64,000 bases of DNA from Catenuloplanes atrovinosus (lineage in GTDB: Bacteria > Actinomycetota > Actinomycetes > Mycobacteriales > Micromonosporaceae), in the NCBI RefSeq assembly GCF_031458235.1, contig NZ_JAVDYB010000001.1:5938001-6002000 (forward strand), read 5' to 3'. Positions 1 to 64,000 of the stretch are shown one piece after another (position 1 is the first letter of the stretch; the number at the start of each line of letters is the position of its first letter). The translations under genes were made by a program, and so were the position numbers. The notes below the pieces were generated by a model. The model saw only the letters and a program-made list of their open reading frames with translations, was not told the DNA's origin and searched no databases.

Positions 1-483
1 GGGGCGATCGCCCGCGCGCTGCTGCTGCGGTTCCTGGCCGGGCACGCGGACCAGGTCCAGACGATCACGCTGAGCGTGCCGCCCGCGGAGCGCCCGGAGC
101 AGTGGAGCACCGACTTCGCCGGCACCATCGCCAGCACGGTGGCGATCCCGCACCCGGCGCCGCCGATGGTCCGGGTGCTGGACCTGCCCGCGCTGACCGG
201 GCTGCCGGCCGGCGAGGCCCGCGTGACGATCACCGTGGTGGACGACGCGCTGCTCGGCGGCGACTGGACGCTGGACGGGGCCGGCGGCGCGCTCACCGTC
301 ACGCCCGGCGCGTCCGCCTCCGAGGTGCGGCTGACCTCGGCCGCGCTGTCCGGGCTGGTCTACGGCGCACTCGGCCCGGAGGAGATCGTGGCGCGCGGGC
401 TCGGCGCGGTGCCGGCCGAGGCCTGGGACGGGATCTCCACGCTGTTCCCCCGCGCCGACCCGTGGGTGTACCTGGACTTCTGA
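1..483 (+). CDS. Eis-like GNAT N-acetyltransferase, C-terminal part (5' truncated by window)
   Basis: The open frame runs in from base 1, leaving 160 residues. This is the sterol-carrier-like C-terminal domain of an Eis-type (GCN5-related) acetyltransferase. The protein ends LFPRADPWVYLDF. In known Eis enzymes the chain ends in a Phe whose carboxylate lies in the active site as catalytic base, and the final Phe here fits. The N-terminal acetyl-CoA-binding domains are outside the window. Family members acetylate aminoglycosides or lysines; the substrate here is unknown. The last 124 bp overlap the 3' end of the convergent ORF at 360-1460. Family call is from recognition, not a search. Confidence 0.75.
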   Translation, partial: GAIARALLLRFLAGHADQVQTITLSVPPAERPEQWSTDFAGTIASTVAIPHPAPPMVRVLDLPALTGLPAGEARVTITVVDDALLGGDWTLDGAGGALTVTPGASASEVRLTSAALSGLVYGALGPEEIVARGLGAVPAEAWDGISTLFPRADPWVYLDF

Positions 484-1460
484 GCGGCCGCCGCGCGCAG
501 CAGCGCCCGCATCGACCGGATCACCGCGCGGATCTCCTGGAGGTAGCGGTCGGGCGCGGTGGGACCGACCGGCGGCAGCGCGGTCGACCGGGAGACGTCG
601 AAGCCGACGGTGTCGATGCCGCAGCCGTACGGCAGGCCGAGCACCCGGATCGCCTCGCAGTGCTGGAACGGCACGTGGATCGGCGAGGTCACGATCAGGA
701 TCCGGTGCTCCGGCCGGACGGCGAGCCGCCGCGCCCAGAAGTGGTACGTGTCCGGCGTGTCCGCCCGCCGCCGGTCCGGCTCGCTCGACGGCGCGGCCAG
801 CACGTGCACCACCGGGCCGTCGCCCACCGGCCGGTACCGGTCGACGGCCCACGCGTGGTGGCCCGGGTCACCGCCGGAGAACGCCTCCCGCCGCCGGTCC
901 GTCACGCCGAACGCGCGCCGCACGCCGAGGTGCATCGCGTCCAACTCGTACCGCACGTCGCCGTCGCTCAGCGGTGGCAGCGCCCGCTCCGCCGCGGTCA
1001 GCGGCCGGTAGCTGCCCAGCGCCGTCACCTCCGGCGCGCTCACCCCGCACGCCCGCAGCAGGAACGCGGCGAAGTGGGTGCGCTGGAGGCAGGCGCGGGC
1101 CAGCCCGCCCGGCACGAGCACGTGGTCGTACGCGGTCAGCGGCGGCGGCGCGGGCGTCACCAGCCGGAGCGCGGTGGCCGCCGCCATGACCAGCGCGGCG
1201 GTCTCCCGGTCGAACTCCGGCGGCGACACCTCGTACCGCTCCAGCGCGCCACCGCGGAAGTCCCAGTGCGTGCCGGAGAACGTTTCCAGCCACTCGAGGA
1301 GGTGGTCGAGCCCGCGGTCCGGCGGCCACCCGCCGCCGAACGCCGCCACCAGCGCCCGCATCGGCGCGGACGTCACCCAGCCCGCGACCTCGGCCGCGAG
1401 CCGCTCGGGCCGGGCACCGCCGTGGCATCGGGGAACCGGAACGGGCGCGAAGCGGGCCAT
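360..1460 (-). CDS. Hypothetical protein with DUF218/YdcF-like segment
   Basis: 366-aa soluble ORF. Residues ~220-320 contain a Rossmann-like stretch (PVVHVLAAPSSEPDRRRADT, then RILIVTSPIHVPFQHCEAIRVLG cut short here, then GIDTVGFD) that resembles the DUF218 (SanA/YdcF/ElyC) fold. That family is often linked to envelope functions but poorly defined. No signal peptide or membrane segment is seen. The start at 1460 is the only ATG near the conserved region. The last ~41 codons lie antisense to the end of the Eis-like gene and have poor character, so the functional protein may be shorter. Function unknown. Confidence 0.6.
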   Translation of the reverse strand: MARFAPVPVPRCHGGARPERLAAEVAGWVTSAPMRALVAAFGGGWPPDRGLDHLLEWLETFSGTHWDFRGGALERYEVSPPEFDRETAALVMAAATALRLVTPAPPPLTAYDHVLVPGGLARACLQRTHFAAFLLRACGVSAPEVTALGSYRPLTAAERALPPLSDGDVRYELDAMHLGVRRAFGVTDRRREAFSGGDPGHHAWAVDRYRPVGDGPVVHVLAAPSSEPDRRRADTPDTYHFWARRLAVRPEHRILIVTSPIHVPFQHCEAIRVLGLPYGCGIDTVGFDVSRSTALPPVGPTAPDRYLQEIRAVIRSMRALLRAAAAQKSRYTHGSARGNSVEIPSQASAGTAPSPRATISSGPSAP

Positions 1461-1514
1461 GCGTCTCCCTCCACTGTGCCGCTCCGCATGCTAATCACCG
1501 TCGATGTCACCCGG

Positions 1515-2141
1515 TCAGATGTGCGCGGTCGCCAGCGTGAACGGGACGCCGCCGGTCTCCGCCTCCAGGCGCTCCAGCCCGTCCGCCCACGCCGGGACCG
1601 CGCCGGAGGTGTCCACCACGCGGGCGATCGTCAGCGTCAGCCCGCCGGCCGTGATCACCGTCGGGTCACCGTCCTTGACGGCCGGGCGCGCGTGCACCGC
1701 GGGCGCCTGCGACGCGGTGCCGGTGCCCTTCGCCCGGCAGTCGGACGGGCGCGTCACGCCCTCGACGATCTCCTCCGCGTTGCCCGCGCCGGTCAGCACC
1801 GCGTGCGCCAGCGCGGTGGCGTAGACCGGGTCACCGGCCGCGTCGTAGATCCACCGGGTGCCCAGCACGGAGTGCTCCAACGTGCCCAGCAGATGCTCGT
1901 CCGCGCCGGCCAGCGGCGCGCCCCGATAGGTGAGCGGCACGTGATGCAGCGGCCCGCCGTCCCGGTGCCGCACCAGCATCGCCTCGACGCCCACCGCGCC
2001 CGCCGGATCGTCGAACCGGAACGCGGCCACCTTCTCGATCGCCGCGCTCGGCGGGCCGGCGTACCAGGACCGCCCCGGCAGCCAGGCATTCAGCAGTTCG
2101 AGCTTCGTGGGTACGAGTTGCGCCTTGTGAAGGATCGCCAT
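1515..2141 (-). CDS. Maltokinase N-terminal cap-like domain protein
   Basis: 208-aa protein starting MAILHKAQLVPTKLELLNAW. It resembles the N-terminal cap (intermediate) domain of actinobacterial maltokinase standing alone, without the kinase lobes. Such proteins are often mislabelled as 1,4-alpha-glucan branching proteins. In maltokinase (Mak, GlgE pathway) this domain sits over the active site; what the stand-alone form does is not established. No catalytic motif is visible. No trehalose or GlgE genes are adjacent in this window. The 42-bp gap to the upstream substrate-binding-protein gene would allow co-transcription. Confidence 0.65.
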   Translation of the reverse strand: MAILHKAQLVPTKLELLNAWLPGRSWYAGPPSAAIEKVAAFRFDDPAGAVGVEAMLVRHRDGGPLHHVPLTYRGAPLAGADEHLLGTLEHSVLGTRWIYDAAGDPVYATALAHAVLTGAGNAEEIVEGVTRPSDCRAKGTGTASQAPAVHARPAVKDGDPTVITAGGLTLTIARVVDTSGAVPAWADGLERLEAETGGVPFTLATAHI

Positions 2142-2183
2142 ACCTGAACCCTAGAGACGGTCCCCCGCCGCGCGGCCACCGCC

Positions 2184-3452
2184 TCAGCCCTCGGCCCGGG
2201 TCGTGCCGGTGGTGCCGTCGAACGACCAGTGGGTGAGCGTGTCCGGGTGCCGGTCGCCGTCCGGCGTGAAGCGGTAGCCGCCGGACACACCCTCCCCCTG
2301 CAGCGTGCGGAGCGCGCCGGCCAGCGCCTCGCCGGAGGTGTGGCCGCCGGACACCGCGCGCAGGATCAGCGTGGCCGCGTCGTACGCGCTCGCGGCGTAT
2401 CCGGTCGGGGTGTCGCCGAAGCGCGCCCGATAGTCCGTGGCGAACGTGCGGGCGCGCTCGTCGGTGGTGCCGGCGAGGTGGTCGGTGGGCGGGCAGGTGT
2501 GCAGATAGACCACGCCGGCCACGCCCGGGTCGCCGGGGCCGCGGTCGCACGGCCAGCCGCTCGGGGTCACCAGCGGCGCCGGGATTCCGAGCTCGCGCAG
2601 GCGGGCGGCGAGCCCGGCGGTGACGCTCTCCGGCGCGTGCACGTAGACCGCGTCCGGGGCGGAGTCACGGATCAGCGCGACCGCGTCGGCGATCCCGGCC
2701 GGGCTCGCGTCGGCGACGGCCACCTCGTCGAACGCGGTGTCCGGCAGCACCCGGCGGAGCGTGGTGACCGCGTGCCGGGCCATGCCGGAGCCGTCCGCCA
2801 CCAGCGTCACCCGGTCGTCCAGCTCGCGCCGGTCCAGGTAGCGGGCGTCCCGTTCGGCCTGCTGGACGGTGTTGCCGACCAGCCGCAACAGGTTGGGCGT
2901 GCCGGGCACGGTGAGCACCGGGTCCGCGGCCGCGACGGCCAGCAGCGGGATGCCGGTCCGCCGCAGCGTGGCCTGGCTGTCGGCGACGGCCGCGGAGAAG
3001 CCGCCGTGCACCACCGCGATCACGTTCTCGGTGGGGACGTCGTCGCCCTGGTCGACCGGCAGCGTGTCGATCGGGCAGCCGGGGTGCGCGGCGTTGTGCG
3101 CGTCGACCGCGAGCCGGACGCCGTTGTGGACCGCGGCGCCGTGCGCGGCGCGCGACCCGGTCATGGTGGCCAGCACCGCGATCCGCCGGCCACAGACCTC
3201 GGTCGCGGGTTCCCCGCCGGGCCGCGAGGGGCCGATCAGCCCGGTCGACCAGGCGATCGTCGCGGCTCCGGCCACGACGGACACCACGGCGAACGCGGCC
3301 GCGGGCCGCCAGCGGGACGCGGTGCCGCCCTCGATCACCCCTGGCCCGGCGGCGGGCCGCGGATGGCCGTGCCGGGCGGCCCTGGCGGTATAGGCCGCGG
3401 CCAGCACCGTCGCCGCGGCTGTGATGATCGCACCGACGATCGAGCTGTCCAT
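2184..3452 (-). CDS. Membrane-anchored periplasmic-binding-fold protein (Peripla_BP_6, Leu/Ile/Val type)
   Basis: 422 aa. The N terminus has one hydrophobic stretch at residues ~3-22 and a second at ~52-72, so it is probably anchored in the membrane. It is followed by a type-1 periplasmic binding fold (RIAVLATMTGSRAAHGAAVHNG, then VTLVADGSGMARHAVTTLRR, then AYDAATLILRAV). This is the family of branched-chain amino acid binding proteins and related sensors. No LivHMGF permease or ATPase genes are nearby, so it may be an orphan sensor or receptor rather than a transporter component. Ligand unknown. Confidence 0.75.
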   Translation of the reverse strand: MDSSIVGAIITAAATVLAAAYTARAARHGHPRPAAGPGVIEGGTASRWRPAAAFAVVSVVAGAATIAWSTGLIGPSRPGGEPATEVCGRRIAVLATMTGSRAAHGAAVHNGVRLAVDAHNAAHPGCPIDTLPVDQGDDVPTENVIAVVHGGFSAAVADSQATLRRTGIPLLAVAAADPVLTVPGTPNLLRLVGNTVQQAERDARYLDRRELDDRVTLVADGSGMARHAVTTLRRVLPDTAFDEVAVADASPAGIADAVALIRDSAPDAVYVHAPESVTAGLAARLRELGIPAPLVTPSGWPCDRGPGDPGVAGVVYLHTCPPTDHLAGTTDERARTFATDYRARFGDTPTGYAASAYDAATLILRAVSGGHTSGEALAGALRTLQGEGVSGGYRFTPDGDRHPDTLTHWSFDGTTGTTRAEG

Positions 3453-3841
3453 CCCACGCGCCTCCTCACCGGAGGGGGTTCACCGCCACGATAGGCACCC
3501 ACGCGGTGCACCGGCTGTCGGCTATCGACACCCCTCGCGGTCTTGCGGCCACGGACCCGGCAGGGAGGAGCGCCAGCGACGACCGGTGCCCGCGGGAGCA
3601 TGCGGACGCCGGCCCGCCGGAAGTGGGAAAATTTTTCACGAACGACGATCGCCGAGATCAGCGGTCGCATGCACGGCGGCCACGTCCTGGGCCGCCGATA
3701 CCGTGGCCGGCGCCCATTCCGTCGTTGACCTTGCCCCTTTCGGGTACGGAACCGTGCCCGGTCGGTGAGCGCGGGACACGGCAAGCGCCCGCGACACGGC
3801 GAGCGAGTGGATGGCGGGCCGCGGGGAGCGAGGGAAGGGGG
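3453..3841. other. Intergenic region between divergent-facing gene ends; repeat copy and AT-rich site
   Basis: 389 bp with no convincing gene. It holds copy 1 of the ~70-bp intergenic repeat (3561-3630). Immediately after comes an AT-rich quasi-palindrome at 3623-3639 (GTG.. AAAATTTT ..CAC), unusual in this GC-rich sequence and a possible protein-binding site or part of a promoter for the minus-strand gene starting at 3452. ORFs crossing the region are shadow frames. Confidence 0.5.
3561..3630 (+). repeat. ~70-bp intergenic repeat, copy 1
   Basis: Shares with 30471-30540 and 44458-44528 a CAGGGAGG start and an identical core GGTGCCCGCGGGAGCATGCG, then a similar CCGGAAGTGGG end. All three copies are intergenic and on the same strand. 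The core contains the palindromes CCCGCGGG and GCATGC. This copy is the most diverged in its first 25 bp. Confidence 0.8.
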
Positions 3842-4855
3842 TTATGCCGACTCGCGGACGATCAGTTCCGTGGGGAGGAGGACCGCGGGTGGGACGGGCT
3901 CGCCGGCGAGGATGATGAGCATCTGGCGGGCGATCTGGCGGCCGAGGTCGACGATGGGCTGGCGGACCGTGGTCAGGGGTGGGTCGGTGAACTGGGCGAT
4001 CTCGATGTCGTCGAAGCCGACCACGGCGACGTCGTCGGGGACGCGGCGGCCGGAGGCGCGCAGCGTGCGAAGGGCGCCGTGGGCCATCAGGTCGGAGGCG
4101 ATGAAGACCGCGTCGAGGTCGGGGTCGGCGTCGAGCAGCTCGCGCATGGCGACGGCGCCGGACTCGCGGGTGAAGTCGCCGTAGGCGATGCGCGGGGTCT
4201 GGCCGTCGGCCTCGACGGCCTCGCGGTAGGCGGTCAGGCGGTCGATGCCGGCGATCATGTCCTGCGGGCCGGCGATGGTGGCGATGCGCGTGCGGCCGGA
4301 CGCCAGCAGGTACCGCATGGCGGAGGAGACACCCTCGATGTGGTCGACGTCCACATAGGGCACGCCGCTGTCGCGTTGCAGCGGGCGCCCGCTGCACACC
4401 ACCGGGATGCCGAGCGCGGCCAGCGCGGCGGGCAGCGGGTCGGCGCCGTGCATGGAGGCGAACATGACGCCGTCGACGTGGCCGGCCATCGCGTACCGCT
4501 CGACGCGGCTGTGGCCGGCGGTGGAACCGGCCAGCATCAGGACCAGCTGACGGTCGCCGGCCTCGAGTTCCTGGCTGACGCCGCGGATGATGCCGGGGAA
4601 GAACTGGTCGTCGGAGAAGACCCGGTTGGGCATCTCCGGCAGGATCAGCGCGATCGAGTCGGTGCGCTGGGTGACCAGGCTGCGGGCGGCCTGGTTGGGC
4701 ACGTAGCCCATCTCGCGGACGGCGAGCCGGACCTTCTCCTGGATGTCCTCCGCGACGGTGGTGGAGCCGTTCACGACGCGGGACACGGTCGCCCGCGACA
4801 CACCGGCCCGGCGGGCCACGGCCTCCAACGTCGGACGCTCCCGAGCCGCCGTCAC
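3842..4855 (-). CDS. LacI-family transcriptional regulator
   Basis: 337 aa, normal length for LacI/GalR. The N-terminal helix-turn-helix and hinge are intact (PTLEAVARRAGVSRATVSRV, residues ~9-28), followed by a sugar-binding periplasmic fold (GVMFASMHGADPLP; VVGFDDIEIAQFTDPPLTTV). The start is GTG at 4855. It lies directly downstream of the GH81 beta-glucanase gene on the same strand (155-bp gap). That gene's promoter carries two LacI-type palindromes (7957-7970, 8013-8026). The likely job is repression of the glucanase, and perhaps the divergent lipoprotein gene, relieved by a beta-glucan oligosaccharide. The ligand is inference. Confidence 0.92.
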   Translation of the reverse strand: MTAARERPTLEAVARRAGVSRATVSRVVNGSTTVAEDIQEKVRLAVREMGYVPNQAARSLVTQRTDSIALILPEMPNRVFSDDQFFPGIIRGVSQELEAGDRQLVLMLAGSTAGHSRVERYAMAGHVDGVMFASMHGADPLPAALAALGIPVVCSGRPLQRDSGVPYVDVDHIEGVSSAMRYLLASGRTRIATIAGPQDMIAGIDRLTAYREAVEADGQTPRIAYGDFTRESGAVAMRELLDADPDLDAVFIASDLMAHGALRTLRASGRRVPDDVAVVGFDDIEIAQFTDPPLTTVRQPIVDLGRQIARQMLIILAGEPVPPAVLLPTELIVRESA

Positions 4856-4961
4856 GTGCGTACCCCACTAACTCGTCAACACGATCTCTACATCAAAGAA
4901 AATCTTTTCCGCGCTGCCGTGCAGCCTACCGGCCGCGCGCCCGTGCGGTGGCCCGCATGCG

Positions 4962-4997
4962 TCCCGCCCGGCACGGCGCGTGGCCGGCCGGGCGGGA
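4962..4997 (-). terminator. GC-rich hairpin after GH81 gene
   Basis: Perfect 11-bp stem (4962-4972 pairs with 4987-4997) with a 14-nt loop, 14 bp downstream of the GH81 stop. No U-tract follows, as is common in actinomycetes. It could end or attenuate transcription before the LacI gene. Confidence 0.5.
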
Positions 4998-5010
4998 ACG
5001 GAAGGGTCGG

Positions 5011-7899
5011 TCAGGACAGCGGCAGCCGGATGATCGACTGGTTGCCCACGCCGAGGGTGGTGGCGCCGTTGCCGATCGCGTTCCACACCTCGACCCTGAT
5101 CGTGCCGTTGCGCAGGTTGCCGAGCGTGCCCGACGAGGAGGCGAGCCCGGCGGCCTGTGTGTAGTGCTCGTACCCGGCGACCGGGTCGGTGGCGAAGTAG
5201 CGGTACGTCTCGACGCGGTCGAACGTGCCGTCGCCGGTCAGGTCGTAGGAGATCCGGAGCTGAGTGCCGTTGCCCACGCTCGTGCCCGCGTCCAGGAACA
5301 GATCGAACGCGGTGCTGCCGCCGGTGTACGTGTTGGTGACGCCGGTCGCGGTGAACGTGACCTGGTTGCGCGGCGTGCCGTCGTGGTTGCCGCCGCCGGC
5401 CGAGCCGACGGACACGCTGCCCGCGCCCGCGGCCGTGCCGCTGAGCCCGCCGCCGGAGATCAGGTACCGGTTGGCGGCACCCGCGGGCGGCGGCGTCGTA
5501 GGCGGCGGCGTGGTCGGGCCGGGCGTGGTCGGCTGCGGGGTGCCGCCCCCGCCGCTGCCGCCGGACCACGACCAGGCGCCGGTGGTCACGGTCTTACCGG
5601 CCGGCACGGTCAGCGTCGTACCGGTGGAGAAGGTGACCGTGATCGGGCTGGAGTTGAGGTTCGACGCCACGTACGTGCGCGCCCCGTTCTTGACGAACGT
5701 CGCGGTCAGCGGGTGGTTCGCGGAGACGGACGTGTCGACGGTGCCGAGCGCGGCCAGGTTCCGCAGCCAGTGGAACGTGTGCGCCTTGCTCTCCCCCTCC
5801 TCCGAGGTGAACCCGCTGTTCGCCCGGAAGTTGGCCAGCGCCTGATCGGGGTTGCCGAGCGCCAGGAACTCCCACAGGATGTCCTGCCACACCGTCGGCG
5901 CCCCGCCGTTGTTCCTGGTCAGCTCGTTGTAGTTGACCGAGACGTAGGCCGGGTTGTAGCCCAGGTACAGGTGACCGCCGGTGATCGGGAGCATGTTGAT
6001 GCCCTGGATCATCTCCGGCTCCGCGCTGAACCAGGTGGCGTACGCGCCGCCGCTGCCCCAGACCATGCCGACCGTGCTGTGCCCGAACGCGGCCGGGAAG
6101 TTCGTGTCCGACGAGTCGAACCAGTACTCCTGGATCGCGGCCGCCTGCGTGGTGTAGAGGAACACGCCGGCGTCGCGGACCGCGGTGTTGCCGGTGACCT
6201 GGCCCCACTGGATCAGCGCGTTCGCGAAGTTCATGCCCTCGGAGCTGGACTCCTGGTTGTTGCCGGAGCCGAACGAGCCGTGCCCGGACGCCCAGTCGTG
6301 ACCCGCGTAGATGTCGAAGTCACGGAGGTACGGGAAGCGCGTGTCGTTCCGGTCGTAGTTGTTCGCGTCCCGGATCAGCAGGTCGATCATGCCGCCGTAC
6401 TGGCCGGTGGAGGCCCACGCCGGGTCGAACCGGGCCAGCGTGGCGGCGGCCGCGACGTAGTAGCCGTAGTGGAAGTGATGGTCGTTGAGCTCCTGGTCGG
6501 AGCCGTACGACGCGGGGTAGCCGATCAGCGTGCCCCAGTTGGCGTTGTAGTAGAACAGCGACTGCGTCTCGCCGGACGAGGCGGTCAGCCAGTTCGTCAG
6601 CCGGGACCTGATCGCGGCGAGCGCGCTGTTGCGCACGGCCGTGTTGCCGACCTGGTCCGCGATCTCCGCGATCCGGGCCGCGCGGCCGAGGCCCTTGCCG
6701 GTCCAGTACGTGTCCGGCCCGCGGTTGTCCTCCGGGTTCGCCTGCACCGCGGTGAGGTAGTTGGTCAGCGTGGTCAGGTCCGCGCCGGAGTTCGCGACGC
6801 CGGGCACCTCCGGCAGCACGCCGCGGAACGTCATCGCGGTGCGGAAACTGGACGCACCGGTGATCACCCGCATCGCGCCGCGCGCGGAGACGTAGCTGTC
6901 CGCGATCGTGGTCGACCCGCTCAGGTACTTCCACTGGTGCGGGTAGAGCGCGACCACGGTACCGCTCGCGCTGCCCTCGCGCGCCGTGGTGGTGAAGCTG
7001 TACGTGGTGTTCAGCGCGTTGTTGCCGCTCGGGCTGTAGGTGTACGAGATCCGCGTGCCGGTCACGTGCGCGTGCGCGTAGGTGCCGTAGGACCCGGCCA
7101 GCGCCTGCTTCGCCGCGGTCGAGGTGGACGACGTGGTCGGCAGCACCGCGACGGAGAAGTAGCCGCGCCCGGCCAGCGACGACGTGATGGACGTGCCGCT
7201 CACCGCCCAGGTCGCGCCGGACGGCGCGTACGCCACGTAGTCGCTGCCGCCGGCCGTGAAGCCGATGACGCCGCCGCTGTTCGACCACACGGTCGGCGCG
7301 CCGGCCGTGGTGAGCTGCGCGTTGCCGCCGGTGATCTGGAAGTACGCGAACGGCAGGCCGTGCCCGATGGTGGCCTTCAGCGTGCGCGCGCCGTCGCTCC
7401 AGTAGGGAGTGACGGTCCAGTCGCTCCAGCCGTCCACCTTGACGTCCGGCGAGTTCAGCCCGGCCACGCCGACCTGAAGGTCCTGCTGGTAGTGGTAGTG
7501 GTACTCGCTCACGCCGGTCGCGGTGCCACTGATCGACGGCGTGGTGGTGTACGACAGCCCGAGGCCGCCCGCGGCGGTGTCGAAGGAGAGCGGGTGCGCG
7601 TGCAGCGGCTCGCTGTAGGCGCAGTCGGTGCGCTTGAACAGCAGCGAGGACCACCAGTCGTTCGTGGGTACGGCGCCGGAGGGCGCGTTGCCGGTCACGT
7701 ACTGCCGCGGGTTGGTGGTGAGTGCGCCGCAGCCGCTGGGCAGCGCGGCACCGGCCGGGGGCGTCTCGGTGTAGCTGCCGGCGCCGACCACGGCCGCGTC
7801 GGCGGTGCGGGTGATGGCGACGGTGAGCAGTCCGGAGACGAGCGCGAGGACGGCGCCGGCGGCTATCGACCGCCGGCGGTTTCTGGTCTTGACGGGCAT
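5011..7899 (-). CDS. Secreted GH81 endo-beta-1,3-glucanase with C-terminal carbohydrate-binding-like domain
   Basis: 962 aa from ATG at 7899; the upstream in-frame start gives a nonsensical N terminus and this one begins a clean signal peptide (MPVKTRNRRRS then a hydrophobic core, cleavage near residue 35). Residues ~45-720 match glycoside hydrolase family 81 (PTNDWWSSLLFKR near the start, ELNDHHFHYGYY, and NNQESSSEGMNF with the two active-site-region glutamates). A Gly/Pro/Thr linker follows, then a ~150-aa C-terminal beta-rich module (RYLISGGGLSGT to the end) that looks like a carbohydrate-binding module; I cannot assign its CBM family. It acts outside the cell on laminarin or fungal beta-1,3-glucan. 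Two LacI-type operators precede it and a LacI gene follows. Confidence 0.93.
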   Translation of the reverse strand: MPVKTRNRRRSIAAGAVLALVSGLLTVAITRTADAAVVGAGSYTETPPAGAALPSGCGALTTNPRQYVTGNAPSGAVPTNDWWSSLLFKRTDCAYSEPLHAHPLSFDTAAGGLGLSYTTTPSISGTATGVSEYHYHYQQDLQVGVAGLNSPDVKVDGWSDWTVTPYWSDGARTLKATIGHGLPFAYFQITGGNAQLTTAGAPTVWSNSGGVIGFTAGGSDYVAYAPSGATWAVSGTSITSSLAGRGYFSVAVLPTTSSTSTAAKQALAGSYGTYAHAHVTGTRISYTYSPSGNNALNTTYSFTTTAREGSASGTVVALYPHQWKYLSGSTTIADSYVSARGAMRVITGASSFRTAMTFRGVLPEVPGVANSGADLTTLTNYLTAVQANPEDNRGPDTYWTGKGLGRAARIAEIADQVGNTAVRNSALAAIRSRLTNWLTASSGETQSLFYYNANWGTLIGYPASYGSDQELNDHHFHYGYYVAAAATLARFDPAWASTGQYGGMIDLLIRDANNYDRNDTRFPYLRDFDIYAGHDWASGHGSFGSGNNQESSSEGMNFANALIQWGQVTGNTAVRDAGVFLYTTQAAAIQEYWFDSSDTNFPAAFGHSTVGMVWGSGGAYATWFSAEPEMIQGINMLPITGGHLYLGYNPAYVSVNYNELTRNNGGAPTVWQDILWEFLALGNPDQALANFRANSGFTSEEGESKAHTFHWLRNLAALGTVDTSVSANHPLTATFVKNGARTYVASNLNSSPITVTFSTGTTLTVPAGKTVTTGAWSWSGGSGGGGTPQPTTPGPTTPPPTTPPPAGAANRYLISGGGLSGTAAGAGSVSVGSAGGGNHDGTPRNQVTFTATGVTNTYTGGSTAFDLFLDAGTSVGNGTQLRISYDLTGDGTFDRVETYRYFATDPVAGYEHYTQAAGLASSSGTLGNLRNGTIRVEVWNAIGNGATTLGVGNQSIIRLPLS

Positions 7900-7956
7900 G
7901 GGACGGCACCTCTTCCTGAGGCGTTGGCAACCGGGGAGCGCCGGTGCCGCGCTCTC

Positions 7957-7970
7957 TGAGAGCGCTTTCA
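7957..7970. promoter_or_regulatory. LacI-family operator 1 upstream of GH81 gene
   Basis: TGAGAGCGCTTTCA, a near-palindrome centred on the CG characteristic of LacI/CebR-type operators (family consensus like TGRRAGCGCTYYCA). It lies 58 bp upstream of the GH81 start codon. Confidence 0.8.
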
Positions 7971-8012
7971 CGGGGTGGGCACAAGAGTGACGGCCGTCGC
8001 TGCCCCGTGTCA

Positions 8013-8026
8013 AGAGAGCGCTCTCA
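8013..8026. promoter_or_regulatory. LacI-family operator 2 in the GH81/lipoprotein divergent promoter
   Basis: AGAGAGCGCTCTCA, containing the perfect 12-bp palindrome GAGAGCGCTCTC (8014-8025). Its centre is 56 bp from that of operator 1, so a repressor dimer pair could bind both sites. It also sits 65 bp upstream of the divergent lipoprotein start at 8091. Confidence 0.8.
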
Positions 8027-8090
8027 ACCCCGTCGGGCCGCTCGGCAGGCTATCGTTGCACTTCGATGTCATGAGCCGGAGGAGGAGCGC

Positions 8091-8861
8091 GTGCGCAGCC
8101 GTACCGTCGCGGGGTTCGCTCTGGTGTTCGCGCTGACCGCCGGCTGCGACGGCGGCGCACCGGCACCGGCCACGCCGGACGCGGAAGGGCGGGCCGCGAT
8201 GACCGCGCTGGCGCGCTCCGACGACCACCTGCAGAGCGAGAGCTTCACGGTGGAGGTGACGTCCGGCGACGCGATGCGCACCACGAGCCGGATGGACGTG
8301 CCGAACCGGCGGGCCGAGACCGCGCTGCGCCAGGCGACCGGCGAGGACCAATCCCTGACGGTACGGACCAGGCTGCTCGGCGACGCGGTCTTCATGCACC
8401 TCGACGGCGTGTCGATCCCGGGCGTGGACGACCGCTGGATGCGCATCGACCCGGCGCGGATCGCCCGCGGCCGGGAGGTCGGCTTCGCGCCCGGGCAGAA
8501 CGACGCGGGCGGCGCCGACCGCGTGCTCGCCGCGATCACGGAGGCGAGCCGGCTGCCGGACGGGCGCTACAAGGGCACGCTGGACCTGGCCCAGGTCGGC
8601 ACCGGGACCGGGCTGTCGTTCAGCACCACGGACATCGCCGGGCTCGGCGACGCGGCGCGCGCGGTCCCGTTCCTGGCCACGCTGGACGAGCGGGGCCGCC
8701 TGGTCCACCTGCAGATCGACCTGCCGTCGATCACCGCCGGCAAGGCGCCGATGGTGGAGACGCGCTACTCCGCCTTCGGCGAGCCGTTCACCGTGGAGAC
8801 CCCGCCGGCCGCGCAGACCGTCACCCCGCCGGACTCCGTCTATCAATACTTCGGGGGATGA
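8091..8861 (+). CDS. Secreted lipoprotein, LppX/LprG-LolA-like
   Basis: 256 aa from GTG at 8091, chosen because GGAGGAG stands 5-10 bp upstream and the resulting N terminus is a lipoprotein signal (RSRTVAGFALVFALTAGC, lipobox LTAGC). The mature part has alternating beta-strand segments resembling the actinobacterial LppX/LprAFG family (half-barrel lipid carriers). The homology is by style, not certain. It is divergent from the GH81 gene and shares its operator region, so it may be co-regulated by the LacI protein. Ligand unknown. Confidence 0.7.
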   Translation: MRSRTVAGFALVFALTAGCDGGAPAPATPDAEGRAAMTALARSDDHLQSESFTVEVTSGDAMRTTSRMDVPNRRAETALRQATGEDQSLTVRTRLLGDAVFMHLDGVSIPGVDDRWMRIDPARIARGREVGFAPGQNDAGGADRVLAAITEASRLPDGRYKGTLDLAQVGTGTGLSFSTTDIAGLGDAARAVPFLATLDERGRLVHLQIDLPSITAGKAPMVETRYSAFGEPFTVETPPAAQTVTPPDSVYQYFGG

Positions 8862-8988
8862 CCCCGGCCGGGGTGAAGGCGGTGCTCGCGCAGGTCACCC
8901 ACGTGGGCGACCGGCTTGTCCGGCCTGAACCGCGCTCGAACACTGGACGTGAGTGAGACCAGTGAGAGCGTGAGTGAGGGGTGCCGTC

Positions 8989-9078
8989 ATGAACTACGAC
9001 GTGCCGGCCTGGCTGGGCTGGGTGATCGCCGGGGTAGGGCTGCTGGTCGTCACGGCGAGCGCGATATTGCTCGCGTGA
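8989..9078 (+). CDS. Small membrane protein (29 aa)
   Basis: A micro-ORF starting at ATG 8989 and ending at TGA 9078. The product MNYDVPAWLGWVIAGVGLLV followed by VTASAILLA is almost entirely one transmembrane helix. GAGGGG lies 6-11 bp upstream of the start. Nothing else fits this gap. It precedes the gene at 9107 by 28 bp on the same strand and could be co-transcribed. Function unknown; similar single-helix proteins are often missed by annotation. Confidence 0.5.
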   Translation: MNYDVPAWLGWVIAGVGLLVVTASAILLA

Positions 9079-9106
9079 CCTTGCGGCCGTAGGTCATCAT
9101 CGTCGG

Positions 9107-9841
9107 GTGACCACGCTCAGCCAGATCATCGCGATCACTAAGGGAGTCAAGGCGCAGAGCCTTCGGGACTTCACCGACGCGCACCGGAACACGCAGAAGG
9201 CGCCGCTACTGTCGGGCATCTCCCGGAAGTACCGGCCCAAGGACGAGGAGGGCGAGCAGCTGCCGCCCGAGTCGACGCGTGTGCAACTGTCCGTGGAGGA
9301 CGTGCTGGCCGAGACCGCGACGACGCTCACCCGGCTGTTCGATCTGGTGCTGACGCAGGACACGGCGAACACGGTGGCCAAGGCGGACGTGGTGGTCGAC
9401 GGGCGCGCGCTGCTGCGCGACGTGCCGGTCACGTACCTGCTGTTCCTGGAGAAGCAGCTCGCCGACCTGCACACGTTCGTGGACAAGCTGCCCGTGCTGG
9501 ACCCGGCGGAGAGCTGGACGTTCAGCCCGGAGATCGGTGCGTACGCGTCCGACCCGGTGGAGACCGTGCGCAGCCGCAAGGTGATGCGCAACCACGTCAA
9601 GGCGGAGGCGACGAAGGAGCACCCGGCCCAGGTCGAGGTGTACACGGAGGACCAGCCGGTCGGATACTGGACCACCGTGAAGCTCTCCGGCGCGCTGCCC
9701 GCGACCCGGGTCAAGGAGCTGCGCGAGCGCGTGCAGCGGCTGCAGCAGGCCGTGAAGTTCGCGCGCGAGCAGGCGAACACCTACGAGGTGACCGACGCCA
9801 AGGCCGGGGAGGTCGTTTTCGGCTACCTCTTTGCACGATAG
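9107..9841 (+). CDS. Conserved actinobacterial/phage protein of unknown function (DUF7873-like)
   Basis: 244 aa from GTG 9107. A soluble, charged protein starting MTTLSQIIAITKGVKAQSLR. It carries conserved-looking blocks (LSGISRKYRPKDEEGEQLPP; VVVDGRALLRDVPVTYLLFL; NHVKAEATKEHPAQVEVY), a C-terminal coiled-coil-like helix (LRERVQRLQQAVKFAREQAN) and the end VFGYLFAR. I recognise this as a family seen in actinobacteria and actinophages; the DUF number is from memory. Downstream on the same strand, within 100-350 bp, are two tRNA-like RNA elements. The pairing suggests an RNA-binding or RNA-processing role, which is inference. No Ro60/TROVE, RtcB or PNPase gene is in the window. Confidence 0.75.
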   Translation: MTTLSQIIAITKGVKAQSLRDFTDAHRNTQKAPLLSGISRKYRPKDEEGEQLPPESTRVQLSVEDVLAETATTLTRLFDLVLTQDTANTVAKADVVVDGRALLRDVPVTYLLFLEKQLADLHTFVDKLPVLDPAESWTFSPEIGAYASDPVETVRSRKVMRNHVKAEATKEHPAQVEVYTEDQPVGYWTTVKLSGALPATRVKELRERVQRLQQAVKFAREQANTYEVTDAKAGEVVFGYLFAR

Positions 9842-9925
9842 GTGCACATAGGACTCCCCGCTGTGGAGCGGCGGGGTGGGGTGCCGCGACAGGCACTCGA
9901 ACACGCTGAGACTGAACGATTCAGG

Positions 9926-10033
9926 CTGAAGCGCTCCGACGGTGACAGTGAAGGTTCGACCCCTTCCCCCGCGACCACGCGCCGCGGGGTAGCCCAACCG
10001 GTAGAGGCAGCCCTCGGGCAACGTCAAGGTCAG
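9926..10033 (+). ncRNA. Permuted tRNA-like element 1 (Y-RNA-like)
   Basis: Order is T-arm, CCA, acceptor, D-arm, the reverse of a tRNA gene. T-stem 9950-9954/9962-9966 encloses a canonical TTCGACC loop. 9967-9973 (CCCCGCG) is followed by ACCA (9974-9977) and, five bases later, by the perfect complement CGCGGGG (9983-9989), giving a 7-bp acceptor helix closed by a 9-nt loop. T8-A9 equivalents (9990-9991) and a D-arm with GG in the loop (9992-10008) follow. Outside, 9938-9944 pairs with 10019-10025 (six of seven) and 9926-9929 with 10030-10033, in place of the anticodon arm. Outer boundaries are uncertain. Confidence 0.65.
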
Positions 10034-10079
10034 ACTCTCGCTCCAGGCTCAGCATTCGCCACCGATCGCCGGATCGAAC

Positions 10080-10186
10080 GGTCGCGGAATGACGCCACGT
10101 GATACCGGTTCGAGTCCGGTTCGCGCCTCCATCACGGCGCGGTAGCTCAATGGCAGAGCGCGATGGCCTGAGACTCATCCGCGGTC
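10080..10186 (+). ncRNA. Permuted tRNA-like element 2 (Y-RNA-like)
   Basis: Same architecture as element 1 and better preserved. T-stem 10104-10108/10116-10120 with loop TTCGAGT; acceptor strand 10121-10127, then TCCA (10128-10131), linker TCAC, then its complement GGCGCGG (10136-10142), 7 bp with one G-T. TA and a fully canonical D-arm follow (4-bp stem 10145-10148/10156-10159, loop AATGGCA). The outer stem, in place of the anticodon arm, pairs 10094-10099 with 10161-10167 (one bulge). After an internal loop it continues 10080-10092 with 10175-10186 (eleven or twelve pairs, one bulge). This is the layout of a bacterial Y RNA with a tRNA-mimic head. Confidence 0.7.
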
Positions 10187-10225
10187 TTAAACGCCGCCGG
10201 CGTGCGCAATTGGGTGGTCACCGTG

Positions 10226-10255
10226 GGAGCCCCGGGTAGGGTAACCCGGGGCTCC
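10226..10255. terminator. Bidirectional terminator hairpin
   Basis: Perfect 12-bp stem (10226-10237 with 10244-10255) and a 6-nt loop AGGGTA. It lies between the tRNA-like elements (plus strand) and the convergent cutinase gene, 14 bp beyond the latter's stop, and can serve both. Confidence 0.8.
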
Positions 10256-10268
10256 GCCATGTCCGGGG

Positions 10269-10931
10269 TTATCCGACCCGGTCGCCGGTGAAGGCGATGG
10301 CGTCGTCGCGGAAGCCGGCGTAGTCGATGTGGGCGGCGAGACTCGTGCCGGACTGGCAGAAGCGATCATTGCGGTTGCAGTAGGACTGGATGCGGTCGGC
10401 GAAGCCGTCCAGCGCACCGGCGCCGCGCGGGAAGACGCCCTGGCGGGTGCCGTCCGTGACGTTGAAATCCTCGCCGCGGGTGAACGTCGGGTCGCCGAAG
10501 AGCAGCACGGACGCGACGTTGCCGGCGAGGTCGTCGTCGAGGCGGGCCAGCGTGTCGCCGACCACGTCGGCACCCTGCGAGTAGCCCATCAGCACCAGGC
10601 GGGTGTCCGGGCACTCCTCCGCCGTGGCGGCGATGTCCTCCCGCAACTGCGTGACGCCGGCGCGGACGCTGGCGGCGTAGTTGAAGTTGGCCGGGTAGTC
10701 GAGCGCGGTGGTGCGTACCGTCTGGGGCAGTTCCCGGGTCATCTGCTGCGCCAGCGGCGTCAGCACCACGCCCAGGCCGGGTCGCTCGGTGGTCCCCCGG
10801 GCACCGATGATCTCGACGTCCGCGCAGTCGTTCGCCGGGGCCTGGGCGGCGAACGCGTACGGTGCGGCCACCACGCCACCGCCGACGATCAGCGCGCCCG
10901 CGAGCGTCACGGCCAGCTTCTTGCCCTTCAT
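10269..10931 (-). CDS. Secreted cutinase-family serine esterase
   Basis: 220 aa from ATG 10931, chosen because GGGAGA lies just upstream and a signal peptide begins there (MKGKKLAVTLAGALIVGGG, cleavage after AFA near 29). Cutinase signature GYSQG places the nucleophile at Ser118; Asp189 and His201 complete the likely triad. Cys36-Cys107 and Cys185-Cys192 are in the positions of the family's two disulfides. It hydrolyses carboxylic esters (cutin-like polyesters, triacylglycerols) outside the cell. Monocistronic, divergent from the DedA gene. Confidence 0.92.
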   Translation of the reverse strand: MKGKKLAVTLAGALIVGGGVVAAPYAFAAQAPANDCADVEIIGARGTTERPGLGVVLTPLAQQMTRELPQTVRTTALDYPANFNYAASVRAGVTQLREDIAATAEECPDTRLVLMGYSQGADVVGDTLARLDDDLAGNVASVLLFGDPTFTRGEDFNVTDGTRQGVFPRGAGALDGFADRIQSYCNRNDRFCQSGTSLAAHIDYAGFRDDAIAFTGDRVG

Positions 10932-11102
10932 CCTGATCTCCCATCCACCGGTGGTTATGTGAGCGCCGGTGCACAAACTTCCACGGACACGGATGGTCAT
11001 CGGGTTCAGCGGGTCCCCCGTTCGATACTGCGGTTTTCCGCAGGTGGACCGGGCGGTCCGCCCCATTCCGGGCACGGCGCTCCATTCCTACGGTTGATCA
11101 CC

Positions 11103-11759
11103 ATGGCTATAACCAACGAACCGCCGATGGACGGGATCGCCGGCTGGGCGGTCTCGATCATGGAGGCGCTCGGCGCACCCGGCGCCGGCCTCCTCATCGC
11201 GCTGGAGAACCTCTTTCCGCCGCTGCCCAGCGAGGTGATCCTGCCGCTCGCCGGGTTCGCCGCGTCGCGCGGTGACCTCAGCCTGGCCGCGGCGCTGTTC
11301 TGGACCACGGCCGGCTCCGTGGTCGGCGCCGTGGTGCTCTACTGGATCGGCGCCGCGATCGGGCGGGACCGGCTGCGGGCGATCGCCGACCGGCTGCCGC
11401 TGATCAAGCTTTCGGACATCGACCGGACCGAGGCGTGGTTCACCCGGCACGGCGGCAAGGCGGTGTTCCTCGGGCGCATGATCCCGATCTTCCGCAGCCT
11501 GATCTCCGTGCCGGCCGGCGTGCAGCGGATGCCGTTCGGCCTGTTCCTGCTCTACACCACGCTGGGCAGCGCGATCTGGAACACCGTGTTCGTGGTCGCC
11601 GGGTACGTGCTCGGCGAGAACTGGCACGTGGTCGAGGAGACCGTCGGCGTCTACTCCAAGGGCGTGCTGGCGGTCTGCGCGGTGATCGCGGTGGTGTTCG
11701 TGCTCTACCGGATCCGGAAGCACTACGCCACGCGCAACCTCACTCCCCCAGGTATCTGA
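11103..11759 (+). CDS. DedA-family (VTT domain) membrane protein
   Basis: 218 aa. DedA/SNARE-associated features are present: ENLFPPLPSEVILPLAG near the N terminus, the glycine-rich G-x-V-x-G region, then FTRHGGKAVFLGRMIPIFRS with the conserved Arg/Gly loop, and 4-5 hydrophobic helices. Family members are integral membrane proteins, several of them lipid flippases for undecaprenyl phosphate or phosphatidylethanolamine, supporting envelope homeostasis. No strong ribosome-binding site precedes ATG 11103; a TTG nine bases upstream is an alternative start. Its last 20 bp overlap the 3' end of the convergent response-regulator gene. Confidence 0.9.
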   Translation: MAITNEPPMDGIAGWAVSIMEALGAPGAGLLIALENLFPPLPSEVILPLAGFAASRGDLSLAAALFWTTAGSVVGAVVLYWIGAAIGRDRLRAIADRLPLIKLSDIDRTEAWFTRHGGKAVFLGRMIPIFRSLISVPAGVQRMPFGLFLLYTTLGSAIWNTVFVVAGYVLGENWHVVEETVGVYSKGVLAVCAVIAVVFVLYRIRKHYATRNLTPPGI

Positions 11760-12384
11760 GCACGGCCAGGACGCGGCGGCTGTAGCCGTCCGCGCCCGCC
11801 AGGCCGAGCTTGTCGAAGATCGACCGGACGTGCTTCTCCACCGCGCTCTGCGACACGTGCAGGCGCGCCGCGATGGACGCGTTGTTGTGCCCCTGCGCCA
11901 TCGCGTCCAGCACGTCCCGTTCCCGCCCGGTCAGTTTGGTCAGTGGGTCCGTGTGCGTGGTCCGGCGCAGCAGCTGCCGGACCACCTCCGGGTCGAACGC
12001 GGTGCCGCCCGCGCCCACCCGGGCCAGTGCCTCCAGGAACTCCCCCACGTCCGCCACCCGGTCCTTGAGCAGGTAGCCGACCCGGGTGCCGTGGCCGGTC
12101 AGCAGGTCGACGGCGTAGCGCTGCTCGACGTACTGGGACAGCATCAGCACGCCGATGGACGGCCACCGCCGCCGGATCTCCACGGCCGCGCGCAGCCCCT
12201 CATCGGTGTGCGTGGGCGGCATGCGCACGTCCGCCACCACCAGGTCCGGCAGGTGCCGGGAGACGGACTCGACCAGCGCGGCACCGTCCCCGACCGCGTC
12301 CACCACGGTGTATCCCTCGTCCACCAGCAGCCGGCGCAGGCCGTCGCGGAGCAGCGCGGAGTCCTCCGCCACGATCACCCGCAC
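11740..12384 (-). CDS. NarL/FixJ-family response regulator
   Basis: 214 aa from GTG 12384. Receiver domain with acidic pair Glu7-Asp8, phospho-acceptor Asp52 (VVADVRMP) and Lys in LLKDR (~residue 104). C-terminal LuxR-type helix-turn-helix (LTGRERDVLDAMAQGHNNAS, then AVEKHVRSIFDKLGL). The start codon lies inside the end of the sensor kinase gene (10-nt overlap), so the pair is translationally coupled. The larger frame running upstream through the kinase gene is a shadow. Target genes unknown; ABC exporter genes are frequent targets in this class but none is adjacent. Confidence 0.95.
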   Translation of the reverse strand: MRVIVAEDSALLRDGLRRLLVDEGYTVVDAVGDGAALVESVSRHLPDLVVADVRMPPTHTDEGLRAAVEIRRRWPSIGVLMLSQYVEQRYAVDLLTGHGTRVGYLLKDRVADVGEFLEALARVGAGGTAFDPEVVRQLLRRTTHTDPLTKLTGRERDVLDAMAQGHNNASIAARLHVSQSAVEKHVRSIFDKLGLAGADGYSRRVLAVLRYLGE

Positions 12385-13553
12385 GGCAGCACCGCGCGTA
12401 CCTCGGTCGGCCCGCCCACCGGGCTGATCACGGTGAACCGGCCGTCCAGCGCCGCCACCCGCCGGGCCAGCCCGGTCAGGCCGGCACCGCCGAGGTCCGC
12501 GCCGCCCGCGCCGTCGTCCGTCACCCGGACCGTCATCGTCTTCCTCTCCCTCGTCACCACGATCTCCACCCGGGACGCGGACGCGTGCTTGACCGCGTTC
12601 GTCACCGCCTCGGAGATCACGAAGTAGGCCGCGGTCACCACCGGCGCGGGCGGGACGCCCGGCACGTCGTACCGCACGGTCACCGGGATCGGCGCCCGCT
12701 CCGCCACGCCGGCCAGCGCGTCCTTCAGGCCGAGCGTGTCCAGCGCGGCCGGGTAGACCCGCCAGGCCACCTCGCGCAGCTCGTCCAGGATCTCCCGCGA
12801 CTCGGTGTGCGCCTGGGCCAGCAGGTCCGCGGACTTGGCCTCGTCGCCGGCGGCGCCGCTGCGGCGGGCGCGGCCGAGCAGCATGCCGAGCGCGACCAGC
12901 CGCTGCTGTACGCCGTCGTGCAGGTCCCGCTCGATCCGGCGGCGCTCCGCGTCGACCGCGGCCACCACGTCCGCGCGCGTGGCGGCGAGCTGCTCGATCC
13001 GCAGGCGGAGCAGGTCGGCCGGGGTCGGGCCGAGGAAGCGGCGGGCGACGTTGCGCTCCAGCCGGACCACGCCGATCAGGCCCTGCACGCCCAGGAACAG
13101 CGCGAATCCACAGGCGACGGTCAGGTACGTGATGATCCACGGGCTGGGCGGGATGTTGTCCGGGTAGCGGCCGGTGAGCCAGTACCAGACGAAGACCGTG
13201 ACGGTGCCCGCACCCCAGACGAACAGCAGCAGGATGCCGCCGCCGAGCAGGCCCACCGGCCAGCGGACGCCGAGGTACGCGAGCGCGCGCTCCGGTCCGT
13301 ACCCCCGGTAGGTCTTGGCCTCGGTGTCGCCGAACAGGCGGTAGAGGCGGCCCCGCTCGAACTCGGCCAGCCACAGCACGGTGCGGGTGAGCCGGTGCAT
13401 GGACGCCTCGCGCGCGGACGGCCAGGCCAGCGCCGGGGCCAGCACCACGCCGCCCGCGGCCAGCCCCGCCAGGGTGGCGACCGCGGTGAGCGCGCCGACC
13501 GCCAGGCCCCAGACCAGGCGCGCGCTTCCGGCGATCGCGCTCCAGATCCGCAC
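12375..13553 (-). CDS. NarL-type sensor histidine kinase (HisKA_3)
   Basis: 392 aa. Two N-terminal membrane segments (~12-45) and two more (~100-127, ~140-165) precede the dimerisation and phosphotransfer motif ERDLHDGVQQRLVALG with His212, then an HATPase_c domain (ISEAVTNAVKHA N-box; DDGAGGADLGGAGLTGLARR G-box). It lacks a large extracellular sensor loop, as in actinobacterial kinases that sense envelope or membrane signals. A putative-sensor-like membrane domain fills the N-terminal half. It is followed by its cognate regulator with a 10-nt overlap. Confidence 0.94.
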   Translation of the reverse strand: MRIWSAIAGSARLVWGLAVGALTAVATLAGLAAGGVVLAPALAWPSAREASMHRLTRTVLWLAEFERGRLYRLFGDTEAKTYRGYGPERALAYLGVRWPVGLLGGGILLLFVWGAGTVTVFVWYWLTGRYPDNIPPSPWIITYLTVACGFALFLGVQGLIGVVRLERNVARRFLGPTPADLLRLRIEQLAATRADVVAAVDAERRRIERDLHDGVQQRLVALGMLLGRARRSGAAGDEAKSADLLAQAHTESREILDELREVAWRVYPAALDTLGLKDALAGVAERAPIPVTVRYDVPGVPPAPVVTAAYFVISEAVTNAVKHASASRVEIVVTRERKTMTVRVTDDGAGGADLGGAGLTGLARRVAALDGRFTVISPVGGPTEVRAVLPCG

Positions 13554-13562
13554 CGGTTCAGG

Positions 13563-14354
13563 CTACAGAGTGTGGTTTTCCGCAGTACGGATCAGCGTGC
13601 GGTCATGGGCCGCGACGCGCGACGCCAGCCCGCCGGCCAGCGTGGGCGGCGCCGCGAGCAGCACCGAGCCGACCATCCGCACGTCCGCGCCCGCCTCGGT
13701 GGCGATCGGCCAGCCGGCCGCGTGGTCCCAGCGCTTGGTGCGGTCCTCCAGGTAGACGTCGAGCCGGCCGGCCGCGACCCAGCACAGCGCCAGCGCGGTC
13801 GAGCCGACCATCCGGACGCCGCGCACGTCGGGCGCCAGCGCCGCGACCAGCGCGGCCTGGTGCGGGCGGTGATCCTGCTCGTACGCGAAGCCGGTGGCCA
13901 GCACCGCGTCGCCGAGCGCGGGATCGGGCCCGCGGCGCAGCGGCTCGCCGTTGCGGAACGCGCCCTGGCCCGCGACCGCGGTCCACACCTCGCCGTGCAC
14001 CGGGTCGTTGATCACGCCCAGCCACGGCCGCCACTCGCCGTCCACCCGGCGCTCGCAGCCCACGCTCACGCACCAGAACGGGATGCCGCTCAGGTAGTTG
14101 ACCGTGCCGTCCAGCGGGTCGACCACCCACCGGTACGCGGACCGGCCGTCGTGCGATGCGCCCTCCTCGCCGAGCACGGAGTCGTCCGGGCGGTGGCGGC
14201 GCAGGTAGTCGAGAGCGACCGCCTCCGCCGCCCGGTCCGCGTCGCTGACCAGGTCCGTCGAGGTGCTCTTGGCATCGACGCGGGCCGGGCCGCGGAACCG
14301 GCGCAGCAGCTCGTCACCGGCCAGCCGGGCGACCTCACGGGCGACCTCGATCAC
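13563..14354 (-). CDS. Inositol monophosphatase-family phosphatase
   Basis: 263 aa. Metal-binding signatures of the IMPase superfamily are intact: SDADRAAE, LGEEG (~residue 62), WVVDPLDGTVNY (~77-88) and RWDHAAGWPIA (~212). Members dephosphorylate inositol phosphates, histidinol phosphate (HisN) or fructose-1,6-bisphosphate. The substrate cannot be told from sequence, and no his gene lies nearby. Its ATG overlaps the stop of the upstream MarR gene by 4 nt (ATGA), so both form an operon. Confidence 0.9.
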   Translation of the reverse strand: MIEVAREVARLAGDELLRRFRGPARVDAKSTSTDLVSDADRAAEAVALDYLRRHRPDDSVLGEEGASHDGRSAYRWVVDPLDGTVNYLSGIPFWCVSVGCERRVDGEWRPWLGVINDPVHGEVWTAVAGQGAFRNGEPLRRGPDPALGDAVLATGFAYEQDHRPHQAALVAALAPDVRGVRMVGSTALALCWVAAGRLDVYLEDRTKRWDHAAGWPIATEAGADVRMVGSVLLAAPPTLAGGLASRVAAHDRTLIRTAENHTL

Positions 14355-14911
14355 CGCTTCTTCGGGTCCTTCTTCGCCGCGTCCGCGCTGGGCGTGTCGC
14401 CGAGCGCCAGCAGCACCTCGCGCAGCGCGTCCGCGGCGGCGCGGGCGGCCTCCGGGCTGACCCGGGCCAGCACCGCGTGCTGCGCCTCGGCCTGCGCGCG
14501 CACCGCCGCCTCGGCCGTCTCCATGCCCTGCGCGGTGAGCCGCACCCAGGTGGATCGCGCGTCGCGGTCGTCGGCCTCCTTGACCACCAGCCCGTCCTCG
14601 ACCAGGCGGCGCAGCAGGTTGCTGGTGCCGCCGGAAGAGAAGCGCAGCCGGTCGATCAGGTCCACCGGCCGCAACCGGTACGGCTCACCGGCGGCGCGGA
14701 GCACGGAGAGCACCTCGTGCTCCGCCTTGGTCAGGCCGAGCGCGGCCAGGCTCGCGTTCGTCGCCTCGTGGATCAGGATGCTGAGGCGCGAGGCGCGCTT
14801 GCACAGCTCCAGCTCCACGCCCGCGAACGTGGGCAGGTCCGCACGCCACGCCTCGACGAGCGCGTCGACGGCGTCCCGGCGTGTGGTGGCCTCGTTCACG
14901 AGGTCAAGCAT
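14351..14911 (-). CDS. MarR-family transcriptional regulator
   Basis: 186 aa from ATG 14911. Winged-helix core: LGLTKAEHEVLSVLRAAGEP, then RFSSGGTSNLLRRLVEDGLV (recognition helix) and the wing DDRDARSTWVRLT. A Lys/Ala-rich C-terminal tail (DAAKKDPKKR) is extra. Coupled by a 4-nt overlap to the IMPase gene. The promoter region contains two similar TTGAAA-GCTTT half-palindromes (14929-14964), probably its own operators, which also command the divergent amidohydrolase-like gene. Confidence 0.92.
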   Translation of the reverse strand: MLDLVNEATTRRDAVDALVEAWRADLPTFAGVELELCKRASRLSILIHEATNASLAALGLTKAEHEVLSVLRAAGEPYRLRPVDLIDRLRFSSGGTSNLLRRLVEDGLVVKEADDRDARSTWVRLTAQGMETAEAAVRAQAEAQHAVLARVSPEAARAAADALREVLLALGDTPSADAAKKDPKKR

Positions 14912-14928
14912 ACATTTCCTCTTGCATC

Positions 14929-14964
14929 TTGAAAGCTTTGTCGATAGCTTTTTGAAAAGCTTTC
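14929..14964. promoter_or_regulatory. Twin palindromic boxes, probable MarR operators
   Basis: TTGAAAGCTTTG at 14929-14940 and TTGAAAAGCTTTCC at 14951-14964, 22 bp apart (two helical turns), in the divergent promoter between the MarR gene (14911) and the gene at 15000. This AT-rich pair stands out in GC-rich DNA. Confidence 0.65.
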
Positions 14965-14999
14965 CTGGTTGAGCTTCACCTGTGAGGGAGGGACAGCAC

Positions 15000-15491
15000 A
15001 TGATCGTCCTCCGCAACGGCCACGTGATCACCATGGATCCGCAGCTCGGCGAGCTGCCCGCGACCGACGTGCTCATCTCCGGCGACCGGATCGAGGCCAT
15101 CGGCCCCGGGCTCCCGGCCGACGGCGCCACCGAGATCGACGTACGCGGCGAGGTGGTCCTGCCCGGCTTCCCGGCCGGACCCGACACGTTCCGCCGGCTG
15201 CGCGCCGCGCTGCGCGTCGAGCGCACCGGCGACGCCTGCACCCCCACCACGCCCGGCTCCCGCCCGGTCACCGACGCCGCCACCGACACCCTCCGCGCCG
15301 CCGGCACCGGCTCACTCAGCGTCGGCGGCCCCGCCGACATCGTCACCCTCGGCGGCCTCGAACACGTCACCGACGTCTCCCGCCTCGCCGGCGCCGTCAT
15401 CACCTCCCTCGGCCCCGACGACATCCGCACCGTCCTCATCGCCGGCCGCATAGTCCGCAGCGGCCCCGCCCCGGCGGCCTCCGCCGCCTGA
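15000..15491 (+). CDS. Miniature amidohydrolase-like protein lacking the catalytic barrel
   Basis: 163 aa from ATG 15000 with GAGGGAGGG upstream. Residues 1-57 (MIVLRNGHVITMDPQLGELP to VLPGF) match the first beta-sandwich half of metal-dependent amidohydrolases. Residues ~105-155 (GTGSLSVGGPADIVTLGG; RTVLIAGRIVRSGP) match the C-terminal beta-sandwich half. The TIM barrel with its HxH, Lys, His and Asp metal ligands, which should follow VLPGF, is absent and replaced by ~45 residues. So it is either an internally deleted pseudogene or a non-enzymatic derivative. Good start signals and a MarR-type divergent promoter suggest it is expressed. Confidence 0.7.
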   Translation: MIVLRNGHVITMDPQLGELPATDVLISGDRIEAIGPGLPADGATEIDVRGEVVLPGFPAGPDTFRRLRAALRVERTGDACTPTTPGSRPVTDAATDTLRAAGTGSLSVGGPADIVTLGGLEHVTDVSRLAGAVITSLGPDDIRTVLIAGRIVRSGPAPAASAA

Positions 15492-15989
15492 CCCGGGGCG
15501 GCGACCCGGCGGCGGGGGTGCTGGGCTGATCGATCAATCAAGAGAGCGGCAGGGAGGTCAACCTCCGTGGTGGACCTGCCTCGCTGAGCCGATCGACCGC
15601 CCAAGGGGCGTCGCGCCGAATCGGCCTTTATCGCGGGGCTATCGGGCCCTGCGCGCCCGATACTTCGGGTTGAGTTGTGATCTCGCCGTCGCGATCCCGG
15701 CTTCGTTCGCGAGTTGGGCACCGGATGTTCGCGGCCTCGGCACCATGTTGCCGGCACCCCGCGGCCGCAATGTTCGTGAGAATCGGTACCACTCGCGAAT
15801 CTTGACCACCCGCTGTCGCCAACGGCCGCTCGCGATCCCGCTCACGCTGCGTACAAGTGATCAGGAAGCCACTCGGGACGCGAGTGCGCGGATCTGCCGA
15901 AATCAGTGCACACGTTCGTGGTCTCCTCGTCCTTTAAGATCTCCCGACGTGGCGCCGTGTTCGTAGCGGCTGAAGTTGATGGAGTCAGC
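15492..15989. other. Intergenic region, lower GC, no confident gene
   Basis: About 500 bp with more A/T than its surroundings. Short ORFs exist on both strands but none has a ribosome-binding site or recognisable family. It marks the left edge of the accessory island that ends near 19.56 kb. Confidence 0.4.
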
Positions 15990-16571
15990 GTGTCAGCACT
16001 GCAGGACCTCCTTGAGTTGGTTCCTCCGCCTCCGGCGCACGGTCACGTCGAGGTCGACTGGAATCTCGTAGAGGTCGAGATGGGCCTACGCCTAACCTCC
16101 GACTACAAGAGCCTCGTCGACATCTACGGTGCCGGACAGTTCGACCGGTTCCTCACCGTCTATCAACCTGTGACGCCGTTCCTGAACACCGAACTCGCGT
16201 ACCGGGCCAGACGCCAGAACGAGATTCTGGCCCAACTGCGAGACGGCGGCCGGGAGCACATCCCGTTCACCGAAGGCACACTTCTGCCGGTCGCCGGGAC
16301 TGACAACGGTGACACGATTTACTGGGTTCTCGAGCCCTCAGCTGATCCAGACGCGTGGACCATCACAGCCGACGAAGCACGCAACAGGGTCTGGCCGCGC
16401 TTCCCCGGCGGTATCACTGACTTCCTCCACGCAGTTCTGTCTCGCCGGACCCGGTTTCCGATCTTCCCGAAGGACTTCCCGAGCCGGAATCCCCGCTTCA
16501 AGCCGAGAGGCGAACCTGACCCGAAATGGGTCGCCCGGCTCCGAACGCAGGGCCTATACCGCGATCTCTAG
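15990..16571 (+). CDS. SMI1/KNR4 (SUKH)-like protein, possible immunity protein
   Basis: 193 aa from GTG 15990, preceded by GGAG; an earlier in-frame start gives unlikely sequence. SUKH-type features: WNLVEVEMGLRLTSDYKSLV (helical start with the family's L..DYK..), YGAG, LLPVAGTDNGDTIYWVLEP, and the final ITDFLHAVLS. SUKH proteins are commonly immunity proteins for polymorphic toxins or contact-dependent nucleases. No toxin gene is adjacent, so it may be an orphan immunity gene. Its codon use and GC are lower than the neighbours', consistent with transfer. Confidence 0.7.
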   Translation: MSALQDLLELVPPPPAHGHVEVDWNLVEVEMGLRLTSDYKSLVDIYGAGQFDRFLTVYQPVTPFLNTELAYRARRQNEILAQLRDGGREHIPFTEGTLLPVAGTDNGDTIYWVLEPSADPDAWTITADEARNRVWPRFPGGITDFLHAVLSRRTRFPIFPKDFPSRNPRFKPRGEPDPKWVARLRTQGLYRDL

Positions 16572-16596
16572 TTTCAAGAACAGACGCCCGGATCTG

Positions 16597-16675
16597 CCGC
16601 TGTCCGAGCGCACGCCAGCCTGGCGAGGTGTCACACGGTGTAGCCGTGGTCGGAGCGGCGCCGCCATCCGGATCT
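16597..16675 (+). repeat. IS110 end repeat, copy A
   Basis: About 90 percent identical by eye to 18076-18156, from CCGCTGTCCGAGCGCACGCC to CATCCGGATCT; two bases are missing relative to that copy. Similarity stops sharply after GGATCT in both copies. Confidence 0.85.
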
Positions 16676-16814
16676 AGCCGCGTTGAGGTTGTCTGGATCC
16701 ACGTCAGAGGCGGGCGTGTCCGTTGGGAGCGTGAACGCGTCCGGCTGGCAGAGGCGGGCTGGGCGTGTGCTGCCGGAGGATTGGGCTATCTGATACCGCG
16801 TTCAGGAGGTCCTT

Positions 16815-17117
16815 GTGTTCATTGCGATCCTCGACTTCAGGACTGCCGCCACCGATCGGCCCGCTGCCCTCGTCCAATTCGACCAGGAGGCCGATCGGGT
16901 CCGCGCCATGCCGGGCAATGTCGCGTTCCGGGTCTACGCCGCGCGCGAGGACGACACCGCGATCGCCGTGGTCCACGAGTGGGACGACGAGGCTTCGTTC
17001 GCCGACTACCTGAGGTCCGACTGCTTCGCGCACCTCGGCGAGGTGATCCGGCCGATGATGATCGCAGCGCCGGTGAGCCGGCGCTATCGCGCCGACCTGG
17101 TGGAGACGGTGGCCTGA
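16815..17117 (+). CDS. Antibiotic biosynthesis monooxygenase (ABM)-like small protein
   Basis: 100 aa from GTG 16815 with a strong AGGAGG 4-9 bp upstream. Dimeric alpha-beta barrel (ABM) pattern: FIAILDF start, central VAFRVYAAREDDTAIAVVHE, then WDDEASFADYLRSDCFAHLG. Members oxidise quinols or detoxify small molecules, and many are of unknown role. It is paired with a downstream AraC-family regulator (31-bp gap) and both sit between IS110-type ends. Confidence 0.75.
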   Translation: MFIAILDFRTAATDRPAALVQFDQEADRVRAMPGNVAFRVYAAREDDTAIAVVHEWDDEASFADYLRSDCFAHLGEVIRPMMIAAPVSRRYRADLVETVA

Positions 17118-17148
17118 CCGCCGTGGCGATGCACGTGAAGGATCGGCT

Positions 17149-17901
17149 GTGACCCGCCGGGCGTACAGCTTCGTACGCACATTCGCGCCGGAACCCGCTC
17201 GCGATCTGTGCGTGGACCGCCACTACCTGCTCTGCGCCTCAGCCGGGACCCTCCGGCTGGAGGTGCGGGGCCAGGCGTGGTTGCTGCCGCCGGCGCGGGC
17301 CGCCCTGGTCGAGGCGGGCCGGCCGATCCAGGTGAGCATCCTGCGGCCGGTCACGACCGCGTCGATCCTGTTCGACACCCGATTCACTCCGGCCCCGCCG
17401 GCGCCCTTGACCGTATTCGATCTCAACCCGCTGGCCCGCGCCCTACTGAGCGAGTGCTGCACGTGGGAGGAACGCGACGAACCCCGCACGGCGTACACAG
17501 ACACGCTGTTCGCCGCGCTCGCCGCGGTGACCTGGCGGCTAGCTGAGCAGCCGAGCCCGGTCGTCGTGCCGGTGGGTAGATCACCGCAACTGCGCCGCGC
17601 CCTCGAGCTGACCGAGCAGCGCCTCAGCGGCGAGGTCCGCTTCGAGGACGTGGCCGACGAAGTCGGCCTCGCACCGCGCTCGCTGGCCCGACGCTTCGAG
17701 GACGAGACCGGAATGACGTGGCGAGCGGTCCTGCGCCGCATGCGGGTCGTGAGCGCGATCGAGGAACTCGCCGCGGGCGACACCCCGGTAACCAAGATCG
17801 CATTCAAGGTCGGATACACCTCCCTGTCGGCCTTCAACGCCGCGTTCAGGGAACTGACCGGCCGCACCCCAACGGAGTACCGGGCGAGCTTCCGCCCTTG
17901 A
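17149..17901 (+). CDS. AraC-family transcriptional regulator
   Basis: 250 aa from GTG 17149. N-terminal cupin-like half (LCASAGTLRLEVRGQAWLLP), C-terminal double helix-turn-helix (VADEVGLAPRSLARRFEDET; IAFKVGYTSLSAFNAAFREL) ending with the canonical GRTPTEYRA. Probably regulates the preceding ABM gene and itself; the effector is unknown. It ends 59 bp before the IS110-type left-end repeat. Confidence 0.92.
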   Translation: MTRRAYSFVRTFAPEPARDLCVDRHYLLCASAGTLRLEVRGQAWLLPPARAALVEAGRPIQVSILRPVTTASILFDTRFTPAPPAPLTVFDLNPLARALLSECCTWEERDEPRTAYTDTLFAALAAVTWRLAEQPSPVVVPVGRSPQLRRALELTEQRLSGEVRFEDVADEVGLAPRSLARRFEDETGMTWRAVLRRMRVVSAIEELAAGDTPVTKIAFKVGYTSLSAFNAAFRELTGRTPTEYRASFRP

Positions 17902-17940
17902 CCAGACCAGGATGAAAGCCTCCTTGTGCCAGGCCTCCGC

Positions 17941-17968
17941 GCATGGCGCATGGCGCATGGCGCATGCC
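17941..17968 (+). repeat. 7-bp tandem microrepeat
   Basis: Four units of GCATGGC (last GCATGCC) directly in front of the IS110-type left-end repeat at 17961. Confidence 0.7.
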
Positions 17969-18075
17969 ATGAGTGAATCACACCAAAACTGCGGTGGACA
18001 GCCGGTACGAGCGATCCGGCCGGTCACCTCGACCGAGCCTGGCCGGGCTGCGGTCGTACGTCAATGAACGAGTAG
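17961..18075 (+). repeat. IS110 left-end repeat, copy R1
   Basis: Similar along its length to 19441-19560: both begin CGCATGCCA, share ACCTCGACC and AGCCTGGCCGGGCT(A/G)CGGTCGTA, and end (G/C)AG just before CCG. Immediately followed by end repeat copy B. Confidence 0.8.
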
Positions 18076-18156
18076 CCGCTGTCCGAGCGCACGCCAGCCC
18101 TGGGCTAGGTGTCACGCGGTGTAGCCGTGGCCGGAGCGGCGCTGCCATCCGGATCT
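18076..18156 (+). repeat. IS110 end repeat, copy B
   Basis: Second copy of the 16597-16675 sequence, located 14 bp beyond the transposase stop codon, i.e. the 3' non-coding end of the IS. Confidence 0.85.
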
Positions 18157-18170
18157 GGCACCCCTCTTTG

Positions 18171-19334
18171 TCAAGCGGCGTGGGTGTTTGGTGTTTTAGG
18201 GTGGTGGTTGGCGGGTCCGGGTTGTGACTGTTCCGAAGTGTTGACCTCGGGGTTTGGGTCAGCCGCGCTGGATCGCAGAGTCGCCCCCGGTTGTCCTCCC
18301 GGGCTCGTCTGGGACCGGTGGATATCGCGGAGCATGTGTCGGTAGACCACGTCGGAGAGTCGGCGTTTGAGTGCCCGGATGGCTTCCATCGCGGTTTTGC
18401 CGTCGGCGAGGCGGCGGCGGTAGTAGGCGCGTCCGGGGGTGTCGTGGCGGAGTTGGACGATGGCCATGATGTGCAGGACGCGGTTGATGCGCCGGTTCCC
18501 GGCCCTTGACAGGCGGTGGCGTTGCTGGTCGCCGGAGGACGCGTCCAGCGGTGCGGTGCCGTTCCAGGACGCGAAGTGTCCCCGGCTGGTGAAGCGGCGG
18601 ATGTCACCGATGTCGCCGATGAGGCGGGCGGCGCCGGACGGGCCGATGCCGTTGAGGTCTTGCAGGCTGCTGCCGCTGGCCGTGACCAGCTCGGCAAGTT
18701 CCTTCTTCGCCGTCTTGATCTTCTTGTCCACTCCGACGAGTTCGGCGATCAGTTCCGAGGCCAGCCGCCGGCGGGTGCGACCGACGAGGTCACGGGGTCG
18801 GATGGTGGCGAGCAGGGCGCGGGCCTGGTCGGCGGACAGGAACGTCTTCGCCCCGCCGGGCAGCAGTTCCAGCAACAGTTTGTGGATGCGGTTGAGCAGG
18901 TCGGTGCGGGTCCGGCCGAGTTCGTCGCGGCGGTCGACGAGCAGCCGCAACGCCACCGTCTCGTCATCGACGGCAACCTGTCGCACACCCTTGGCACGTA
19001 ACGCCGCCACGGCCACGCTGTGCGCGTCGACCGGGTCGCTCTTGCGTCCTTGGCCGGTAGCGAACACCCGGACGCGTGCGGACAGTTTCGGTGGCACGTC
19101 GAGGACCGTTTCGCCGTCGGCGACCAGCCGCTGCGCGATGTGCCGGCCGATGCCGTAACAGCCCTCGACCGCCCAGATCCGCTGCGGATGGCGCCGGCCA
19201 AGGGCGAGCATCGCGCGGTAGCCGTCCCGGCCGGTGTCGAACCGGCCACCCGCGAGCACGGTCTCCCCGTCGTCGATGATCTCTATCGTTGCTGATCGCT
19301 TGTGCGGATCCATCCCGATGATGACATTGCCCAC
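18171..19334 (-). CDS. IS110-family transposase (DEDD recombinase)
   Basis: 387 aa from GTG 19334 with GAGGAGG upstream. DEDD_Tnp_IS110 N-terminal domain: VIIGMDPHKRSATIEI supplies the first Asp, WAVEG the Glu, and GRKSDPVDAHSVA the last Asp pair. The Transposase_20 C-terminal domain is present with LNGIGPSGAARLIGDIGD and HFASWNGTAPLDASSG containing its conserved Ser. The frame is intact, so the element may be active. These recombinases join circular intermediates to target DNA using a bipartite guide RNA. Confidence 0.95.
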   Translation of the reverse strand: MGNVIIGMDPHKRSATIEIIDDGETVLAGGRFDTGRDGYRAMLALGRRHPQRIWAVEGCYGIGRHIAQRLVADGETVLDVPPKLSARVRVFATGQGRKSDPVDAHSVAVAALRAKGVRQVAVDDETVALRLLVDRRDELGRTRTDLLNRIHKLLLELLPGGAKTFLSADQARALLATIRPRDLVGRTRRRLASELIAELVGVDKKIKTAKKELAELVTASGSSLQDLNGIGPSGAARLIGDIGDIRRFTSRGHFASWNGTAPLDASSGDQQRHRLSRAGNRRINRVLHIMAIVQLRHDTPGRAYYRRRLADGKTAMEAIRALKRRLSDVVYRHMLRDIHRSQTSPGGQPGATLRSSAADPNPEVNTSEQSQPGPANHHPKTPNTHAA

Positions 19335-19560
19335 GCTTGCCTCCTCGCCCTGTCCGAACAGGGGTTCAGCGGGAGGGCAGCGCTACTTTGAGCTGGGCAG
19401 TCCCCCCTGGAGCCACTCCACGCCGCGGTGACCGGCGGGGCGCATGCCAGATGAGAGCCACGCCCAAACACCGGACGGGCAGCCGAAATGAGAGCCACCC
19501 CACCGATCACCTCGACCAAGCCTGGCCGGGCTACGGTCGTAGATCCATTTCAACAAGCAG
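19335..19560 (-). ncRNA. Candidate bridge (seek) RNA region of IS110
   Basis: 226-bp non-coding segment upstream of the transposase, the place and size in which IS110-group elements encode their guide RNA. It contains potential hairpins such as CTGTCCGAACAG (19350-19361). I did not resolve the target- and donor-binding loops. Position-based inference. Confidence 0.35.
19441..19560 (+). repeat. IS110 left-end repeat, copy R2
   Basis: The IS's own long-end sequence, matching 17961-18075. Confidence 0.8.
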
Positions 19561-19984
19561 CCGAGAAGCGGTATCGAGTCAGCTCCTTCGTGGGCGCTGG
19601 TTCGCGACGAGGTCCGGCATCGAGGCATGCGTCGGTTCGTCGGCGGCCACGATGAGACCTCGCGTCGCCGTGGCCATGGCTGGGCCGCCGGCCTGCTCGG
19701 CCTCGCAGGTGCCGAACCCGCCGTTGCGCCAGGCGTTCTGCGGCCGGCTTTTGGCCGGCTTCGACCGCTGGCCGGCGATCCGCCGCGCCGGGCGTGTCGT
19801 GGCGATTCCGGGCATCCGGCGCACATCGGCCAAGACGCCGGGCCTGTGGCAACACCGGAAAGGGATCAACCAGACAGACTCATTGCCTGACGTCACTGCG
19901 TCTGGGATTCTCCCCGCAGGCGTTGTAGTGACGGCCGCCGATCGGCGGCGCGCTGCGGCGACGGACGGGAAGGGCGATGATCTC
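19561..19984. other. Region between IS110 and the propeller-protein gene
   Basis: 424 bp without a supported gene. An 87-codon plus-strand ORF (19627-19890) has no recognisable features. The promoter of the downstream sugar operon should lie toward the right side; the bases from about 19900 include the GGAAGGG ribosome-binding site of the gene at 19985. Confidence 0.4.
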
Positions 19985-22798
19985 GTGACCCGCAGACGTC
20001 GGCAGGTTCTCATCGGCGCCGTGATCGGCGTGCTGATCGCGACTACCGGCCTGGCCGGTGTGCATCTGGCGGGCGCCACGGTACCGGCGGCGGCGTCGGC
20101 GACGGCCGGCGACGGTGAGATGCCGAGCGCACTCGGCGCCCACCTGGCCCGCCTGCGCCAGGGCGCGCCGAACGGCGGGGTGCTGGACACGCCGGGCGCG
20201 TTGGGGCAGGGCGAGTTCGACGAGCGGGCGTACCCGGCGGATACGATCTCGGTCGCCCAGGTGGACCGGTCACGGACGGCGTTCAGCGAGGCGACCGCCA
20301 GGCCCGTGCCGGCCGGGCGGTCGCATCAGGGCCGATGGGCGAACGTCGGGCCGAGCGAGGCGCTCTACCCGTTCACCGAGTTCCGCAACTCGTACAACTA
20401 CGTGCCGAACGCGTACGTGGCCGGCGGCCGGACCACGTCGATCGCGATCAGCCACCACTGTGTGCCCGGGCTGTGCCGCGCCTACATCACCCCGGCCGGC
20501 GGCGGCGTCTGGGCGACCCTGGACATCCTGGCGGCGAAGCCCCGGTGGGCCTACCTGGGCGGGCCGCTGGGCATCAACGCGGCCGGGGCGGTCACCATCG
20601 ACCGCAACGATCCGACCGGGCTGACCGTCTACGTCGGCACCGGTGAGGCCAACATCTGCGCCTCCGGCTGCGTGGCCGGCGTGGGCCTCTACAAGTCGAC
20701 CAACGGCGGCCTGACCTGGCAGGGGCCGCTGGGCAAGAACGAACTCGGCGGCAAGGGCATCGGTGAGATCATCGTCAAGCCCGGCGACCGGCAGACGCTG
20801 TACGTGGCGACGACGACGGCGCTGCGCGGCATGTCCAGCGTGTGCTGCAGCGGCATCACCCGCCCGGTCCCGGATGCCGCGAAGTGGGGGCTGTACAAGT
20901 CCACCGACGGCGGCAGGAGCTGGGCATTCGTCCACAACGGCTCGGCCGACCCGGCACAGTGCACGGGCAGCACCGAGGAGTGGGCGAACAATTCCACCTG
21001 CTCGCCGCGGGGCGTGCGGCACATCGAGCTCGACCCGGGCGACAGCAACATCGTGTACGCCTCGTCGTACGCCCGTGGCATCTGGCGCTCGTCCGACGCC
21101 GGCGCCACCTGGACGCAGATCAAGCCATCGCTGGCGCCGACCGTGTTCCAGACCCGGGCCGCGTTCGACGTGACCCGGCTGCCCGACGGCCGGACCCGGA
21201 TGTACGTCTACGAGGGCAACGTCGGCGCGCCGTACTCACGGTTGTTCCGCAGTGACGACGTGGCCGCCGGCGTCCCCGCCTACACCGACCTGACCAGCGC
21301 GAACGTAGCCGATCCCGGCTATGCGACCTATAACCAGTGCGGCGCCCAGTGCTGGTACGACATGTTCGTGCACACCCCGGACGGCCACCCGGACATCGTC
21401 TACACCGGCGGGTCGTACGTCTACGGCGAGACGATCGCGAACAAGCGGGCGGTGGTGCTGTCCACCGACGCGGGCGTGAGCGGTACCGACATGACGTTCG
21501 ACGGCACCGACGAGTTGCATCCCAACGGCCTGCACCCGGACCAGCAGGACATCGTCACCAACCCGCGGAACCCGTTCCAGTTCTTCGAGACCAACGACGG
21601 TGGCGTGATGCGCTCCAGCGGCACGTTCGTCGACCGGTCGGCCTGGTGCGACGACCCGGAGCGGGCGTTGAATGCCGCGCAGACCGTGCGGTGCCGGCAG
21701 ATGCTGTCGCGGATCCCGTCGAAGCTGGACGGGGTCAACGACGGCCTGACCACGTTGCAGTTCATGAGCCTGTCGGTCAGCCCGCACGACGCGAACCTGT
21801 TGCAGGGCGGCACCCAGGACAACGGCACCTGGGAGAACAAGGGGGAACGGCGCCGCTGGCTGAACACGATCATCGGTGACGGCGGGCAGTCCGGCTTCGA
21901 CGTGGCCCGGCCCGAGTTCCGCTTCCACACCTACACCGGCGTGCAGACCGAGGTGAACTTCAGCAACGGCGACACCGGCGGCTGGATCTACGTCGGCGAG
22001 CCGATCGACGCGCAGGCCGGCACGCAGTTCTACGCGCCGGTGATCAGCGACCCGCGGGTGAGCGGCACGATGTTCGCCGGCACCGGGGTCAGCGTCTACC
22101 GCACCAAGACGTTCGGTCTCGGCGACCGCAGCCTCGAGGAGGCCAACCGGATCTGCAACACCTGGACCGGCACCTTCGAGGCGCAGTGCGGCGACTGGGA
22201 GCAGCTCGGCCCGACCGCGCTGACCGACGCGCTCTGGGGCGACAAGGCCGGCGGCGCGATGGCCGCGGTCGAACGCTCGCCGGCGGACACCTCGACCGCT
22301 TGGGCGGCGACCACGACCGGCCGGGTCTTCGTGTCCCGCAACGCCGACGCCGAGCCCGCGTCCGCGGTGCGGTGGACCCGCATCGACGACGACCGGCCGC
22401 TGCCCAACCGCTTCGTCAGCAGCATCCATCCGGACCCGAAGGACCCGGGCCGGGCGTGGGTGTCCTACAGCGGGTTCGCCTCGAACACACCGGCCACGCC
22501 GGGGCACGCGTTCGAGGTGACCGTCGCGGCCGACGGGGCCTCGACCTGGAACGACCGGTCGTACAACCTCGGCGACCAGCCGGTGACCGACTTGGTGCGC
22601 GACGACGTGACCGGGGACCTGTACGCGGCCACCGACTTCGGCGTGCTGCGCCTGCCCGCCGGCACGACCACCTGGGTCAAGGCCGCGGCCGGCATGCCGA
22701 ACGTCGAGGTCACCGGACTGACGGTGGTCCCGGGCAAACGAATCCTGTACGCCGCCTCGCACGGGTTGAGCGCCTGGAAGCTGGAGCTGAAGCGGTAG
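19985..22798 (+). CDS. Secreted Asp-box beta-propeller protein (sortilin/VPS10- or GH74-like)
   Basis: 937 aa from GTG 19985 (GGAAGGG upstream). Signal peptide: RRRRQVLIGAVIGVLIATTG. The mature part has several Asp-box (BNR) motifs: YKSTNGGLTW, YKSTDGGRSW, WRSSDAGATW and LSTDAG, plus many paired cysteines. This is the fold of sialidases, GH74 xyloglucanases and VPS10/sortilin domains; catalytic residues cannot be assigned. It is the first gene of an operon with a full sugar ABC importer: the next start (22798) overlaps its stop. A role in releasing or capturing an extracellular glycan is likely. Confidence 0.8.
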   Translation: MTRRRRQVLIGAVIGVLIATTGLAGVHLAGATVPAAASATAGDGEMPSALGAHLARLRQGAPNGGVLDTPGALGQGEFDERAYPADTISVAQVDRSRTAFSEATARPVPAGRSHQGRWANVGPSEALYPFTEFRNSYNYVPNAYVAGGRTTSIAISHHCVPGLCRAYITPAGGGVWATLDILAAKPRWAYLGGPLGINAAGAVTIDRNDPTGLTVYVGTGEANICASGCVAGVGLYKSTNGGLTWQGPLGKNELGGKGIGEIIVKPGDRQTLYVATTTALRGMSSVCCSGITRPVPDAAKWGLYKSTDGGRSWAFVHNGSADPAQCTGSTEEWANNSTCSPRGVRHIELDPGDSNIVYASSYARGIWRSSDAGATWTQIKPSLAPTVFQTRAAFDVTRLPDGRTRMYVYEGNVGAPYSRLFRSDDVAAGVPAYTDLTSANVADPGYATYNQCGAQCWYDMFVHTPDGHPDIVYTGGSYVYGETIANKRAVVLSTDAGVSGTDMTFDGTDELHPNGLHPDQQDIVTNPRNPFQFFETNDGGVMRSSGTFVDRSAWCDDPERALNAAQTVRCRQMLSRIPSKLDGVNDGLTTLQFMSLSVSPHDANLLQGGTQDNGTWENKGERRRWLNTIIGDGGQSGFDVARPEFRFHTYTGVQTEVNFSNGDTGGWIYVGEPIDAQAGTQFYAPVISDPRVSGTMFAGTGVSVYRTKTFGLGDRSLEEANRICNTWTGTFEAQCGDWEQLGPTALTDALWGDKAGGAMAAVERSPADTSTAWAATTTGRVFVSRNADAEPASAVRWTRIDDDRPLPNRFVSSIHPDPKDPGRAWVSYSGFASNTPATPGHAFEVTVAADGASTWNDRSYNLGDQPVTDLVRDDVTGDLYAATDFGVLRLPAGTTTWVKAAAGMPNVEVTGLTVVPGKRILYAASHGLSAWKLELKR

Positions 22799-23673
22799 TG
22801 CCCGGAAGAACCGTGGTGCGGGGCCGACCGAGCGGCCCCGCACCGTTTCCGTCCCGGGCCGCACGGCTGTGGCGTACCCTCGGCGCGGTCTTCGTGGTGT
22901 TGGTCTTCGTGCCGCCGCTGCTACTCCTGGTGTCCGGCTCGCTGACCGCACCCGGTCAGCCGCCACCGCCGACCCCGCGGCTGGTGCCCAATCCACTGTC
23001 GACGGACGGCTACGCGCGCGCCTTCGAGCTGGGTGGGCTGGGGCGCGCCACGCTCAACTCGCTGGCGGTGGCGGCCGTGGCGGTGCCGGTGAGCGTGCTC
23101 GTCGCCGCGTGGGCGGGCTTCGCGCTGGCCCGGATCTCCCGGCGGGTGACCGCGCTCGTCGTCGCGGCCTCCCTACTGGCCCTGATGGCGCCGGCCACCG
23201 CGCTGCTGCTGCCGCGCTTCGTCGTCTTCCGCACGCTCGGGCTGACCGACACGCTCGTCCCGTTGATCGCGCCGGCTCTGCTCGGCGCGTCGCCGCTCTA
23301 TGTGCTCATCTACTACCTCGCCTTCCGCGGGCTGCCGGCCGACCTGTACGACACCTGCCGGCTGGCCGACCTGACCCCGGTCCAGACCTGGTGGCGGTTC
23401 GCCCTTCCGGGGGTACGGCCGGTGACGGCCGGGCTGACCGCGCTGAGTTTCATCCTGACCTGGTCCAACTTCCTCGACCCGCTGGTCTACGTCTACGACC
23501 GCGACCTGTTCACGCTCCCGCTGGCGCTGCGGTCGCTGTCGGTTCTCGACCCGACCAACTTCCCGGTGTTCCTGGCCGGGGCGGTGGTGGCGACGGTGCC
23601 GCCGGTGACCGTGTTCATGCTGGCCCAGCGCTGGTTCCCGCACTCCGACGATTCGACGGGACGGTTGTGGTGA
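22798..23673 (+). CDS. Carbohydrate ABC transporter permease (MalG-type, CUT1)
   Basis: 291 aa from GTG 22798, which overlaps the previous stop by one base (TAGTG). Six membrane helices and the MalG-type EAA loop (YDTCRLADLTPVQTWWRFALP, shortened here as DTCRLADLTPVQTWWRFALP). Glu of EAA is replaced by Asp/Thr-Cys, a modest deviation. Forms the inner-membrane channel with the permease at 26034. Substrate class: oligosaccharide or polyol. Confidence 0.92.
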   Translation: MPGRTVVRGRPSGPAPFPSRAARLWRTLGAVFVVLVFVPPLLLLVSGSLTAPGQPPPPTPRLVPNPLSTDGYARAFELGGLGRATLNSLAVAAVAVPVSVLVAAWAGFALARISRRVTALVVAASLLALMAPATALLLPRFVVFRTLGLTDTLVPLIAPALLGASPLYVLIYYLAFRGLPADLYDTCRLADLTPVQTWWRFALPGVRPVTAGLTALSFILTWSNFLDPLVYVYDRDLFTLPLALRSLSVLDPTNFPVFLAGAVVATVPPVTVFMLAQRWFPHSDDSTGRLW

Positions 23674-25004
23674 TGAAACTGCGACGACTGACCGCGCTGC
23701 TGCTGATCGCGCTGCTGATCGCCGCCGGCGGGTGCGCGGGTGGCGGCGACGGCGGCGACACGGCGGGGCGGGTGCGCCTGCTCGTCTTCGGTGCCCCGGA
23801 GGAGCTCGACGCGTACCGGACGCTGGTCGGCGCGTACACCGGCGCCCACCCGGACCGGCAGGTGCAGCTGGTCGAGGCCAGCGATCGCAAGGATCTGGTC
23901 GCCCGGCTGGCCACGTCGATCGCCGGCGGCGAACCGCCGGAGCTGTTCCTGATGAACTACCGCTTCTACGGCCAGTTCGCGGTCAAGGACGTGCTGGAGC
24001 CGCTGGACGAGCGCATCGCCGCGTCCGGCACGATCGACCCGGCCGACTACTACCCGGTGGCGATGGACGCGTTCACCTGGCGCGGACGCCAGCTCTGCCT
24101 GCCGCAGAACGTCTCCAGCCTCGCCGTCTACTACAACCGCACGCTGTTCGAGAAGCACGGCGTGCCGCTGCCGCAGCCCGGCTGGACCTGGAACGACCTG
24201 CTGACCACCGCGACCGCGTTGACCCGTGACGCCCAGGGCGGCGTGATCCGCGGCACCGAGAGCGAGGGCGCGGCGCAACGGCCCGCCGTGCACGGTCTCG
24301 GCATCGAGCCGTCGATCATCCGGCTGGCCCCGTTCGTCTGGTCCAACGGCGGCGACATCGTCGACGATCCGGCCCGGCCCACTCGGCTCACCCTCGATCA
24401 CCCGGCCGCCCGCGAGGCGCTGAAGAACCTCGTCGACCTGCGGCTGGCGTACGGGGTGGTGCCGACCGACGAGGAGGTGGAGGCCGAGGACGACGAGTCG
24501 CGGTTCGCCAACGGCCGGCTGGCGATGCTGCTGTCGTCGCGGCGCTCCACCACCACGTTCCGGTCGATCACCGGCTTCGAATGGGACGTGGCGCCGCTGC
24601 CGGTCTACCGCCGGCCGATCGGAATCCTGCACTCCGATGCCTACTGCATGACCCGCGGCGGGGAGAACAAGGAGGCCGCGTGGAAGTTCCTGGAGTACGC
24701 GGTCAGCGCCGAGGGGCAGCGGATCATCGCGGCGACCGGGCGCACCGTGCCGTCGCACATCGAGGTGTCGAACAGCCCGGCGTTCCTCGGCCCGGCACAG
24801 CCGCCGCGCAGCGCCCGGGTGTTCCTCGACGCGATCCCCGCCGTACGCGCCCTGCCCACCATCTCCACCTGGCCGGAGATCGAGGACGTCACCAGCGGCA
24901 TCCTGGAGAACGCGCTCTACCGCGGCGACCGGCTGGACGACGTGATCCGGCAGCTCGACGAGCAGACCCGCCCGCTGTTCGCCCGCGGGGAACATCCGCG
25001 ATGA
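23673..25004 (+). CDS. Extracellular solute-binding lipoprotein, family 1 (CUT1)
   Basis: 443 aa from ATG 23673, overlapping the permease stop (TGATG). Lipoprotein signal MKLRRLTALLLIALLIAAGG followed by the lipid-anchored Cys. SBP_bac_1 features: LPQNVSSLAVYYNRTLFEKH, GWTWNDLL, and the late EAAWKFLEYAVSAEGQRII. It captures a carbohydrate on the outer membrane face and passes it to the permeases. Confidence 0.93.
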   Translation: MKLRRLTALLLIALLIAAGGCAGGGDGGDTAGRVRLLVFGAPEELDAYRTLVGAYTGAHPDRQVQLVEASDRKDLVARLATSIAGGEPPELFLMNYRFYGQFAVKDVLEPLDERIAASGTIDPADYYPVAMDAFTWRGRQLCLPQNVSSLAVYYNRTLFEKHGVPLPQPGWTWNDLLTTATALTRDAQGGVIRGTESEGAAQRPAVHGLGIEPSIIRLAPFVWSNGGDIVDDPARPTRLTLDHPAAREALKNLVDLRLAYGVVPTDEEVEAEDDESRFANGRLAMLLSSRRSTTTFRSITGFEWDVAPLPVYRRPIGILHSDAYCMTRGGENKEAAWKFLEYAVSAEGQRIIAATGRTVPSHIEVSNSPAFLGPAQPPRSARVFLDAIPAVRALPTISTWPEIEDVTSGILENALYRGDRLDDVIRQLDEQTRPLFARGEHPR

Positions 25005-25011
25005 TCACTGC

Positions 25012-26037
25012 ATGACCGGAACCGGACTGCGGCTGGCGGGCGTGTCGGCCGCGTACCGCCGCACCCAGGTGCTGCACGATCTCGACCTCGACGTGCGCCG
25101 CGGTGAGCTGCTGGTCGTCCTCGGGCCGTCCGGTGCGGGGAAGAGCACCCTGCTCCGGGTCGTGGCGGGGCTCCAGCCGGCCACCTCCGGGCGGGTGCTG
25201 ATCGGCGACCGCGACGTCACCGCGCTGCGGCCCGGACGGCGCAACGTGTCGATGGTCTTCCAGTCGTACGCGCTCTTCCCGCACCTGACCGCGCTGGACA
25301 ACATCACCTTCGGGCTGGAGGTGCGCGACGTGCCCCGCGCGGTGTCCCGCGAGCGGGCGGCCGCGGCGGCCGCGACCGTCGGCTGCGCGCACCTGCTCGG
25401 TCGCCGGCCCGGACAGCTGTCCGGCGGCGAACGGCAACGTGTGGCGCTGGCCCGCGCCCTGGTCCGGGAGCCCGACCTGTTCCTGCTCGACGAGCCGCTG
25501 TCCAACCTCGACCTGGCGCTGCGCGCCGAGACGCGCGGCGAGCTCAAGGCCCTGCACGCCCGACTCGGCGTCACCACCGTGCACGTCACCCACGACCAGA
25601 CCGAGGCGCTGGTTCTAGCCGACCGGATCGCGGTGCTGCGCGACGGCCGGCTGGAGCAGCTCGGCACGCCCGAGGAGATCTGGCGGGCCCCGGCGACGCT
25701 GTTCGTGGCCCGGTTCGTCGGCTCCCCGCCGATGAACGTGCTCCCGGCGGTCGGCCCGCTCGCCCCGGACGGCGCGCTCGCCCCGGGCCGGCGGATCGGT
25801 TTCCGGCCGGAGGCGGTGCGGCTCGGCGCCGAGGGCACGGCCGCGGTGGTGGAGCGGGTCGACCTGGTCGGCGAGGACGCGTACGCGTACCTGCGCCTGG
25901 CCGACGGCGGTGAACTGATCGTCGCCCGGGTGCCGGCGGCGTCGCGCCCCGCCGTCGCCGACCCGGTCCGGGTCACGGTCGGTGGGGCCGACGTGCACGT
26001 CTTCGATGAGGCCGGCCGCCGGGTCGGCGTCGCGTGA
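25012..26037 (+). CDS. Sugar ABC transporter ATPase (MalK/UgpC-like)
   Basis: 341 aa from ATG 25012. Walker A GPSGAGKST (~38-46), Q-loop MVFQSYALFPHL, signature LSGGERQRVALARALVREPD, Walker B LFLLDEPLSNLD, H-loop VTHDQTEAL. A C-terminal TOBE domain (RIGFRPEAVRLG) is present but shorter than in MalK. Seven bases separate it from the binding-protein stop. Having its own ATPase makes this importer independent of the shared MsiK that many actinomycete sugar systems rely on. Confidence 0.95.
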   Translation: MTGTGLRLAGVSAAYRRTQVLHDLDLDVRRGELLVVLGPSGAGKSTLLRVVAGLQPATSGRVLIGDRDVTALRPGRRNVSMVFQSYALFPHLTALDNITFGLEVRDVPRAVSRERAAAAAATVGCAHLLGRRPGQLSGGERQRVALARALVREPDLFLLDEPLSNLDLALRAETRGELKALHARLGVTTVHVTHDQTEALVLADRIAVLRDGRLEQLGTPEEIWRAPATLFVARFVGSPPMNVLPAVGPLAPDGALAPGRRIGFRPEAVRLGAEGTAAVVERVDLVGEDAYAYLRLADGGELIVARVPAASRPAVADPVRVTVGGADVHVFDEAGRRVGVA

Positions 26038-26939
26038 GACCCGACCGGGGGCACCGGCAACTCGGCCTGCTGCTGGCTCCGTACCTGCTGGGACTGGTCG
26101 TGCTGGTGCTCGCCCCGTTCGCGGTGACGCTCGCGCTGGCCTTCACCGACTACGACCTGATCCGGCCCCCGCGCTGGGCCGGCACCGGCAACTTCACCGC
26201 GCTGGCCGCGGATCCGATCTTCCGGACGGCGCTGGTCAACTCGTTGACGTTCGCCGCCGTGGCGGTGCCGTTGCGGCTGCTGGTAGCGCTCGCCCTGGCG
26301 CTGCTCCTGCACCGGCGGACCCCGGCGTCCGGCGTGGCCCGCACCGCCGCCGTGCTGCCGGCCGCGGTGCCAGAGATCGCCTACGGCCTGCTCTGGCTGT
26401 GGCTGCTCAATCCGCTCTACGGCCCGATCAGCCAGGTGCTGCGCGCCGGCGGGCAGAACGGGCTGACCGCGTTCGGCCGGACCCCGCCGCAGTGGCTCAC
26501 CGACCCGGTCGACGCCCGGGCCGCGATCGTCCTGATGAGCCTGTTCACCATCGGTGAGACGTTCGTGATCCTGCTGGCCGCCCGGCGTGCCCTGCCCTCG
26601 GACGTCTACGAGCTGGCGGCGCTGGAGGACGCGACCGCCTGGGACGTGCTGCGCCGGATCACCCTGCCGCTGATCGGGCCGGTGCTCGGGCTGCTGCTGA
26701 TCCGCGACGCGATCCAGAGCCTGCAGTTCTCGTTCGTCCCGGCGCTGGTGGTCACGGACGGCGGCCCGCCACCCTACGCCACCACGTACGTCCCGCTCTT
26801 CGCGTACCGCACCGCGTTCGAGTACCTGCGATACGGCTATGCCGCCGCCGCGAGTGTCGTCATGCTCGTGCTGACCGTCACGGCGGTGGCGCTGCAGTGG
26901 CGTCTGCTGCGCCGCTACGGGCGTTTCTACGATCGGTGA
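26034..26939 (+). CDS. Carbohydrate ABC transporter permease (MalF-type, CUT1)
   Basis: 301 aa from GTG 26034, overlapping the ATPase stop by 4 nt (GTGA). Six helices, with the EAA loop YELAALEDATAWDVLRRITL. Pairs with the 22798 permease. Last gene of the five-gene operon that starts at 19985. Confidence 0.93.
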   Translation: MRPDRGHRQLGLLLAPYLLGLVVLVLAPFAVTLALAFTDYDLIRPPRWAGTGNFTALAADPIFRTALVNSLTFAAVAVPLRLLVALALALLLHRRTPASGVARTAAVLPAAVPEIAYGLLWLWLLNPLYGPISQVLRAGGQNGLTAFGRTPPQWLTDPVDARAAIVLMSLFTIGETFVILLAARRALPSDVYELAALEDATAWDVLRRITLPLIGPVLGLLLIRDAIQSLQFSFVPALVVTDGGPPPYATTYVPLFAYRTAFEYLRYGYAAAASVVMLVLTVTAVALQWRLLRRYGRFYDR

Positions 26940-26980
26940 GACCCGGGAGCCGGACGGCGCGGGACGGCGTCCAATCCGGC

Positions 26981-27496
26981 ATGGGTACACCGAACGCCAC
27001 GCGGCCCCTGGTGATCACTATCGTAGCGGCCGTCCTGGGCCTGGCGGCCGGCTGCGGTTCGACGCCCGCCTCCCCGCCCTCGACGGGCACGCCGTCCGGT
27101 GCGCCGCCGTCGGACGCGAGCCCGGCGTCACCGGCGGATACCAGCCGGGCCGAGCCAACGGCCGCGCCGCCTTCCGGATCCCCGGGCGGGCCGGCGATCG
27201 GGGCGCCGGCTCCGCCGCCGTCCACCGGGGCCGGTCCGCCGCCACCGCCCGGGCCCGGGGAACTGCCCGGCGGTCTGCCGCACGGTGAGCGGACGCTGAC
27301 CGGCGTCGTCGACCGGTCCGGGGATTGCACTCTGCTGCGGGTGGGCTCCCGGTGGTGGCAGCTGACCGGCACCGCGGCCGGCGGGCTGGTGGACGGAAGC
27401 CGGGTCACCGCCGTCGGTCAGGTGACCAACGGCGCCGGGTGCGGCGGGCGCGACGTGACGACCACCCTGATCGTGCAGCGGGTGACACCGGCCTGA
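26981..27496 (+). CDS. Small Pro/Gly-rich lipoprotein
   Basis: 171 aa from ATG 26981. Lipobox LGLAAGC (Cys ~25), then ~75 residues of Pro/Ser/Ala/Gly-rich linker, then a compact domain (GERTLTGVVDRSGDCTLLRV, WWQLTG, VTAVGQVTNGAGCGGRDVTT) resembling an OB-like small-barrel fold with two cysteines. Unknown role. It begins 41 bp after the sugar operon and could be a read-through passenger. Confidence 0.65.
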   Translation: MGTPNATRPLVITIVAAVLGLAAGCGSTPASPPSTGTPSGAPPSDASPASPADTSRAEPTAAPPSGSPGGPAIGAPAPPPSTGAGPPPPPGPGELPGGLPHGERTLTGVVDRSGDCTLLRVGSRWWQLTGTAAGGLVDGSRVTAVGQVTNGAGCGGRDVTTTLIVQRVTPA

Positions 27497-27954
27497 GGAC
27501 ACCGGTCCGTCTCGTCCGCACGGGCGGGCCGCGTACCGGACCGGCCGACGAGGAGAACGCCGATGTGCCGGGATGGTCACCGTGGATCCGGCATACGCCC
27601 CGGCCGGAGGAGGTCACTGCCGATGTCCCGACAGCATCCCTGCGGCGCGAAGATCGTGTTTCGCACTCTCATAGCCGCCGGCCGGGCGTGCGGGTGGACA
27701 GGTTTTCGGAGGCGTTGGGCTGTCCGTCACCACGGTCACAAGCGGGCCAGGCCTTGGAGCGCCGGTCGGCGTCCATCCGGATGACGTGACGGACGATCGT
27801 ACCCACGTCCCGCATCCGGATCTGCCGCCGGTCGAGCGCGACACCTGCCTCCGTCGTGACGCTACGTATCGCCGGCCGGCTGGCCGACACGCGACTCTGC
27901 CGATGAGCGGGCGGTTGCCAGGAAGAGAATGACCGTTCGTGCCACGATCTCGCC
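27497..27954. other. Intergenic region without supported gene
   Basis: 458 bp. Several overlapping short ORFs on both strands show no recognisable family or ribosome-binding site. A minus-strand frame at 27669-27956 is the longest and might be a decayed gene remnant, but I cannot support it. Confidence 0.4.
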
Positions 27955-28470
27955 ATGACGGAAGTGAGCGGCGACGACTCACGCCAGCCGGTTGTCGTCC
28001 TGATGTGCGGAGTGGCAGGGTCCGGGAAGACGACCTACGCCCAACGACTCGAAGCTGACGGTTACGTGCGCTTGTCCATCGACGAGGAGATCTGGGCCCG
28101 CTTCGGTCGCTATGGCATCGACTACGATCCGATTGCCTATCCGGAGTACGGGCCCATCGCTGAGGCTCACCTGCGCCTACGACTCCTCGACCTCATTGCC
28201 GAAGGTCGCGACGTCGTGGTCGACTCAAGCTTCTGGCAGCGCAGTAGCCGTGAAGAGTGCAAGGAGCTTATCGAAGGGTCTGGTGCGCGGTGGCGGCTGA
28301 TCTACCTTGACGCCGCACCCGCTCTCCTGCGCCGACGCCTGGCCCAGCGCGGTTTGCGCTTCGACGCGAACGCCGCTTTTCCCATCGACGAGGCCACCCT
28401 TACGCGCTTCCTCAGCGGCTTCGAGGTGCCCAAGGGTGAAGGCGAGGAAGTCATCATCGTCAGCGGATGA
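27955..28470 (+). CDS. P-loop kinase (AAA_33 type)
   Basis: 171 aa from ATG 27955. Walker A GVAGSGKTT at ~21-29, then SIDEEIWARFG and a DVVVDSSFWQRSSREE strand, the lid LLRRRLAQRG. This matches small-molecule or nucleotide kinases of the AAA_33/zeta-toxin-like group. Similar actinobacterial proteins are annotated as ATP-binding proteins; one possibility is antibiotic or nucleoside phosphorylation. GC is slightly lower than in the neighbours. Monocistronic. Confidence 0.8.
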   Translation: MTEVSGDDSRQPVVVLMCGVAGSGKTTYAQRLEADGYVRLSIDEEIWARFGRYGIDYDPIAYPEYGPIAEAHLRLRLLDLIAEGRDVVVDSSFWQRSSREECKELIEGSGARWRLIYLDAAPALLRRRLAQRGLRFDANAAFPIDEATLTRFLSGFEVPKGEGEEVIIVSG

Positions 28471-28546
28471 ACAGCCCGCATGTGAAGCTTCGAGCATCCG
28501 CTCATGCCGCATCGAGTGTGTTCTGCCGGGGTCCTGTCAAACATCG

Positions 28547-29182
28547 TCACCGGTCGGTCAGGTGGGTGATGCGGGCCTGCAGCGTCTGTTTCGCGGTGGG
28601 CCAGTCGTCGTCGAGCAGTGAGTAGACGGCGGTGTCGCGCCAGGAGCCGTCGGCGCGGCGGCGATGTTTGCGTAGCACGCCCTCTCGGACCGCGCCGAGG
28701 CGTTCGATCGCCGCCTGGGCGCGGCTGTTGCGGATGTCGGTGACCCACACGACCCGCACGGTGCCGAGCGTGTCGAACGCGTACGTCATCAGCAGCAGTT
28801 TCGCCTCGGCGTTGACGCCGGTGCCCCACCACCGTTGCCCGAGCCAGGTGTAGCCGATCGTCACCGACCGCTGCACCGGGTCGACATCGGTCAGTGAGGT
28901 CGTGCCGGCGAACTCGCCGGTGCGGGCGTCGATCTGCGCGTACGGGAATCGCCGGCCGTGTGCCCGGCCGGTCAGGGCCGTGGTGATGTGCGAGGCGGCG
29001 TCGTCGACGGTCGCGGGCGCCGCCAGCGCGCCGCCGGCCGGGCTCTGCCATCGGAAGATCTCGGCGGACTGGGTCGGGGTGCCGGTGGCCGCGAGGTATC
29101 CGGGTGCGTGCTCGATCGCCAGCGGCTCCAGGCGCACCAGCCGGCCGGACAGCACCGGCATCGCATACCAGAGGTCGGTCAT
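28547..29182 (-). CDS. GNAT N-acetyltransferase (RimJ/RimL-like)
   Basis: 211 aa from ATG 29182. Acetyltransf_3 pattern: LSGRLVRLEPLAIEH start, TIGYTWLGQRWWGTGVNAEAK (acetyl-CoA-binding V/G-x-G region), then VVWVTDIRNSRAQAAIERLG and REGVLRKHRRRADGSWRDT. Substrates of this subgroup include protein N termini and small amines. The ATG overlaps the stop of the upstream membrane-protein gene by 4 nt. Confidence 0.9.
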   Translation of the reverse strand: MTDLWYAMPVLSGRLVRLEPLAIEHAPGYLAATGTPTQSAEIFRWQSPAGGALAAPATVDDAASHITTALTGRAHGRRFPYAQIDARTGEFAGTTSLTDVDPVQRSVTIGYTWLGQRWWGTGVNAEAKLLLMTYAFDTLGTVRVVWVTDIRNSRAQAAIERLGAVREGVLRKHRRRADGSWRDTAVYSLLDDDWPTAKQTLQARITHLTDR

Positions 29183-29985
29183 GGTCGTATGGTGTCGGAC
29201 CGTTGCGGTGCGCGTCCTGGAATTACCGCCCTGCGGGCGGTGACCGCTCGCCACGCCGTTTGGACGGCGAGCGTCGCGGCAACCGCGGTCACGAACGCGA
29301 AGCCGGTGCCGAGCGGTACGACCAGGACGGCCACCAGAAAGCAGAAGATCGAGAACCCCAGGAGCCCGCGCGGGATGCCGTGCACCACCCGCACCGCACC
29401 GGCCGGGCCGAGTTGCGCCAGCGCGAACGCGGCGACGACACTCGTGGCGATCGGGAAGGGCGCGAGGACGCCGGTCATCCCCGGACCTAGGGTGGTGGCG
29501 GCCCCGGTGACGATCACCACGAGTGCGGCGGTCGCGGCGGCCCGGGCCGGCAGGTCCCACCACGGCCAGCGGACCGGGGCACCGTCGTCGGACGGCGGAG
29601 CGGGCAGGAGCCGGGCCACGAGCCACGCCACGACGAGTACCACGGGCAGACCCCACCACGGATCGACCGGGACCGCCGACAGGGCGAGATCCAGGAGCAC
29701 GCAACCGGTCCAGGAGATCAGCAGGGTCGGCGCCCAGCCGAGAAACCGCGCCAGCCACGCGAACATCAGCGCGAACACCGCCAGCGTCACCAGGCCCAGC
29801 AGGGCAGCGCCCGCCGCTCGTGACCCGAACCGGGCGCCCTGTTCGAGGCAGGTGATGAGCAGAATCGGGCCCGCCACGATCGGCAACGCCACCAGCATGC
29901 CCGACACCTGCTGACCCCAGCGCCTACCCGCCAGCGACGACACGACGACCAATGCCGGGGCCAGCGCCACCTTCAGCAGGAACAC
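29179..29985 (-). CDS. Polytopic membrane protein of unknown function
   Basis: 268 aa with about eight hydrophobic segments spread over the whole length (for example VALPIVAGPILLITCLEQGA and GLVTLAVFALMFAWLARFLG). No transporter signature is recognised. Coupled by ATGA overlap to the GNAT gene, so the two may form a functional pair. Confidence 0.7.
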   Translation of the reverse strand: MFLLKVALAPALVVVSSLAGRRWGQQVSGMLVALPIVAGPILLITCLEQGARFGSRAAGAALLGLVTLAVFALMFAWLARFLGWAPTLLISWTGCVLLDLALSAVPVDPWWGLPVVLVVAWLVARLLPAPPSDDGAPVRWPWWDLPARAAATAALVVIVTGAATTLGPGMTGVLAPFPIATSVVAAFALAQLGPAGAVRVVHGIPRGLLGFSIFCFLVAVLVVPLGTGFAFVTAVAATLAVQTAWRAVTARRAVIPGRAPQRSDTIRP

Positions 29986-30342
29986 AGGTCAAGCATGCCG
30001 GTCGCAGCAACCGGATTACCGGCGTCCCCTGCCGGCACCAGAATGCCGTGGTGATCTCGCCGCGTGCTGGGGTGGCGCCCAAACTCGCGAACATCGAAAG
30101 AGCCGAGATCTCGATGGGGCCGAAGCTGAGCGACATCCGGTGCCGAAACTCGCGTACAGAGCCACGATTCGACATACCTTCCCCTGGGGGCCGCTGGTGA
30201 CCGGCGGATGAATGACCGGCCGATCACACGCCGAGCGTGGCCGGCACCCCAGGGCGGTCGGCGCCCCCCATAGGGGCCGGCTCCCCGCCGCGCCGGAAAA
30301 GTCGCCGGAGCCCGTGTGCGAGCTGAGAAACCCTCGCGAGGC

Positions 30343-30386
30343 GCGACACCCGGCGCGAGGTGCGGCGACACCCGGCGCGAGGCGCG
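30343..30386 (+). repeat. 22-bp tandem duplication
   Basis: Two units of GCGACACCCGGCGCGAGG(T/C)GCG, 30343-30364 and 30365-30386, differing at one base. Confidence 0.8.
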
Positions 30387-30470
30387 AGGCGTGGCGCGAG
30401 CGGGGAAGCGCCGCGCGGTGTGGGAGGTGGAGGGTGGGTGTGGGGTTTGAGTGGGCAGCGGCGGGACTGG

Positions 30471-30540
30471 CAGGGAGGCCGGCCACGGCCGAGCGGTGCC
30501 CGCGGGAGCATGCGGGTCGCGGCCACGCCGGGAGCGGGTG
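30471..30540 (+). repeat. ~70-bp intergenic repeat, copy 2
   Basis: Nearly identical to copy 3 (44458-44528) over CAGGGAGGCCGGCCACGGCC and the core GGTGCCCGCGGGAGCATGCG. Confidence 0.85.
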
Positions 30541-30544
30541 AAGG

Positions 30545-31093
30545 CTAAGGGTTCTTGGCCAGGCGGGAGGTGGGCAGGCCGGCGGCGGCGAGAAGGGCGG
30601 ATTCGAGGCGGGGGTCGGTGGCGGCGTGTTCGGCGATCAGGCGGGCGAGCGTGACCGGGGGCAGCGTGGCGGCGACGCCGGCGAGGCGGCGGACGGCGGC
30701 CTCGGGGGACTCGGGTTGGGGGGCGGCGCCGGGAGCGGTGGGTGACGTGGGCGTGGGGGTGTCGGGGGTGTCGTCGAGCGTGTCGGGGAGGTCGGCGGCG
30801 GGGGGCCAGGGGAAGGCCTCGTTGAGGGCGGCGATGACCACGGCGACCAGGTGGACGCAGAAGTTCTCCGGGGCGGTGGCGATGGTGCCGCATTCGCAGC
30901 GGCCGGTGAGGGTGCCGTCGACGAAGCCGGCCCAGGCGCGCTGTGGGGCCGGGGTGTCCTGGCCGACGGTGCCGAGCGCGCCGCCGGAGTAGGGGCGCAG
31001 GTCGTCGAGGTCCTCGGCGACGGTGTAGGCCGCGTCGAAGATCACCGGGGCGACGGTGTGGTGCAGGGTGTCGAGGTCGATCAAGACCGCCAT
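30545..31093 (-). CDS. SWIM zinc-finger protein following jetC
   Basis: 182 aa from ATG 31093 (a GTG at 31111 is an alternative start). A SWIM motif CxC-x10-CxH is formed by Cys66, Cys68, Cys79 and His81 (GRCECGTIATAPENFCVH). Acidic and proline-rich linker follows, then a helical C-terminal domain (LARLIAEHAATDPRLESALL). SWIM domains bind DNA or proteins and occur with SWI2/SNF2 ATPases and MuDR transposases. It lies 30 bp after the SMC-like gene, exactly where the JetD nuclease would be expected, and is probably the last gene of that operon. Confidence 0.8.
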   Translation of the reverse strand: MAVLIDLDTLHHTVAPVIFDAAYTVAEDLDDLRPYSGGALGTVGQDTPAPQRAWAGFVDGTLTGRCECGTIATAPENFCVHLVAVVIAALNEAFPWPPAADLPDTLDDTPDTPTPTSPTAPGAAPQPESPEAAVRRLAGVAATLPPVTLARLIAEHAATDPRLESALLAAAGLPTSRLAKNP

Positions 31094-31123
31094 GCGGGCA
31101 AACCTACCCACTCAAAGTTGCCG

Positions 31124-34100
31124 CTATTGCGTCCTGGGCTCGTCGGCGGGGAGGAAGTCCTGGCCGGTCCAGACGAAGCGCGCGGTGGTGACCGCCTCGT
31201 CGCCGTCCGCGTCGCCGGCGATCAGCTGGTGGATGGCGATGCCGTCGACCTCCGCGTACGTGCACCACTCCTGGTCGGAGGTGAGCATCAGGTCCAGGTC
31301 CAGGCCGGTGAGCACCTCCATCAGCTGGCCGCGGTTCATCTGGTCCACGCCGACGAACACCTCGTCCAGCAGGATCAGCCGCGGCGCCTCGGGTGCGGCC
31401 CGGTAGTGCGCGGCCGCGGCGGCGAACAGCGGCAGGTGCAGCACGATCGCCTTCTCGCCGCCGGACTTCGCGCCGTGCTGCTTGCGCGTCACCGGCGCCC
31501 AGTCCTCGCCGCCGGAGCGCATCTGCACCACGAACCGGTGCCAGCGGCGGTAGTCGAGCACCTCGCTGAGTTGCTGGTCCCAGCCGGTCGCGGCGCCGGT
31601 GGTGCGCAACTCGTCGATCCGGGCGCGGAAGAACGCGTGCAGCACCGTGCGTTCGTCGTCGGAGAGCGTGGACGGGTCGGCCAGCAGCAGGTCGCGCGCC
31701 TGCTTGAGGCCGGGACCCAGCTCCGGGTTGACCTCCCAGACCAGCCGCACGCCCAGGCCGGAGACGGTACGCACCTGCTCGAGCTGCGCGCTGACCTGCC
31801 GGACCAGGCCGGTCGCCTGCCGGATTCGCTCGGCCACGTGCCGGCGCGTGTCGCCGATCAGCGTGTGGTCGAAGAGTGCGCGTTCCTCCTCGCCCAGGCG
31901 GGCGCGGGTCTCGTCGCGCTCCGCGGTGACGCGCGCGGCCAGTTGGCCGGGGCTGATCCGCAGACCGTCCACGGTGGCGGAGACCACCTGCACGTCGCAC
32001 TGCTCGTCGGCCTCCATGGCCAGGTCGGCGTAGCCGGTCAGCGACTCGCGGATGGTGTGCAGCACGTCGGCCAGCGCGCTCTCGTCCTGGCGCAGGTGCC
32101 GCGGGCCGTGCGGCAGCCGGCCGCACTCCTCCGCGATCGCGCGTGCGGCCTGCAGCGTGGCGGTGACCGCGCCGAGCCCGGTCAGCCGCGTCTCCAGGCC
32201 CGCGTCCGGGCCGAGCAGTCCGGCCAGCCGGGCCAGCCGGCCGACCGCCTCGTCGCGGGCGGCGGTGGCCGCGTCCCGCGCGCGCTCCGCAGCCTCGGCG
32301 CGCGCGTTCAGGTCGCTGATCCGGCTGATCAGCTCGTCGTGGCGGGGGCGCAGCGCGCGCTCGTCCCGCCGCAGGCCCTCGGCCCGGGCGCGGAGCACGT
32401 CCACCTGGTCCAGGACCGCGCTGAAGTCGGTGCCGACCGCGCCGGCCACCGACTCGAGCCGGGTCTGCGCGGCGTCGACCTTCTCCCGGGCGGCGGTCAG
32501 CGCGGCCTCGGCCTCGGCCGCCGCGGCGGTGGAGCGGGCCGCCGCCTCCTCCGCGTCCGCGAGCCGGTCCGCCGCGTAGTCCCGCCGGGCGCGCTCGGCC
32601 AGCCAGCCCTCGCCGGCCTGGCGCAGCGCGCGCAGCGCGTCCGCGAGCTGCTCCAGGTCACCGGCCGTGGTGGGCAGGCTCTGCCGGGAGCCGGTCAGCG
32701 TCAGCTCGCGCAGCGTGGCGCGGGCCGTCTCCTCCGCCGCGGCCAGGTCCGACTCCGCGCCGGTGAGCTGGTCCTGCACGGCGGCCAGCCGCAGCTCGGC
32801 CCGCTGCACCGCCTCCAGCGCGCGGGCGCCGTCGGCCAGGGACGGCCGGGCGGCCGCCTCCGCGTCCAGCGTGGCGCGCTCGGTGCGCAGGCCGGCGATC
32901 GCGACCGCGACCTTCTCCCGGGCGGCGTCCAGCGTGGCCAGCTCGCCGCCCAGCTCGGCCAGGCGGCGCTGGCGGGCCCGCTCGCGCGCGTCCACGCCGA
33001 GGAACTCGGCCTCCGGCTTGGCCCAGCTGCCGTACGCGAGACCGAGCCGCCAGCTGCCGTCCGCGCCGACGCCCGCGCCGTGCCGGGGCGCGGTCTCGCC
33101 GTACCCGATCGCGTTCAGGATCTGGCGGACCACGGTGGGCGCGACCGGCGCCGCCTCGCCGCGCTCCGGCGGTGCCGCGTCCAGGATGGACAGCAGCGAG
33201 TCGCCGGGCGCCGGCACCGCGCCCATCGAGGCGACGAACGAGTCGTGGCCGTCCGCGGCCATCCCGATCGAACCGTCCGGGCGGATCCACGCGTCCAGCA
33301 GGCCGGAGGCCTGGAGCGCGGCCTCCACCGCGGCCTGGGTGGCCGGCGGCACACCCTCGTGCCAGGTGACCACCCGCCACAGCGGCGCGCCGGGGCGGTT
33401 CGCCTCCCGGGACGCGGTGCGGTGCGCCGGCGCGGCCGGTTCACCGGGCGGGCGGCGGGTCAGCGCGGCGTACTCCGCGGACAGCGGCGTGCGCTTGGCC
33501 AGCAGCTCGCGGTCCGCGGCCATGCCGGCGGTGTGGTCGGCCGCGATCCGCTCGCGCACCTCCGCGGTCACGTCGCCGATCAGCGAGGCCAGCGCCACCT
33601 CGTCCGCGCCGAGGTCGGCCAGCACCGGCGCGACCGGCGCGACCGGGAGCACGGTGCAGGCGGAGGCCCAGGCGGCGATGCTCACCCGGTGCGCGGCGAC
33701 GCGCTCCTCGTACGCCTGGCGGGCCTTGGTCAGCGTCGCCTGCGTCTCGTCCCGGTCGGCCGCGCGGGCCTCGCGGCGCGCGGCGGCCCGCTCCCGGTCC
33801 GCGCTGGCCCGGGCGTGCGCGGCGATCGCGGCGCGCACCTCCTCGACCTGGCCCTCGCGGCCGAGCAGCACGCCGCGCAGCAGCGCCCGGGCCTGGTCGA
33901 TCGGCTCGTCCGCCAGCGGTTCCACCAGGCCGGCCAGGCCCGCGCGGTGGGCGAGCGCGCTGGTCTCGTGCCAGGTCCGCTCCACGGCGGCGGACGCGGA
34001 GGTCAGCTCCGCGCGGCGGGTCTCGACGCGCGCGGCGTCACCGGTGGCGTCGTCGCGCCGTGCCGTGTCGGCCGCCTCCGCCGCCTCCGCGGCGCGCTTC

Positions 34101-35230
34101 GCCTCGCGCAGCGCGGCGCGGAACTGGTCGAGCTGCTGACCCTCGCGGTACGCCGCGCTGTCCCGCAGCCCGCCGATCGCCTCCTCGGTCAGCGCGACGT
34201 CGCGCTCCAGTTCCTCGCGCCGCGCGGTCACCTCGGCCTGCTCCGCCACGGCGGCGGCGTGCGCCTCGCGCTGGCGGGCCGCCTCGCCGGCCACCTCGTC
34301 CAGCTCCGCGTCCGCGTGGATCAGGTCGGCGGCGCCGCGGCGCAGCGCGCGCCGCGCGTACTGCTGCTGGCGCTCGGCCAGCCGGGTGGCGGCGTCGACC
34401 TCCGCGTCCAGCGCGCTCAGCCGCTCCCGGCTGCGGTCCAGCCGCTCGAAGCCCTCGGCGATCTCGGTGAGCCCGGCCGGGTCGAGCGGCGGCAGCGCCT
34501 TGGACAGCACCTCGGAGAGCGCGTCCGGGTTGAGGTGCTCGGAGAGCTTCGGCGTGCGCAGTTGCAGCAGGGTGGCGATCAAAGCCTCGTACTGCGCGTC
34601 GGAGAGGCCGCGGAAGACCGCTTCGCGGACCGCCTTCCGGTACGGCTCGGGCCCGGAGTGCACCGTGCCGTGCCCCTCCAGCGCGGCCGCCAGGTCCGGC
34701 TTGGTCAGCGGCACGTTTCCCGGTTTGACCAGCGAGAACCCGCCCGGCACGCCGACCCGGGAGCTGGTGGTGAAGAACGTGGCGTCGACGGTACGGGTGT
34801 TCGACGACGCCGACAGCCGGGCGCCGCAGGTGAACCACTCGGCCGCGCCCTGCGGATCGGTGCGGCCGAACTCCAGCCAGACGTAGCCGACCCGGGTGGT
34901 GTGCGGGTAGCCGTCGCCCATCAGGTTCCAGTGCATGGTGCGCTCGGAACCGCCGAACGTGGACAGCCGGGACGGGCGCAGCGACGCGTCGAACAGGAAC
35001 GGCAGCAGCAGCTCCAGCGCCTTGGACTTGCCGGTGCCGTTCGGGCCGCGCAGCAGCAGCCGCCCGTGATGGAACGTGAAGATCTCGTCGAAGTAGCGCC
35101 ACACGTTCAGCACGCCGGCCCGGGTCGGCGCCCAGCGGTCCGAGCGCAGCTGGCCGGCCAGCTGCCGCGCGACCGCGACCGCGAACGGGTCGTCCGACGG
35201 CTGCTGCTGGGGCAGGGTCAGCAGGGTCAT
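31124..35230 (-). CDS. jetC: JetC-like SMC/MukB-type ATPase (TIGR02680 family)
   Basis: 1368 aa. N-terminal Walker A GPNGTGKS at 62-69, long helical coiled-coil arms with many heptads, C-terminal signature SGGEKAIVLHLPLF and Walker B LILLDEVF (~1284-1292). Length and organisation match the TIGR02680 family, the SMC subunit of a Wadjet-type system, which extrudes plasmid DNA loops. Start at ATG 35230, sharing ATGA with the JetB stop. Its usual partners JetA and JetB are immediately upstream. The nuclease JetD is not found in this window. Confidence 0.92.
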   Translation of the reverse strand: MTLLTLPQQQPSDDPFAVAVARQLAGQLRSDRWAPTRAGVLNVWRYFDEIFTFHHGRLLLRGPNGTGKSKALELLLPFLFDASLRPSRLSTFGGSERTMHWNLMGDGYPHTTRVGYVWLEFGRTDPQGAAEWFTCGARLSASSNTRTVDATFFTTSSRVGVPGGFSLVKPGNVPLTKPDLAAALEGHGTVHSGPEPYRKAVREAVFRGLSDAQYEALIATLLQLRTPKLSEHLNPDALSEVLSKALPPLDPAGLTEIAEGFERLDRSRERLSALDAEVDAATRLAERQQQYARRALRRGAADLIHADAELDEVAGEAARQREAHAAAVAEQAEVTARREELERDVALTEEAIGGLRDSAAYREGQQLDQFRAALREAKRAAEAAEAADTARRDDATGDAARVETRRAELTSASAAVERTWHETSALAHRAGLAGLVEPLADEPIDQARALLRGVLLGREGQVEEVRAAIAAHARASADRERAAARREARAADRDETQATLTKARQAYEERVAAHRVSIAAWASACTVLPVAPVAPVLADLGADEVALASLIGDVTAEVRERIAADHTAGMAADRELLAKRTPLSAEYAALTRRPPGEPAAPAHRTASREANRPGAPLWRVVTWHEGVPPATQAAVEAALQASGLLDAWIRPDGSIGMAADGHDSFVASMGAVPAPGDSLLSILDAAPPERGEAAPVAPTVVRQILNAIGYGETAPRHGAGVGADGSWRLGLAYGSWAKPEAEFLGVDARERARQRRLAELGGELATLDAAREKVAVAIAGLRTERATLDAEAAARPSLADGARALEAVQRAELRLAAVQDQLTGAESDLAAAEETARATLRELTLTGSRQSLPTTAGDLEQLADALRALRQAGEGWLAERARRDYAADRLADAEEAAARSTAAAAEAEAALTAAREKVDAAQTRLESVAGAVGTDFSAVLDQVDVLRARAEGLRRDERALRPRHDELISRISDLNARAEAAERARDAATAARDEAVGRLARLAGLLGPDAGLETRLTGLGAVTATLQAARAIAEECGRLPHGPRHLRQDESALADVLHTIRESLTGYADLAMEADEQCDVQVVSATVDGLRISPGQLAARVTAERDETRARLGEEERALFDHTLIGDTRRHVAERIRQATGLVRQVSAQLEQVRTVSGLGVRLVWEVNPELGPGLKQARDLLLADPSTLSDDERTVLHAFFRARIDELRTTGAATGWDQQLSEVLDYRRWHRFVVQMRSGGEDWAPVTRKQHGAKSGGEKAIVLHLPLFAAAAAHYRAAPEAPRLILLDEVFVGVDQMNRGQLMEVLTGLDLDLMLTSDQEWCTYAEVDGIAIHQLIAGDADGDEAVTTARFVWTGQDFLPADEPRTQ

Positions 35231-36414
35231 CGCGCTCTCCGGGGTCTCGGGGTCTTCGCGGTGGAGGCCGGTGCGGGGGCGTACCGGGCGGCGGCCGGGC
35301 GGGCCCTCGCCACGTCGCCGTCCACGGTGACGAGCGCGAACCTGCCCAGCACGGCCAGCGCCTCGGCCAGCAGCCGCTGCGCGCCGCCGTCCGAGCGGTA
35401 GGTGCGCGCCCACGCGGGCAGCTCCGCGAACCGGGCCACTATCTGCTCGGCCAGCACGGCGGTGGGCACCGGCGCCGGGTGCGCGGCCAGGACCGAGTCG
35501 AGCAGCAGCAGCGCGGTCTGGGCGGCCACGCTGTTCTCCGCGGGGAAGCGCTCGTCGGTGGCGAGCGCGTCCGGGTCGATCGCGAGCATGCCCTCGGCGC
35601 GCTCCTCCAGTTGCAGGCCCGCCTCCTCGACCGCGGCCCGGATCGCGCGCCGGCCGGGGGCGCTCGTCGCGTACGCCCGCTCCGCGTCGTCCAGCTCATC
35701 GAGGTAGACCACCGGGTCGTCCAGCAGGCGGCGGATCACCGTGTGCCGCAGCCGATCCGCGTCGTCGTCGTACCGGTCCTCGCGGACCAGCGCGGACACG
35801 TCCGGGCCGGGCAGCCGGGACGGCGGCTGCGGCGCGGAGAGCAGCCGGGCCAGCCGGGTCGCGTCCACCCGGTAGAGCACCTTCGCGTCCGCGTGCTCCA
35901 GGTAGGCGTCGGTGCTGCCGTCGGTGGCGGTGAGCACGCCGAACCGCTCCAGCATCATCAGCGCGTCCACGTAGGCGCGCCGGTCCTCGCGGCTGGCGCT
36001 GTCGAACGTCGGTATCGCCGGCTCGACCGCGGTGGCCTGGGTCAGCCGGCCGGCCAGGATGCCGATCGTGGTGACCTGCCCGGTGAGCAGCTCGGCCGCG
36101 AGCACGCAGAACAGCGCGTACCGGCGGCGGTCGAACGGGTCCCGGTTGCCGCGCGGGCGGCGCGGCGGGCGGGTGCCGTCCGGCCGGGCGGAGACCTTGG
36201 CCAGCCGCGCGTAGCCCTGCCGCGCCTCCACGGACAGCCGCCAGCCGGTGTGCTCCGCGAACCACGGCACCAGCTCGGCCGCGTGCCGCGCCACCAGGAA
36301 GAAATCGTCCGGGTCGACGGCGCGGGTGAGCAGCGGCCGGGCCAGCAGCGCCCGGATCGCCTGCGCCCGCTCGAGGTCCCGTTGCCGATCGAGCTCCGAC
36401 CGCAGGTCGGTCAT
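35227..36414 (-). CDS. jetB: JetB-like protein (TIGR02678 family)
   Basis: 395 aa from ATG 36414. Matches the TIGR02678/DUF2398 family: ELDRQRDLERAQAIRALLAR, DPFDRRRYALFCVLAAELLT, tandem winged-helix-like segments, and C-terminal RARPAAARYA. Comparable to MksE/kite subunits that bridge the kleisin and the SMC heads. Its start shares ATGA with the end of the repeat-encoded micro-ORF (36411-36638), and its stop shares ATGA with jetC, so translation is coupled across the cluster. Confidence 0.9.
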   Translation of the reverse strand: MTDLRSELDRQRDLERAQAIRALLARPLLTRAVDPDDFFLVARHAAELVPWFAEHTGWRLSVEARQGYARLAKVSARPDGTRPPRRPRGNRDPFDRRRYALFCVLAAELLTGQVTTIGILAGRLTQATAVEPAIPTFDSASREDRRAYVDALMMLERFGVLTATDGSTDAYLEHADAKVLYRVDATRLARLLSAPQPPSRLPGPDVSALVREDRYDDDADRLRHTVIRRLLDDPVVYLDELDDAERAYATSAPGRRAIRAAVEEAGLQLEERAEGMLAIDPDALATDERFPAENSVAAQTALLLLDSVLAAHPAPVPTAVLAEQIVARFAELPAWARTYRSDGGAQRLLAEALAVLGRFALVTVDGDVARARPAAARYAPAPASTAKTPRPRRAR

Positions 36415-36638
36415 GCCGGTCTTCCGGCGGTGCTGCGGCGCCCCTGTGGTCGGCGCTGAGCCAATGATTCGCTCGCAAGCTCGCATGTGCCGGGCTCCGC
36501 GCGCACACTGCGATCCCAGCGTGGTCGGCGCTGAGCCAATGATTCGCTCGCAAGCTCACATGTGCCGGGCTCCGCGCGCACACCGCGATCCCAGCGTGGT
36601 CGGCGCTGAGCCAATGATTCGCTCGCAAGCTCGCTCAT
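36411..36638 (-). CDS. Repeat-encoded intercistronic micro-ORF between jetA and jetB (75 aa)
   Basis: Starts MSELASESLAQRRPRW. It consists of MS, two 25-residue repeats (ELASESLAQRRPRWDR-G/S-VRAEPGTC) and a 23-residue end segment finishing GRPA. Its ATG overlaps the jetA stop (ATGA) and its stop overlaps the jetB ATG (ATGA). The same arrangement with one or zero internal repeats occurs at 39790-39942 and 54439-54516. I see no known domain. It may serve only to carry ribosomes across an inserted repeat. Translation is inferred from frame and overlaps. Confidence 0.6.
   Translation of the reverse strand: MSELASESLAQRRPRWDRGVRAEPGTCELASESLAQRRPRWDRSVRAEPGTCELASESLAQRRPQGRRSTAGRPA
36446..36638 (-). 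repeat. 75-bp tandem intercistronic repeat, locus 1 (2.5 units)
   Basis: The core GTGGTCGGCGCTGAGCCAAT and the 17 bases after it recur at 36446, 36521 and 36596, spaced exactly 75 bp. The spacer contains CATGTGCCGGGCTCCGCGCG. The last unit ends in GCTCAT at 36638, the start codon of the micro-ORF. Confidence 0.95.
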
Positions 36639-38215
36639 GCCGTGGCCTCGCGCCGGAAGGCCGGGCGCAGCGGGACCGGGGCGGCCTGGCCGGGGCGGGA
36701 CTCGCTGATCGAGACGATGAAGTCGGGGGCGACCAGCACGCCGCGCGCGGTGCGCAGGTACGCCAGGTGGTGGTCGGGCGGCGGGAGCAGCACGACCACG
36801 AGCCGGCCGTCCGCGGTGGAGGCGCGCCGCTCGCCCTTGCGCGCCGGCACGGTCAGCGCGCGGGCCAGCAGCTCCAGCAGGCGGGAGAAGCTGCCCTGGT
36901 CGAGCCGGGCGAACGCGGACAGCCGCACCGGGCCGGGCGTGGCCAGCCGCGACCACGCCTCCTCCAGCTCCAGCCGCTCGCGCAGCGCGCGCTGCCGGCG
37001 CTGCTCGCGGATCTCCGTGGTGTCCCGCACCCGGGCGGTGCGCGAGGCGCGGTCGGACTGCCCGTGCGTGCGCAGCAGCGGCGACACGTGCACGCCGGGC
37101 GCGGCGAACCACGACGTGCTCGGCCCGACCGCGGTCGGGTCGTCCGGCGCCAGGTGCGTGTGCCGCGCGGACCACAGCCCGGTCGCGGCCGCCCACAGCT
37201 CGTGCGCGGTCTCGTCCGACTCGGCGGTGGAGAACCAGCGGGCCAGCGTGCGGAAGTCCGCGGCGGTGCTGGACCCGCGGCGGCGGCTCTCGCTGAGCCG
37301 CTCCAGCGCGCGCATCAGCGCCACGATCGCGCGGCGGGCCGTGTCGGCCAGTTCCTCCACCCGCGCCCGCCCGCCGTCGGCGGGCCGGAACCAGGCGCGC
37401 AGCCCGGCCCAGCGGGCGGCGCGCTGCTCCAGGAAGCGCGGGGCCGGGTCGGCGTGGCCGGGCAGCGCGGGCAGGTCGGCGCCGCGCAGCGCCCGCGCGT
37501 GCAGCGCCTCGACGCCGCGCTCCTCCACCCGGGCCACCGCCTCGGCGATGGTGAGCCGGCGCGCGTCCAGGTCGGTCACGAAGTCGGTCAGGTACGCGAT
37601 CGTCGCCTGCTTGAGCTCCTGGAACGTGGCCGGGTCCGCGCCCTCGTCGCGCAGCAGCCGCTGCAGCCGGCCGTTGAACCGGATCACGCCGGACCGCAGC
37701 GCCGCGAGGTGGCCCTCCAGCTCGGTCAGGGCGGCGTGCACGCGCCGGTCGTCCGCGCCCTCGTCGGCCTGCAGCGCGTCCAGCTCGCCGAGCCGGGCGG
37801 CGATCCCGTCCAGCACCGAGACGGGCAGCGCGCCGGCGTCGTCCAGCAGGTCGAGCGCGTGCAGCAGTCCCTGGTACGCGGCCTCGCCCTTGCGGCTCAG
37901 CGAGTAGTGCAGGTTGCGGCGCTCGTACTCCGCGGCGGAGGCGTAGTGCGCGGCGTGGTTCTGCGTGCGGTCGACCAGGCCGTGCTTGTGGAGCGCGCCG
38001 AGCGTGTACTCCAGTGACTCGTCGGAGACCGGCTCGTACCACCCGATCTCCGGCAGCCCGGCCAGGACCTCATCGAACGTCAGCACCGCGGTCAGTCGCT
38101 CCGCGGCCTCGCCGAACACCTGCATGACCGCGGTGTGCAGGTCGGCCCGCTCGGTGGTGGTGAAGGCGAACATGTCCGCCGGCACGCGCCGGAAGGCAGG
38201 GCGTGCGTCGCTCAC
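36635..38215 (-). CDS. jetA: JetA-like protein (TIGR02677 family)
   Basis: 526 aa from GTG 38215, preferred over the upstream ATG because GGAGGAGGGG stands 6-15 bp upstream. Matches TIGR02677/DUF2397: FAFTTTERADLHTAVMQVFG, YTLGALHKHGLVDRTQN, ADFRTLARWF, and the late RLSAFARLDQGSFSRLLELL. Equivalent to the kleisin-type subunit that closes the SMC ring. Terminator-like hairpin and promoter space upstream suggest that jetA heads its own transcript. The stop overlaps the micro-ORF start. Confidence 0.9.
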   Translation of the reverse strand: MSDARPAFRRVPADMFAFTTTERADLHTAVMQVFGEAAERLTAVLTFDEVLAGLPEIGWYEPVSDESLEYTLGALHKHGLVDRTQNHAAHYASAAEYERRNLHYSLSRKGEAAYQGLLHALDLLDDAGALPVSVLDGIAARLGELDALQADEGADDRRVHAALTELEGHLAALRSGVIRFNGRLQRLLRDEGADPATFQELKQATIAYLTDFVTDLDARRLTIAEAVARVEERGVEALHARALRGADLPALPGHADPAPRFLEQRAARWAGLRAWFRPADGGRARVEELADTARRAIVALMRALERLSESRRRGSSTAADFRTLARWFSTAESDETAHELWAAATGLWSARHTHLAPDDPTAVGPSTSWFAAPGVHVSPLLRTHGQSDRASRTARVRDTTEIREQRRQRALRERLELEEAWSRLATPGPVRLSAFARLDQGSFSRLLELLARALTVPARKGERRASTADGRLVVVLLPPPDHHLAYLRTARGVLVAPDFIVSISESRPGQAAPVPLRPAFRREATA

Positions 38216-38338
38216 CCGCGTCCCCTCCTCCGCCGGTGCCTGGATGTCTGTGGCCGGGTCGTGTGCGGGGCCGATCGCGGACCCCATGGCAGGCTACAGG
38301 TCCGGCCGGGCTTACGCTTCGACCCGAGTGCCCCTAAA

Positions 38339-38353
38339 CCCGGACATTCCGGG
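38339..38353. terminator. Hairpin between helicase gene and jetA
   Basis: Six-bp stem CCCGGA/TCCGGG with a 3-nt loop. On the minus strand it is followed by GTTTAGG and lies 76 bp beyond the helicase stop; on the plus strand by CTTTTCC. It probably separates the nuclease-helicase transcript from the jet transcript. Confidence 0.5.
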
Positions 38354-38428
38354 CTTTTCCCTGGTCCGCCGACCTGAGAAACATCCACGACCACGACTTG
38401 ACCCGGTACGCTCCGCCTGTGACGCCGG

Positions 38429-39793
38429 TCATACCCGTTGACGCGGAGCGACGACGCGGTGCGCGCTCAGGTGAGCCAGGATCGAGTGGTTCGCCTCCCA
38501 GCCGTCCGGGAACCTGACCGGCACGTTCAGGTGCACCGGGTCGGTCGACGGGTGCGCGTCCAGCAGGTCCGGGATGCCGGCGCGGGCCACCACGATGCAG
38601 GCGTGGCGGTGACGCGACGTGAGCACGCACAGGCGCCCGGACTCGAGGTGGAACGCGGTGGCGTCGCGGCGGCCGGAGAGCGGGTGCAGCACCACGGTCA
38701 CGTCGTACTCGCGGCCCTGGAGGCGGTTGGCGGTGTCCACCGTGATCGTCTCGCCGGGGGTGCCGCGCAGCAGGTTGCGGATGACCGCGGCCTGGTCGCG
38801 GTGGGCGGTGCCGATCGCGATCCGGCTCGCGTCCACCGGCGCGCCGTCCCGGGACCGCTCGGAGACCGCGACCGCGCCGGCCGACAGCACCCGCAGCGCG
38901 AGCGCGGCGCAGGCGGCGGCCGCCTCTCCGTCGGTACGCAACGTGTGGCGGGCCGGCAGCTCGTAGAGCGCCCAGCCGGTGGCGGCCGCCTGCGCCACCG
39001 CGGCGTCGACCGCGTCCGGATCAGGCCCGGCGACGGCCGGAACGGGAGCGCCGACGGACCCGGCGTCCAGCACCAGCGCGCGGTCCTCCGGCCGGGTGCC
39101 GGCGCGGAAGCCGGTGAACGGGTAGAACGCGGGCGCGACCACCTCGGCCGCGGACGGCGGCAGCCGCCAGGAGACCGGGAGCCGGTGGACGGGCAGGCCG
39201 GGGTTGTGGCGCAGCAGCACGGAGACCGCGCTGAGCATCGGGTCCCAGGTCAGGCCGGTCCAGCGCGCCGACTCCACGGTGGAGAAGGGATCGAGCTGGC
39301 CGGGGTCGCCCACGAACAGCGCGCGGGAGAACCGGGACGCCACCCGCAGCAGCGCGTCGGAGCGCATCTGGTACGCCTCGTCCACGATCGCCCACGCCCA
39401 GGAGCCGTCGCCGACCGTGGCCCACTTCGCGGCCGTGGCGATGATCACCGAGCCCTGGCTCACGTCGCCGATCTTGGCGCCGACCGTGACGGACCGGTGC
39501 TGCGAGACCCGCTCGGACGCGCGGTAGTCACCGGCGGACAGCCGGCCGATCGGCAGCTCCGGCGCGGCCGTGGCGAGCCGGTCGATCAGGTCGTCGACCT
39601 GCTCGTTCGTCTGCGCGATGACGATCAGCTGCTCGCCGGCCGCGGCCAGCACCTGCGCGGCCCTCACCACCAGCGTGGACTTCCCGGCACCGGGCGGCGA
39701 GTCCACCACCACGCCCCGGTGCGCACCCCGGCCCAGATCCGCCAGCACCGCGTCCACCACGGCGTTCGCCGCCACCCCCGGCGGGGCGCTCAT
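38429..39793 (-). CDS. UPF1/DNA2-like SF1 helicase
   Basis: 454 aa. Walker A SPPGAGKST (32-40), Walker B IVDEA (136-140), motif III FVGDPGQLDPF (160-170), motif V RLQGREYDVTVV and motif VI LTSRHRHACIVV near the C terminus. These are AAA_11/AAA_12 helicase motifs, in a compact protein without extra nuclease domain. Its ATG overlaps the micro-ORF stop at 39790. It belongs with the nuclease and the 509-aa protein upstream; the trio resembles a DNA-processing or defence module. Confidence 0.88.
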   Translation of the reverse strand: MSAPPGVAANAVVDAVLADLGRGAHRGVVVDSPPGAGKSTLVVRAAQVLAAAGEQLIVIAQTNEQVDDLIDRLATAAPELPIGRLSAGDYRASERVSQHRSVTVGAKIGDVSQGSVIIATAAKWATVGDGSWAWAIVDEAYQMRSDALLRVASRFSRALFVGDPGQLDPFSTVESARWTGLTWDPMLSAVSVLLRHNPGLPVHRLPVSWRLPPSAAEVVAPAFYPFTGFRAGTRPEDRALVLDAGSVGAPVPAVAGPDPDAVDAAVAQAAATGWALYELPARHTLRTDGEAAAACAALALRVLSAGAVAVSERSRDGAPVDASRIAIGTAHRDQAAVIRNLLRGTPGETITVDTANRLQGREYDVTVVLHPLSGRRDATAFHLESGRLCVLTSRHRHACIVVARAGIPDLLDAHPSTDPVHLNVPVRFPDGWEANHSILAHLSAHRVVAPRQRV

Positions 39794-39942
39794 GCCGGGC
39801 CGCCAGCGACGCCGCGGTCCCAGCGTGGTCGGCGCTGAGCCAATGATTCGCTCGCAAGCTCACATGTGCCGGGCTCCGCGCGCACACTGCGATCCCAGCG
39901 TGGTCGGCGCTGAGCCAATGATTCGCTCGCAAGCTCGCTCAT
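39790..39942 (-). CDS. Repeat-encoded intercistronic micro-ORF (50 aa)
   Basis: MS, one 25-residue repeat (ELASESLAQRRPRWDRSVRA then EPGTC) and a 23-residue end segment finishing GGPA. ATG overlaps the stop of the 509-aa gene (39939) and the stop overlaps the helicase ATG (39793), both as ATGA. See 36411-36638 for the same design. Confidence 0.6.
   Translation of the reverse strand: MSELASESLAQRRPRWDRSVRAEPGTCELASESLAQRRPRWDRGVAGGPA
39825..39942 (-). repeat. 75-bp tandem intercistronic repeat, locus 2 (1.5 units)
   Basis: Core copies start at 39825 and 39900, again exactly 75 bp apart, near-identical to those at 36446-36638. Confidence 0.95.
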
Positions 39943-41468
39943 GACCAGTCCTCCGCCGCCGCGTGGTCGCCCTGGTCGAGGGGGTCGTCGGCGATCGAGT
40001 AGTGCGGTGGGCCGCCGTGGGTCCAGGGTGTCTCCTCGCGGGACGGGAACGTGCCCGGCGGCGCGTAGCCGAGGCTGAGGCTGGTGTAGCAGATCCGCTC
40101 CCCCACCTCGGGCACGCTGCCGGGCGGCGCCTTGAGGCCGCGGCCCATGCCGCCGGACAGCTCCAGCACCACCTCGGTCTTGTCGCCGTCCTCCACCGGC
40201 GTCACGTAGATCACGCGCGCCTTCTGGGCCGGCTTGGACGGCGAGACCAGCGTCGTACCCTCGGTGAACAGCACCGGATCCGTGGTCACCACCTGGATCC
40301 GGGGGCGCAGCACCGGGCGCTTGCCGGTGTCGTCCACCCGGGTCGGGGCGGAGAGCGTGACCTCGCCGACGAACGCCTCGCCGCCCAGCCGGTGCTCCGC
40401 CATGATCAGTGGATCGTCGAACGCGCGCTCCACCGCGTAGGTCTGCATGGCGCGCTCCAGCTTGTGCAACCGGGTCGCGGCCGCCACCGCGCCGTCCCGC
40501 CGGGCCTGCGGCGCGCCGCCGCCCTGCACGTAGAGCGAGAAGTCGCTGAACACGTCGCGGTCCTGCGCCCACCGGCCCTCGACCGACGCGCCCGCCGGCA
40601 TCGCCCGCATGATCCGCAGGCCGCGCCACATCAGCTCCCAGGTCGGCGCCAGCTGGCCGCGGAGCAACTCCTGGAGCTGCCGGTACGCCTCGCGCTCCGC
40701 CTCCGGATCGTCCGACTCGGACGCGGCCCGGTAGACGTCCATGGCCGGGCCGAGCACGTCGTTGTCGAAGCCGGGGTCGGTGGCCGGGCCGGCCGGCGGG
40801 CACACCTCCGGGTCCTCCGCGCGCCGCGCGGCCTCGGCGCCGGTGCTGCCCGGCGGCGGCGCGATCCAGTTGACCAGCGAGCCGAGGTGCGCGTCCTCGT
40901 GACCGCTCTGCCCGGTGGCCCAGTGCGCGGCGAGCAGGTCGGTCATGGACAGCAGCATGGACGAGCCGGGCTGCTCCGCCCGATCCGCGAAGAACGTCAA
41001 CCACCGGCCCAGCAGCGGTACGGACGGGTGCACCGGATAGTCGCCGTCGGTGCGCCGGAACCGGGTGGACCGCCCGAACAGCCGGACGAACCCGATGCCG
41101 GCCGGCGCGGGCACGATCACCTGCGGCGCCTCCAGGTAGCGGTAGCGCACGTCCCGGCCGCGGTCGGTGGCGACCGCCTCGGTGGCCGCGCAGAAACCCT
41201 CCACGTACGGCAGCAGGATCTCGGCGAGCCGGGCCGCGAAGTCGAAGCGCTGCGCGCGGTCCCGGGGCTGCGGCACGATCAGCAGCTCGGGCCGGTTCTC
41301 GTCGGTGCCGAGCATGGCGGCCAGCGGCGCGTTCGCCTCGCCCGCCATGGTCAGCGGGATGAAGACCAGCGGCAGGTCGGAGAGGTGCGCGTGCCGTACC
41401 GTGGCGATCGGTTGTGCCCGTCCCGCCACGACCGCCTGCGCCTTGGCCAGCGAGGTGAGCGTGCTCAC
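39939..41468 (-). CDS. Unrecognised 509-aa protein between nuclease and helicase genes
   Basis: Start GTG 41468 overlaps the nuclease stop by 4 nt (GTGA). No family is recognised. Visible features: mixed alpha/beta N-terminal half (LSDLPLVFIPLTMAGEANAP; VIVPAPAGIGFVRLFGRSTR), a helical middle (EREAYRQLQELLRGQLAPTW), and a beta-rich C-terminal third (FVGEVTLSAPTRVDDTGKRP; KARVIYVTPVEDGDKTEVVL). No membrane segment or signal peptide. It is conserved in position with a nuclease and helicase, so it probably joins them in one complex. The long frame extending into the nuclease gene is a shadow. Confidence 0.75.
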   Translation of the reverse strand: MSTLTSLAKAQAVVAGRAQPIATVRHAHLSDLPLVFIPLTMAGEANAPLAAMLGTDENRPELLIVPQPRDRAQRFDFAARLAEILLPYVEGFCAATEAVATDRGRDVRYRYLEAPQVIVPAPAGIGFVRLFGRSTRFRRTDGDYPVHPSVPLLGRWLTFFADRAEQPGSSMLLSMTDLLAAHWATGQSGHEDAHLGSLVNWIAPPPGSTGAEAARRAEDPEVCPPAGPATDPGFDNDVLGPAMDVYRAASESDDPEAEREAYRQLQELLRGQLAPTWELMWRGLRIMRAMPAGASVEGRWAQDRDVFSDFSLYVQGGGAPQARRDGAVAAATRLHKLERAMQTYAVERAFDDPLIMAEHRLGGEAFVGEVTLSAPTRVDDTGKRPVLRPRIQVVTTDPVLFTEGTTLVSPSKPAQKARVIYVTPVEDGDKTEVVLELSGGMGRGLKAPPGSVPEVGERICYTSLSLGYAPPGTFPSREETPWTHGGPPHYSIADDPLDQGDHAAAEDWS

Positions 41469-42553
41469 GGCACGAGCTCCGCGCGGAGCCGGTGCGCGGC
41501 CCGGAGCAGCGCGGCGGCCTCGGCCTGCTCCGGCGTGGGCTCGATCGCGCCGGTGGCCAGCGCCAGCACGGTCCGCACGTCCTCGATGCCGCCCAGTTCC
41601 TCGCGCACCGACCGGCCGAGCACGGCGGTGGCGGTGCGGGCCTCGTCGCGGCAGAAGAACGACAGCTCGCAGGTGGCCAGGCAGTCCGGCGCGTAGCGGG
41701 CGGAGACCGCTCGCACGTCCGCGATCAGCTCGGCCGGGTCGCGGGTGGGCTCGCCGTCCTCGCCGGCCCGCAGGTCGAACGTGATCCCGTCGGGGAGCCG
41801 GTCGAGCAGCGCGTCGATGCCGGCCATCCGGGACAGCTGGCGGCGCAGCACCGCGAGCTGCCGCCGCACGTCGATCATGCTGGAGATCGGCGTGTTGGAG
41901 AAGTCCTTCGGGCAGACCAGCAGCACCTCGTGCGAGACCGTCTCCGGGTCGCGGCCGGCCTCGGCCAGCGCCTCGCGCAGCGCCAGCACGTAGACCGCGG
42001 CCTGGGTGGCGGCCGCGGAGACCTTGCCCGGGTCGGCCTGCTCGTCGATCACCGGGAAGGACTTGATCTCGACGATGTGGTAGCGGCCGTCCACCTGGAA
42101 CGCGACCAGGTCGGGCTCGAGGTAGACGTGCTTGCCGGCGACCGCCAGCCGCAGCATCGGGTGATCGAGCAGCGTGTCCGGGTTGTCGCGCAGGGCCTCG
42201 AGGGTACGGGCGTAGCGCTCCTCGTTCGACGCCTTGGGCCCGCCGGACAGGTCCAGGTACTTCGGGACCTCGACGCCGAGCAGGCCGACCAGTTCGGCGC
42301 CGTCGTTCGCCTTGAGCCGCGCCTCGAAGACGTTGCCGCGCACGATCGCGAACGAGGACTGACCGAACCGCCCCGGGAACCCGATGTGCTGGGCCACCCT
42401 CATCTTGTCGACGCCGGCGCCGTCCATCACCGCGCGGCGGTCGCAGCCCGGGTTGCCGGTGAGCGCGGCGATCGTGCGGGCGTTGTGGCGGCGCGGGGCC
42501 ACCGGGCCGCGGAGCCGGGCGAGCCGGGCGTCCGGCGTGCGGGTCTGCGCCAT
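41465..42553 (-). CDS. Cas4/AddB-like PD-(D/E)XK nuclease with Fe-S cysteines
   Basis: 362 aa from ATG 42553 (an earlier start at 42628 is possible). RecB-family nuclease motifs: GNVFE with Glu77, PD at 147-148, EIK with Glu162 and Lys164 (YHIVEIKSF), and QxxxY (Gln184, Tyr188). One N-terminal cysteine (Cys37) and three C-terminal ones (Cys291, Cys295, Cys301) match the split 4Fe-4S staple of Cas4 and AddB. Expected to cut or resect DNA. First gene of the minus-strand module; coupled to the next gene by a 4-nt overlap. Confidence 0.85.
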   Translation of the reverse strand: MAQTRTPDARLARLRGPVAPRRHNARTIAALTGNPGCDRRAVMDGAGVDKMRVAQHIGFPGRFGQSSFAIVRGNVFEARLKANDGAELVGLLGVEVPKYLDLSGGPKASNEERYARTLEALRDNPDTLLDHPMLRLAVAGKHVYLEPDLVAFQVDGRYHIVEIKSFPVIDEQADPGKVSAAATQAAVYVLALREALAEAGRDPETVSHEVLLVCPKDFSNTPISSMIDVRRQLAVLRRQLSRMAGIDALLDRLPDGITFDLRAGEDGEPTRDPAELIADVRAVSARYAPDCLATCELSFFCRDEARTATAVLGRSVREELGGIEDVRTVLALATGAIEPTPEQAEAAALLRAAHRLRAELVP

Positions 42554-42650
42554 CCGAGCAAGGTACAACCTCGCGGCGGGAAAACCGGGAAGAGGCGCGG
42601 CGTGTCGCACAAATGTACGGCACACCACGCCTATACAGTGATATATCGGT

Positions 42651-43523
42651 TTAGAACGGGCAGGTGCTGCGGTACTCCTCCACGCTCAGGCTCACGCCGG
42701 GGCCGGGACAGAGGAATCGCGTGTACCGCGTGTCGTCGTCCACGAAGCGCTTCAGCCACGAGATGCCGTACTTCGCGATCGTGGTGTTCGACGCGTTCGG
42801 CGTGAAGTGGGTCGCGCCGTTCAACTCCAGGTACGCCTTGTCCAGCGACGACGGCAGACCGGCGTAGAACGGTTCGGAGTGCGTGGCGACCGGCGCGACC
42901 GTGTCGCCGTCCGCGCCCACGATCAGCGTCGGCACCCGCACCGTGGACCAGATCTTGGTGGTGTTCCACCCGGTCAGCGGGATCGCGGCCCGCAGCGACG
43001 GGCGGCTGCGCGCGGCCTCCAGCGAGCCGCCGCCACCCATCGAGTGCCCCATCACCGCGACCCGGGAGCCGTCGACGCGGCCGCGCACGACGCTGGACCC
43101 GGTCAGGTAGTCGGCCGCGGCCAGCAGTTGCCGGCCGCGCGAGTCCGGCTGGTCCAGCGTGGTGATCGTGTCGATGGTGAAGACCACGAAGCCCTGCGAG
43201 GCCAGGCGCGGGCCGAGCCACGCGATGCTCGACTGGTACGCGGTGAACCCGGGCGAGATGACGACCGCGCCGAACGTACCCTCGGCCGTGCTCGTCGGGT
43301 AGTAGATGGTGCCGCCGCCGAAGCCGCTCACCAGCAGCGAGGACACGCTGATCTCGCCGGTGGCGAACGGGCCGCGGACCGCCTCGACGCTCGCGTTCGT
43401 CGGGTCGGGCCCACGCTCGTACGGATTGTCGGCCGCGGCGGACGCGGGCGCGGCACCGGCGAGACCGCCGGCGGCCATGGCGAGCGCGAGGACGGCCGCG
43501 CTCAGGAATCGTGGCTTGTGCAC
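42651..43523 (-). CDS. Secreted polyester hydrolase of the LCC/TfCut2/PETase family
   Basis: 290 aa, with signal peptide cleaved near residue 31. The mature start [20 protein letters not shown] is typical of actinobacterial cutinases that hydrolyse polyethylene terephthalate. Nucleophile Ser161 in GHSMGG, Asp207 in GADGDTVAP, His239 in NGATHF; oxyanion Met162, substrate-stacking Trp186. Cys272-Cys288 form the C-terminal disulfide. The PGYT tyrosine of the active-site wall is Phe93 here. Acts extracellularly on aliphatic or aromatic polyesters; actual PET activity is not provable from sequence. Monocistronic. Confidence 0.92.
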
Positions 43524-43707
43524 GTCGTTGTACTCCCTGCCTCGATCGGGGAACCGCAGCTCGGGGACGGATGCGGTTCGACGGACATCGATCAGGGTGC
43601 GCGTTCGGGCGGCCCGCGTGCATCGGCGAAATCACCGGTCTCGACCGCGCCCTCGCACGTGATCTAGGTTGTGAGCTGCGAAGATCAGGTCGGGCGGAGG
43701 GTGGCGC

Positions 43708-44337
43708 ATGGACGAGCGCGAGCGGGAGGTCCGCCGCCGGATGGCGGCCCGGGAGCTCTACCGGGACGCGGACCCGGGGCTGGAGGGCCTGGCGGAGGAG
43801 CGGACCCGCGGCAAGGAACTCGCCGACGAGTACAACCGCACGAGCCCGCGCGCGACGGCGGAGCGGGACCGGCTGCTGCGCGAGATGCTGGGCGGCGTCG
43901 GCGAGCGGGTCTGGGTCGAGCCGCCGATCCGCGTCGCGTACGGCCGCCACCTGCACCTGGGCGACGACGTGTACGTCAACGTGAACCTGACGGTGGTGGA
44001 CGACGGCGAGGTGTTCGTCGGCGACCGGGTGATGTTCGCGCCGAACGTGACGATCACCGCCACCGGCCACCCGGTCCACCCGGACCTGCGCCACGACGGC
44101 ACCCAGTTCTCCGCCACGGTCCGGATCGAGGACGACGTGTGGATCGGCGCCGGCGCGACCATCCTGCCGGGCGTGACGATCGGGCGCGGCTCGGTGATCG
44201 CGGCGGGCGCGGTCGTCGCCGGGAACGTCCCGCCCATGGTCGTCGCGGCCGGCGTCCCGGCCCGCGTGCTCCGCCCGATCACGGACGCCGACCGCGAGTG
44301 GTCCTACCGCCCACCCCGCGACCTGCCACTGCCGTGA
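43708..44337 (+). CDS. Maltose/galactoside O-acetyltransferase-like (left-handed beta-helix)
   Basis: 209 aa from ATG 43708. N-terminal Mac domain (ELYRDADPGLEGLAEERTRG), hexapeptide repeats forming the left-handed beta-helix (VWVEPPIRVAYGRHLHLGDD; VWIGAGATILPGVTIGRGSV), and the catalytic His in the ITATGHPVHPDLRH loop. Transfers acetyl from acetyl-CoA to a sugar (Maa/LacA/NodL group). Normal length. Acceptor unknown. Confidence 0.92.
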   Translation: MDEREREVRRRMAARELYRDADPGLEGLAEERTRGKELADEYNRTSPRATAERDRLLREMLGGVGERVWVEPPIRVAYGRHLHLGDDVYVNVNLTVVDDGEVFVGDRVMFAPNVTITATGHPVHPDLRHDGTQFSATVRIEDDVWIGAGATILPGVTIGRGSVIAAGAVVAGNVPPMVVAAGVPARVLRPITDADREWSYRPPRDLPLP

Positions 44338-44458
44338 CCGCGCCGCGGGTCCCGGCGAGCACTGAAGCCGGCCACCGACGGATCAGACGTGACCGCGCCG
44401 CGAGCCCGGCCGCTGCGGCCACCAACGTGGTTTGAAGCCGGCCACCCACGGATCAGAC
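44335..44458 (+). repeat. Imperfect tandem duplication after the acetyltransferase gene
   Basis: GTGACCGCGCCGCG and TGAAGCCGGCCACC-ACGGATCAGAC occur in the same order twice (44335-44388 and 44389-44458), the second unit carrying about 16 extra bases. It runs directly into copy 3 of the intergenic repeat. Confidence 0.75.
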
Positions 44459-44528
44459 AGGGAGGCCGGCCACGGCCGACCGGTGCCCGCGGGAGCATGC
44501 GGATCGCGACCGCGCCGGAAGTGGGCAG
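44458..44528 (+). repeat. ~70-bp intergenic repeat, copy 3
   Basis: See 30471-30540. It lies between two convergent genes and ends 13 bp before the GGDEF-EAL stop. Confidence 0.85.
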
Positions 44529-44540
44529 ATCGAAAAGGGT

Positions 44541-46817
44541 CTAGGAGACCCTCGCCGCGAGCAGCGGCGGCACCTCGGCGGCCGGGACCGGGCGGGACAG
44601 CAGGTAGCCCTGGAGGTAGTCGCAGCCGAGGTCGCGCAGTGCGTCGCGCTGGGCCGGCTCCTCCACGCCCTCGGCGACCGTGGACATGCCGCAGGAACGG
44701 GCCAGCGCGATCAGCGCCGCCACCATGTCCCGGCCGCGCGGCGTGCCGAGTTCCGCGACGAACAGTTTGTCGATCTTGAGGGCCTCGACGTTGAAGCGGC
44801 TGAGCCGGGCCAGCGACGAGTAGCCGGTGCCGAAGTCGTCGATCGCCAGGTCGATGCCGAGTGCCTGGATGCGGCGAATCGCGGCGACCACGTCCTCCGG
44901 GTCGTCCATCAGCGCGGTCTCGGTGATCTCGATGACCAGGTTGTCGCCGAGCAGGCCCCAGCGGGAGAGCGCGTCACCGAGGCGGTCCGGCAGCGCGGGG
45001 TCGCTCAGCTCGGCCGCGCCCACGTTGACCGTGACCCTGAGGTTGGCGCGGGCGCCGGAGTCGATCCAGGCCCGCAGGTCGGACAGCGCGTGATCCAGCA
45101 TGACGGAGGTGATCCTGCGGCTGAGCTGCGCGCGTTCCGCGATCTCGATGAAGCGGTCCGGGCGGATCGGGCCGCGCGTGGGGTGCGTCCAGCGGGCCAG
45201 CGCCTCGAAGCCGCGGACCTCGCCGGTGACGGCGTCGCAGATCGGCTGGTACGCCGCGTGCAGTTGCCCCTCGTCGAGCGCGCGGACCAGGTCGGCGCGC
45301 AGCTCCAGTTCCTCCGACGTGGTGTGGTGCATGCCGGGGTTGAACAGCTGGATGTTGTTCTTGCCGGCGCGCTTCACCGCGTACATGGCGATGTCCGCGT
45401 CCCGGAGCACCTCGATGGCGTCGCGCGGGTCGTCCTCGGCCACCTCGACCAGGCCGACGCTGGCGCCGAGCGCGATCCGGCGGCCGGCCACCGCGAACGG
45501 CTCCTCGAACGTGTCCAGCATGCGCCGGGCGAACGCGCGAGGGTCGCCGTCGAAGTCTTCCAGCAGCACGGCGAACTCGTCACCGCCGAGCCGGACCACG
45601 GTGTCGGTGTGCCGCAGCACGCCGACCAGCCGCTGCGCGACCGTGATCAGCACGGTGTCGCCGGCCGGGTGGCCGAGGCTGTCGTTGACCTCCTTGAAGT
45701 CGTCCAGGTCCAGGAAGACGAGACTCAGCCGGGTGGGCGTGCCGGGCAGCAGCTCGCGCAGGCGCGCGGTGAGCATCGCCCGGTTGCCGAGCCCGGTCAG
45801 CGAGTCGTGGGTGGCCTTGTACCGGAGCACCCGCTCACTGCCGGCGAGCCGGCGCAGCAGCGCGCGATTCTCCGCGAGCACCAGCAACTGGCGGGCCATC
45901 ACGGCCGAGAACAGCACGACCAGGCCGAGGTTCACGGCACCGTCCGGCGTACGCCCGGCCGCGAGCTGGAAGCCGCAGAACACCGCCGTGGGGATGATCG
46001 GCAGGTACGGACCGTAGACCGCGAACCGCGAGTCGGCGCTCCGCTCGCGGCGCGGCGAGGTACCGCCCCGGCACGTCGCGGCCGCCGCGGCGACGAACGC
46101 GAACGCCAGCGCCCAGATGCCCGGGTTGACCGCGTCGAACGGGCGGCCCTCGTGCAGCACCAGGTAGGCGAACGCGGCGTCCGCGCCGGTGAGCGTGGCC
46201 AGGAACGCCACGACCAGCAGCGGGCCGCGCCGGCGACCGGCCGGGAACTCGGTGAGCACCAGCACGGTCCAGAAGATCAGCAGCACCATGTCGCCGAGCA
46301 CGTACGTCAGCCCGAACGCGACGCCGAGCCGGTCGTGGCCCGCCTGCGCCCAGATCTCGCCGAAGAACGCACCCCACACCACGATGAACACGGCCGCGGC
46401 CGCGACCACGCCGTCGAGCGCCATCCGCAGCCGGGCCCGGACGCCGACGGCCGGGGACGTGGTCCACACGGCCGCCAGCATCAGCGCGAAGAACGCCAGC
46501 CGGGCGCCGACCAGCAGCGGGGACGGCGCCGACGAGGAGTGCGCCATCAGGTTGCCCCAGGCCCAGCCGGCCGGTCCGGACGACCAGGCCACGCACGCGG
46601 CGGCCTGGAGATACCAGGAGACCCGGGCGAGGCGGTGCCCGGCGTGCCGCGCCGCGCGCAGGCAGAGCACCGCCGCGGTGACCGCCACCGCGAGCGTGAG
46701 CAGCGACGACACGCCACGGCCGAGCGCGCCGCCGGACGCGGGGAACACGCCGGCGGTCAGCAGCGCGGCAAGCGCGGCGCACGCGGCGGCGACGGCGGTC
46801 CGCTGTGCACGGGTCAT
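44541..46817 (-). CDS. Membrane GGDEF-EAL protein (c-di-GMP cyclase/phosphodiesterase)
   Basis: 758 aa. About eight to nine N-terminal membrane helices occupy residues ~10-320 (MHYT/MASE-like, not classified). GGDEF domain: RLGGDEFAVLLED, intact, preceded by FLDLDDFKEVNDSLGH. EAL domain: GFEALARWTHPTRGPIRPD, DDFGTGYSSLARL, and KIDKLFV, with the catalytic Glu present. Both halves look competent, so it may make and break c-di-GMP, a regulator of development in actinomycetes. Ligand of the membrane part unknown. Monocistronic. Confidence 0.95.
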   Translation of the reverse strand: MTRAQRTAVAAACAALAALLTAGVFPASGGALGRGVSSLLTLAVAVTAAVLCLRAARHAGHRLARVSWYLQAAACVAWSSGPAGWAWGNLMAHSSSAPSPLLVGARLAFFALMLAAVWTTSPAVGVRARLRMALDGVVAAAAVFIVVWGAFFGEIWAQAGHDRLGVAFGLTYVLGDMVLLIFWTVLVLTEFPAGRRRGPLLVVAFLATLTGADAAFAYLVLHEGRPFDAVNPGIWALAFAFVAAAAATCRGGTSPRRERSADSRFAVYGPYLPIIPTAVFCGFQLAAGRTPDGAVNLGLVVLFSAVMARQLLVLAENRALLRRLAGSERVLRYKATHDSLTGLGNRAMLTARLRELLPGTPTRLSLVFLDLDDFKEVNDSLGHPAGDTVLITVAQRLVGVLRHTDTVVRLGGDEFAVLLEDFDGDPRAFARRMLDTFEEPFAVAGRRIALGASVGLVEVAEDDPRDAIEVLRDADIAMYAVKRAGKNNIQLFNPGMHHTTSEELELRADLVRALDEGQLHAAYQPICDAVTGEVRGFEALARWTHPTRGPIRPDRFIEIAERAQLSRRITSVMLDHALSDLRAWIDSGARANLRVTVNVGAAELSDPALPDRLGDALSRWGLLGDNLVIEITETALMDDPEDVVAAIRRIQALGIDLAIDDFGTGYSSLARLSRFNVEALKIDKLFVAELGTPRGRDMVAALIALARSCGMSTVAEGVEEPAQRDALRDLGCDYLQGYLLSRPVPAAEVPPLLAARVS

Positions 46818-46907
46818 GCCCGAAAAGTCGGCAACAGCGCCCGCAGGGTTAGATTTTCGCTGGTCAGGGCAGTCAGTGGGGAGGCACGCGGAATAGGGAG
46901 GACGGCG

Positions 46908-47960
46908 ATGTCACTACTGCACCGGCACCGCAATGAGACGAAGAAGGACAATCACGACAAGGAGTCACCGGCGCGGAGCGACGCCAAGGACGCGCCCAAG
47001 GACGACGCGGGCGGCGGACCGGTGCCACCGGAGGCCGGCCCGGACAGCCCCGCCCAGCTCAGCGGCAACTCACTGTGGAACGCGGTGAAGCGGACGATCG
47101 CCGAGTTCCAGGACGACAACCTGTCCGACTGGGCCGCCGCACTCACCTACTACGGCGTCCTGTCCATCTTCCCCGGACTGCTGGTGCTCGCGGCCGTCCT
47201 CGGCCTGCTCGGCGACGACACGCTCACCCGCGTGGTGGACAGCGTCCGGCCACTGCTGCCGGCCGAGACCACCCAGATCCTGGAGAGCATGGCCGGCCAG
47301 CTCAGCGCCGCCGACACGTCATCCGGCCTGATCGCGCTCGTCGGTCTCGCCGGCGCGTTTTGGTCCGCATCCGGCTACGTGGGCGCGTTCATGCGCGCGT
47401 CCAACGCCATCTACGAGGTGCCGGAGGGCCGCCCGGTCTGGAAGACGCTGCCGATCCGGGTCGGCGTCACCGCGCTGGTCGGCCTGATGCTGATCGCCTG
47501 CGCGGTCATCGTCGTGTTCACCGGCGGCCTCGCCGACCGGGTCGGCTCCGCGATCGGCCTCGGCGAGGCCGCCGTGACCGTATGGGACATCGCCAAGTGG
47601 CCGGTGCTGCTGGTGATCGTCAGCCTGATGTTCGCGGTCCTCTACTGGGCCTCGCCGAACGCCAAGACCGGCGGCTTCCGCTGGGTCACCCCGGGCGGCT
47701 TCGTCGCCGTGCTGCTCTGGGTCGTGGCGTCCGCGGGCTTCGGGTTCTACGTGGCGAACTTCGGGTCCTACAACAAGACGTACGGCACGCTGGCCGGCAT
47801 CATCGTCTTCCTGGTCTGGCTGTGGATCTCCAACATCGCCATCCTGTTCGGCGCGGAGATGGACGCGGAACTGGAGCGGCGGCGCGCGATCGCGGCCGGC
47901 ACGCCCCCGGACAAGGAGCCGTTCCTGGAGCTGCGCGACGACCGCAAGGTGAAGAAGTAA
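46908..47960 (+). CDS. YihY/BrkB-family membrane protein
   Basis: 350 aa from ATG 46908, preceded by AGGGAGGA. A charged cytoplasmic N-terminal tail (~55 residues), then the BrkB pattern: DNLSDWAAALTYYGVLSIFP, FWSASGYVGAFMRASNAIYE, and NKTYGTLAGIIVFLVWLWIS, with six helices. Family members were once called RNase BN in error; the function is unsettled. Ends with a strong terminator. Confidence 0.93.
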   Translation: MSLLHRHRNETKKDNHDKESPARSDAKDAPKDDAGGGPVPPEAGPDSPAQLSGNSLWNAVKRTIAEFQDDNLSDWAAALTYYGVLSIFPGLLVLAAVLGLLGDDTLTRVVDSVRPLLPAETTQILESMAGQLSAADTSSGLIALVGLAGAFWSASGYVGAFMRASNAIYEVPEGRPVWKTLPIRVGVTALVGLMLIACAVIVVFTGGLADRVGSAIGLGEAAVTVWDIAKWPVLLVIVSLMFAVLYWASPNAKTGGFRWVTPGGFVAVLLWVVASAGFGFYVANFGSYNKTYGTLAGIIVFLVWLWISNIAILFGAEMDAELERRRAIAAGTPPDKEPFLELRDDRKVKK

Positions 47961-47973
47961 CCCCCACACGAGA

Positions 47974-48001
47974 ACGGCCCCCGGTACGCACCGGGGGCCG
48001 T
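47974..48001. terminator. Bidirectional terminator after BrkB gene
   Basis: Perfect 12-bp stem (47974-47985 with 47990-48001), loop ACGC, followed by TTCC. It is flanked by the BrkB stop (47960) and the convergent YtxH stop (48023), so it serves both. Confidence 0.9.
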
Positions 48002-48022
48002 TTCCGTGGAACTCGCTGACGA

Positions 48023-48349
48023 TCAGATCGAGGTGTTGCTGCTCCGGGAGCCGGCGAACGTGTCGTCGGCCGCGGTGATCGAGGAGGTCGGGGTGGTGCT
48101 GGTGCTGGTCGACGTGGTGTTCGTCGTCGCCAGCCGCTCGCCGAGCTTGCTGTGCGCCAGCTTGTCCTTGCCCTCGCTGTACAGCCGGTTCGCCTGCGCC
48201 TGCGCGACGCCGGCGGCCTCCTGCACGGTCGGGTGGTCCAGGACCTTGCGGGCCTGCACCCGCAGCTCCTCGTACTTCTCCCGGCCGGCGCGGGCGCCCA
48301 GGACGAAGCCCGCGGCCAGCCCGCCGATGAACAGAAGCTTTCCGCGCAT
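48023..48349 (-). CDS. YtxH-like small membrane protein
   Basis: 108 aa from ATG 48349 with GAGGAG upstream. MRGKLLFIGGLAAGFVLGAR is the single helix with the glycine-rich YtxH motif, then AGREKYEELRVQARKV and a Thr/Ser-rich tail. YtxH proteins are general-stress proteins of unknown mechanism. Upstream in-frame extension runs into the tRNA and is not real. Confidence 0.85.
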   Translation of the reverse strand: MRGKLLFIGGLAAGFVLGARAGREKYEELRVQARKVLDHPTVQEAAGVAQAQANRLYSEGKDKLAHSKLGERLATTNTTSTSTSTTPTSSITAADDTFAGSRSSNTSI

Positions 48350-48607
48350 GTTGGCGGCTCCTCTCGTGCCTTGACGCAGCACCGCCCTGCGGGCAGCGCT
48401 GTCGCGCCTGTCGTTCGTTGCTGCCGGGGTACGTACCCATCCTGCCCCCGCACCATGCCCCCATGTGCGGTAGTCGCGGAAATGTCCGAAAACCTGGCAC
48501 GTGGCCTTCGGTAACCCGGTGGCAGAACCCCCCAGTGGGTCATGTAAGGTTATGCCCGTCGCCAGGGAGCGGAGAGATCCGCGGGCCTGGGGCCACAACT
48601 GAAACGA

Positions 48608-48680
48608 TCCCCTGTAGCTCAATTGGCAGAGCAGCCGGCTGTTAACCGGCAGGTTATTGGTTCGAGTCCAATCGGGGGAG
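48608..48680 (+). tRNA. tRNA-Asn (anticodon GTT)
   Basis: 73-nt cloverleaf: acceptor TCCCCTG/CGGGGGA, D-arm TAGCTCAATTGGCAGAGC, anticodon stem CCGGC around loop TGTTAAC with anticodon GTT, T-loop TTCGAGT, discriminator G. CCA is not encoded. Confidence 0.97.
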
Positions 48681-48691
48681 CGAGATCCCTG

Positions 48692-48730
48692 GATCCCCCC
48701 TGCCCGCGGAGAGCGCGGGCAGGGGGGATC
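48692..48730 (+). terminator. 17-bp perfect hairpin after tRNA-Asn
   Basis: 48692-48708 pairs without mismatch with 48714-48730, loop GAGAG. It lies 11 bp after the tRNA and probably ends its transcript. Confidence 0.85.
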
Positions 48731-49548
48731 TCGCATTCTGCTCCGGGGCCGAGCCCCGGAAACCCCACGGTCCGGTGGTGGCGTTGCGTGGGTCGGCGCA
48801 GGTTGCGTACTACGGGCGGAGATCTTTCGGGCTCCGGTGCGGTGGTTGCGTTACGCGGGTCGGGGTGGTTGCGGGCCTTTCCGGCGTTGCTTTACCTCCG
48901 CTTTCTTCGCTGTCGGCTTTCCCGCCCGGGCGGCGCTACTCTCCCTCTGCGCTGCACTCGGCATCGCCCTCCCCGCTCCGCGCCACGTTCCCCTCCGCGT
49001 CGACCTCTGCGCCGCTCCCCTCCGCACCACGTTCCGCTCCGCGTCGCCCTCTGCGCCGCTCCCCTCCGCGCCGCCCCCTCCGCGCCCTCTGCGCGCCGCC
49101 CCCTCCGCGCCGCCCCTTCCGCGCCGCATCCGTGTTGCGTCGTTTTATGCGTCGATTAGGAGGATCGCGGGATCGGGAGACCGGCGGCGTGGTGCCTCGG
49201 CGGGCGTGGTGCTGGGCGCCATGTTCTCCGCGCTGGCGGTCGTAAAGCTGGTGATCATGGCGGATTCGGTAGCGCCGTTGCGGTCGGCGTGCCGCTGGAC
49301 ACCGGTGGTGGTCCGCTGGCTGCTGGCTGCTGGCGCGCGCTGGTACACGACCTGGGCGACCGGATGCGGTGGGGGAGCCGGCCGTCCCGTTGGGGGTATG
49401 CACGATTCACCGAAGAAGGACGGCCGGTTGATCTCCGTTTAAGCGATATTCGGCCGATATAGGCGAGGTATGGCTTGATCAAAGGTGGCCTGTCCCGCCC
49501 GATTGCCGGTGGCCGGGGCACAGGCGTACGGGATACGATCCCCGCGCC
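48731..49548. other. tRNA-to-tRNA gap with pyrimidine-rich low-complexity tract
   Basis: 818 bp between tRNA-Asn and tRNA-Met without a supported gene. From about 48931 to 49135 the plus strand is C/T-dominated, built from variants of CTCCGCGCC and CCCCTCCGCG. This produces long but meaningless ORFs in every frame. The remainder (49140-49440) could hold a small membrane-protein remnant, but no start signal supports it. Confidence 0.5.
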
Positions 49549-49625
49549 GGGGCGGTAGCTCAGCCGGTTAGAGCAGGGGACTCATAATCCCTCGGTCGCG
49601 GGTTCGAGTCCCGCCCGCCCCACCA
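49549..49625 (+). tRNA. tRNA-Met (anticodon CAT, CCA encoded)
   Basis: 77 nt: acceptor GGGGCGG/CCGCCCC, D-arm TAGCTCAGCCGGTTAGAGC, anticodon loop CTCATAA, T-loop TTCGAGT, and encoded ACCA at 49622-49625. Elongator Met is most likely from the loop and GGGG-rich acceptor. A lysidine-modified tRNA-Ile2 with the same anticodon cannot be excluded. It lacks the C-A mismatch expected of the initiator. Confidence 0.93.
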
Positions 49626-49835
49626 TTTGACCTGCGGAAACGTCGCTTTTCGGATCGACGCCCATGGGCGGTCAACCCCCATTGGACGTACACCTTGTCC
49701 GTTTTAGCGGTATTTGCGATCATCGAACGAGAAGATCCATACTTCGCGCCGCACGCGTGATCGAGATCTCATCGACCGGCCTCACGTGAAGCGGCGGGGT
49801 CATCGGCCCCGCCACTCCTCGTCACGTGAGCGCGA

Positions 49836-51206
49836 TCAGCGCAGCACGCCCGGTGCGGCGTCGCCGCCGCCCCAGACGTCCTCGTCCTCCTGGAGCCAGG
49901 TGCTGCGCTCCTCCTCGCCGCCGAAGCCGGCGCCGGGTCCGCCGCCCATGCCGGCCAGCCCGGCCGCGCCCGGGCGGCCGGCGCCGCTCTTGCCGCCGGC
50001 CACGCCGCCGGAGAGCATCGGCTTGCCGCCCTTTCCGGCACCTCCCTTGCCCGCGCCCCGCGCGCCCGCGCCGGCACCCATGCCGCCCATGCCCGCCATG
50101 CCGGCCATCCCGCCGAGCGCGGCGCCGCTGACCGGCTTGCCGAGCGCGCCGCCGCCGGGAAGGCCGCCGGAGCCGATGCCGCCGCCGGAGCCGCCGCCCG
50201 CGCCGAGACCGCCCGCGCCCAGGCCGCTGAGGCCGCCGGAGCCGAGGCCACCGCCACCGAGACCGCCGGTGCCCAGCCCGCCGCCCGCGCCGGCCAGCCC
50301 GGTGCCGGAGCCGGTCTTCGGATCGAAGCCGGTGTCGACGCCGGGCGTGTAGCCGGTACCCGCGTCCGGGTCGAACCCGCTGGTGCCGTCGTTGATCGGC
50401 GGCGTGTACGGGCTTCCGCCGGTCGGGTCGTAGGCGCCGCCGCCGGGAATGCCACCGGAGCCGATGCCGGACGGGTCCGCGCCCAGCTTCGGCGCGCCGC
50501 CCATGCCACCGCCACCGCTGACCCCGCCGACGCCGCCGCTTGGGCCGCCGCTGCCGGTGGGCACCTGCTCGTAGGGCGTCTGGTTGGCAACGTCGACGGG
50601 GGTACCGGCCGGCGTCACCTCGGTCGTGTCGGCGACCTGCCCGTTCAGCGTCTTCCAGTAGCCCAGCGCCTCGTCGCTGCCGTTGGTGACCGCGTCCTGC
50701 ACCGCGGTCCACACCTTCTGCGCGAGCCCGCCGGTCAGCGCGTTGCCGAGATCCCGGTAGGCGCCCATCGCACCCGCGATGTCCACCTTGATCGCGTTCT
50801 CGAACGAGCCGATCGGGATGGTCAGGTATGAGTTCCGCGCCTCCATCACGTCGGGCTGCATGGCGATCGGGATCGGGATCTTCTCCTGCGCCGCGTGCAG
50901 GTCGTCGGCCGTCTTGTTGAGACTCGCGACCACGCCGCCGCCACCGCCGCCGTTCGCCTCGTCCGCGACCTTCTGGATCTTCTCCGAGATGGTCTCGATG
51001 TGCTTCTTGAAGGCCTCGTAGGCCTCGCCCTTCCAGACGGTGCCCAGGTCCTTGACGTTCTGGTCGAGGCTGGTCTTGACGCTGTTCAGGTTGCGCAGCA
51101 CCGCCTCCCAGCCGAGCGCCGCGGTCCGCAGGTCACCGGGACGGCCGTCGATGACCACCTGGTTGACGATGTTCTCCCAGGACTCCTCGCCCCAATTGCG
51201 CGCCAT
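49836..51206 (-). CDS. WxG-type type VII secretion substrate with Gly-rich tail (PPE-like), copy 1
   Basis: 456 aa. N-terminal ~180 residues are helical, with the WxG turn in GTVWKGEAYEAFKKHIETIS. Then ~230 residues of Gly/Ala/Pro-rich low complexity, and a conserved end STWLQEDEDVWGGGDAAPGVLR, shared (with changes) with 55767-57206. It follows a YxxxE-motif partner gene by 3 bp, in the PE-then-PPE order, and a mycosin gene is next upstream. Probable ESX-type secreted or surface protein. Function of the tail unknown. Confidence 0.8.
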   Translation of the reverse strand: MARNWGEESWENIVNQVVIDGRPGDLRTAALGWEAVLRNLNSVKTSLDQNVKDLGTVWKGEAYEAFKKHIETISEKIQKVADEANGGGGGGVVASLNKTADDLHAAQEKIPIPIAMQPDVMEARNSYLTIPIGSFENAIKVDIAGAMGAYRDLGNALTGGLAQKVWTAVQDAVTNGSDEALGYWKTLNGQVADTTEVTPAGTPVDVANQTPYEQVPTGSGGPSGGVGGVSGGGGMGGAPKLGADPSGIGSGGIPGGGAYDPTGGSPYTPPINDGTSGFDPDAGTGYTPGVDTGFDPKTGSGTGLAGAGGGLGTGGLGGGGLGSGGLSGLGAGGLGAGGGSGGGIGSGGLPGGGALGKPVSGAALGGMAGMAGMGGMGAGAGARGAGKGGAGKGGKPMLSGGVAGGKSGAGRPGAAGLAGMGGGPGAGFGGEEERSTWLQEDEDVWGGGDAAPGVLR

Positions 51207-51209
51207 CGC

Positions 51210-51842
51210 CTAGCCTCCGTACGCCGAGTCGCCGGAGGAGGTGCCGTCGCTCGGGTATGAGGCCGGCGTGGCGGTGGTGCCGGTGGCCGGATACCCGGAC
51301 CCGGACCCGTACTCCCCCGTCTGCACCTCGGACGCGAAGACCTGCTCGAACGCCTGCGCCGACATCTCGTTCGCCCGCTCGGCCGTCTCGTACTTCTCCT
51401 TGACCTGCTTCAGCGCCTCGGCGGCCTGCAGCAGTTCCTCGGCGATGGTCCGGACCGACTGCTCCGCGGTCTGGTAGTGACCGAGGTGCCGCTGCGCCAT
51501 CGCCTGCGCCGCGGGGTAGGTGCCGAACGGCGACTTGCCCTGCGCCGAGGCCGGCCCGGTCAGCCAGCTGCCGATGTCGTCGCTCATCGCGGGCAGCAGG
51601 CGGTCACCCAGGTACTTCGAGTGCTCCTCCAGCCAGCGGATCGCGCCGTCCAGGCTGTCGGCATCCCACTCCGTGTTGAGACCCGGGTCGCCGGACGTGC
51701 TGTTGATCTCGGTGGGCTGACGCGCCGCGTTGACGTCGTTCGAGGACCAGAAGCCCACACCCGCCGTCGGCGTGGCCGCCAGCGGCGGTATGAAGACCGG
51801 GGTCACCTCCCGGGCCGGTCCGTTGTTCTCCTCGGCTGTCAT
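51210..51842 (-). CDS. YxxxE-motif type VII secretion partner (PE-like), copy 1
   Basis: 210 aa. A helical-hairpin region (~105-175) carries QAMAQRHLGHYQTAEQSVRT and the type VII export motif YxxxE in KEKYETAERAN. Disordered ends rich in Gly/Ser/Thr. Paralogous to 57211-57837 (WDA-S-LEGAI-WLE-HS-YLG and SPFGT-P shared). Likely forms a heterodimer with the WxG protein encoded 3 bp downstream. Confidence 0.78.
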   Translation of the reverse strand: MTAEENNGPAREVTPVFIPPLAATPTAGVGFWSSNDVNAARQPTEINSTSGDPGLNTEWDADSLDGAIRWLEEHSKYLGDRLLPAMSDDIGSWLTGPASAQGKSPFGTYPAAQAMAQRHLGHYQTAEQSVRTIAEELLQAAEALKQVKEKYETAERANEMSAQAFEQVFASEVQTGEYGSGSGYPATGTTATPASYPSDGTSSGDSAYGG

Positions 51843-51893
51843 CTCGTCTTCCTCCCCGTTGTCACGATGTTCGGTCCGTGGCCGGTACGCCGG

Positions 51894-53279
51894 TCAGCCG
51901 CGGTACGGCGGACCGGGCGGCGGGTATTGCGGGCCGGGCTGCGGTGGGTACTGCTGCTGCGGCGGGTATCCCGGAGGTCCCGGCTGCGGCGGCGGGTATC
52001 CCGGGGAGCCCTGCTGTGGCGGATAGCCGCCCTGCTGCGGTGGATACGGTCCCGGCTGCGGATACGGTCCGGGAGCGCCGACCGGCATCGGCGGGCCGGG
52101 GCGGCGCTTGTTGCCACGCGACGCGGCCGCGATGATCGCCACGACGACCACGACCACCAGGAGCAGGCAGATGCCGCCGGCGATCAGCAGCACCGTGTTG
52201 CCGGCGAGGCCGTCGTCCTCCGGCGCGGGCTCGGCCGCGGTGCCGCCGTCGGTGTCGTCGCCCAGCAGCGGGTTCCGGTCCACCGCCGGCACGTCCTCGG
52301 TAAGCGCGGCGACCGGGTTGACGATGCCGTCGCCGTACTGGCCGTCCCAGCCCTCGGGGCCCTTGTCGTCCGCGGTCCGGATCAGCCGCTCGATCACGTT
52401 GGCCGCGTCGAGGTCGGGGTACTTCGCCCGGACCATCGCCGCCACCCCGGAGACGATCGCGGCGGCCGCGCTGGTGCCGCCGCCGATGCCGTAGCCGCTC
52501 TCGGACAGCGCGGGCGGCTGCGGGCCGATGATGTCCTGGGCCGGCGCGGACAGCACCGCACCCCTGCCCTGGGCGGACTGGGCGGCCCAGAACGCGCCGT
52601 CGGTGCCGATGCCGGTCACCGCGATGACGCCCCGGATCCGCGCGGGCGTGATCACCTCGCGGGCGCCCTCCGAGAGGTTTCCGGCCGCGGCGACCACCAC
52701 CACGTCCTTGCTGAGCGCGTAGTTGACCGCGTCCGCGAGGTACTGGGGCGTCACGGTGCCGCCGCCCCAGGAGAGGTTGATGACCTTGGCGCCGTTGTCC
52801 GCCGCCCAGCGGATGCCGGCCGCGCCGAGCTCCATGCTCTGGTCGTCGGCGCCCACGGCGTACGGCAGGATCTTCACGCCCGGCGCGATCCCGGTCATCC
52901 GGTTCGGCCCGCCGCCGATGCCGGCGATGGTCCCGGCCATGCCGGTGCCGTGCCCGTCCTCCCGGTCGGACCGGCCGTCCGCGGCCTCGCCGTTCACGCC
53001 CTTGCCGGGAAGGACCTGGCCCTGGAGATCAGGATGCGAGGCGTCGACGCCCGAGTCCACGACGCCGACCACGACGCCCGCGCCGTTGCTGATCTTCTGC
53101 GCCTCGGAGATCCTGAGGAGGTCGAAGTACCACTGCTGACGCTCCGCGATCGTCGGCGCCGCGACCGCGGCGGACGGCGACACGAACAGCGCGCCGCCGG
53201 CCAGCATCGCGGCCAGCGTGGCTGCCGTGAACCGGATCACCCCGCCGGTACGGTGGCGCCGGGCTCTGGTGGGCCTCAC
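51894..53279 (-). CDS. mycP: Mycosin-like membrane-anchored subtilisin (MycP, S8 family)
   Basis: 461 aa from GTG 53279 (GGGGGAG upstream). Signal peptide ~15-41; catalytic Asp75 (VVDSGVD), His110 (DGHGTGMAG), oxyanion Asn201 (AAGN), Ser270 (GGGTSAAAA). A C-terminal membrane helix (LLIAGGICLLLVVVVVV) is followed by an unusual ~65-residue Pro/Gly/Gln/Tyr-rich cytoplasmic tail. Mycosins stabilise type VII secretion complexes and clip substrates. Two paralogous substrate pairs are adjacent, but no EccB-E core genes are in the window. Confidence 0.92.
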   Translation of the reverse strand: MRPTRARRHRTGGVIRFTAATLAAMLAGGALFVSPSAAVAAPTIAERQQWYFDLLRISEAQKISNGAGVVVGVVDSGVDASHPDLQGQVLPGKGVNGEAADGRSDREDGHGTGMAGTIAGIGGGPNRMTGIAPGVKILPYAVGADDQSMELGAAGIRWAADNGAKVINLSWGGGTVTPQYLADAVNYALSKDVVVVAAAGNLSEGAREVITPARIRGVIAVTGIGTDGAFWAAQSAQGRGAVLSAPAQDIIGPQPPALSESGYGIGGGTSAAAAIVSGVAAMVRAKYPDLDAANVIERLIRTADDKGPEGWDGQYGDGIVNPVAALTEDVPAVDRNPLLGDDTDGGTAAEPAPEDDGLAGNTVLLIAGGICLLLVVVVVVAIIAAASRGNKRRPGPPMPVGAPGPYPQPGPYPPQQGGYPPQQGSPGYPPPQPGPPGYPPQQQYPPQPGPQYPPPGPPYRG

Positions 53280-53476
53280 CGCTGACTCCCCCTGTCGGAT
53301 TCGATGTGCTGCCGAGAATACGGCCATCCGTACCCCCGGCGGCAATCTCGCCCACCGCGCGGACCAGCCCGCCCGGCGGCGACGACATCCACCTAGATCA
53401 AACTTTCGGGTGCATGCTCCTTCCCCGCGGCTGATCATCGCTGACCCGCGCAAGGCTGCCGTAGGATCACGGACCT

Positions 53477-54442
53477 ATGAGGGAGCTGGCGCGCGAGTCC
53501 CGGGTCCGTGGTTGTCTGCTCGGCGGAGCGGTCGGGGACGCGCTCGGCAACCCGGTGGAGTTCGATCGCGAGCCCGGGGTCACCGACCTGGAGCTGTCCG
53601 CCGACGGCCTCGCGCTGATCACCGACGACACGCAGATGACGCTGTTCACCGTCGAGGGCCTGATCCGGTCCGGCGGCAGCGGCATCCCCGAGGCCGTCTA
53701 TCAGGCCCATCGTCGCTGGTACGACACGCAGTGGCTGCCCGGCCCGCCGGAGCACGCGGACGGGCTCGCCGCCCGGCCGTTCCTCTACGCGCGGCGCGCA
53801 CCGGGCAACGCCTGCCTCAGCGGTCTCCAGCTCGGCCGGATGGGCACGTTCGCGCACCCGGCGAACCCGGACTCCAAGGGCTGCGGCTCGGTCATGCGGT
53901 CCGCGCCGTTCGGCCTGTGGCCGGCGGTGAGTGCGGAGGACGCGTTCGCCCGCGCGGCCGAGTGCGCGGTGCACACCCACGGCCACCCGACCGGTTACCT
54001 GGCCGCCGGCACGTTCGCCGCGATCGTCCGCCACCTGCTGGACGGCGACGACGTCCGCACCGCGACCGAGCGTGCCATCGGCATCCTGACCGCGCGCGAG
54101 CGGCACGAGGAGACGCTGACCGCGCTGCGCCGGGCGCTGGACACGCCGTACGCTGCGGGTAACGCCGGCATCGAGCGGATCGGGCTCGGCTGGATCGCGG
54201 AGGAGGCGCTGGCCATGGCGGTCTACGCGGCGCTCGCGTTCGAGGAGCCGGACCGGACCCGGGACGCGCTGCTCGTCTCCGTCAACCACGCGGGCGACAG
54301 CGACTCCACCGGCGCCATCTGCGGCAATCTGCTCGGCGCCCGGCACGGCGAGGAGGCGCTGCCCGCCGCGTGGGTCGCCCGCCTCGAAGGTCTGGACACG
54401 ATCGGCGAGATCGCCGACGACCTGGTGAAGGCGGGGGCATGA
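53477..54442 (+). CDS. ADP-ribosylglycohydrolase (DraG/ARH-like)
   Basis: 321 aa from ATG 53477. Metal and substrate motifs of the family: GCLLGGAVGDALGNPVEF, ITDDTQMTLFTVEGLI, GCGSVMRSAPFG, and NHAGDSDSTGAICGNLLGA, with the paired Asp ligands present. It removes ADP-ribose from proteins or small molecules. Its stop overlaps the ATG of a repeat-encoded micro-ORF that leads to the alditol oxidase gene. Confidence 0.92.
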   Translation: MRELARESRVRGCLLGGAVGDALGNPVEFDREPGVTDLELSADGLALITDDTQMTLFTVEGLIRSGGSGIPEAVYQAHRRWYDTQWLPGPPEHADGLAARPFLYARRAPGNACLSGLQLGRMGTFAHPANPDSKGCGSVMRSAPFGLWPAVSAEDAFARAAECAVHTHGHPTGYLAAGTFAAIVRHLLDGDDVRTATERAIGILTARERHEETLTALRRALDTPYAAGNAGIERIGLGWIAEEALAMAVYAALAFEEPDRTRDALLVSVNHAGDSDSTGAICGNLLGARHGEEALPAAWVARLEGLDTIGEIADDLVKAGA

Positions 54443-54481
54443 GCGAGCTTGCGAGCGAATCATCGGCTCAGCGCCGACCAC
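54439..54481 (+). repeat. Intercistronic repeat, locus 3 (core only)
   Basis: 43-bp core from ATGAGCGAGCTTGCGAGCGA to GCGCCGACCAC. It is the reverse complement of 36596-36638 with one mismatch (CATCGG for CATTGG). Confidence 0.95.
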
Positions 54482-54516
54482 CACGAATCCGCAGCGGACG
54501 GAGTGGTCCGGCATGA
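54439..54516 (+). CDS. Repeat-encoded intercistronic micro-ORF (25 aa)
   Basis: MSELASESSAQRRPPRIRSG then RSGPA: the zero-repeat version of the micro-ORFs at 36411 and 39790. ATG overlaps the ADP-ribosylglycohydrolase stop and TGA overlaps the alditol oxidase ATG, both as ATGA. Found on the opposite strand and in an unrelated operon. Confidence 0.6.
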   Translation: MSELASESSAQRRPPRIRSGRSGPA

Positions 54517-55757
54517 CGGTCACGAACTGGGCGGGGAACGTCACGTTCGGGGCTGCCCGGGTGCACTCGCCCGGCACGCTGGACGAACTGCGCGAGGTCG
54601 TGGCGGCGAGCGAGCGGCTGCGCCCGCTGGGCACCGGCCACTCGTTCAACCGGATCGCGGACACCGACGGTGACCTGGTCTCGGTCGCGTCGCTGCCCTC
54701 CACCGTGCACATCGACTCGCTCGCCAGCGAGGTCACCGTGAGCGCGGGCGTCCGCTACGGCGAACTCGCCTCCCGGCTGCACGCGGCCGGGTACGCGCTG
54801 CACAACCTGGCGTCGCTGCCGCACATCTCGGTGGCCGGCGCGGTCGCCACCGGTACGCACGGCTCCGGCGTCGCCAGCCCGGGCCTCGGCGCGGCCGTCA
54901 CCGGCCTGCGCCTGGTCACCGCGGACGGCGAACTGCTGGAGCTGCGCCGGGACGACCCGCGGCTGGCCGGCGCGGTGGTCAGCCTCGGCGCGCTCGGCAT
55001 CGTCGTCGACGTCACGCTGCGCGTCCGCCCCACGTTCGACCTCGCGCAGTACGTCTACGAGCGTCTTCCCTGGTCGCAGCTGTCCACCGGCTGGCCGGAG
55101 ATCATGGGCGCGGGCTACTCGGTCAGCCTGTTCACGGACTGGACCGACTCGGTGATCAACCAGATCTGGGTCAAGCGCGACCCGGCGGACGCGCCGCTGC
55201 CCACGCGCTGGCACGGCGCCACCATCGCCGAGACGCCGCTGCACCCGGTCCCCGGCATGTCTGCGGTGAACTGCACGGAGCAGGGCGGCGTGCCGGGCCC
55301 GTGGCACGAGCGCCTCCCCCACTTCCGCCTCGACTTCACGCCCAGCAGCGGCGCCGAGCTGCAGACGGAGTACCTGCTCCCGGCCACGAACGCGCTGGCC
55401 GCGCTGGAGGCGGTGGACTCGATCCGCGACCGGGTCGCGCCGGTGCTGCAGATCTCCGAGATCCGCACGATCGCGGCCGACGACCTCTGGCTCAGCCCGA
55501 GTCACGGCCGGGACAGCGTGGCGATCCACTTCACCTGGCACCCCGACGCGGACGCGGTCGCACCGGTCGTCGAGGCGCTGGAGGAGCGGCTCGCGCCGTT
55601 CGACGCCCGGCCGCACTGGGGCAAGGTCTTCGCCACCGACCCGGCCGCGCTGCGCGCCCGCTACCCGCGCTTCCCCGACTTCCTGGCGCTGCGCGCCGAG
55701 CTGGACCCGTCCGGCAAGCTGATCAACCCGATGCTCGGCCGCTATCTCGGCCTTTAG
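54513..55757 (+). CDS. Alditol oxidase (AldO/xylitol oxidase family)
   Basis: 414 aa from ATG 54513. FAD-binding PCMH domain with GTGHSFN, whose His43 corresponds to the covalent FAD attachment in AldO. SVAGAVATGTHGSG follows, and the C-terminal ALO domain has IHFTWHPDADAV, HWGKVF and the end PMLGRYLGL. Oxidises xylitol, sorbitol or similar to aldoses with H2O2 release. Probably co-translated with the ADP-ribosylglycohydrolase gene through the micro-ORF. Confidence 0.93.
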   Translation: MTVTNWAGNVTFGAARVHSPGTLDELREVVAASERLRPLGTGHSFNRIADTDGDLVSVASLPSTVHIDSLASEVTVSAGVRYGELASRLHAAGYALHNLASLPHISVAGAVATGTHGSGVASPGLGAAVTGLRLVTADGELLELRRDDPRLAGAVVSLGALGIVVDVTLRVRPTFDLAQYVYERLPWSQLSTGWPEIMGAGYSVSLFTDWTDSVINQIWVKRDPADAPLPTRWHGATIAETPLHPVPGMSAVNCTEQGGVPGPWHERLPHFRLDFTPSSGAELQTEYLLPATNALAALEAVDSIRDRVAPVLQISEIRTIAADDLWLSPSHGRDSVAIHFTWHPDADAVAPVVEALEERLAPFDARPHWGKVFATDPAALRARYPRFPDFLALRAELDPSGKLINPMLGRYLGL

Positions 55758-55766
55758 CCCCGCGAC

Positions 55767-57206
55767 TCAGCGGAGCACCCCGGGAGCCACGGCCTCGTTG
55801 CCGCCCCAGACGTCCTCGTCCTCGGTCAGCCAGGTGCCGTGCTCCTCCTCCGCGCCGTAACCGGCGCCGCCCTGACCCGCGCCGGCGAGGCCGGCCGGTC
55901 CGGGCGCGCCGGGACGACCGGTGGCGGCGCTTCCGGCGACGGCGCCACCGGGGAGCGTCGGCTTGCCGGCCGCGCCCTTGCCCGCGCCCCGCGCTCCCGC
56001 GGCCACGGGTCCCGCGCCGCCGACCCCGGCGATCCCGGGCACGGCCGGGGCGACCGGCTTGCCCAGCGCACCACCGCCGACCAGCCCGCCGGCGCCGAGA
56101 CCACCGGCACCCAGGCCCCCGGCACCCGGACCGCCGGCACCGGACGGCGAACCGATCCCGCCGGCGCCGAGGCCGCCGGTGCCGAGCCCGCCGAGACCCC
56201 CGGCGCTGGGCGCTCCCAGGCCGCCGGTGCCGAGCCCGCCGCCCGCGCCGGCCAGGCCGGTGCCGCCGAGCGCGTCCGGGTCGATCGTGCTCGCGCTCGG
56301 GACGGTGCCCGGAGCGAGGCCACCGGCCGCGGGAAGTGAGGTCGTGCTCGGATCGAACGCGCCGGTGGCGGGCGGGGCCGCGGTTGCCGACGGGTCGAAG
56401 CCTGCGGTGCCGGCGCCGAGCGGCGGCGTACCGCCCGCGGCCGGGTCGAACGGGCCGGCGGCCGTGGACGGGGCCGCGCTCAGCGCCGGGGTGGCGCCGG
56501 CGACCCCGGCGCCGCCGGTGAGGGCGCCGAGGCCGCCGCCCGGCCCGGCGGTCGACAGCGGCACCTCGGCATAGGGAAGCGCGTCCGCGCCCGCGGTGAT
56601 GTTGCCGCCCGGCGTACCCGCGGCCTCGCCCTCGATCTCGAAGTTCACCCGGTTGTAGATCACTCGGGCCTCGTCGGTCCGGTCGTTCAGCCAGTCGCGG
56701 AGCGCGTCGATGGCGCCGGTCGCGGCCAGCGCCGCGCCCGCCGCCGTGCCCAGGGCGACGCCGAGCGGGCCGAACGGCAGGCCGATCGCGGCCACCGCCG
56801 CCGCCTCGAAGAGCCCGTCCGCGATGCCCTGGTCCTCGTTGCGGGCCGCGGCGACCTCGTCCTCGATGCCGGCCGGGATCGGGATCTCGGACTGCGCGGC
56901 CTCCAGCCGGTCCGCCGACTCGTTCAGCGTGCCGACGACCGTGCTCAGCTCGTTCGCGCCGTCGGAGATCGACTGGAGGTTCGCGGAGATGCGCTCGATG
57001 TGCGCCTTGAAGGACTCGTAGGCCTCGCCCTTCCACGTGGTGCCGAGGTCCGCCACGTTGCCGTCCAGGCTGGTCTTCACGCTGTTCAGGTTGCGCAGCG
57101 CCAGCTCCCAGCCGGCCGCCGCGCTCCGCAGGTGGGCCGGTTTCCCGTGCACCACGACCTGCCTGACCATCTCTTCCCAGGACTGCACCCCGTACTTGTC
57201 AGCCAT
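55767..57206 (-). CDS. WxG-type type VII secretion substrate with Gly/Pro-rich tail (PPE-like), copy 2
   Basis: 479 aa. Same plan as 49836-51206: SWEEMVRQVVVHGKPAHLRS, RNLNSVKTSLDGNVADLGTT, WKGEAYESFKAHIERIS, then a Gly-rich tail and end TWLTEDEDVWGG-NEAVAPGVLR. An extra hydrophobic alanine-rich segment (~135-165, LFEAAAVAAIGLPFGPLGVA) distinguishes it from copy 1. Partner gene 4 bp upstream. Converges on the alditol oxidase gene with 9 bp between stops. Confidence 0.8.
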   Translation of the reverse strand: MADKYGVQSWEEMVRQVVVHGKPAHLRSAAAGWELALRNLNSVKTSLDGNVADLGTTWKGEAYESFKAHIERISANLQSISDGANELSTVVGTLNESADRLEAAQSEIPIPAGIEDEVAAARNEDQGIADGLFEAAAVAAIGLPFGPLGVALGTAAGAALAATGAIDALRDWLNDRTDEARVIYNRVNFEIEGEAAGTPGGNITAGADALPYAEVPLSTAGPGGGLGALTGGAGVAGATPALSAAPSTAAGPFDPAAGGTPPLGAGTAGFDPSATAAPPATGAFDPSTTSLPAAGGLAPGTVPSASTIDPDALGGTGLAGAGGGLGTGGLGAPSAGGLGGLGTGGLGAGGIGSPSGAGGPGAGGLGAGGLGAGGLVGGGALGKPVAPAVPGIAGVGGAGPVAAGARGAGKGAAGKPTLPGGAVAGSAATGRPGAPGPAGLAGAGQGGAGYGAEEEHGTWLTEDEDVWGGNEAVAPGVLR

Positions 57207-57210
57207 CGGG

Positions 57211-57837
57211 TCACCCCTCGTAAGGTGTGGTGTGAACGGCGGGCTCCACGGCCACCGTGCTGGTCACCGGCACGTCGGACACCGGCGTGGCGGACGCCGG
57301 CGTGGCGGACGCCGGCACGGCCGTGGCCGCCGGGTAGCGGCCGGCCGCGGGCGCCGCCTGCGACGTGAAGATCTGGTCGAAGGACGAGGCGCTGAGCTCG
57401 TTGGCCTCCTCCGCGGTCTTGTACTGGTCCAGCACCACCCGCAGCGCCTGCGCGGCCTGCCACAGCTCGGTGGCGACGCTCCGCACCGACGCGTCCGCCG
57501 CGGTGTAGTGCGCGATGTGCCGTTGCGACAGGTCGAGCGCCGTCGGGAAGGTGCCGAACGGCGACGCGCCGCCCGGCGGCGGCAGCAGCCAGTCGCGGAT
57601 GTCGCTCTCCATCCCGGGCGCCAGGGTGCCGCCGAGATATCGCGAGTGGGTCTCCAGCCAGGTGATCGCGCCCTCCAGCGTGGACGCGTCCCACTCGGTC
57701 GAAATGCCCGGGTGGCCCGGTGCCGGCGCCAGCCGGCTGGGCTGCCCTGACACGGTCACGTATTGCTGCCCCGCCGGCTCCGGTGGAATGACCGCGCCCG
57801 GCGGCATGAAAACAGGTACAGGTCCAGGTCCCGCCAT
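57211..57837 (-). CDS. YxxxE-motif type VII secretion partner (PE-like), copy 2
   Basis: 208 aa from ATG 57837; the longer upstream frame lies across the ABC gene end and is not real. Paralogue of 51210-51842: ISTEWDASTLEGAITWLETH, SPFGTFPTALDLSQRHIAHY and LDQYKTAEEANELSASSFDQ, where YKTAE is the YxxxE export motif. Tail of SAT/TPV repeats. Confidence 0.78.
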   Translation of the reverse strand: MAGPGPVPVFMPPGAVIPPEPAGQQYVTVSGQPSRLAPAPGHPGISTEWDASTLEGAITWLETHSRYLGGTLAPGMESDIRDWLLPPPGGASPFGTFPTALDLSQRHIAHYTAADASVRSVATELWQAAQALRVVLDQYKTAEEANELSASSFDQIFTSQAAPAAGRYPAATAVPASATPASATPVSDVPVTSTVAVEPAVHTTPYEG

Positions 57838-57932
57838 CGTGCTCTCCTCCCGTGCTCCGAAGGATCCGCTGCGACCAATACGCCCGTCGCGCCGAAGCGG
57901 TTCACCCCGGATTCCGGGAGGAGTGCCGGCCC

Positions 57933-58736
57933 CTACTTGCGCAGCATGCGGCTCATCCGGCGGGAGGCGGCCCAGAGGCAGAAAATCAACATCACCAGCA
58001 GGTACGCCACGTCGAGCGCCTGGATCCAGCCGAGGTCGCCGGCGGTGATGCCGCGGATCAGGTCGACCGCGCGGTAGAGCGGCGTGACCTCGACGATCCA
58101 GCGGAGCACTGCCGGGTAGGCCGTGGCCGGGACGAACGTGCCGGAGAAGAGGAACAGCGCGAACTGGATGGTGCCGATCAGGTCGAAGTCCTGCCAGCCG
58201 CGCAGCCAGGTGGCGGTCAGCATGCCGACCGCGCCGAACGCGAAGCCGATCAGCACGGTCGCGGGCAGCGCGAGCAGCGCCCGCCACGGGCTGGTCAGGT
58301 CCATGGCGATCATGACGGTCAGGAACGACCCGGCGTAGAGCGCGCCGCGGGCCATCGCCCAGCTCAGCTCGCCGAGCGCGACCTCCATCGGGCCGACCGG
58401 GGTGGCCAGGACGCTGTCGTACAGCTTCCAGAACTTCATCTTGCCGAAGAAGTTGAACGTGGTCTCGGTCAGCGCGCCGGTCATCGCGGACGCGGCGAGC
58501 ATGGCCGGGGCGACGAACGCGGCGTAGCCGACCACCGTGCCGTCCGGCAGCGTCATGTCGCCGACCAGCGCGCCGACGCCGATGCCGATGGAGAAGAGGT
58601 AGAGGAACGGCTCGAGCGCGCCGGACGCGAACACGAGCCAGCCGACGCTGCGCAGCGCGACGACGTTGCGGCCGGCCACGGCCAGGACGCGTCCGCCGGA
58701 GCCGGCGAGGCGGGGCACCGCGAGCGTGGTGAGCAT
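57933..58736 (-). CDS. ABC-2 type exporter permease (DrrB/NodJ-like), second subunit
   Basis: 267 aa from ATG 58736. Six helices; ABC2_membrane pattern with FGKMKFWKLYDSVLATPVGP and LFLFSGTFVPATAYPAVLRW. Starts 2 bp after the preceding permease stop. With 58739-59488 and the ATPase it makes a heteromeric exporter for a lipid, lipo-oligosaccharide or drug. Confidence 0.92.
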   Translation of the reverse strand: MLTTLAVPRLAGSGGRVLAVAGRNVVALRSVGWLVFASGALEPFLYLFSIGIGVGALVGDMTLPDGTVVGYAAFVAPAMLAASAMTGALTETTFNFFGKMKFWKLYDSVLATPVGPMEVALGELSWAMARGALYAGSFLTVMIAMDLTSPWRALLALPATVLIGFAFGAVGMLTATWLRGWQDFDLIGTIQFALFLFSGTFVPATAYPAVLRWIVEVTPLYRAVDLIRGITAGDLGWIQALDVAYLLVMLIFCLWAASRRMSRMLRK

Positions 58737-58738
58737 GA

Positions 58739-59487
58739 TCAGACCCCCAGCCGCCGGTGGAAGCGGTGCGCCGCCAGCGCGGTCCCGGCGGCGGCCCAGA
58801 GCGCGAGGTAGAGCAGGTGCCCGGTGAGCGACCAGTCCGGAGCCCGGCCGAGCGTGGCGGCGCGGCTCAGGTCGGCCGCGTGCCACAGCGGTGTGGCGTA
58901 GGCCAGCCAGCGCAGCGCGACCGGGAGCGTGTCGACCGGGAAGAAGACGCCGGCGAAGAGCGTCATCGGCAGGACCGCGAACCTCATCAGCAGGCTCAGC
59001 CACACCTCGCCGGGCACGGACACCGTGTACGCGAAGACGGGAGCGGCCACGGCGAGGCCGAGCAGCGCGCCGATCGGCAGGCAGGCCACCGCCCACGGCG
59101 ACCGCAGCGCCCCGAACACCGCGCCGACCAGGAGGAACGCGCCGACGCCCGCGGTCACCCGGAACAGCACGAACAGCAGGTGGCCGCCGAACACGTCCGC
59201 GGGCCGCAGCGGCGTGGCGGCCTGCGCGGAGTAGGTCTTCATCCACTCCATGTTGGCCATCACCGGCCAGGTGGCCTCGCTCAGCGCGATCTGCAGTGCG
59301 GTGGCGGCGAGCAGGCCGGGGACGAGGAAGTGCAGGTAGGAGACGCCGTCGACGCCGCCCTGGACGTAACCGCCGACGCCCAGGCCGAAGCCGACCACGG
59401 TGAGCAGCGGGACGACGAACGAGCCGAACACGGAGCCGCGCCAGTTGCGCGCGAACTCGGCCAGATGGAACTCGAAGGCGGCGGTCA

Positions 59488-59488
<1 letters not shown>
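58739..59488 (-). CDS. ABC-2 type exporter permease (DrrB/NodJ-like), first subunit
   Basis: 249 aa from ATG 59488, sharing one base with the ATPase stop (TGATG). Six helices; MANMEWMKTYSAQAATPLRP and FAGVFFPVDTLPVALRWLAY mark the ABC2 core. Paralogous to the next gene. Confidence 0.92.
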
Positions 59489-60411
<923 letters not shown>

Positions 60412-60452
60412 GCCACGACCCTAGACCGGGGGTACGACAGATTCCGACGCAT

Positions 60453-60977
60453 TTACCGGGGTGTGGCCGCCTCCGCGTCGCGCCGGGCGTGCGCGACCAG
60501 GTCGTCGGTCCGCGCGCGCACCTCGTCGTCGATCGGCGTGCCGGTGTCGTACCGCACGGTCCATCGCAGACCGTCCACGCCGCTCACCCGGCGCGCCACC
60601 ACCCGGACGCCGCCGCCGGGCAGCGGGTGGTGGTGGGTGATCGCCACCGACTTGGTCACGCGCACCTGCACCTGGTGCGGCACGTGGCCGGGCGCGAGCA
60701 GCAGCGTGGAGATCGCCGGCTCGTCGACCACCACGGCGTACCCCTCGCGCTCCTCCGCGACCCGGCCGGCGATGACGGTGAGCTCACGGCCGGACCAGAC
60801 CGCCTTGAGGATCTCGTGCCAGCCGAGCCGGTGCAGGCCGGGCAGCCAGAGCCCGCGGTTGGTGGCCACCACCACGCCCTCGGTGGACGTGCTGGCCCAG
60901 GTGAGGATGCGCTCGTCCCGGTCGAGCACGGGGCGCAGCGCGGCCGGCGGGCGCGACCGGCGAAGGAAACCGAACAC
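60453..60977 (-). CDS. Conserved hypothetical protein beside dnaG
   Basis: 174 aa: short basic start (MFGFLRRSRPPA), then beta-strand-rich PH-like core (RILTWASTSTEGVVVATNRG; LWLPGLHRLGWHEILKAVWS) and a helical end. No catalytic motif. Lies 1 bp after the dnaG stop and is probably co-transcribed. Seen next to dnaG in other actinobacteria as far as I recall. Function unknown. Confidence 0.75.
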   Translation of the reverse strand: MFGFLRRSRPPAALRPVLDRDERILTWASTSTEGVVVATNRGLWLPGLHRLGWHEILKAVWSGRELTVIAGRVAEEREGYAVVVDEPAISTLLLAPGHVPHQVQVRVTKSVAITHHHPLPGGGVRVVARRVSGVDGLRWTVRYDTGTPIDDEVRARTDDLVAHARRDAEAATPR

Positions 60978-60978
60978 C

Positions 60979-62838
60979 TCACAACCCCCCGACGGCCTGC
61001 TCGCGCAGGGCGCGCGCGTGTTGTTCCAGCGACAGCAGTTCCCCGAAGAGCGCGAAGTACTCGTCCTTGTTGGCCACCGGGTTGATCCGCTGCACCTTGG
61101 ACTTGAGGTCCGCTATCCGGGCGGTCACGGAGGCGGACTGCAGCCGGGCCAGCGTGACCGCGACGTACTGCGGGTCGGGGTCGCGGTCGACCCGCAGCGG
61201 CTCCACCGCCAGCTCGCTGACCAGCGCCTTCGCGCCGAGGTCGTCGCAGAGGTCGCGGACCTTCTCGATCCAGACCACGCCGCCACCGGCCGCGGACGTG
61301 GTGCCGCCGGCGTCCGCCACCGCGCCGCGCAGCACCACGTGCACCGGGTCGGTGAAGTGGGTGGCGTCCAGCGCGTCGAACATCGGGCCGGCCAGCACCG
61401 GCTCCTGCAGCGCGAGCTTCAGCGCCTCGCGCTCCACCTGGAGCTGCGGCGCGGACGTGGGTCGCGGGGCGGGCCGACGGCGGCCGTCCTCCGGCGCGGC
61501 CCCACCGGCGCGGCGGACCGCATGCTCCACCTCGGGCATGTCCATGCCCAGGTCGTCGGCGAGCTTGCGAGTGTAGCCGGGGCGCATCGAGCGGTCCTTG
61601 ATCTGCGCGACCAGCGGCGCGGTGGAGCGCAGCGCGGCGACCCGGCCCTCCACGGTGTCCAGATCGTATTGATTCATGATTGACCGGAGCGCGAACGCGA
61701 TCATCGGCTCGCGCGCGGCCACCAGGTCGCGCACGGCCAGGTCGCCGCGGTGCAGGCGCAGCTCGCACGGGTCCATGCCGTTCGGGCTGACCGCGATGAA
61801 CGTTTGCGCCACGAACCGCTGGTCGTCGGAGAACGCGCGCATCGCCGCCTTCTGACCGGCCGCGTCGCCGTCGAAGGTGAAGATGATCTCGCCACCCAGG
61901 TCGTTCGCGTCCATCAGCAGCCGGCGCAGCACCTTGATGTGGTCCTCGCCGAACGCGGTGCCGCAGGTCGCCACCGCGGTCGGCACACCGGCCAGGTGAC
62001 AGGCCATCACGTCGGTGTAGCCCTCGACGATCACGGCGCGACTCTCCCGCGCGATGTCCCGTTTCGCGTGGTCGATGCCGTAGAGCACGTGCGACTTCTT
62101 GTAGAGCGGCGTCTCCGGCGTGTTCAGGTACTTCGGTCCGTCATCGTCGTCGAACAACCTGCGCGCGCCGAACCCGATGACGTCGCCGCTGATGTCCCTG
62201 ATCGGCCAGAGCAGCCGCCGCCGGAACCGGTCGATCAGCGAACCGGACCGCGCCGGGCGGGACAGCCCGGCCGTGACCAGTTCGTCCGCGGTGTAGCCCT
62301 TCTGCCGCAGGTGCCGGGTCAGCGGGTCCCAGCCCTCGGGGGCGAACCCGCAGCCGTACGCCTCCGCGTGCTCGCGCCCGAAACCGCGCTGGGCCAGGAA
62401 CTCGCGCGCCGCCCGCGCGCCCGGCGTGATCAGCTGGGCCCGGTAGAAGTCGGCCGCGTCCGCGTGCGCCGCGATCAGCCGCTGCCGCTGCCCGGGCTGC
62501 TGCCGGGGACCGGACGGGCGGCCGCCGGGCGTCTCCTCGTACCGCAGTTGGATGCCGGCCCGGCCGGCCAGCCGCTCGACCGACTCGACGAACGTCAGGT
62601 GGTCCGCGTCGATCAGGAACTTGATCGCATCGCCGCCCTTGCCGCAGCCGTGGCAGAAGTAGACGTTGCGCGCCGGCGAGACCGTGAACGACGGCGTCTT
62701 CTCGTCGTGGAACGGGCAGAGTCCCTTCAGGTTGCCGCCGCCGGCCGACTTCAGGGTGACGGTCTCGGAGATCACGTCGGCGATCGCCGTCCGCTCACGC
62801 ACCAGCGCGATGTCCTCGTCCCGAATCCTGCCGGCCAT
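60979..62838 (-). CDS. dnaG: DNA primase
   Basis: 619 aa from ATG 62838 (MAGRIRDEDI); longer frame upstream adds a non-conserved low-complexity start. CHC2 zinc ribbon: Cys41, His44, Cys62, Cys65. TOPRIM core with EGYTDVMACH and TFDGDAAGQKA, then the DnaB-binding C-terminal region. Synthesises RNA primers at the replication fork. Confidence 0.98.
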   Translation of the reverse strand: MAGRIRDEDIALVRERTAIADVISETVTLKSAGGGNLKGLCPFHDEKTPSFTVSPARNVYFCHGCGKGGDAIKFLIDADHLTFVESVERLAGRAGIQLRYEETPGGRPSGPRQQPGQRQRLIAAHADAADFYRAQLITPGARAAREFLAQRGFGREHAEAYGCGFAPEGWDPLTRHLRQKGYTADELVTAGLSRPARSGSLIDRFRRRLLWPIRDISGDVIGFGARRLFDDDDGPKYLNTPETPLYKKSHVLYGIDHAKRDIARESRAVIVEGYTDVMACHLAGVPTAVATCGTAFGEDHIKVLRRLLMDANDLGGEIIFTFDGDAAGQKAAMRAFSDDQRFVAQTFIAVSPNGMDPCELRLHRGDLAVRDLVAAREPMIAFALRSIMNQYDLDTVEGRVAALRSTAPLVAQIKDRSMRPGYTRKLADDLGMDMPEVEHAVRRAGGAAPEDGRRRPAPRPTSAPQLQVEREALKLALQEPVLAGPMFDALDATHFTDPVHVVLRGAVADAGGTTSAAGGGVVWIEKVRDLCDDLGAKALVSELAVEPLRVDRDPDPQYVAVTLARLQSASVTARIADLKSKVQRINPVANKDEYFALFGELLSLEQHARALREQAVGGL

Positions 62839-62959
62839 CCCCGCCGCACCTCCCGCTCCGCGCGCCCCGGTCCCGACCCCCACGGTCACAACCATCAGAG
62901 CGTTCCAAGGGTACGGCGGGAGCCGCGCGACCCGGAGGGGCCAGTCGGCGGTTTCGTCC

Positions 62960-64000
62960 TCAGGTGAGCGCGCGGTGCCAGGAGACGGCGGCCGGATCGG
63001 TGAGCGACGCCACCTGATCGATCACCACGCGCAGCCGCGCGGCGTCGTCCGGCGCGGCCCGCCAGATCGGCGCGAACACCGGGTCCAGCCCTTCCGGCGC
63101 GCGCACGGCCAGCACGTGCACCAGCCGGGTGAGCGCCTCCCGCTGCCGCTCCTGCTCGGCCGCCGCGCCGGGGCGGCGCATCACGTACCGCAACGCCATG
63201 CCCTTCAGCAGCGCGCACCGGATGCGCACGTCGCGCGGGACGATCAGGTCCGCGGCGTACCGGCGCAGGGATCGTGATCCGAAGCCCTCGACCGTGGCCT
63301 CGACCGGCGCGGCGACCAGCCGCCCGGTCAGCACGCTGGTCATCCGCTTGAGCGCGATCTGCGCGCGGTGGCTGCCGTCGTAGGCCAGCACCGGCGCCAG
63401 CAGCGGCCCGGCCAGCAGCTCGGACAGCGCGGCACCGAGCAGGTCGACCGGCTCCTCGGAGTAGACGCCGGACACGTCGGCGCAGAGCGCGGCCCGCTCG
63501 TCGGCGTCCACGGCCAGCCGCTCCAGGTCGATGTAGCCGCCGTGGATGCCGTCCTCCAGGTCGTGCACGGAGTACGCCACGTCGTCCGCCCAGTCCATCA
63601 CCTGGGCCTCCAGCGACTTCCGCTCGGGCTCCGGGGCGTGCTTCCGTACCCACTCGAAGACCGGCAGGTCGTCGGCGTAGACGCCGAACTTGCGGCGCAC
63701 GCCGTCCCGGCGCCACGGGTACTTGCAGGTGGCGTCCAGCGAGGCGCGGGTCAGATTGAGCCCGGCGCCCTCGACCTTCGCCTCCAGCCGGGTCAGCACG
63801 CGCAGCGTCTGCGCGTTCCCCTCGAAGCCGCCGCACGCGCCCGCGACCGCGTCCAGCGCGGCCTCGCCGTTGTGCCCGAACGGCGGGTGGCCCAGGTCGT
63901 GGGCGAGCCCGGCCACGTCCACCACGTCCGGGTCACAGCCGAGGCGCTCGCCCATCTCGCGGGCGATCTGCGCCACCTCCAGCGAGTGGGTGAGCCGGGT
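62960..64000 (-). CDS. dgt: dGTPase-like deoxynucleoside triphosphate triphosphohydrolase (5' end beyond window)
   Basis: 347 codons visible; the N terminus is cut at base 64000. HD-domain metal motifs: TRLTHSLEVAQ (His) and AGLAHDLGHPPFGHNGE (HD), later MDWADDVAYSVHDLEDG with the third and fourth ligands. Splits dNTPs to deoxynucleoside and tripolyphosphate, keeping dNTP pools low. The neighbourhood with dnaG is typical of actinobacteria. Confidence 0.95.
   Translation of the reverse strand, partial: TRLTHSLEVAQIAREMGERLGCDPDVVDVAGLAHDLGHPPFGHNGEAALDAVAGACGGFEGNAQTLRVLTRLEAKVEGAGLNLTRASLDATCKYPWRRDGVRRKFGVYADDLPVFEWVRKHAPEPERKSLEAQVMDWADDVAYSVHDLEDGIHGGYIDLERLAVDADERAALCADVSGVYSEEPVDLLGAALSELLAGPLLAPVLAYDGSHRAQIALKRMTSVLTGRLVAAPVEATVEGFGSRSLRRYAADLIVPRDVRIRCALLKGMALRYVMRRPGAAAEQERQREALTRLVHVLAVRAPEGLDPVFAPIWRAAPDDAARLRVVIDQVASLTDPAAVSWHRALT

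Follow-up and report, generated by a model that had tools for sequence, protein, structure and literature searches.

A MIRU-like dispersed repeat with gene-coupled micro-ORFs in Catenuloplanes and other actinobacteria

Three repeats and their neighbouring genes in a 64-kb window

The window analysed here, a 64,000-nt stretch of a Catenuloplanes genome, carries three copies of a short repeat, each lying between two genes. An earlier note on this DNA had described ORFs at three operon junctions with ATGA at all six joins; re-reading of the repeats from the sequence gave ORFs of 75, 50 and 25 aa that shared ATGA with both neighbours, and the six flanking gene boundaries, taken from an independent codon-usage gene caller, agreed with this description. 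A 35-base core pattern matched six times in the window and not once in 100 shuffles. The features are listed below.

35227..36414, minus strand: gene downstream of array 1, DUF2398, JetB2-like
36411..36414, minus strand: 3' ATGA junction of array 1 (micro-ORF stop and downstream start)
36411..36638, minus strand: array 1, three units with a 75-bp period and a single fused 75-aa micro-ORF (228 nt), at the JetA2-like/JetB2-like gene boundary
36635..36638, minus strand: 5' ATGA junction of array 1 (upstream stop and micro-ORF start)
36635..38185, minus strand: gene upstream of array 1, DUF2397, JetA2-like
38429..39793, minus strand: gene downstream of array 2, AAA-domain protein
39790..39793, minus strand: 3' ATGA junction of array 2
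39790..39942, minus strand: array 2, two units with a 75-bp period and a single fused 50-aa micro-ORF (153 nt)
39939..39942, minus strand: 5' ATGA junction of array 2
39939..41468, minus strand: gene upstream of array 2, no Pfam family at E 1e-5
53477..54442, plus strand: gene upstream of unit 3, ADP-ribosylglycohydrolase family
54439..54442, plus strand: 5' ATGA junction of unit 3
54439..54516, plus strand: unit 3, a single element unit with a 25-aa micro-ORF (78 nt), net insertion 74 bp
54513..54516, plus strand: 3' ATGA junction of unit 3
54513..55757, plus strand: gene downstream of unit 3, FAD-binding / D-arabinono-1,4-lactone oxidase family

Genome census, coupling and empty sites in congeners

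As the earlier note had suggested, the whole genome (8.9 Mb) was searched with the repeat core. A 23-base core with up to three mismatches gave 142 matches, the reversed pattern gave none, and the repeat proved to be dispersed and partly tandem, comprising no fewer than 73 sites and 159 units, mostly coupled to a gene-like ORF; since 140 of the 142 core matches fall inside the DNA examined and at least two outside it, the site count is a lower bound. The first-pass set contained 57 sites, and 16 more were added by a profile search that scored 150 of 34,013 first-look candidates and gave at least 156 matches, part of them listed. The claim that the repeat always lies between two genes held for every site of the window and not genome-wide: in 54 of the 73 sites the 5' junction coincided with the end of a coding ORF (60 codons or more, GC3 0.85 or higher), and the others were mostly at gene starts with no clear gene before them.

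At their 3' end the copies were more regular. A gene-like ORF began at the DTGA of the last unit in 62 of the 73 sites, and an unbroken series of ORFs overlapping by 4 nt reached the gene in 55, these coupling counts being made with a stricter rule than a looser chain test that takes any DTGA overlap. Four further sites were in-frame fusions, one (8401087) was broken, and 13 were beyond the reach of the rule, two of them without an intact 5' start and 11 without a target. Five of these 11 were fused to an ORF of 269–508 aa (1711112, 2357322, 2952916, 4738369 and 8810962), and the remaining six (58410, 684438, 1512489, 1514288, 2620110 and 3992192) are uncertain; no other site is a candidate non-start copy. 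With 55 sites coupled, four fused, one broken and 13 left unsettled by the rule, the copies did not lie mostly off junctions or out of frame, the pattern that the earlier note had named as contrary to coupling. That note had also named ATGA gene junctions as the target; the coupling at junctions stood, while the target appears to be the start codon itself, with no stop/start overlap required.

The 39 multi-unit arrays among the 73 sites fell into two main types. In 22, including one that has a 68-bp unit, the period was 74 bp and every unit formed a separate 25-aa ORF joined to the next by ATGA, whereas in 15 it was 75 bp and the units merged into one fused ORF; two were irregular. The 75-bp unit proposed earlier thus describes 15 of the 39 arrays and does not apply to the 22 with a period of 74 bp. 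The net insertion length equals three times the number of amino acids minus one. At its 3' end the element carries a purine-rich, Shine–Dalgarno-like stretch followed by GGCATGA. At 44 of 57 sites the last unit was a clean 74-bp one, and 38 of these terminal units matched such a stretch over at least four bases; so did 44 of 54 linking units, as compared with 13 of 32 internal fused units, which have no start behind them. A CRISPR reading, with a 37-bp core and spacers of like length, was set aside, as the "spacers" within an array resemble each other by eye.

To compare the junctions with their orthologues, 41 of the 73 sites (the three in the window and 38 of the remaining 54 in the first-pass set, two of the queries being one and two bases short) were searched in congeners, and regions were taken where a match was found, leaving 30 sites above the alignment threshold. 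The net insertion was zero in 41 of 83 site-by-relative comparisons, covering 19 of the 30 sites, with some joins extrapolated across unaligned ends (54 bases in 7250155 against congener G003). In 39 of these 41 empty comparisons a single DTGA was kept at the join, ATGA in 27 and GTGA in 12. At the other 11 sites no relative was at net zero, owing to shared elements or altered local sequence. At array 1, congeners G001, G002 and G004 were empty with a single GTGA and G003 had a 23-bp insert instead, while the elements at 39790..39942 and 54439..54516 were absent from all four. Unit number also differed, between species rather than between strains of one species: site C1:83152 has two units here and 222, 223 and 0 bp in relatives, and site 3676834 has two units here and 74, 0 and 0 bp. 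Because exact empty sites occur in congeners, mobility of the element is supported, and we infer past insertion from them. Plasmid and phage carriage was also looked for, and there was no match in either collection, from which records near the genome of the window were possibly left out.

The wider family and its likeness to MIRUs

A head pattern, ATGAGCGAGC-N2-4-GCGAGCGAATCAT, was present in 100 of 250 Micromonosporaceae genomes, and a shorter head pattern matched at least 120 stretches, including some in other actinobacteria outside this family. The units were mostly 68–83 bp long. Copies were coupled to a gene-like ORF in 88 of 106 cases, as compared with 125 of 2749 control ATGA at the same loci, and had exactly one 14–60-aa ORF ahead of the gene in 78 of 106, as compared with 68 of 2749, the copies having been picked by a head pattern that itself starts with ATGA. 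Among the matches listed, one Mycolicibacterium locus had the 5' head running directly into a 320-aa ORF. The 74-bp-type core itself was narrower in range: with up to two mismatches it occurred in six of 61 genomes, its own included, and in none outside Micromonosporaceae, and an exact scan of named genomes with this core gave no match. As judged from sequence comparison, the architecture of the element recurs in other genera, and together with the empty sites in congeners this supports the earlier proposal of a repeat family that spreads into junctions while coupling is kept.

Mycobacterial interspersed repetitive units (MIRUs) were reportedly described by Supply and colleagues in 1997. REP/BIME and other small intergenic repeats are short, high-copy, dispersed and non-autonomous, as is the present element; they are palindromic and intergenic and are not tied to start codons, whereas here the copies sit at starts and no covarying hairpin was found. 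In a review (PMC12548453), MIRUs are characterized as short, apparently mobile repeats that insert at start codons, with an ORF coupled to the gene at −4 nt spacing. The element is MIRU-like and lies outside mycobacteria, the idea itself being already described there for mycobacterial MIRUs. Both are dispersed at start codons, overlap the downstream gene by 4 nt, are partly tandem and variable in unit number, have lengths of 3n+2 (74, 77 and 80 bp here, 77 and 53 bp in ETR-D) and end in a similar purine-rich box followed by DTGA, which was also seen in the mycobacterial copies examined. In contrast, the ATGAGCGAGC-N2-4-GCGAGCGAATCAT head was absent from the MIRU copies examined, the present family extends across Micromonosporaceae and further actinobacteria, and the Catenuloplanes genome combines chained arrays (74 bp) with fused ones (75 bp). 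In comparison with the translationally coupling short ORFs and uORFs treated in PMC12548453, here the ORF comes from one repeated sequence that is present at dozens of places in a single genome. A literature search covering mostly openly accessible papers returned no comparable repeats outside mycobacteria among the best-ranked matches listed.

Proposed mechanism and competing explanations

The evidence points with good confidence to a small interspersed mobile element of MIRU type, which would insert at start codons and whose micro-ORF would pass ribosomes to the gene. In this model, the element would insert exactly at start codons beginning DTGA (mostly ATGA), leaving DTGA at both ends; its 70-odd bases contain an ORF that has no internal stop. 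A ribosome that formerly started the gene would now start the micro-ORF, either through the overlap with the upstream stop or at what is then the transcript's first start, would terminate at the element TGA and, we infer, restart at the overlapping ATG, so that the gene would stay translated. Tandem multiplication of units would then yield separate coupled micro-ORFs at a 74-bp period or a single fused one at 75 bp, and a candidate factor acting in trans would move the element. What the sequences directly show is the anatomy of the element, the empty sites, the differing unit numbers among species, the overlaps throughout the genome and the spread of the family.

Start targeting would not be needed if insertion at ATGA/DTGA were random and only the copies at start codons survived the damage. 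Copies inside genes would presumably frameshift them (net 74 bp) and be lost, and the preserved coupling would make insertions at starts nearly neutral; yet the window contains 48 intergenic non-start ATGA against 13 at gene starts (128 are in CDS, and the ATGA of its own three elements are included), so gene avoidance alone would place about 21% of copies at starts, far from the 62 of 73 observed, and among the 11 sites without a target five are fused to long ORFs, leaving only six possible non-start copies. We therefore regard random insertion as rather unlikely. Immobile old operon leaders or riboregulators, inherited vertically at conserved junctions, would account for the few sites common to congeners (83152, 240961, 2939204 and 3676834), but in four congeners none of the three window sites holds the element, the 142 core matches here compare with 13–30 in congeners, and no covarying structure or conserved RNA hairpin was found (10 predicted pairs in 33 units, none changed on both sides), which makes this explanation highly improbable.

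The micro-peptide could be a functional small protein through whose usefulness the repeat spreads. Its ORF stays open, and the dN/dS-like ratio of 0.50 in the core, together with variation highest at third codon positions (0.076, 0.113 and 0.142 for positions one, two and three), would allow some peptide constraint, although in 42 clean units avoidance of in-frame stops was not significant (one observed, 2.7 expected). Codon-position diversity thus leans weakly towards a peptide function, and the reading frame across subfamilies speaks strongly against it: counted from the ATG, the GCGAGCGAATCAT box occurs in each of the three frames (gap 2, 3 or 4), yet 82 of the 89 coupled micro-ORFs of the wider family are 23–28 aa long. 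The units also repeatedly show L-to-R and L-to-P changes. Because the box falls in three frames, nucleotides rather than peptide seem to be conserved. The peptide, which the earlier note had thought might itself matter, is thus unlikely to be what matters, and a selected small protein is improbable as the cause of the spread.

Whether the start-codon-inserting element favoured here descends from the MIRU sequence family, beyond mere likeness, is a nearly even question that we lean slightly against. The mycobacterial copies found have a 3' box similar to the one here, GAGCGAAGCG-GAGG..CGGC-ATGA, and net lengths are 3n+2 in both. However, the score of the alignment between element and MIRU consensus (four of 24 loci of genus g40 removed beforehand, three as apparent chance pattern matches and one as a duplicate) was reached by 56 of 2000 dinucleotide shuffles, the pattern that selected the MIRUs included the matched part, and the 5' halves did not align. 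A strict 3' pattern with a nearby ATGA occurred in seven of 397 genomes of the order (two of 85 genera) and in none of genus g40, its gap before the ATGA being too short for MIRUs that a looser pattern found. More tentatively, and with somewhat less than even confidence, we propose a phylum-wide actinobacterial superfamily of start-codon-seeking mobile micro-ORFs with MIRUs as one branch, in which the boxes would be conserved, the frame would slide, the length would keep the DTGA end and a putative machinery would place copies at starts.

An arrangement described in mycobacteria thus occurs, built from another sequence, in Micromonosporaceae and further actinobacteria; one of the genomes has 73 sites or more, some of them exactly empty in sister species. 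In harmless soil bacteria it now becomes testable by what means a mobile element locates start codons, whether coupling is a cost or a benefit to the gene, and whether an older family includes MIRUs. It is also a warning for annotation, as in these genomes many 25–27-aa ORFs, and certain N-terminal extensions, derive from repeats.

Window arrays and copies across the genome

Three arrays of the repeat lay in the window, and the micro-ORFs with ATGA at both ends described for them in the earlier note were borne out by the ORF coordinates and by a separate codon-usage gene caller, which reproduced the gene ends at all junctions in the window:

36411-36638, minus strand: micro-ORF of 75 aa (three units), ATGA join to each neighbouring gene
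39790-39942, minus strand: micro-ORF of 50 aa (two units), ATGA join to each neighbouring gene
54439-54516, plus strand: micro-ORF of 25 aa (one unit), ATGA join to each neighbouring gene

The core, a conserved stretch of the unit, had six matches in the window as compared with none in 100 shuffles, and 142 in the genome (at most three mismatches) as compared with none for the reversed control. Pattern and blast searches yielded 57 sites and a sequence profile built on 33 units added 16, giving 73 in total; the DNA examined covered 140 of the 142 core matches. DTGA (ATGA, GTGA or TTGA) was present at the 5' end of 71 of the 73 sites, 66 of them with ATGA, and the DTGA of the last unit was the start of a gene-like ORF (60 aa or longer, GC3 0.8 or higher) at 62. 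The coupling proposed from the window extended across the genome, with 55 sites coupled by an unbroken chain, four in-frame fusions, two sites without an intact 5' start and one broken site. The other 11 had no target under the coupling rule; five read directly into ORFs 269-508 aa long, and the remaining six were uncertain; among the latter, 1514288 and 3992192 have only short ORFs downstream. The claim that copies lie between two genes was correct in the window; across the genome, a coding ORF ended at the 5' junction of 54 of the 73 sites, and most of the rest lay at gene starts where no clear upstream gene was seen. At seven sites (2357322, 1711112, 6373216, 3532469, 4250525, 6122278 and 2952916) the repeat ran in frame into the downstream ORF and may add an N-terminal extension to the host protein.

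Avoidance of genes alone does not account for copies lying mostly at starts, since ATGA in the window was mostly at non-start positions (13 at gene starts and 48 intergenic non-starts, in addition to 128 within CDS).

Empty junctions and probable array growth

Four congeners, about 90% identical in the DNA flanking the first two of the window's arrays, were compared at 30 sites, giving 83 site-by-relative pairs. All 2101 bases of locus L157 in one of them (G001, contig 4) are identical to part of locus L285 in contig 4 of Catenuloplanes japonicus NRRL B-16061, and since G001 is grouped in one genus with the window's genome, that genus is Catenuloplanes (Micromonosporaceae). In agreement with the earlier view of a mobile repeat, net insertion was 0 in 41 of the 83 pairs, spread over 19 sites; a single DTGA was retained in 39 of the 41 (27 ATGA and 12 GTGA), while the remaining two read ATGG and ATCA. 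All 19 of these loci carried ATGA at the 5' end in this genome, including where relatives have GTGA, from which we infer that ATGA is the preferred target, or else that the element carries its own ATGA, though the relatives are not independent.

The element was absent at all three window sites in the four congeners, with the join at 39790 off by 3 bp in three of them and a 23-bp insert at 36411 in one (G003). This insert, which is flanked by two GTGA and has a 77-bp-type ending and a 3n+2 length, may be what is left of a separate insertion into that junction. The window also contains a Wadjet-type operon of JetC2-, JetB2- and JetA2-like genes (31124-38185, minus strand), and the first array places its 75-aa micro-ORF, which the operon lacks in the four congeners, between the JetA2-like and JetB2-like genes. 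Sites 83152, 240961, 2939204 and 3676834 were shared with congeners at other unit numbers, and each congener had 13-30 core matches as compared with 142 here.

A single unit consists of ATGA, 70 bases and ATGA, a net 74 bp and 25 aa. Its first 42 bases are conserved, while the remainder differs between sites and is similar inside most arrays, which points to local tandem multiplication following insertion. The 75-bp unit of the earlier note, which produces one fused ORF, was found in 15 of 39 multi-unit arrays, but 22 had a 74-bp period and formed chains of separate micro-ORFs; two were irregular. With these two left out, coupling was kept at length changes of -33, -18, -12 (twice), -9, -6, -3 and +3 from a length of 74 or 75 bp; changes of +1, -5 and -8 produced in-frame fusions and -1 the sole broken site. 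An SD-like stretch of at least four bases lay ahead of the following start in 38 of 44 terminal, 44 of 54 linking and 13 of 32 internal fused units, although units of one site are not independent; counted by site, the shares were 86, 89 and 50%, respectively.

The most likely mechanism is insertion at a DTGA start codon, after which ribosomes would initiate on the element's ATG, terminate at its TGA and, aided by the SD-like stretch, re-initiate on the ATG that overlaps this stop. Where no gene lies upstream, the transcript would have the micro-ORF as its first ORF; at a few such sites, for example 1796211, a -10-like hexamer was seen by eye close 5' of the start, and these may be leaderless. 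Overall, the observation is real and the first interpretation of it is good.

A wider actinobacterial family

Units of the 77- or 74-bp kind were found in G001, G003 (both congeners) and G032, where all 21 parsed copies led into an ORF, 18 via micro-ORFs and three by direct fusion. A search of Micromonosporaceae detected the head, a 5' pattern that begins with ATGA and has a gap before a conserved box, in 100 of 250 genomes, from 16 of 44 genera, and gave no match with the reversed pattern; among the matches listed in named genomes it occurred in Kutzneria, Nocardia, Nocardioides, Pseudonocardia, Streptomyces, Nonomuraea and others. The wider-family set comprised 110 loci (L237-L346), 106 of them with a head, taken on one strand each. 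Of these head copies, 88 were coupled to a gene-like ORF and one more to a low-GC3 ORF, 10 ran straight into an ORF, four reached a contig edge and three were broken; their 5' ATGA was fixed by the choice of pattern, but the 3' junction was not. Exactly one ORF of 14-60 aa preceded the gene in 78 of 106. Among 2749 control ATGA taken from these loci, 125 were coupled and 68 had exactly one such ORF.

The gap within the head was 2, 3 or 4 bases, so that each of the three frames is used by the box in some copies; even so, 82 of 89 coupled micro-ORFs were 23-28 aa long. That the box shifts frame while micro-ORF length holds suggests that conservation acts on the nucleotides rather than the peptide, and the frame shift is the best evidence for this.

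Several individual loci stood out. The window's own genome had one copy with a 77-bp-type 3' end, another head and a 27-aa ORF (G000:C1:1015359). Related units with the same 3' end occurred in three genomes of one genus (L177, L178 and L179 in G310, G271 and G378), flanked by what we take to be genes for cytidylate kinase and the Der GTPase; G271 had two units 80 bp apart. At L289 (Actinocatenispora), a single ORF of 39 aa contained two heads, which looks like the insertion of one unit into another.

Relation to MIRUs

In genomes of the mycobacterial genus used for comparison with mycobacterial interspersed repetitive units (MIRUs), a loose 3'-box pattern gave 63 matches in 20 of 41 genomes as compared with three for the reversed control. 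Two of these loci (L202 and L207) presumably sit upstream of RegX3, the original MIRU place; L201, L211 and L212 look like chance matches. The 3' boxes of the element and of MIRUs look similar, whereas the 5' parts are unlike, and the score of the consensus alignment was equalled by 56 of 2000 shuffles, so the two may, but need not, come from a single family.

According to a 2025 review (PMC12548453), which refers to Supply et al. 1997, MIRUs seem to be mobile, insert themselves into start codons and contain an internal ORF that is coupled to the gene at a spacing of -4 nt. ETR-D, a MIRU locus (PMC3914561), has repeats of 77 bp and of 53 bp, the difference being a 24-bp deletion (PMC2640374). 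Both lengths fit the form 3n+2, and so do 74, 77 and 80 here. The element is MIRU-like in kind, and its sequence and range are new, as far as the literature searched for such repeats outside mycobacteria shows.
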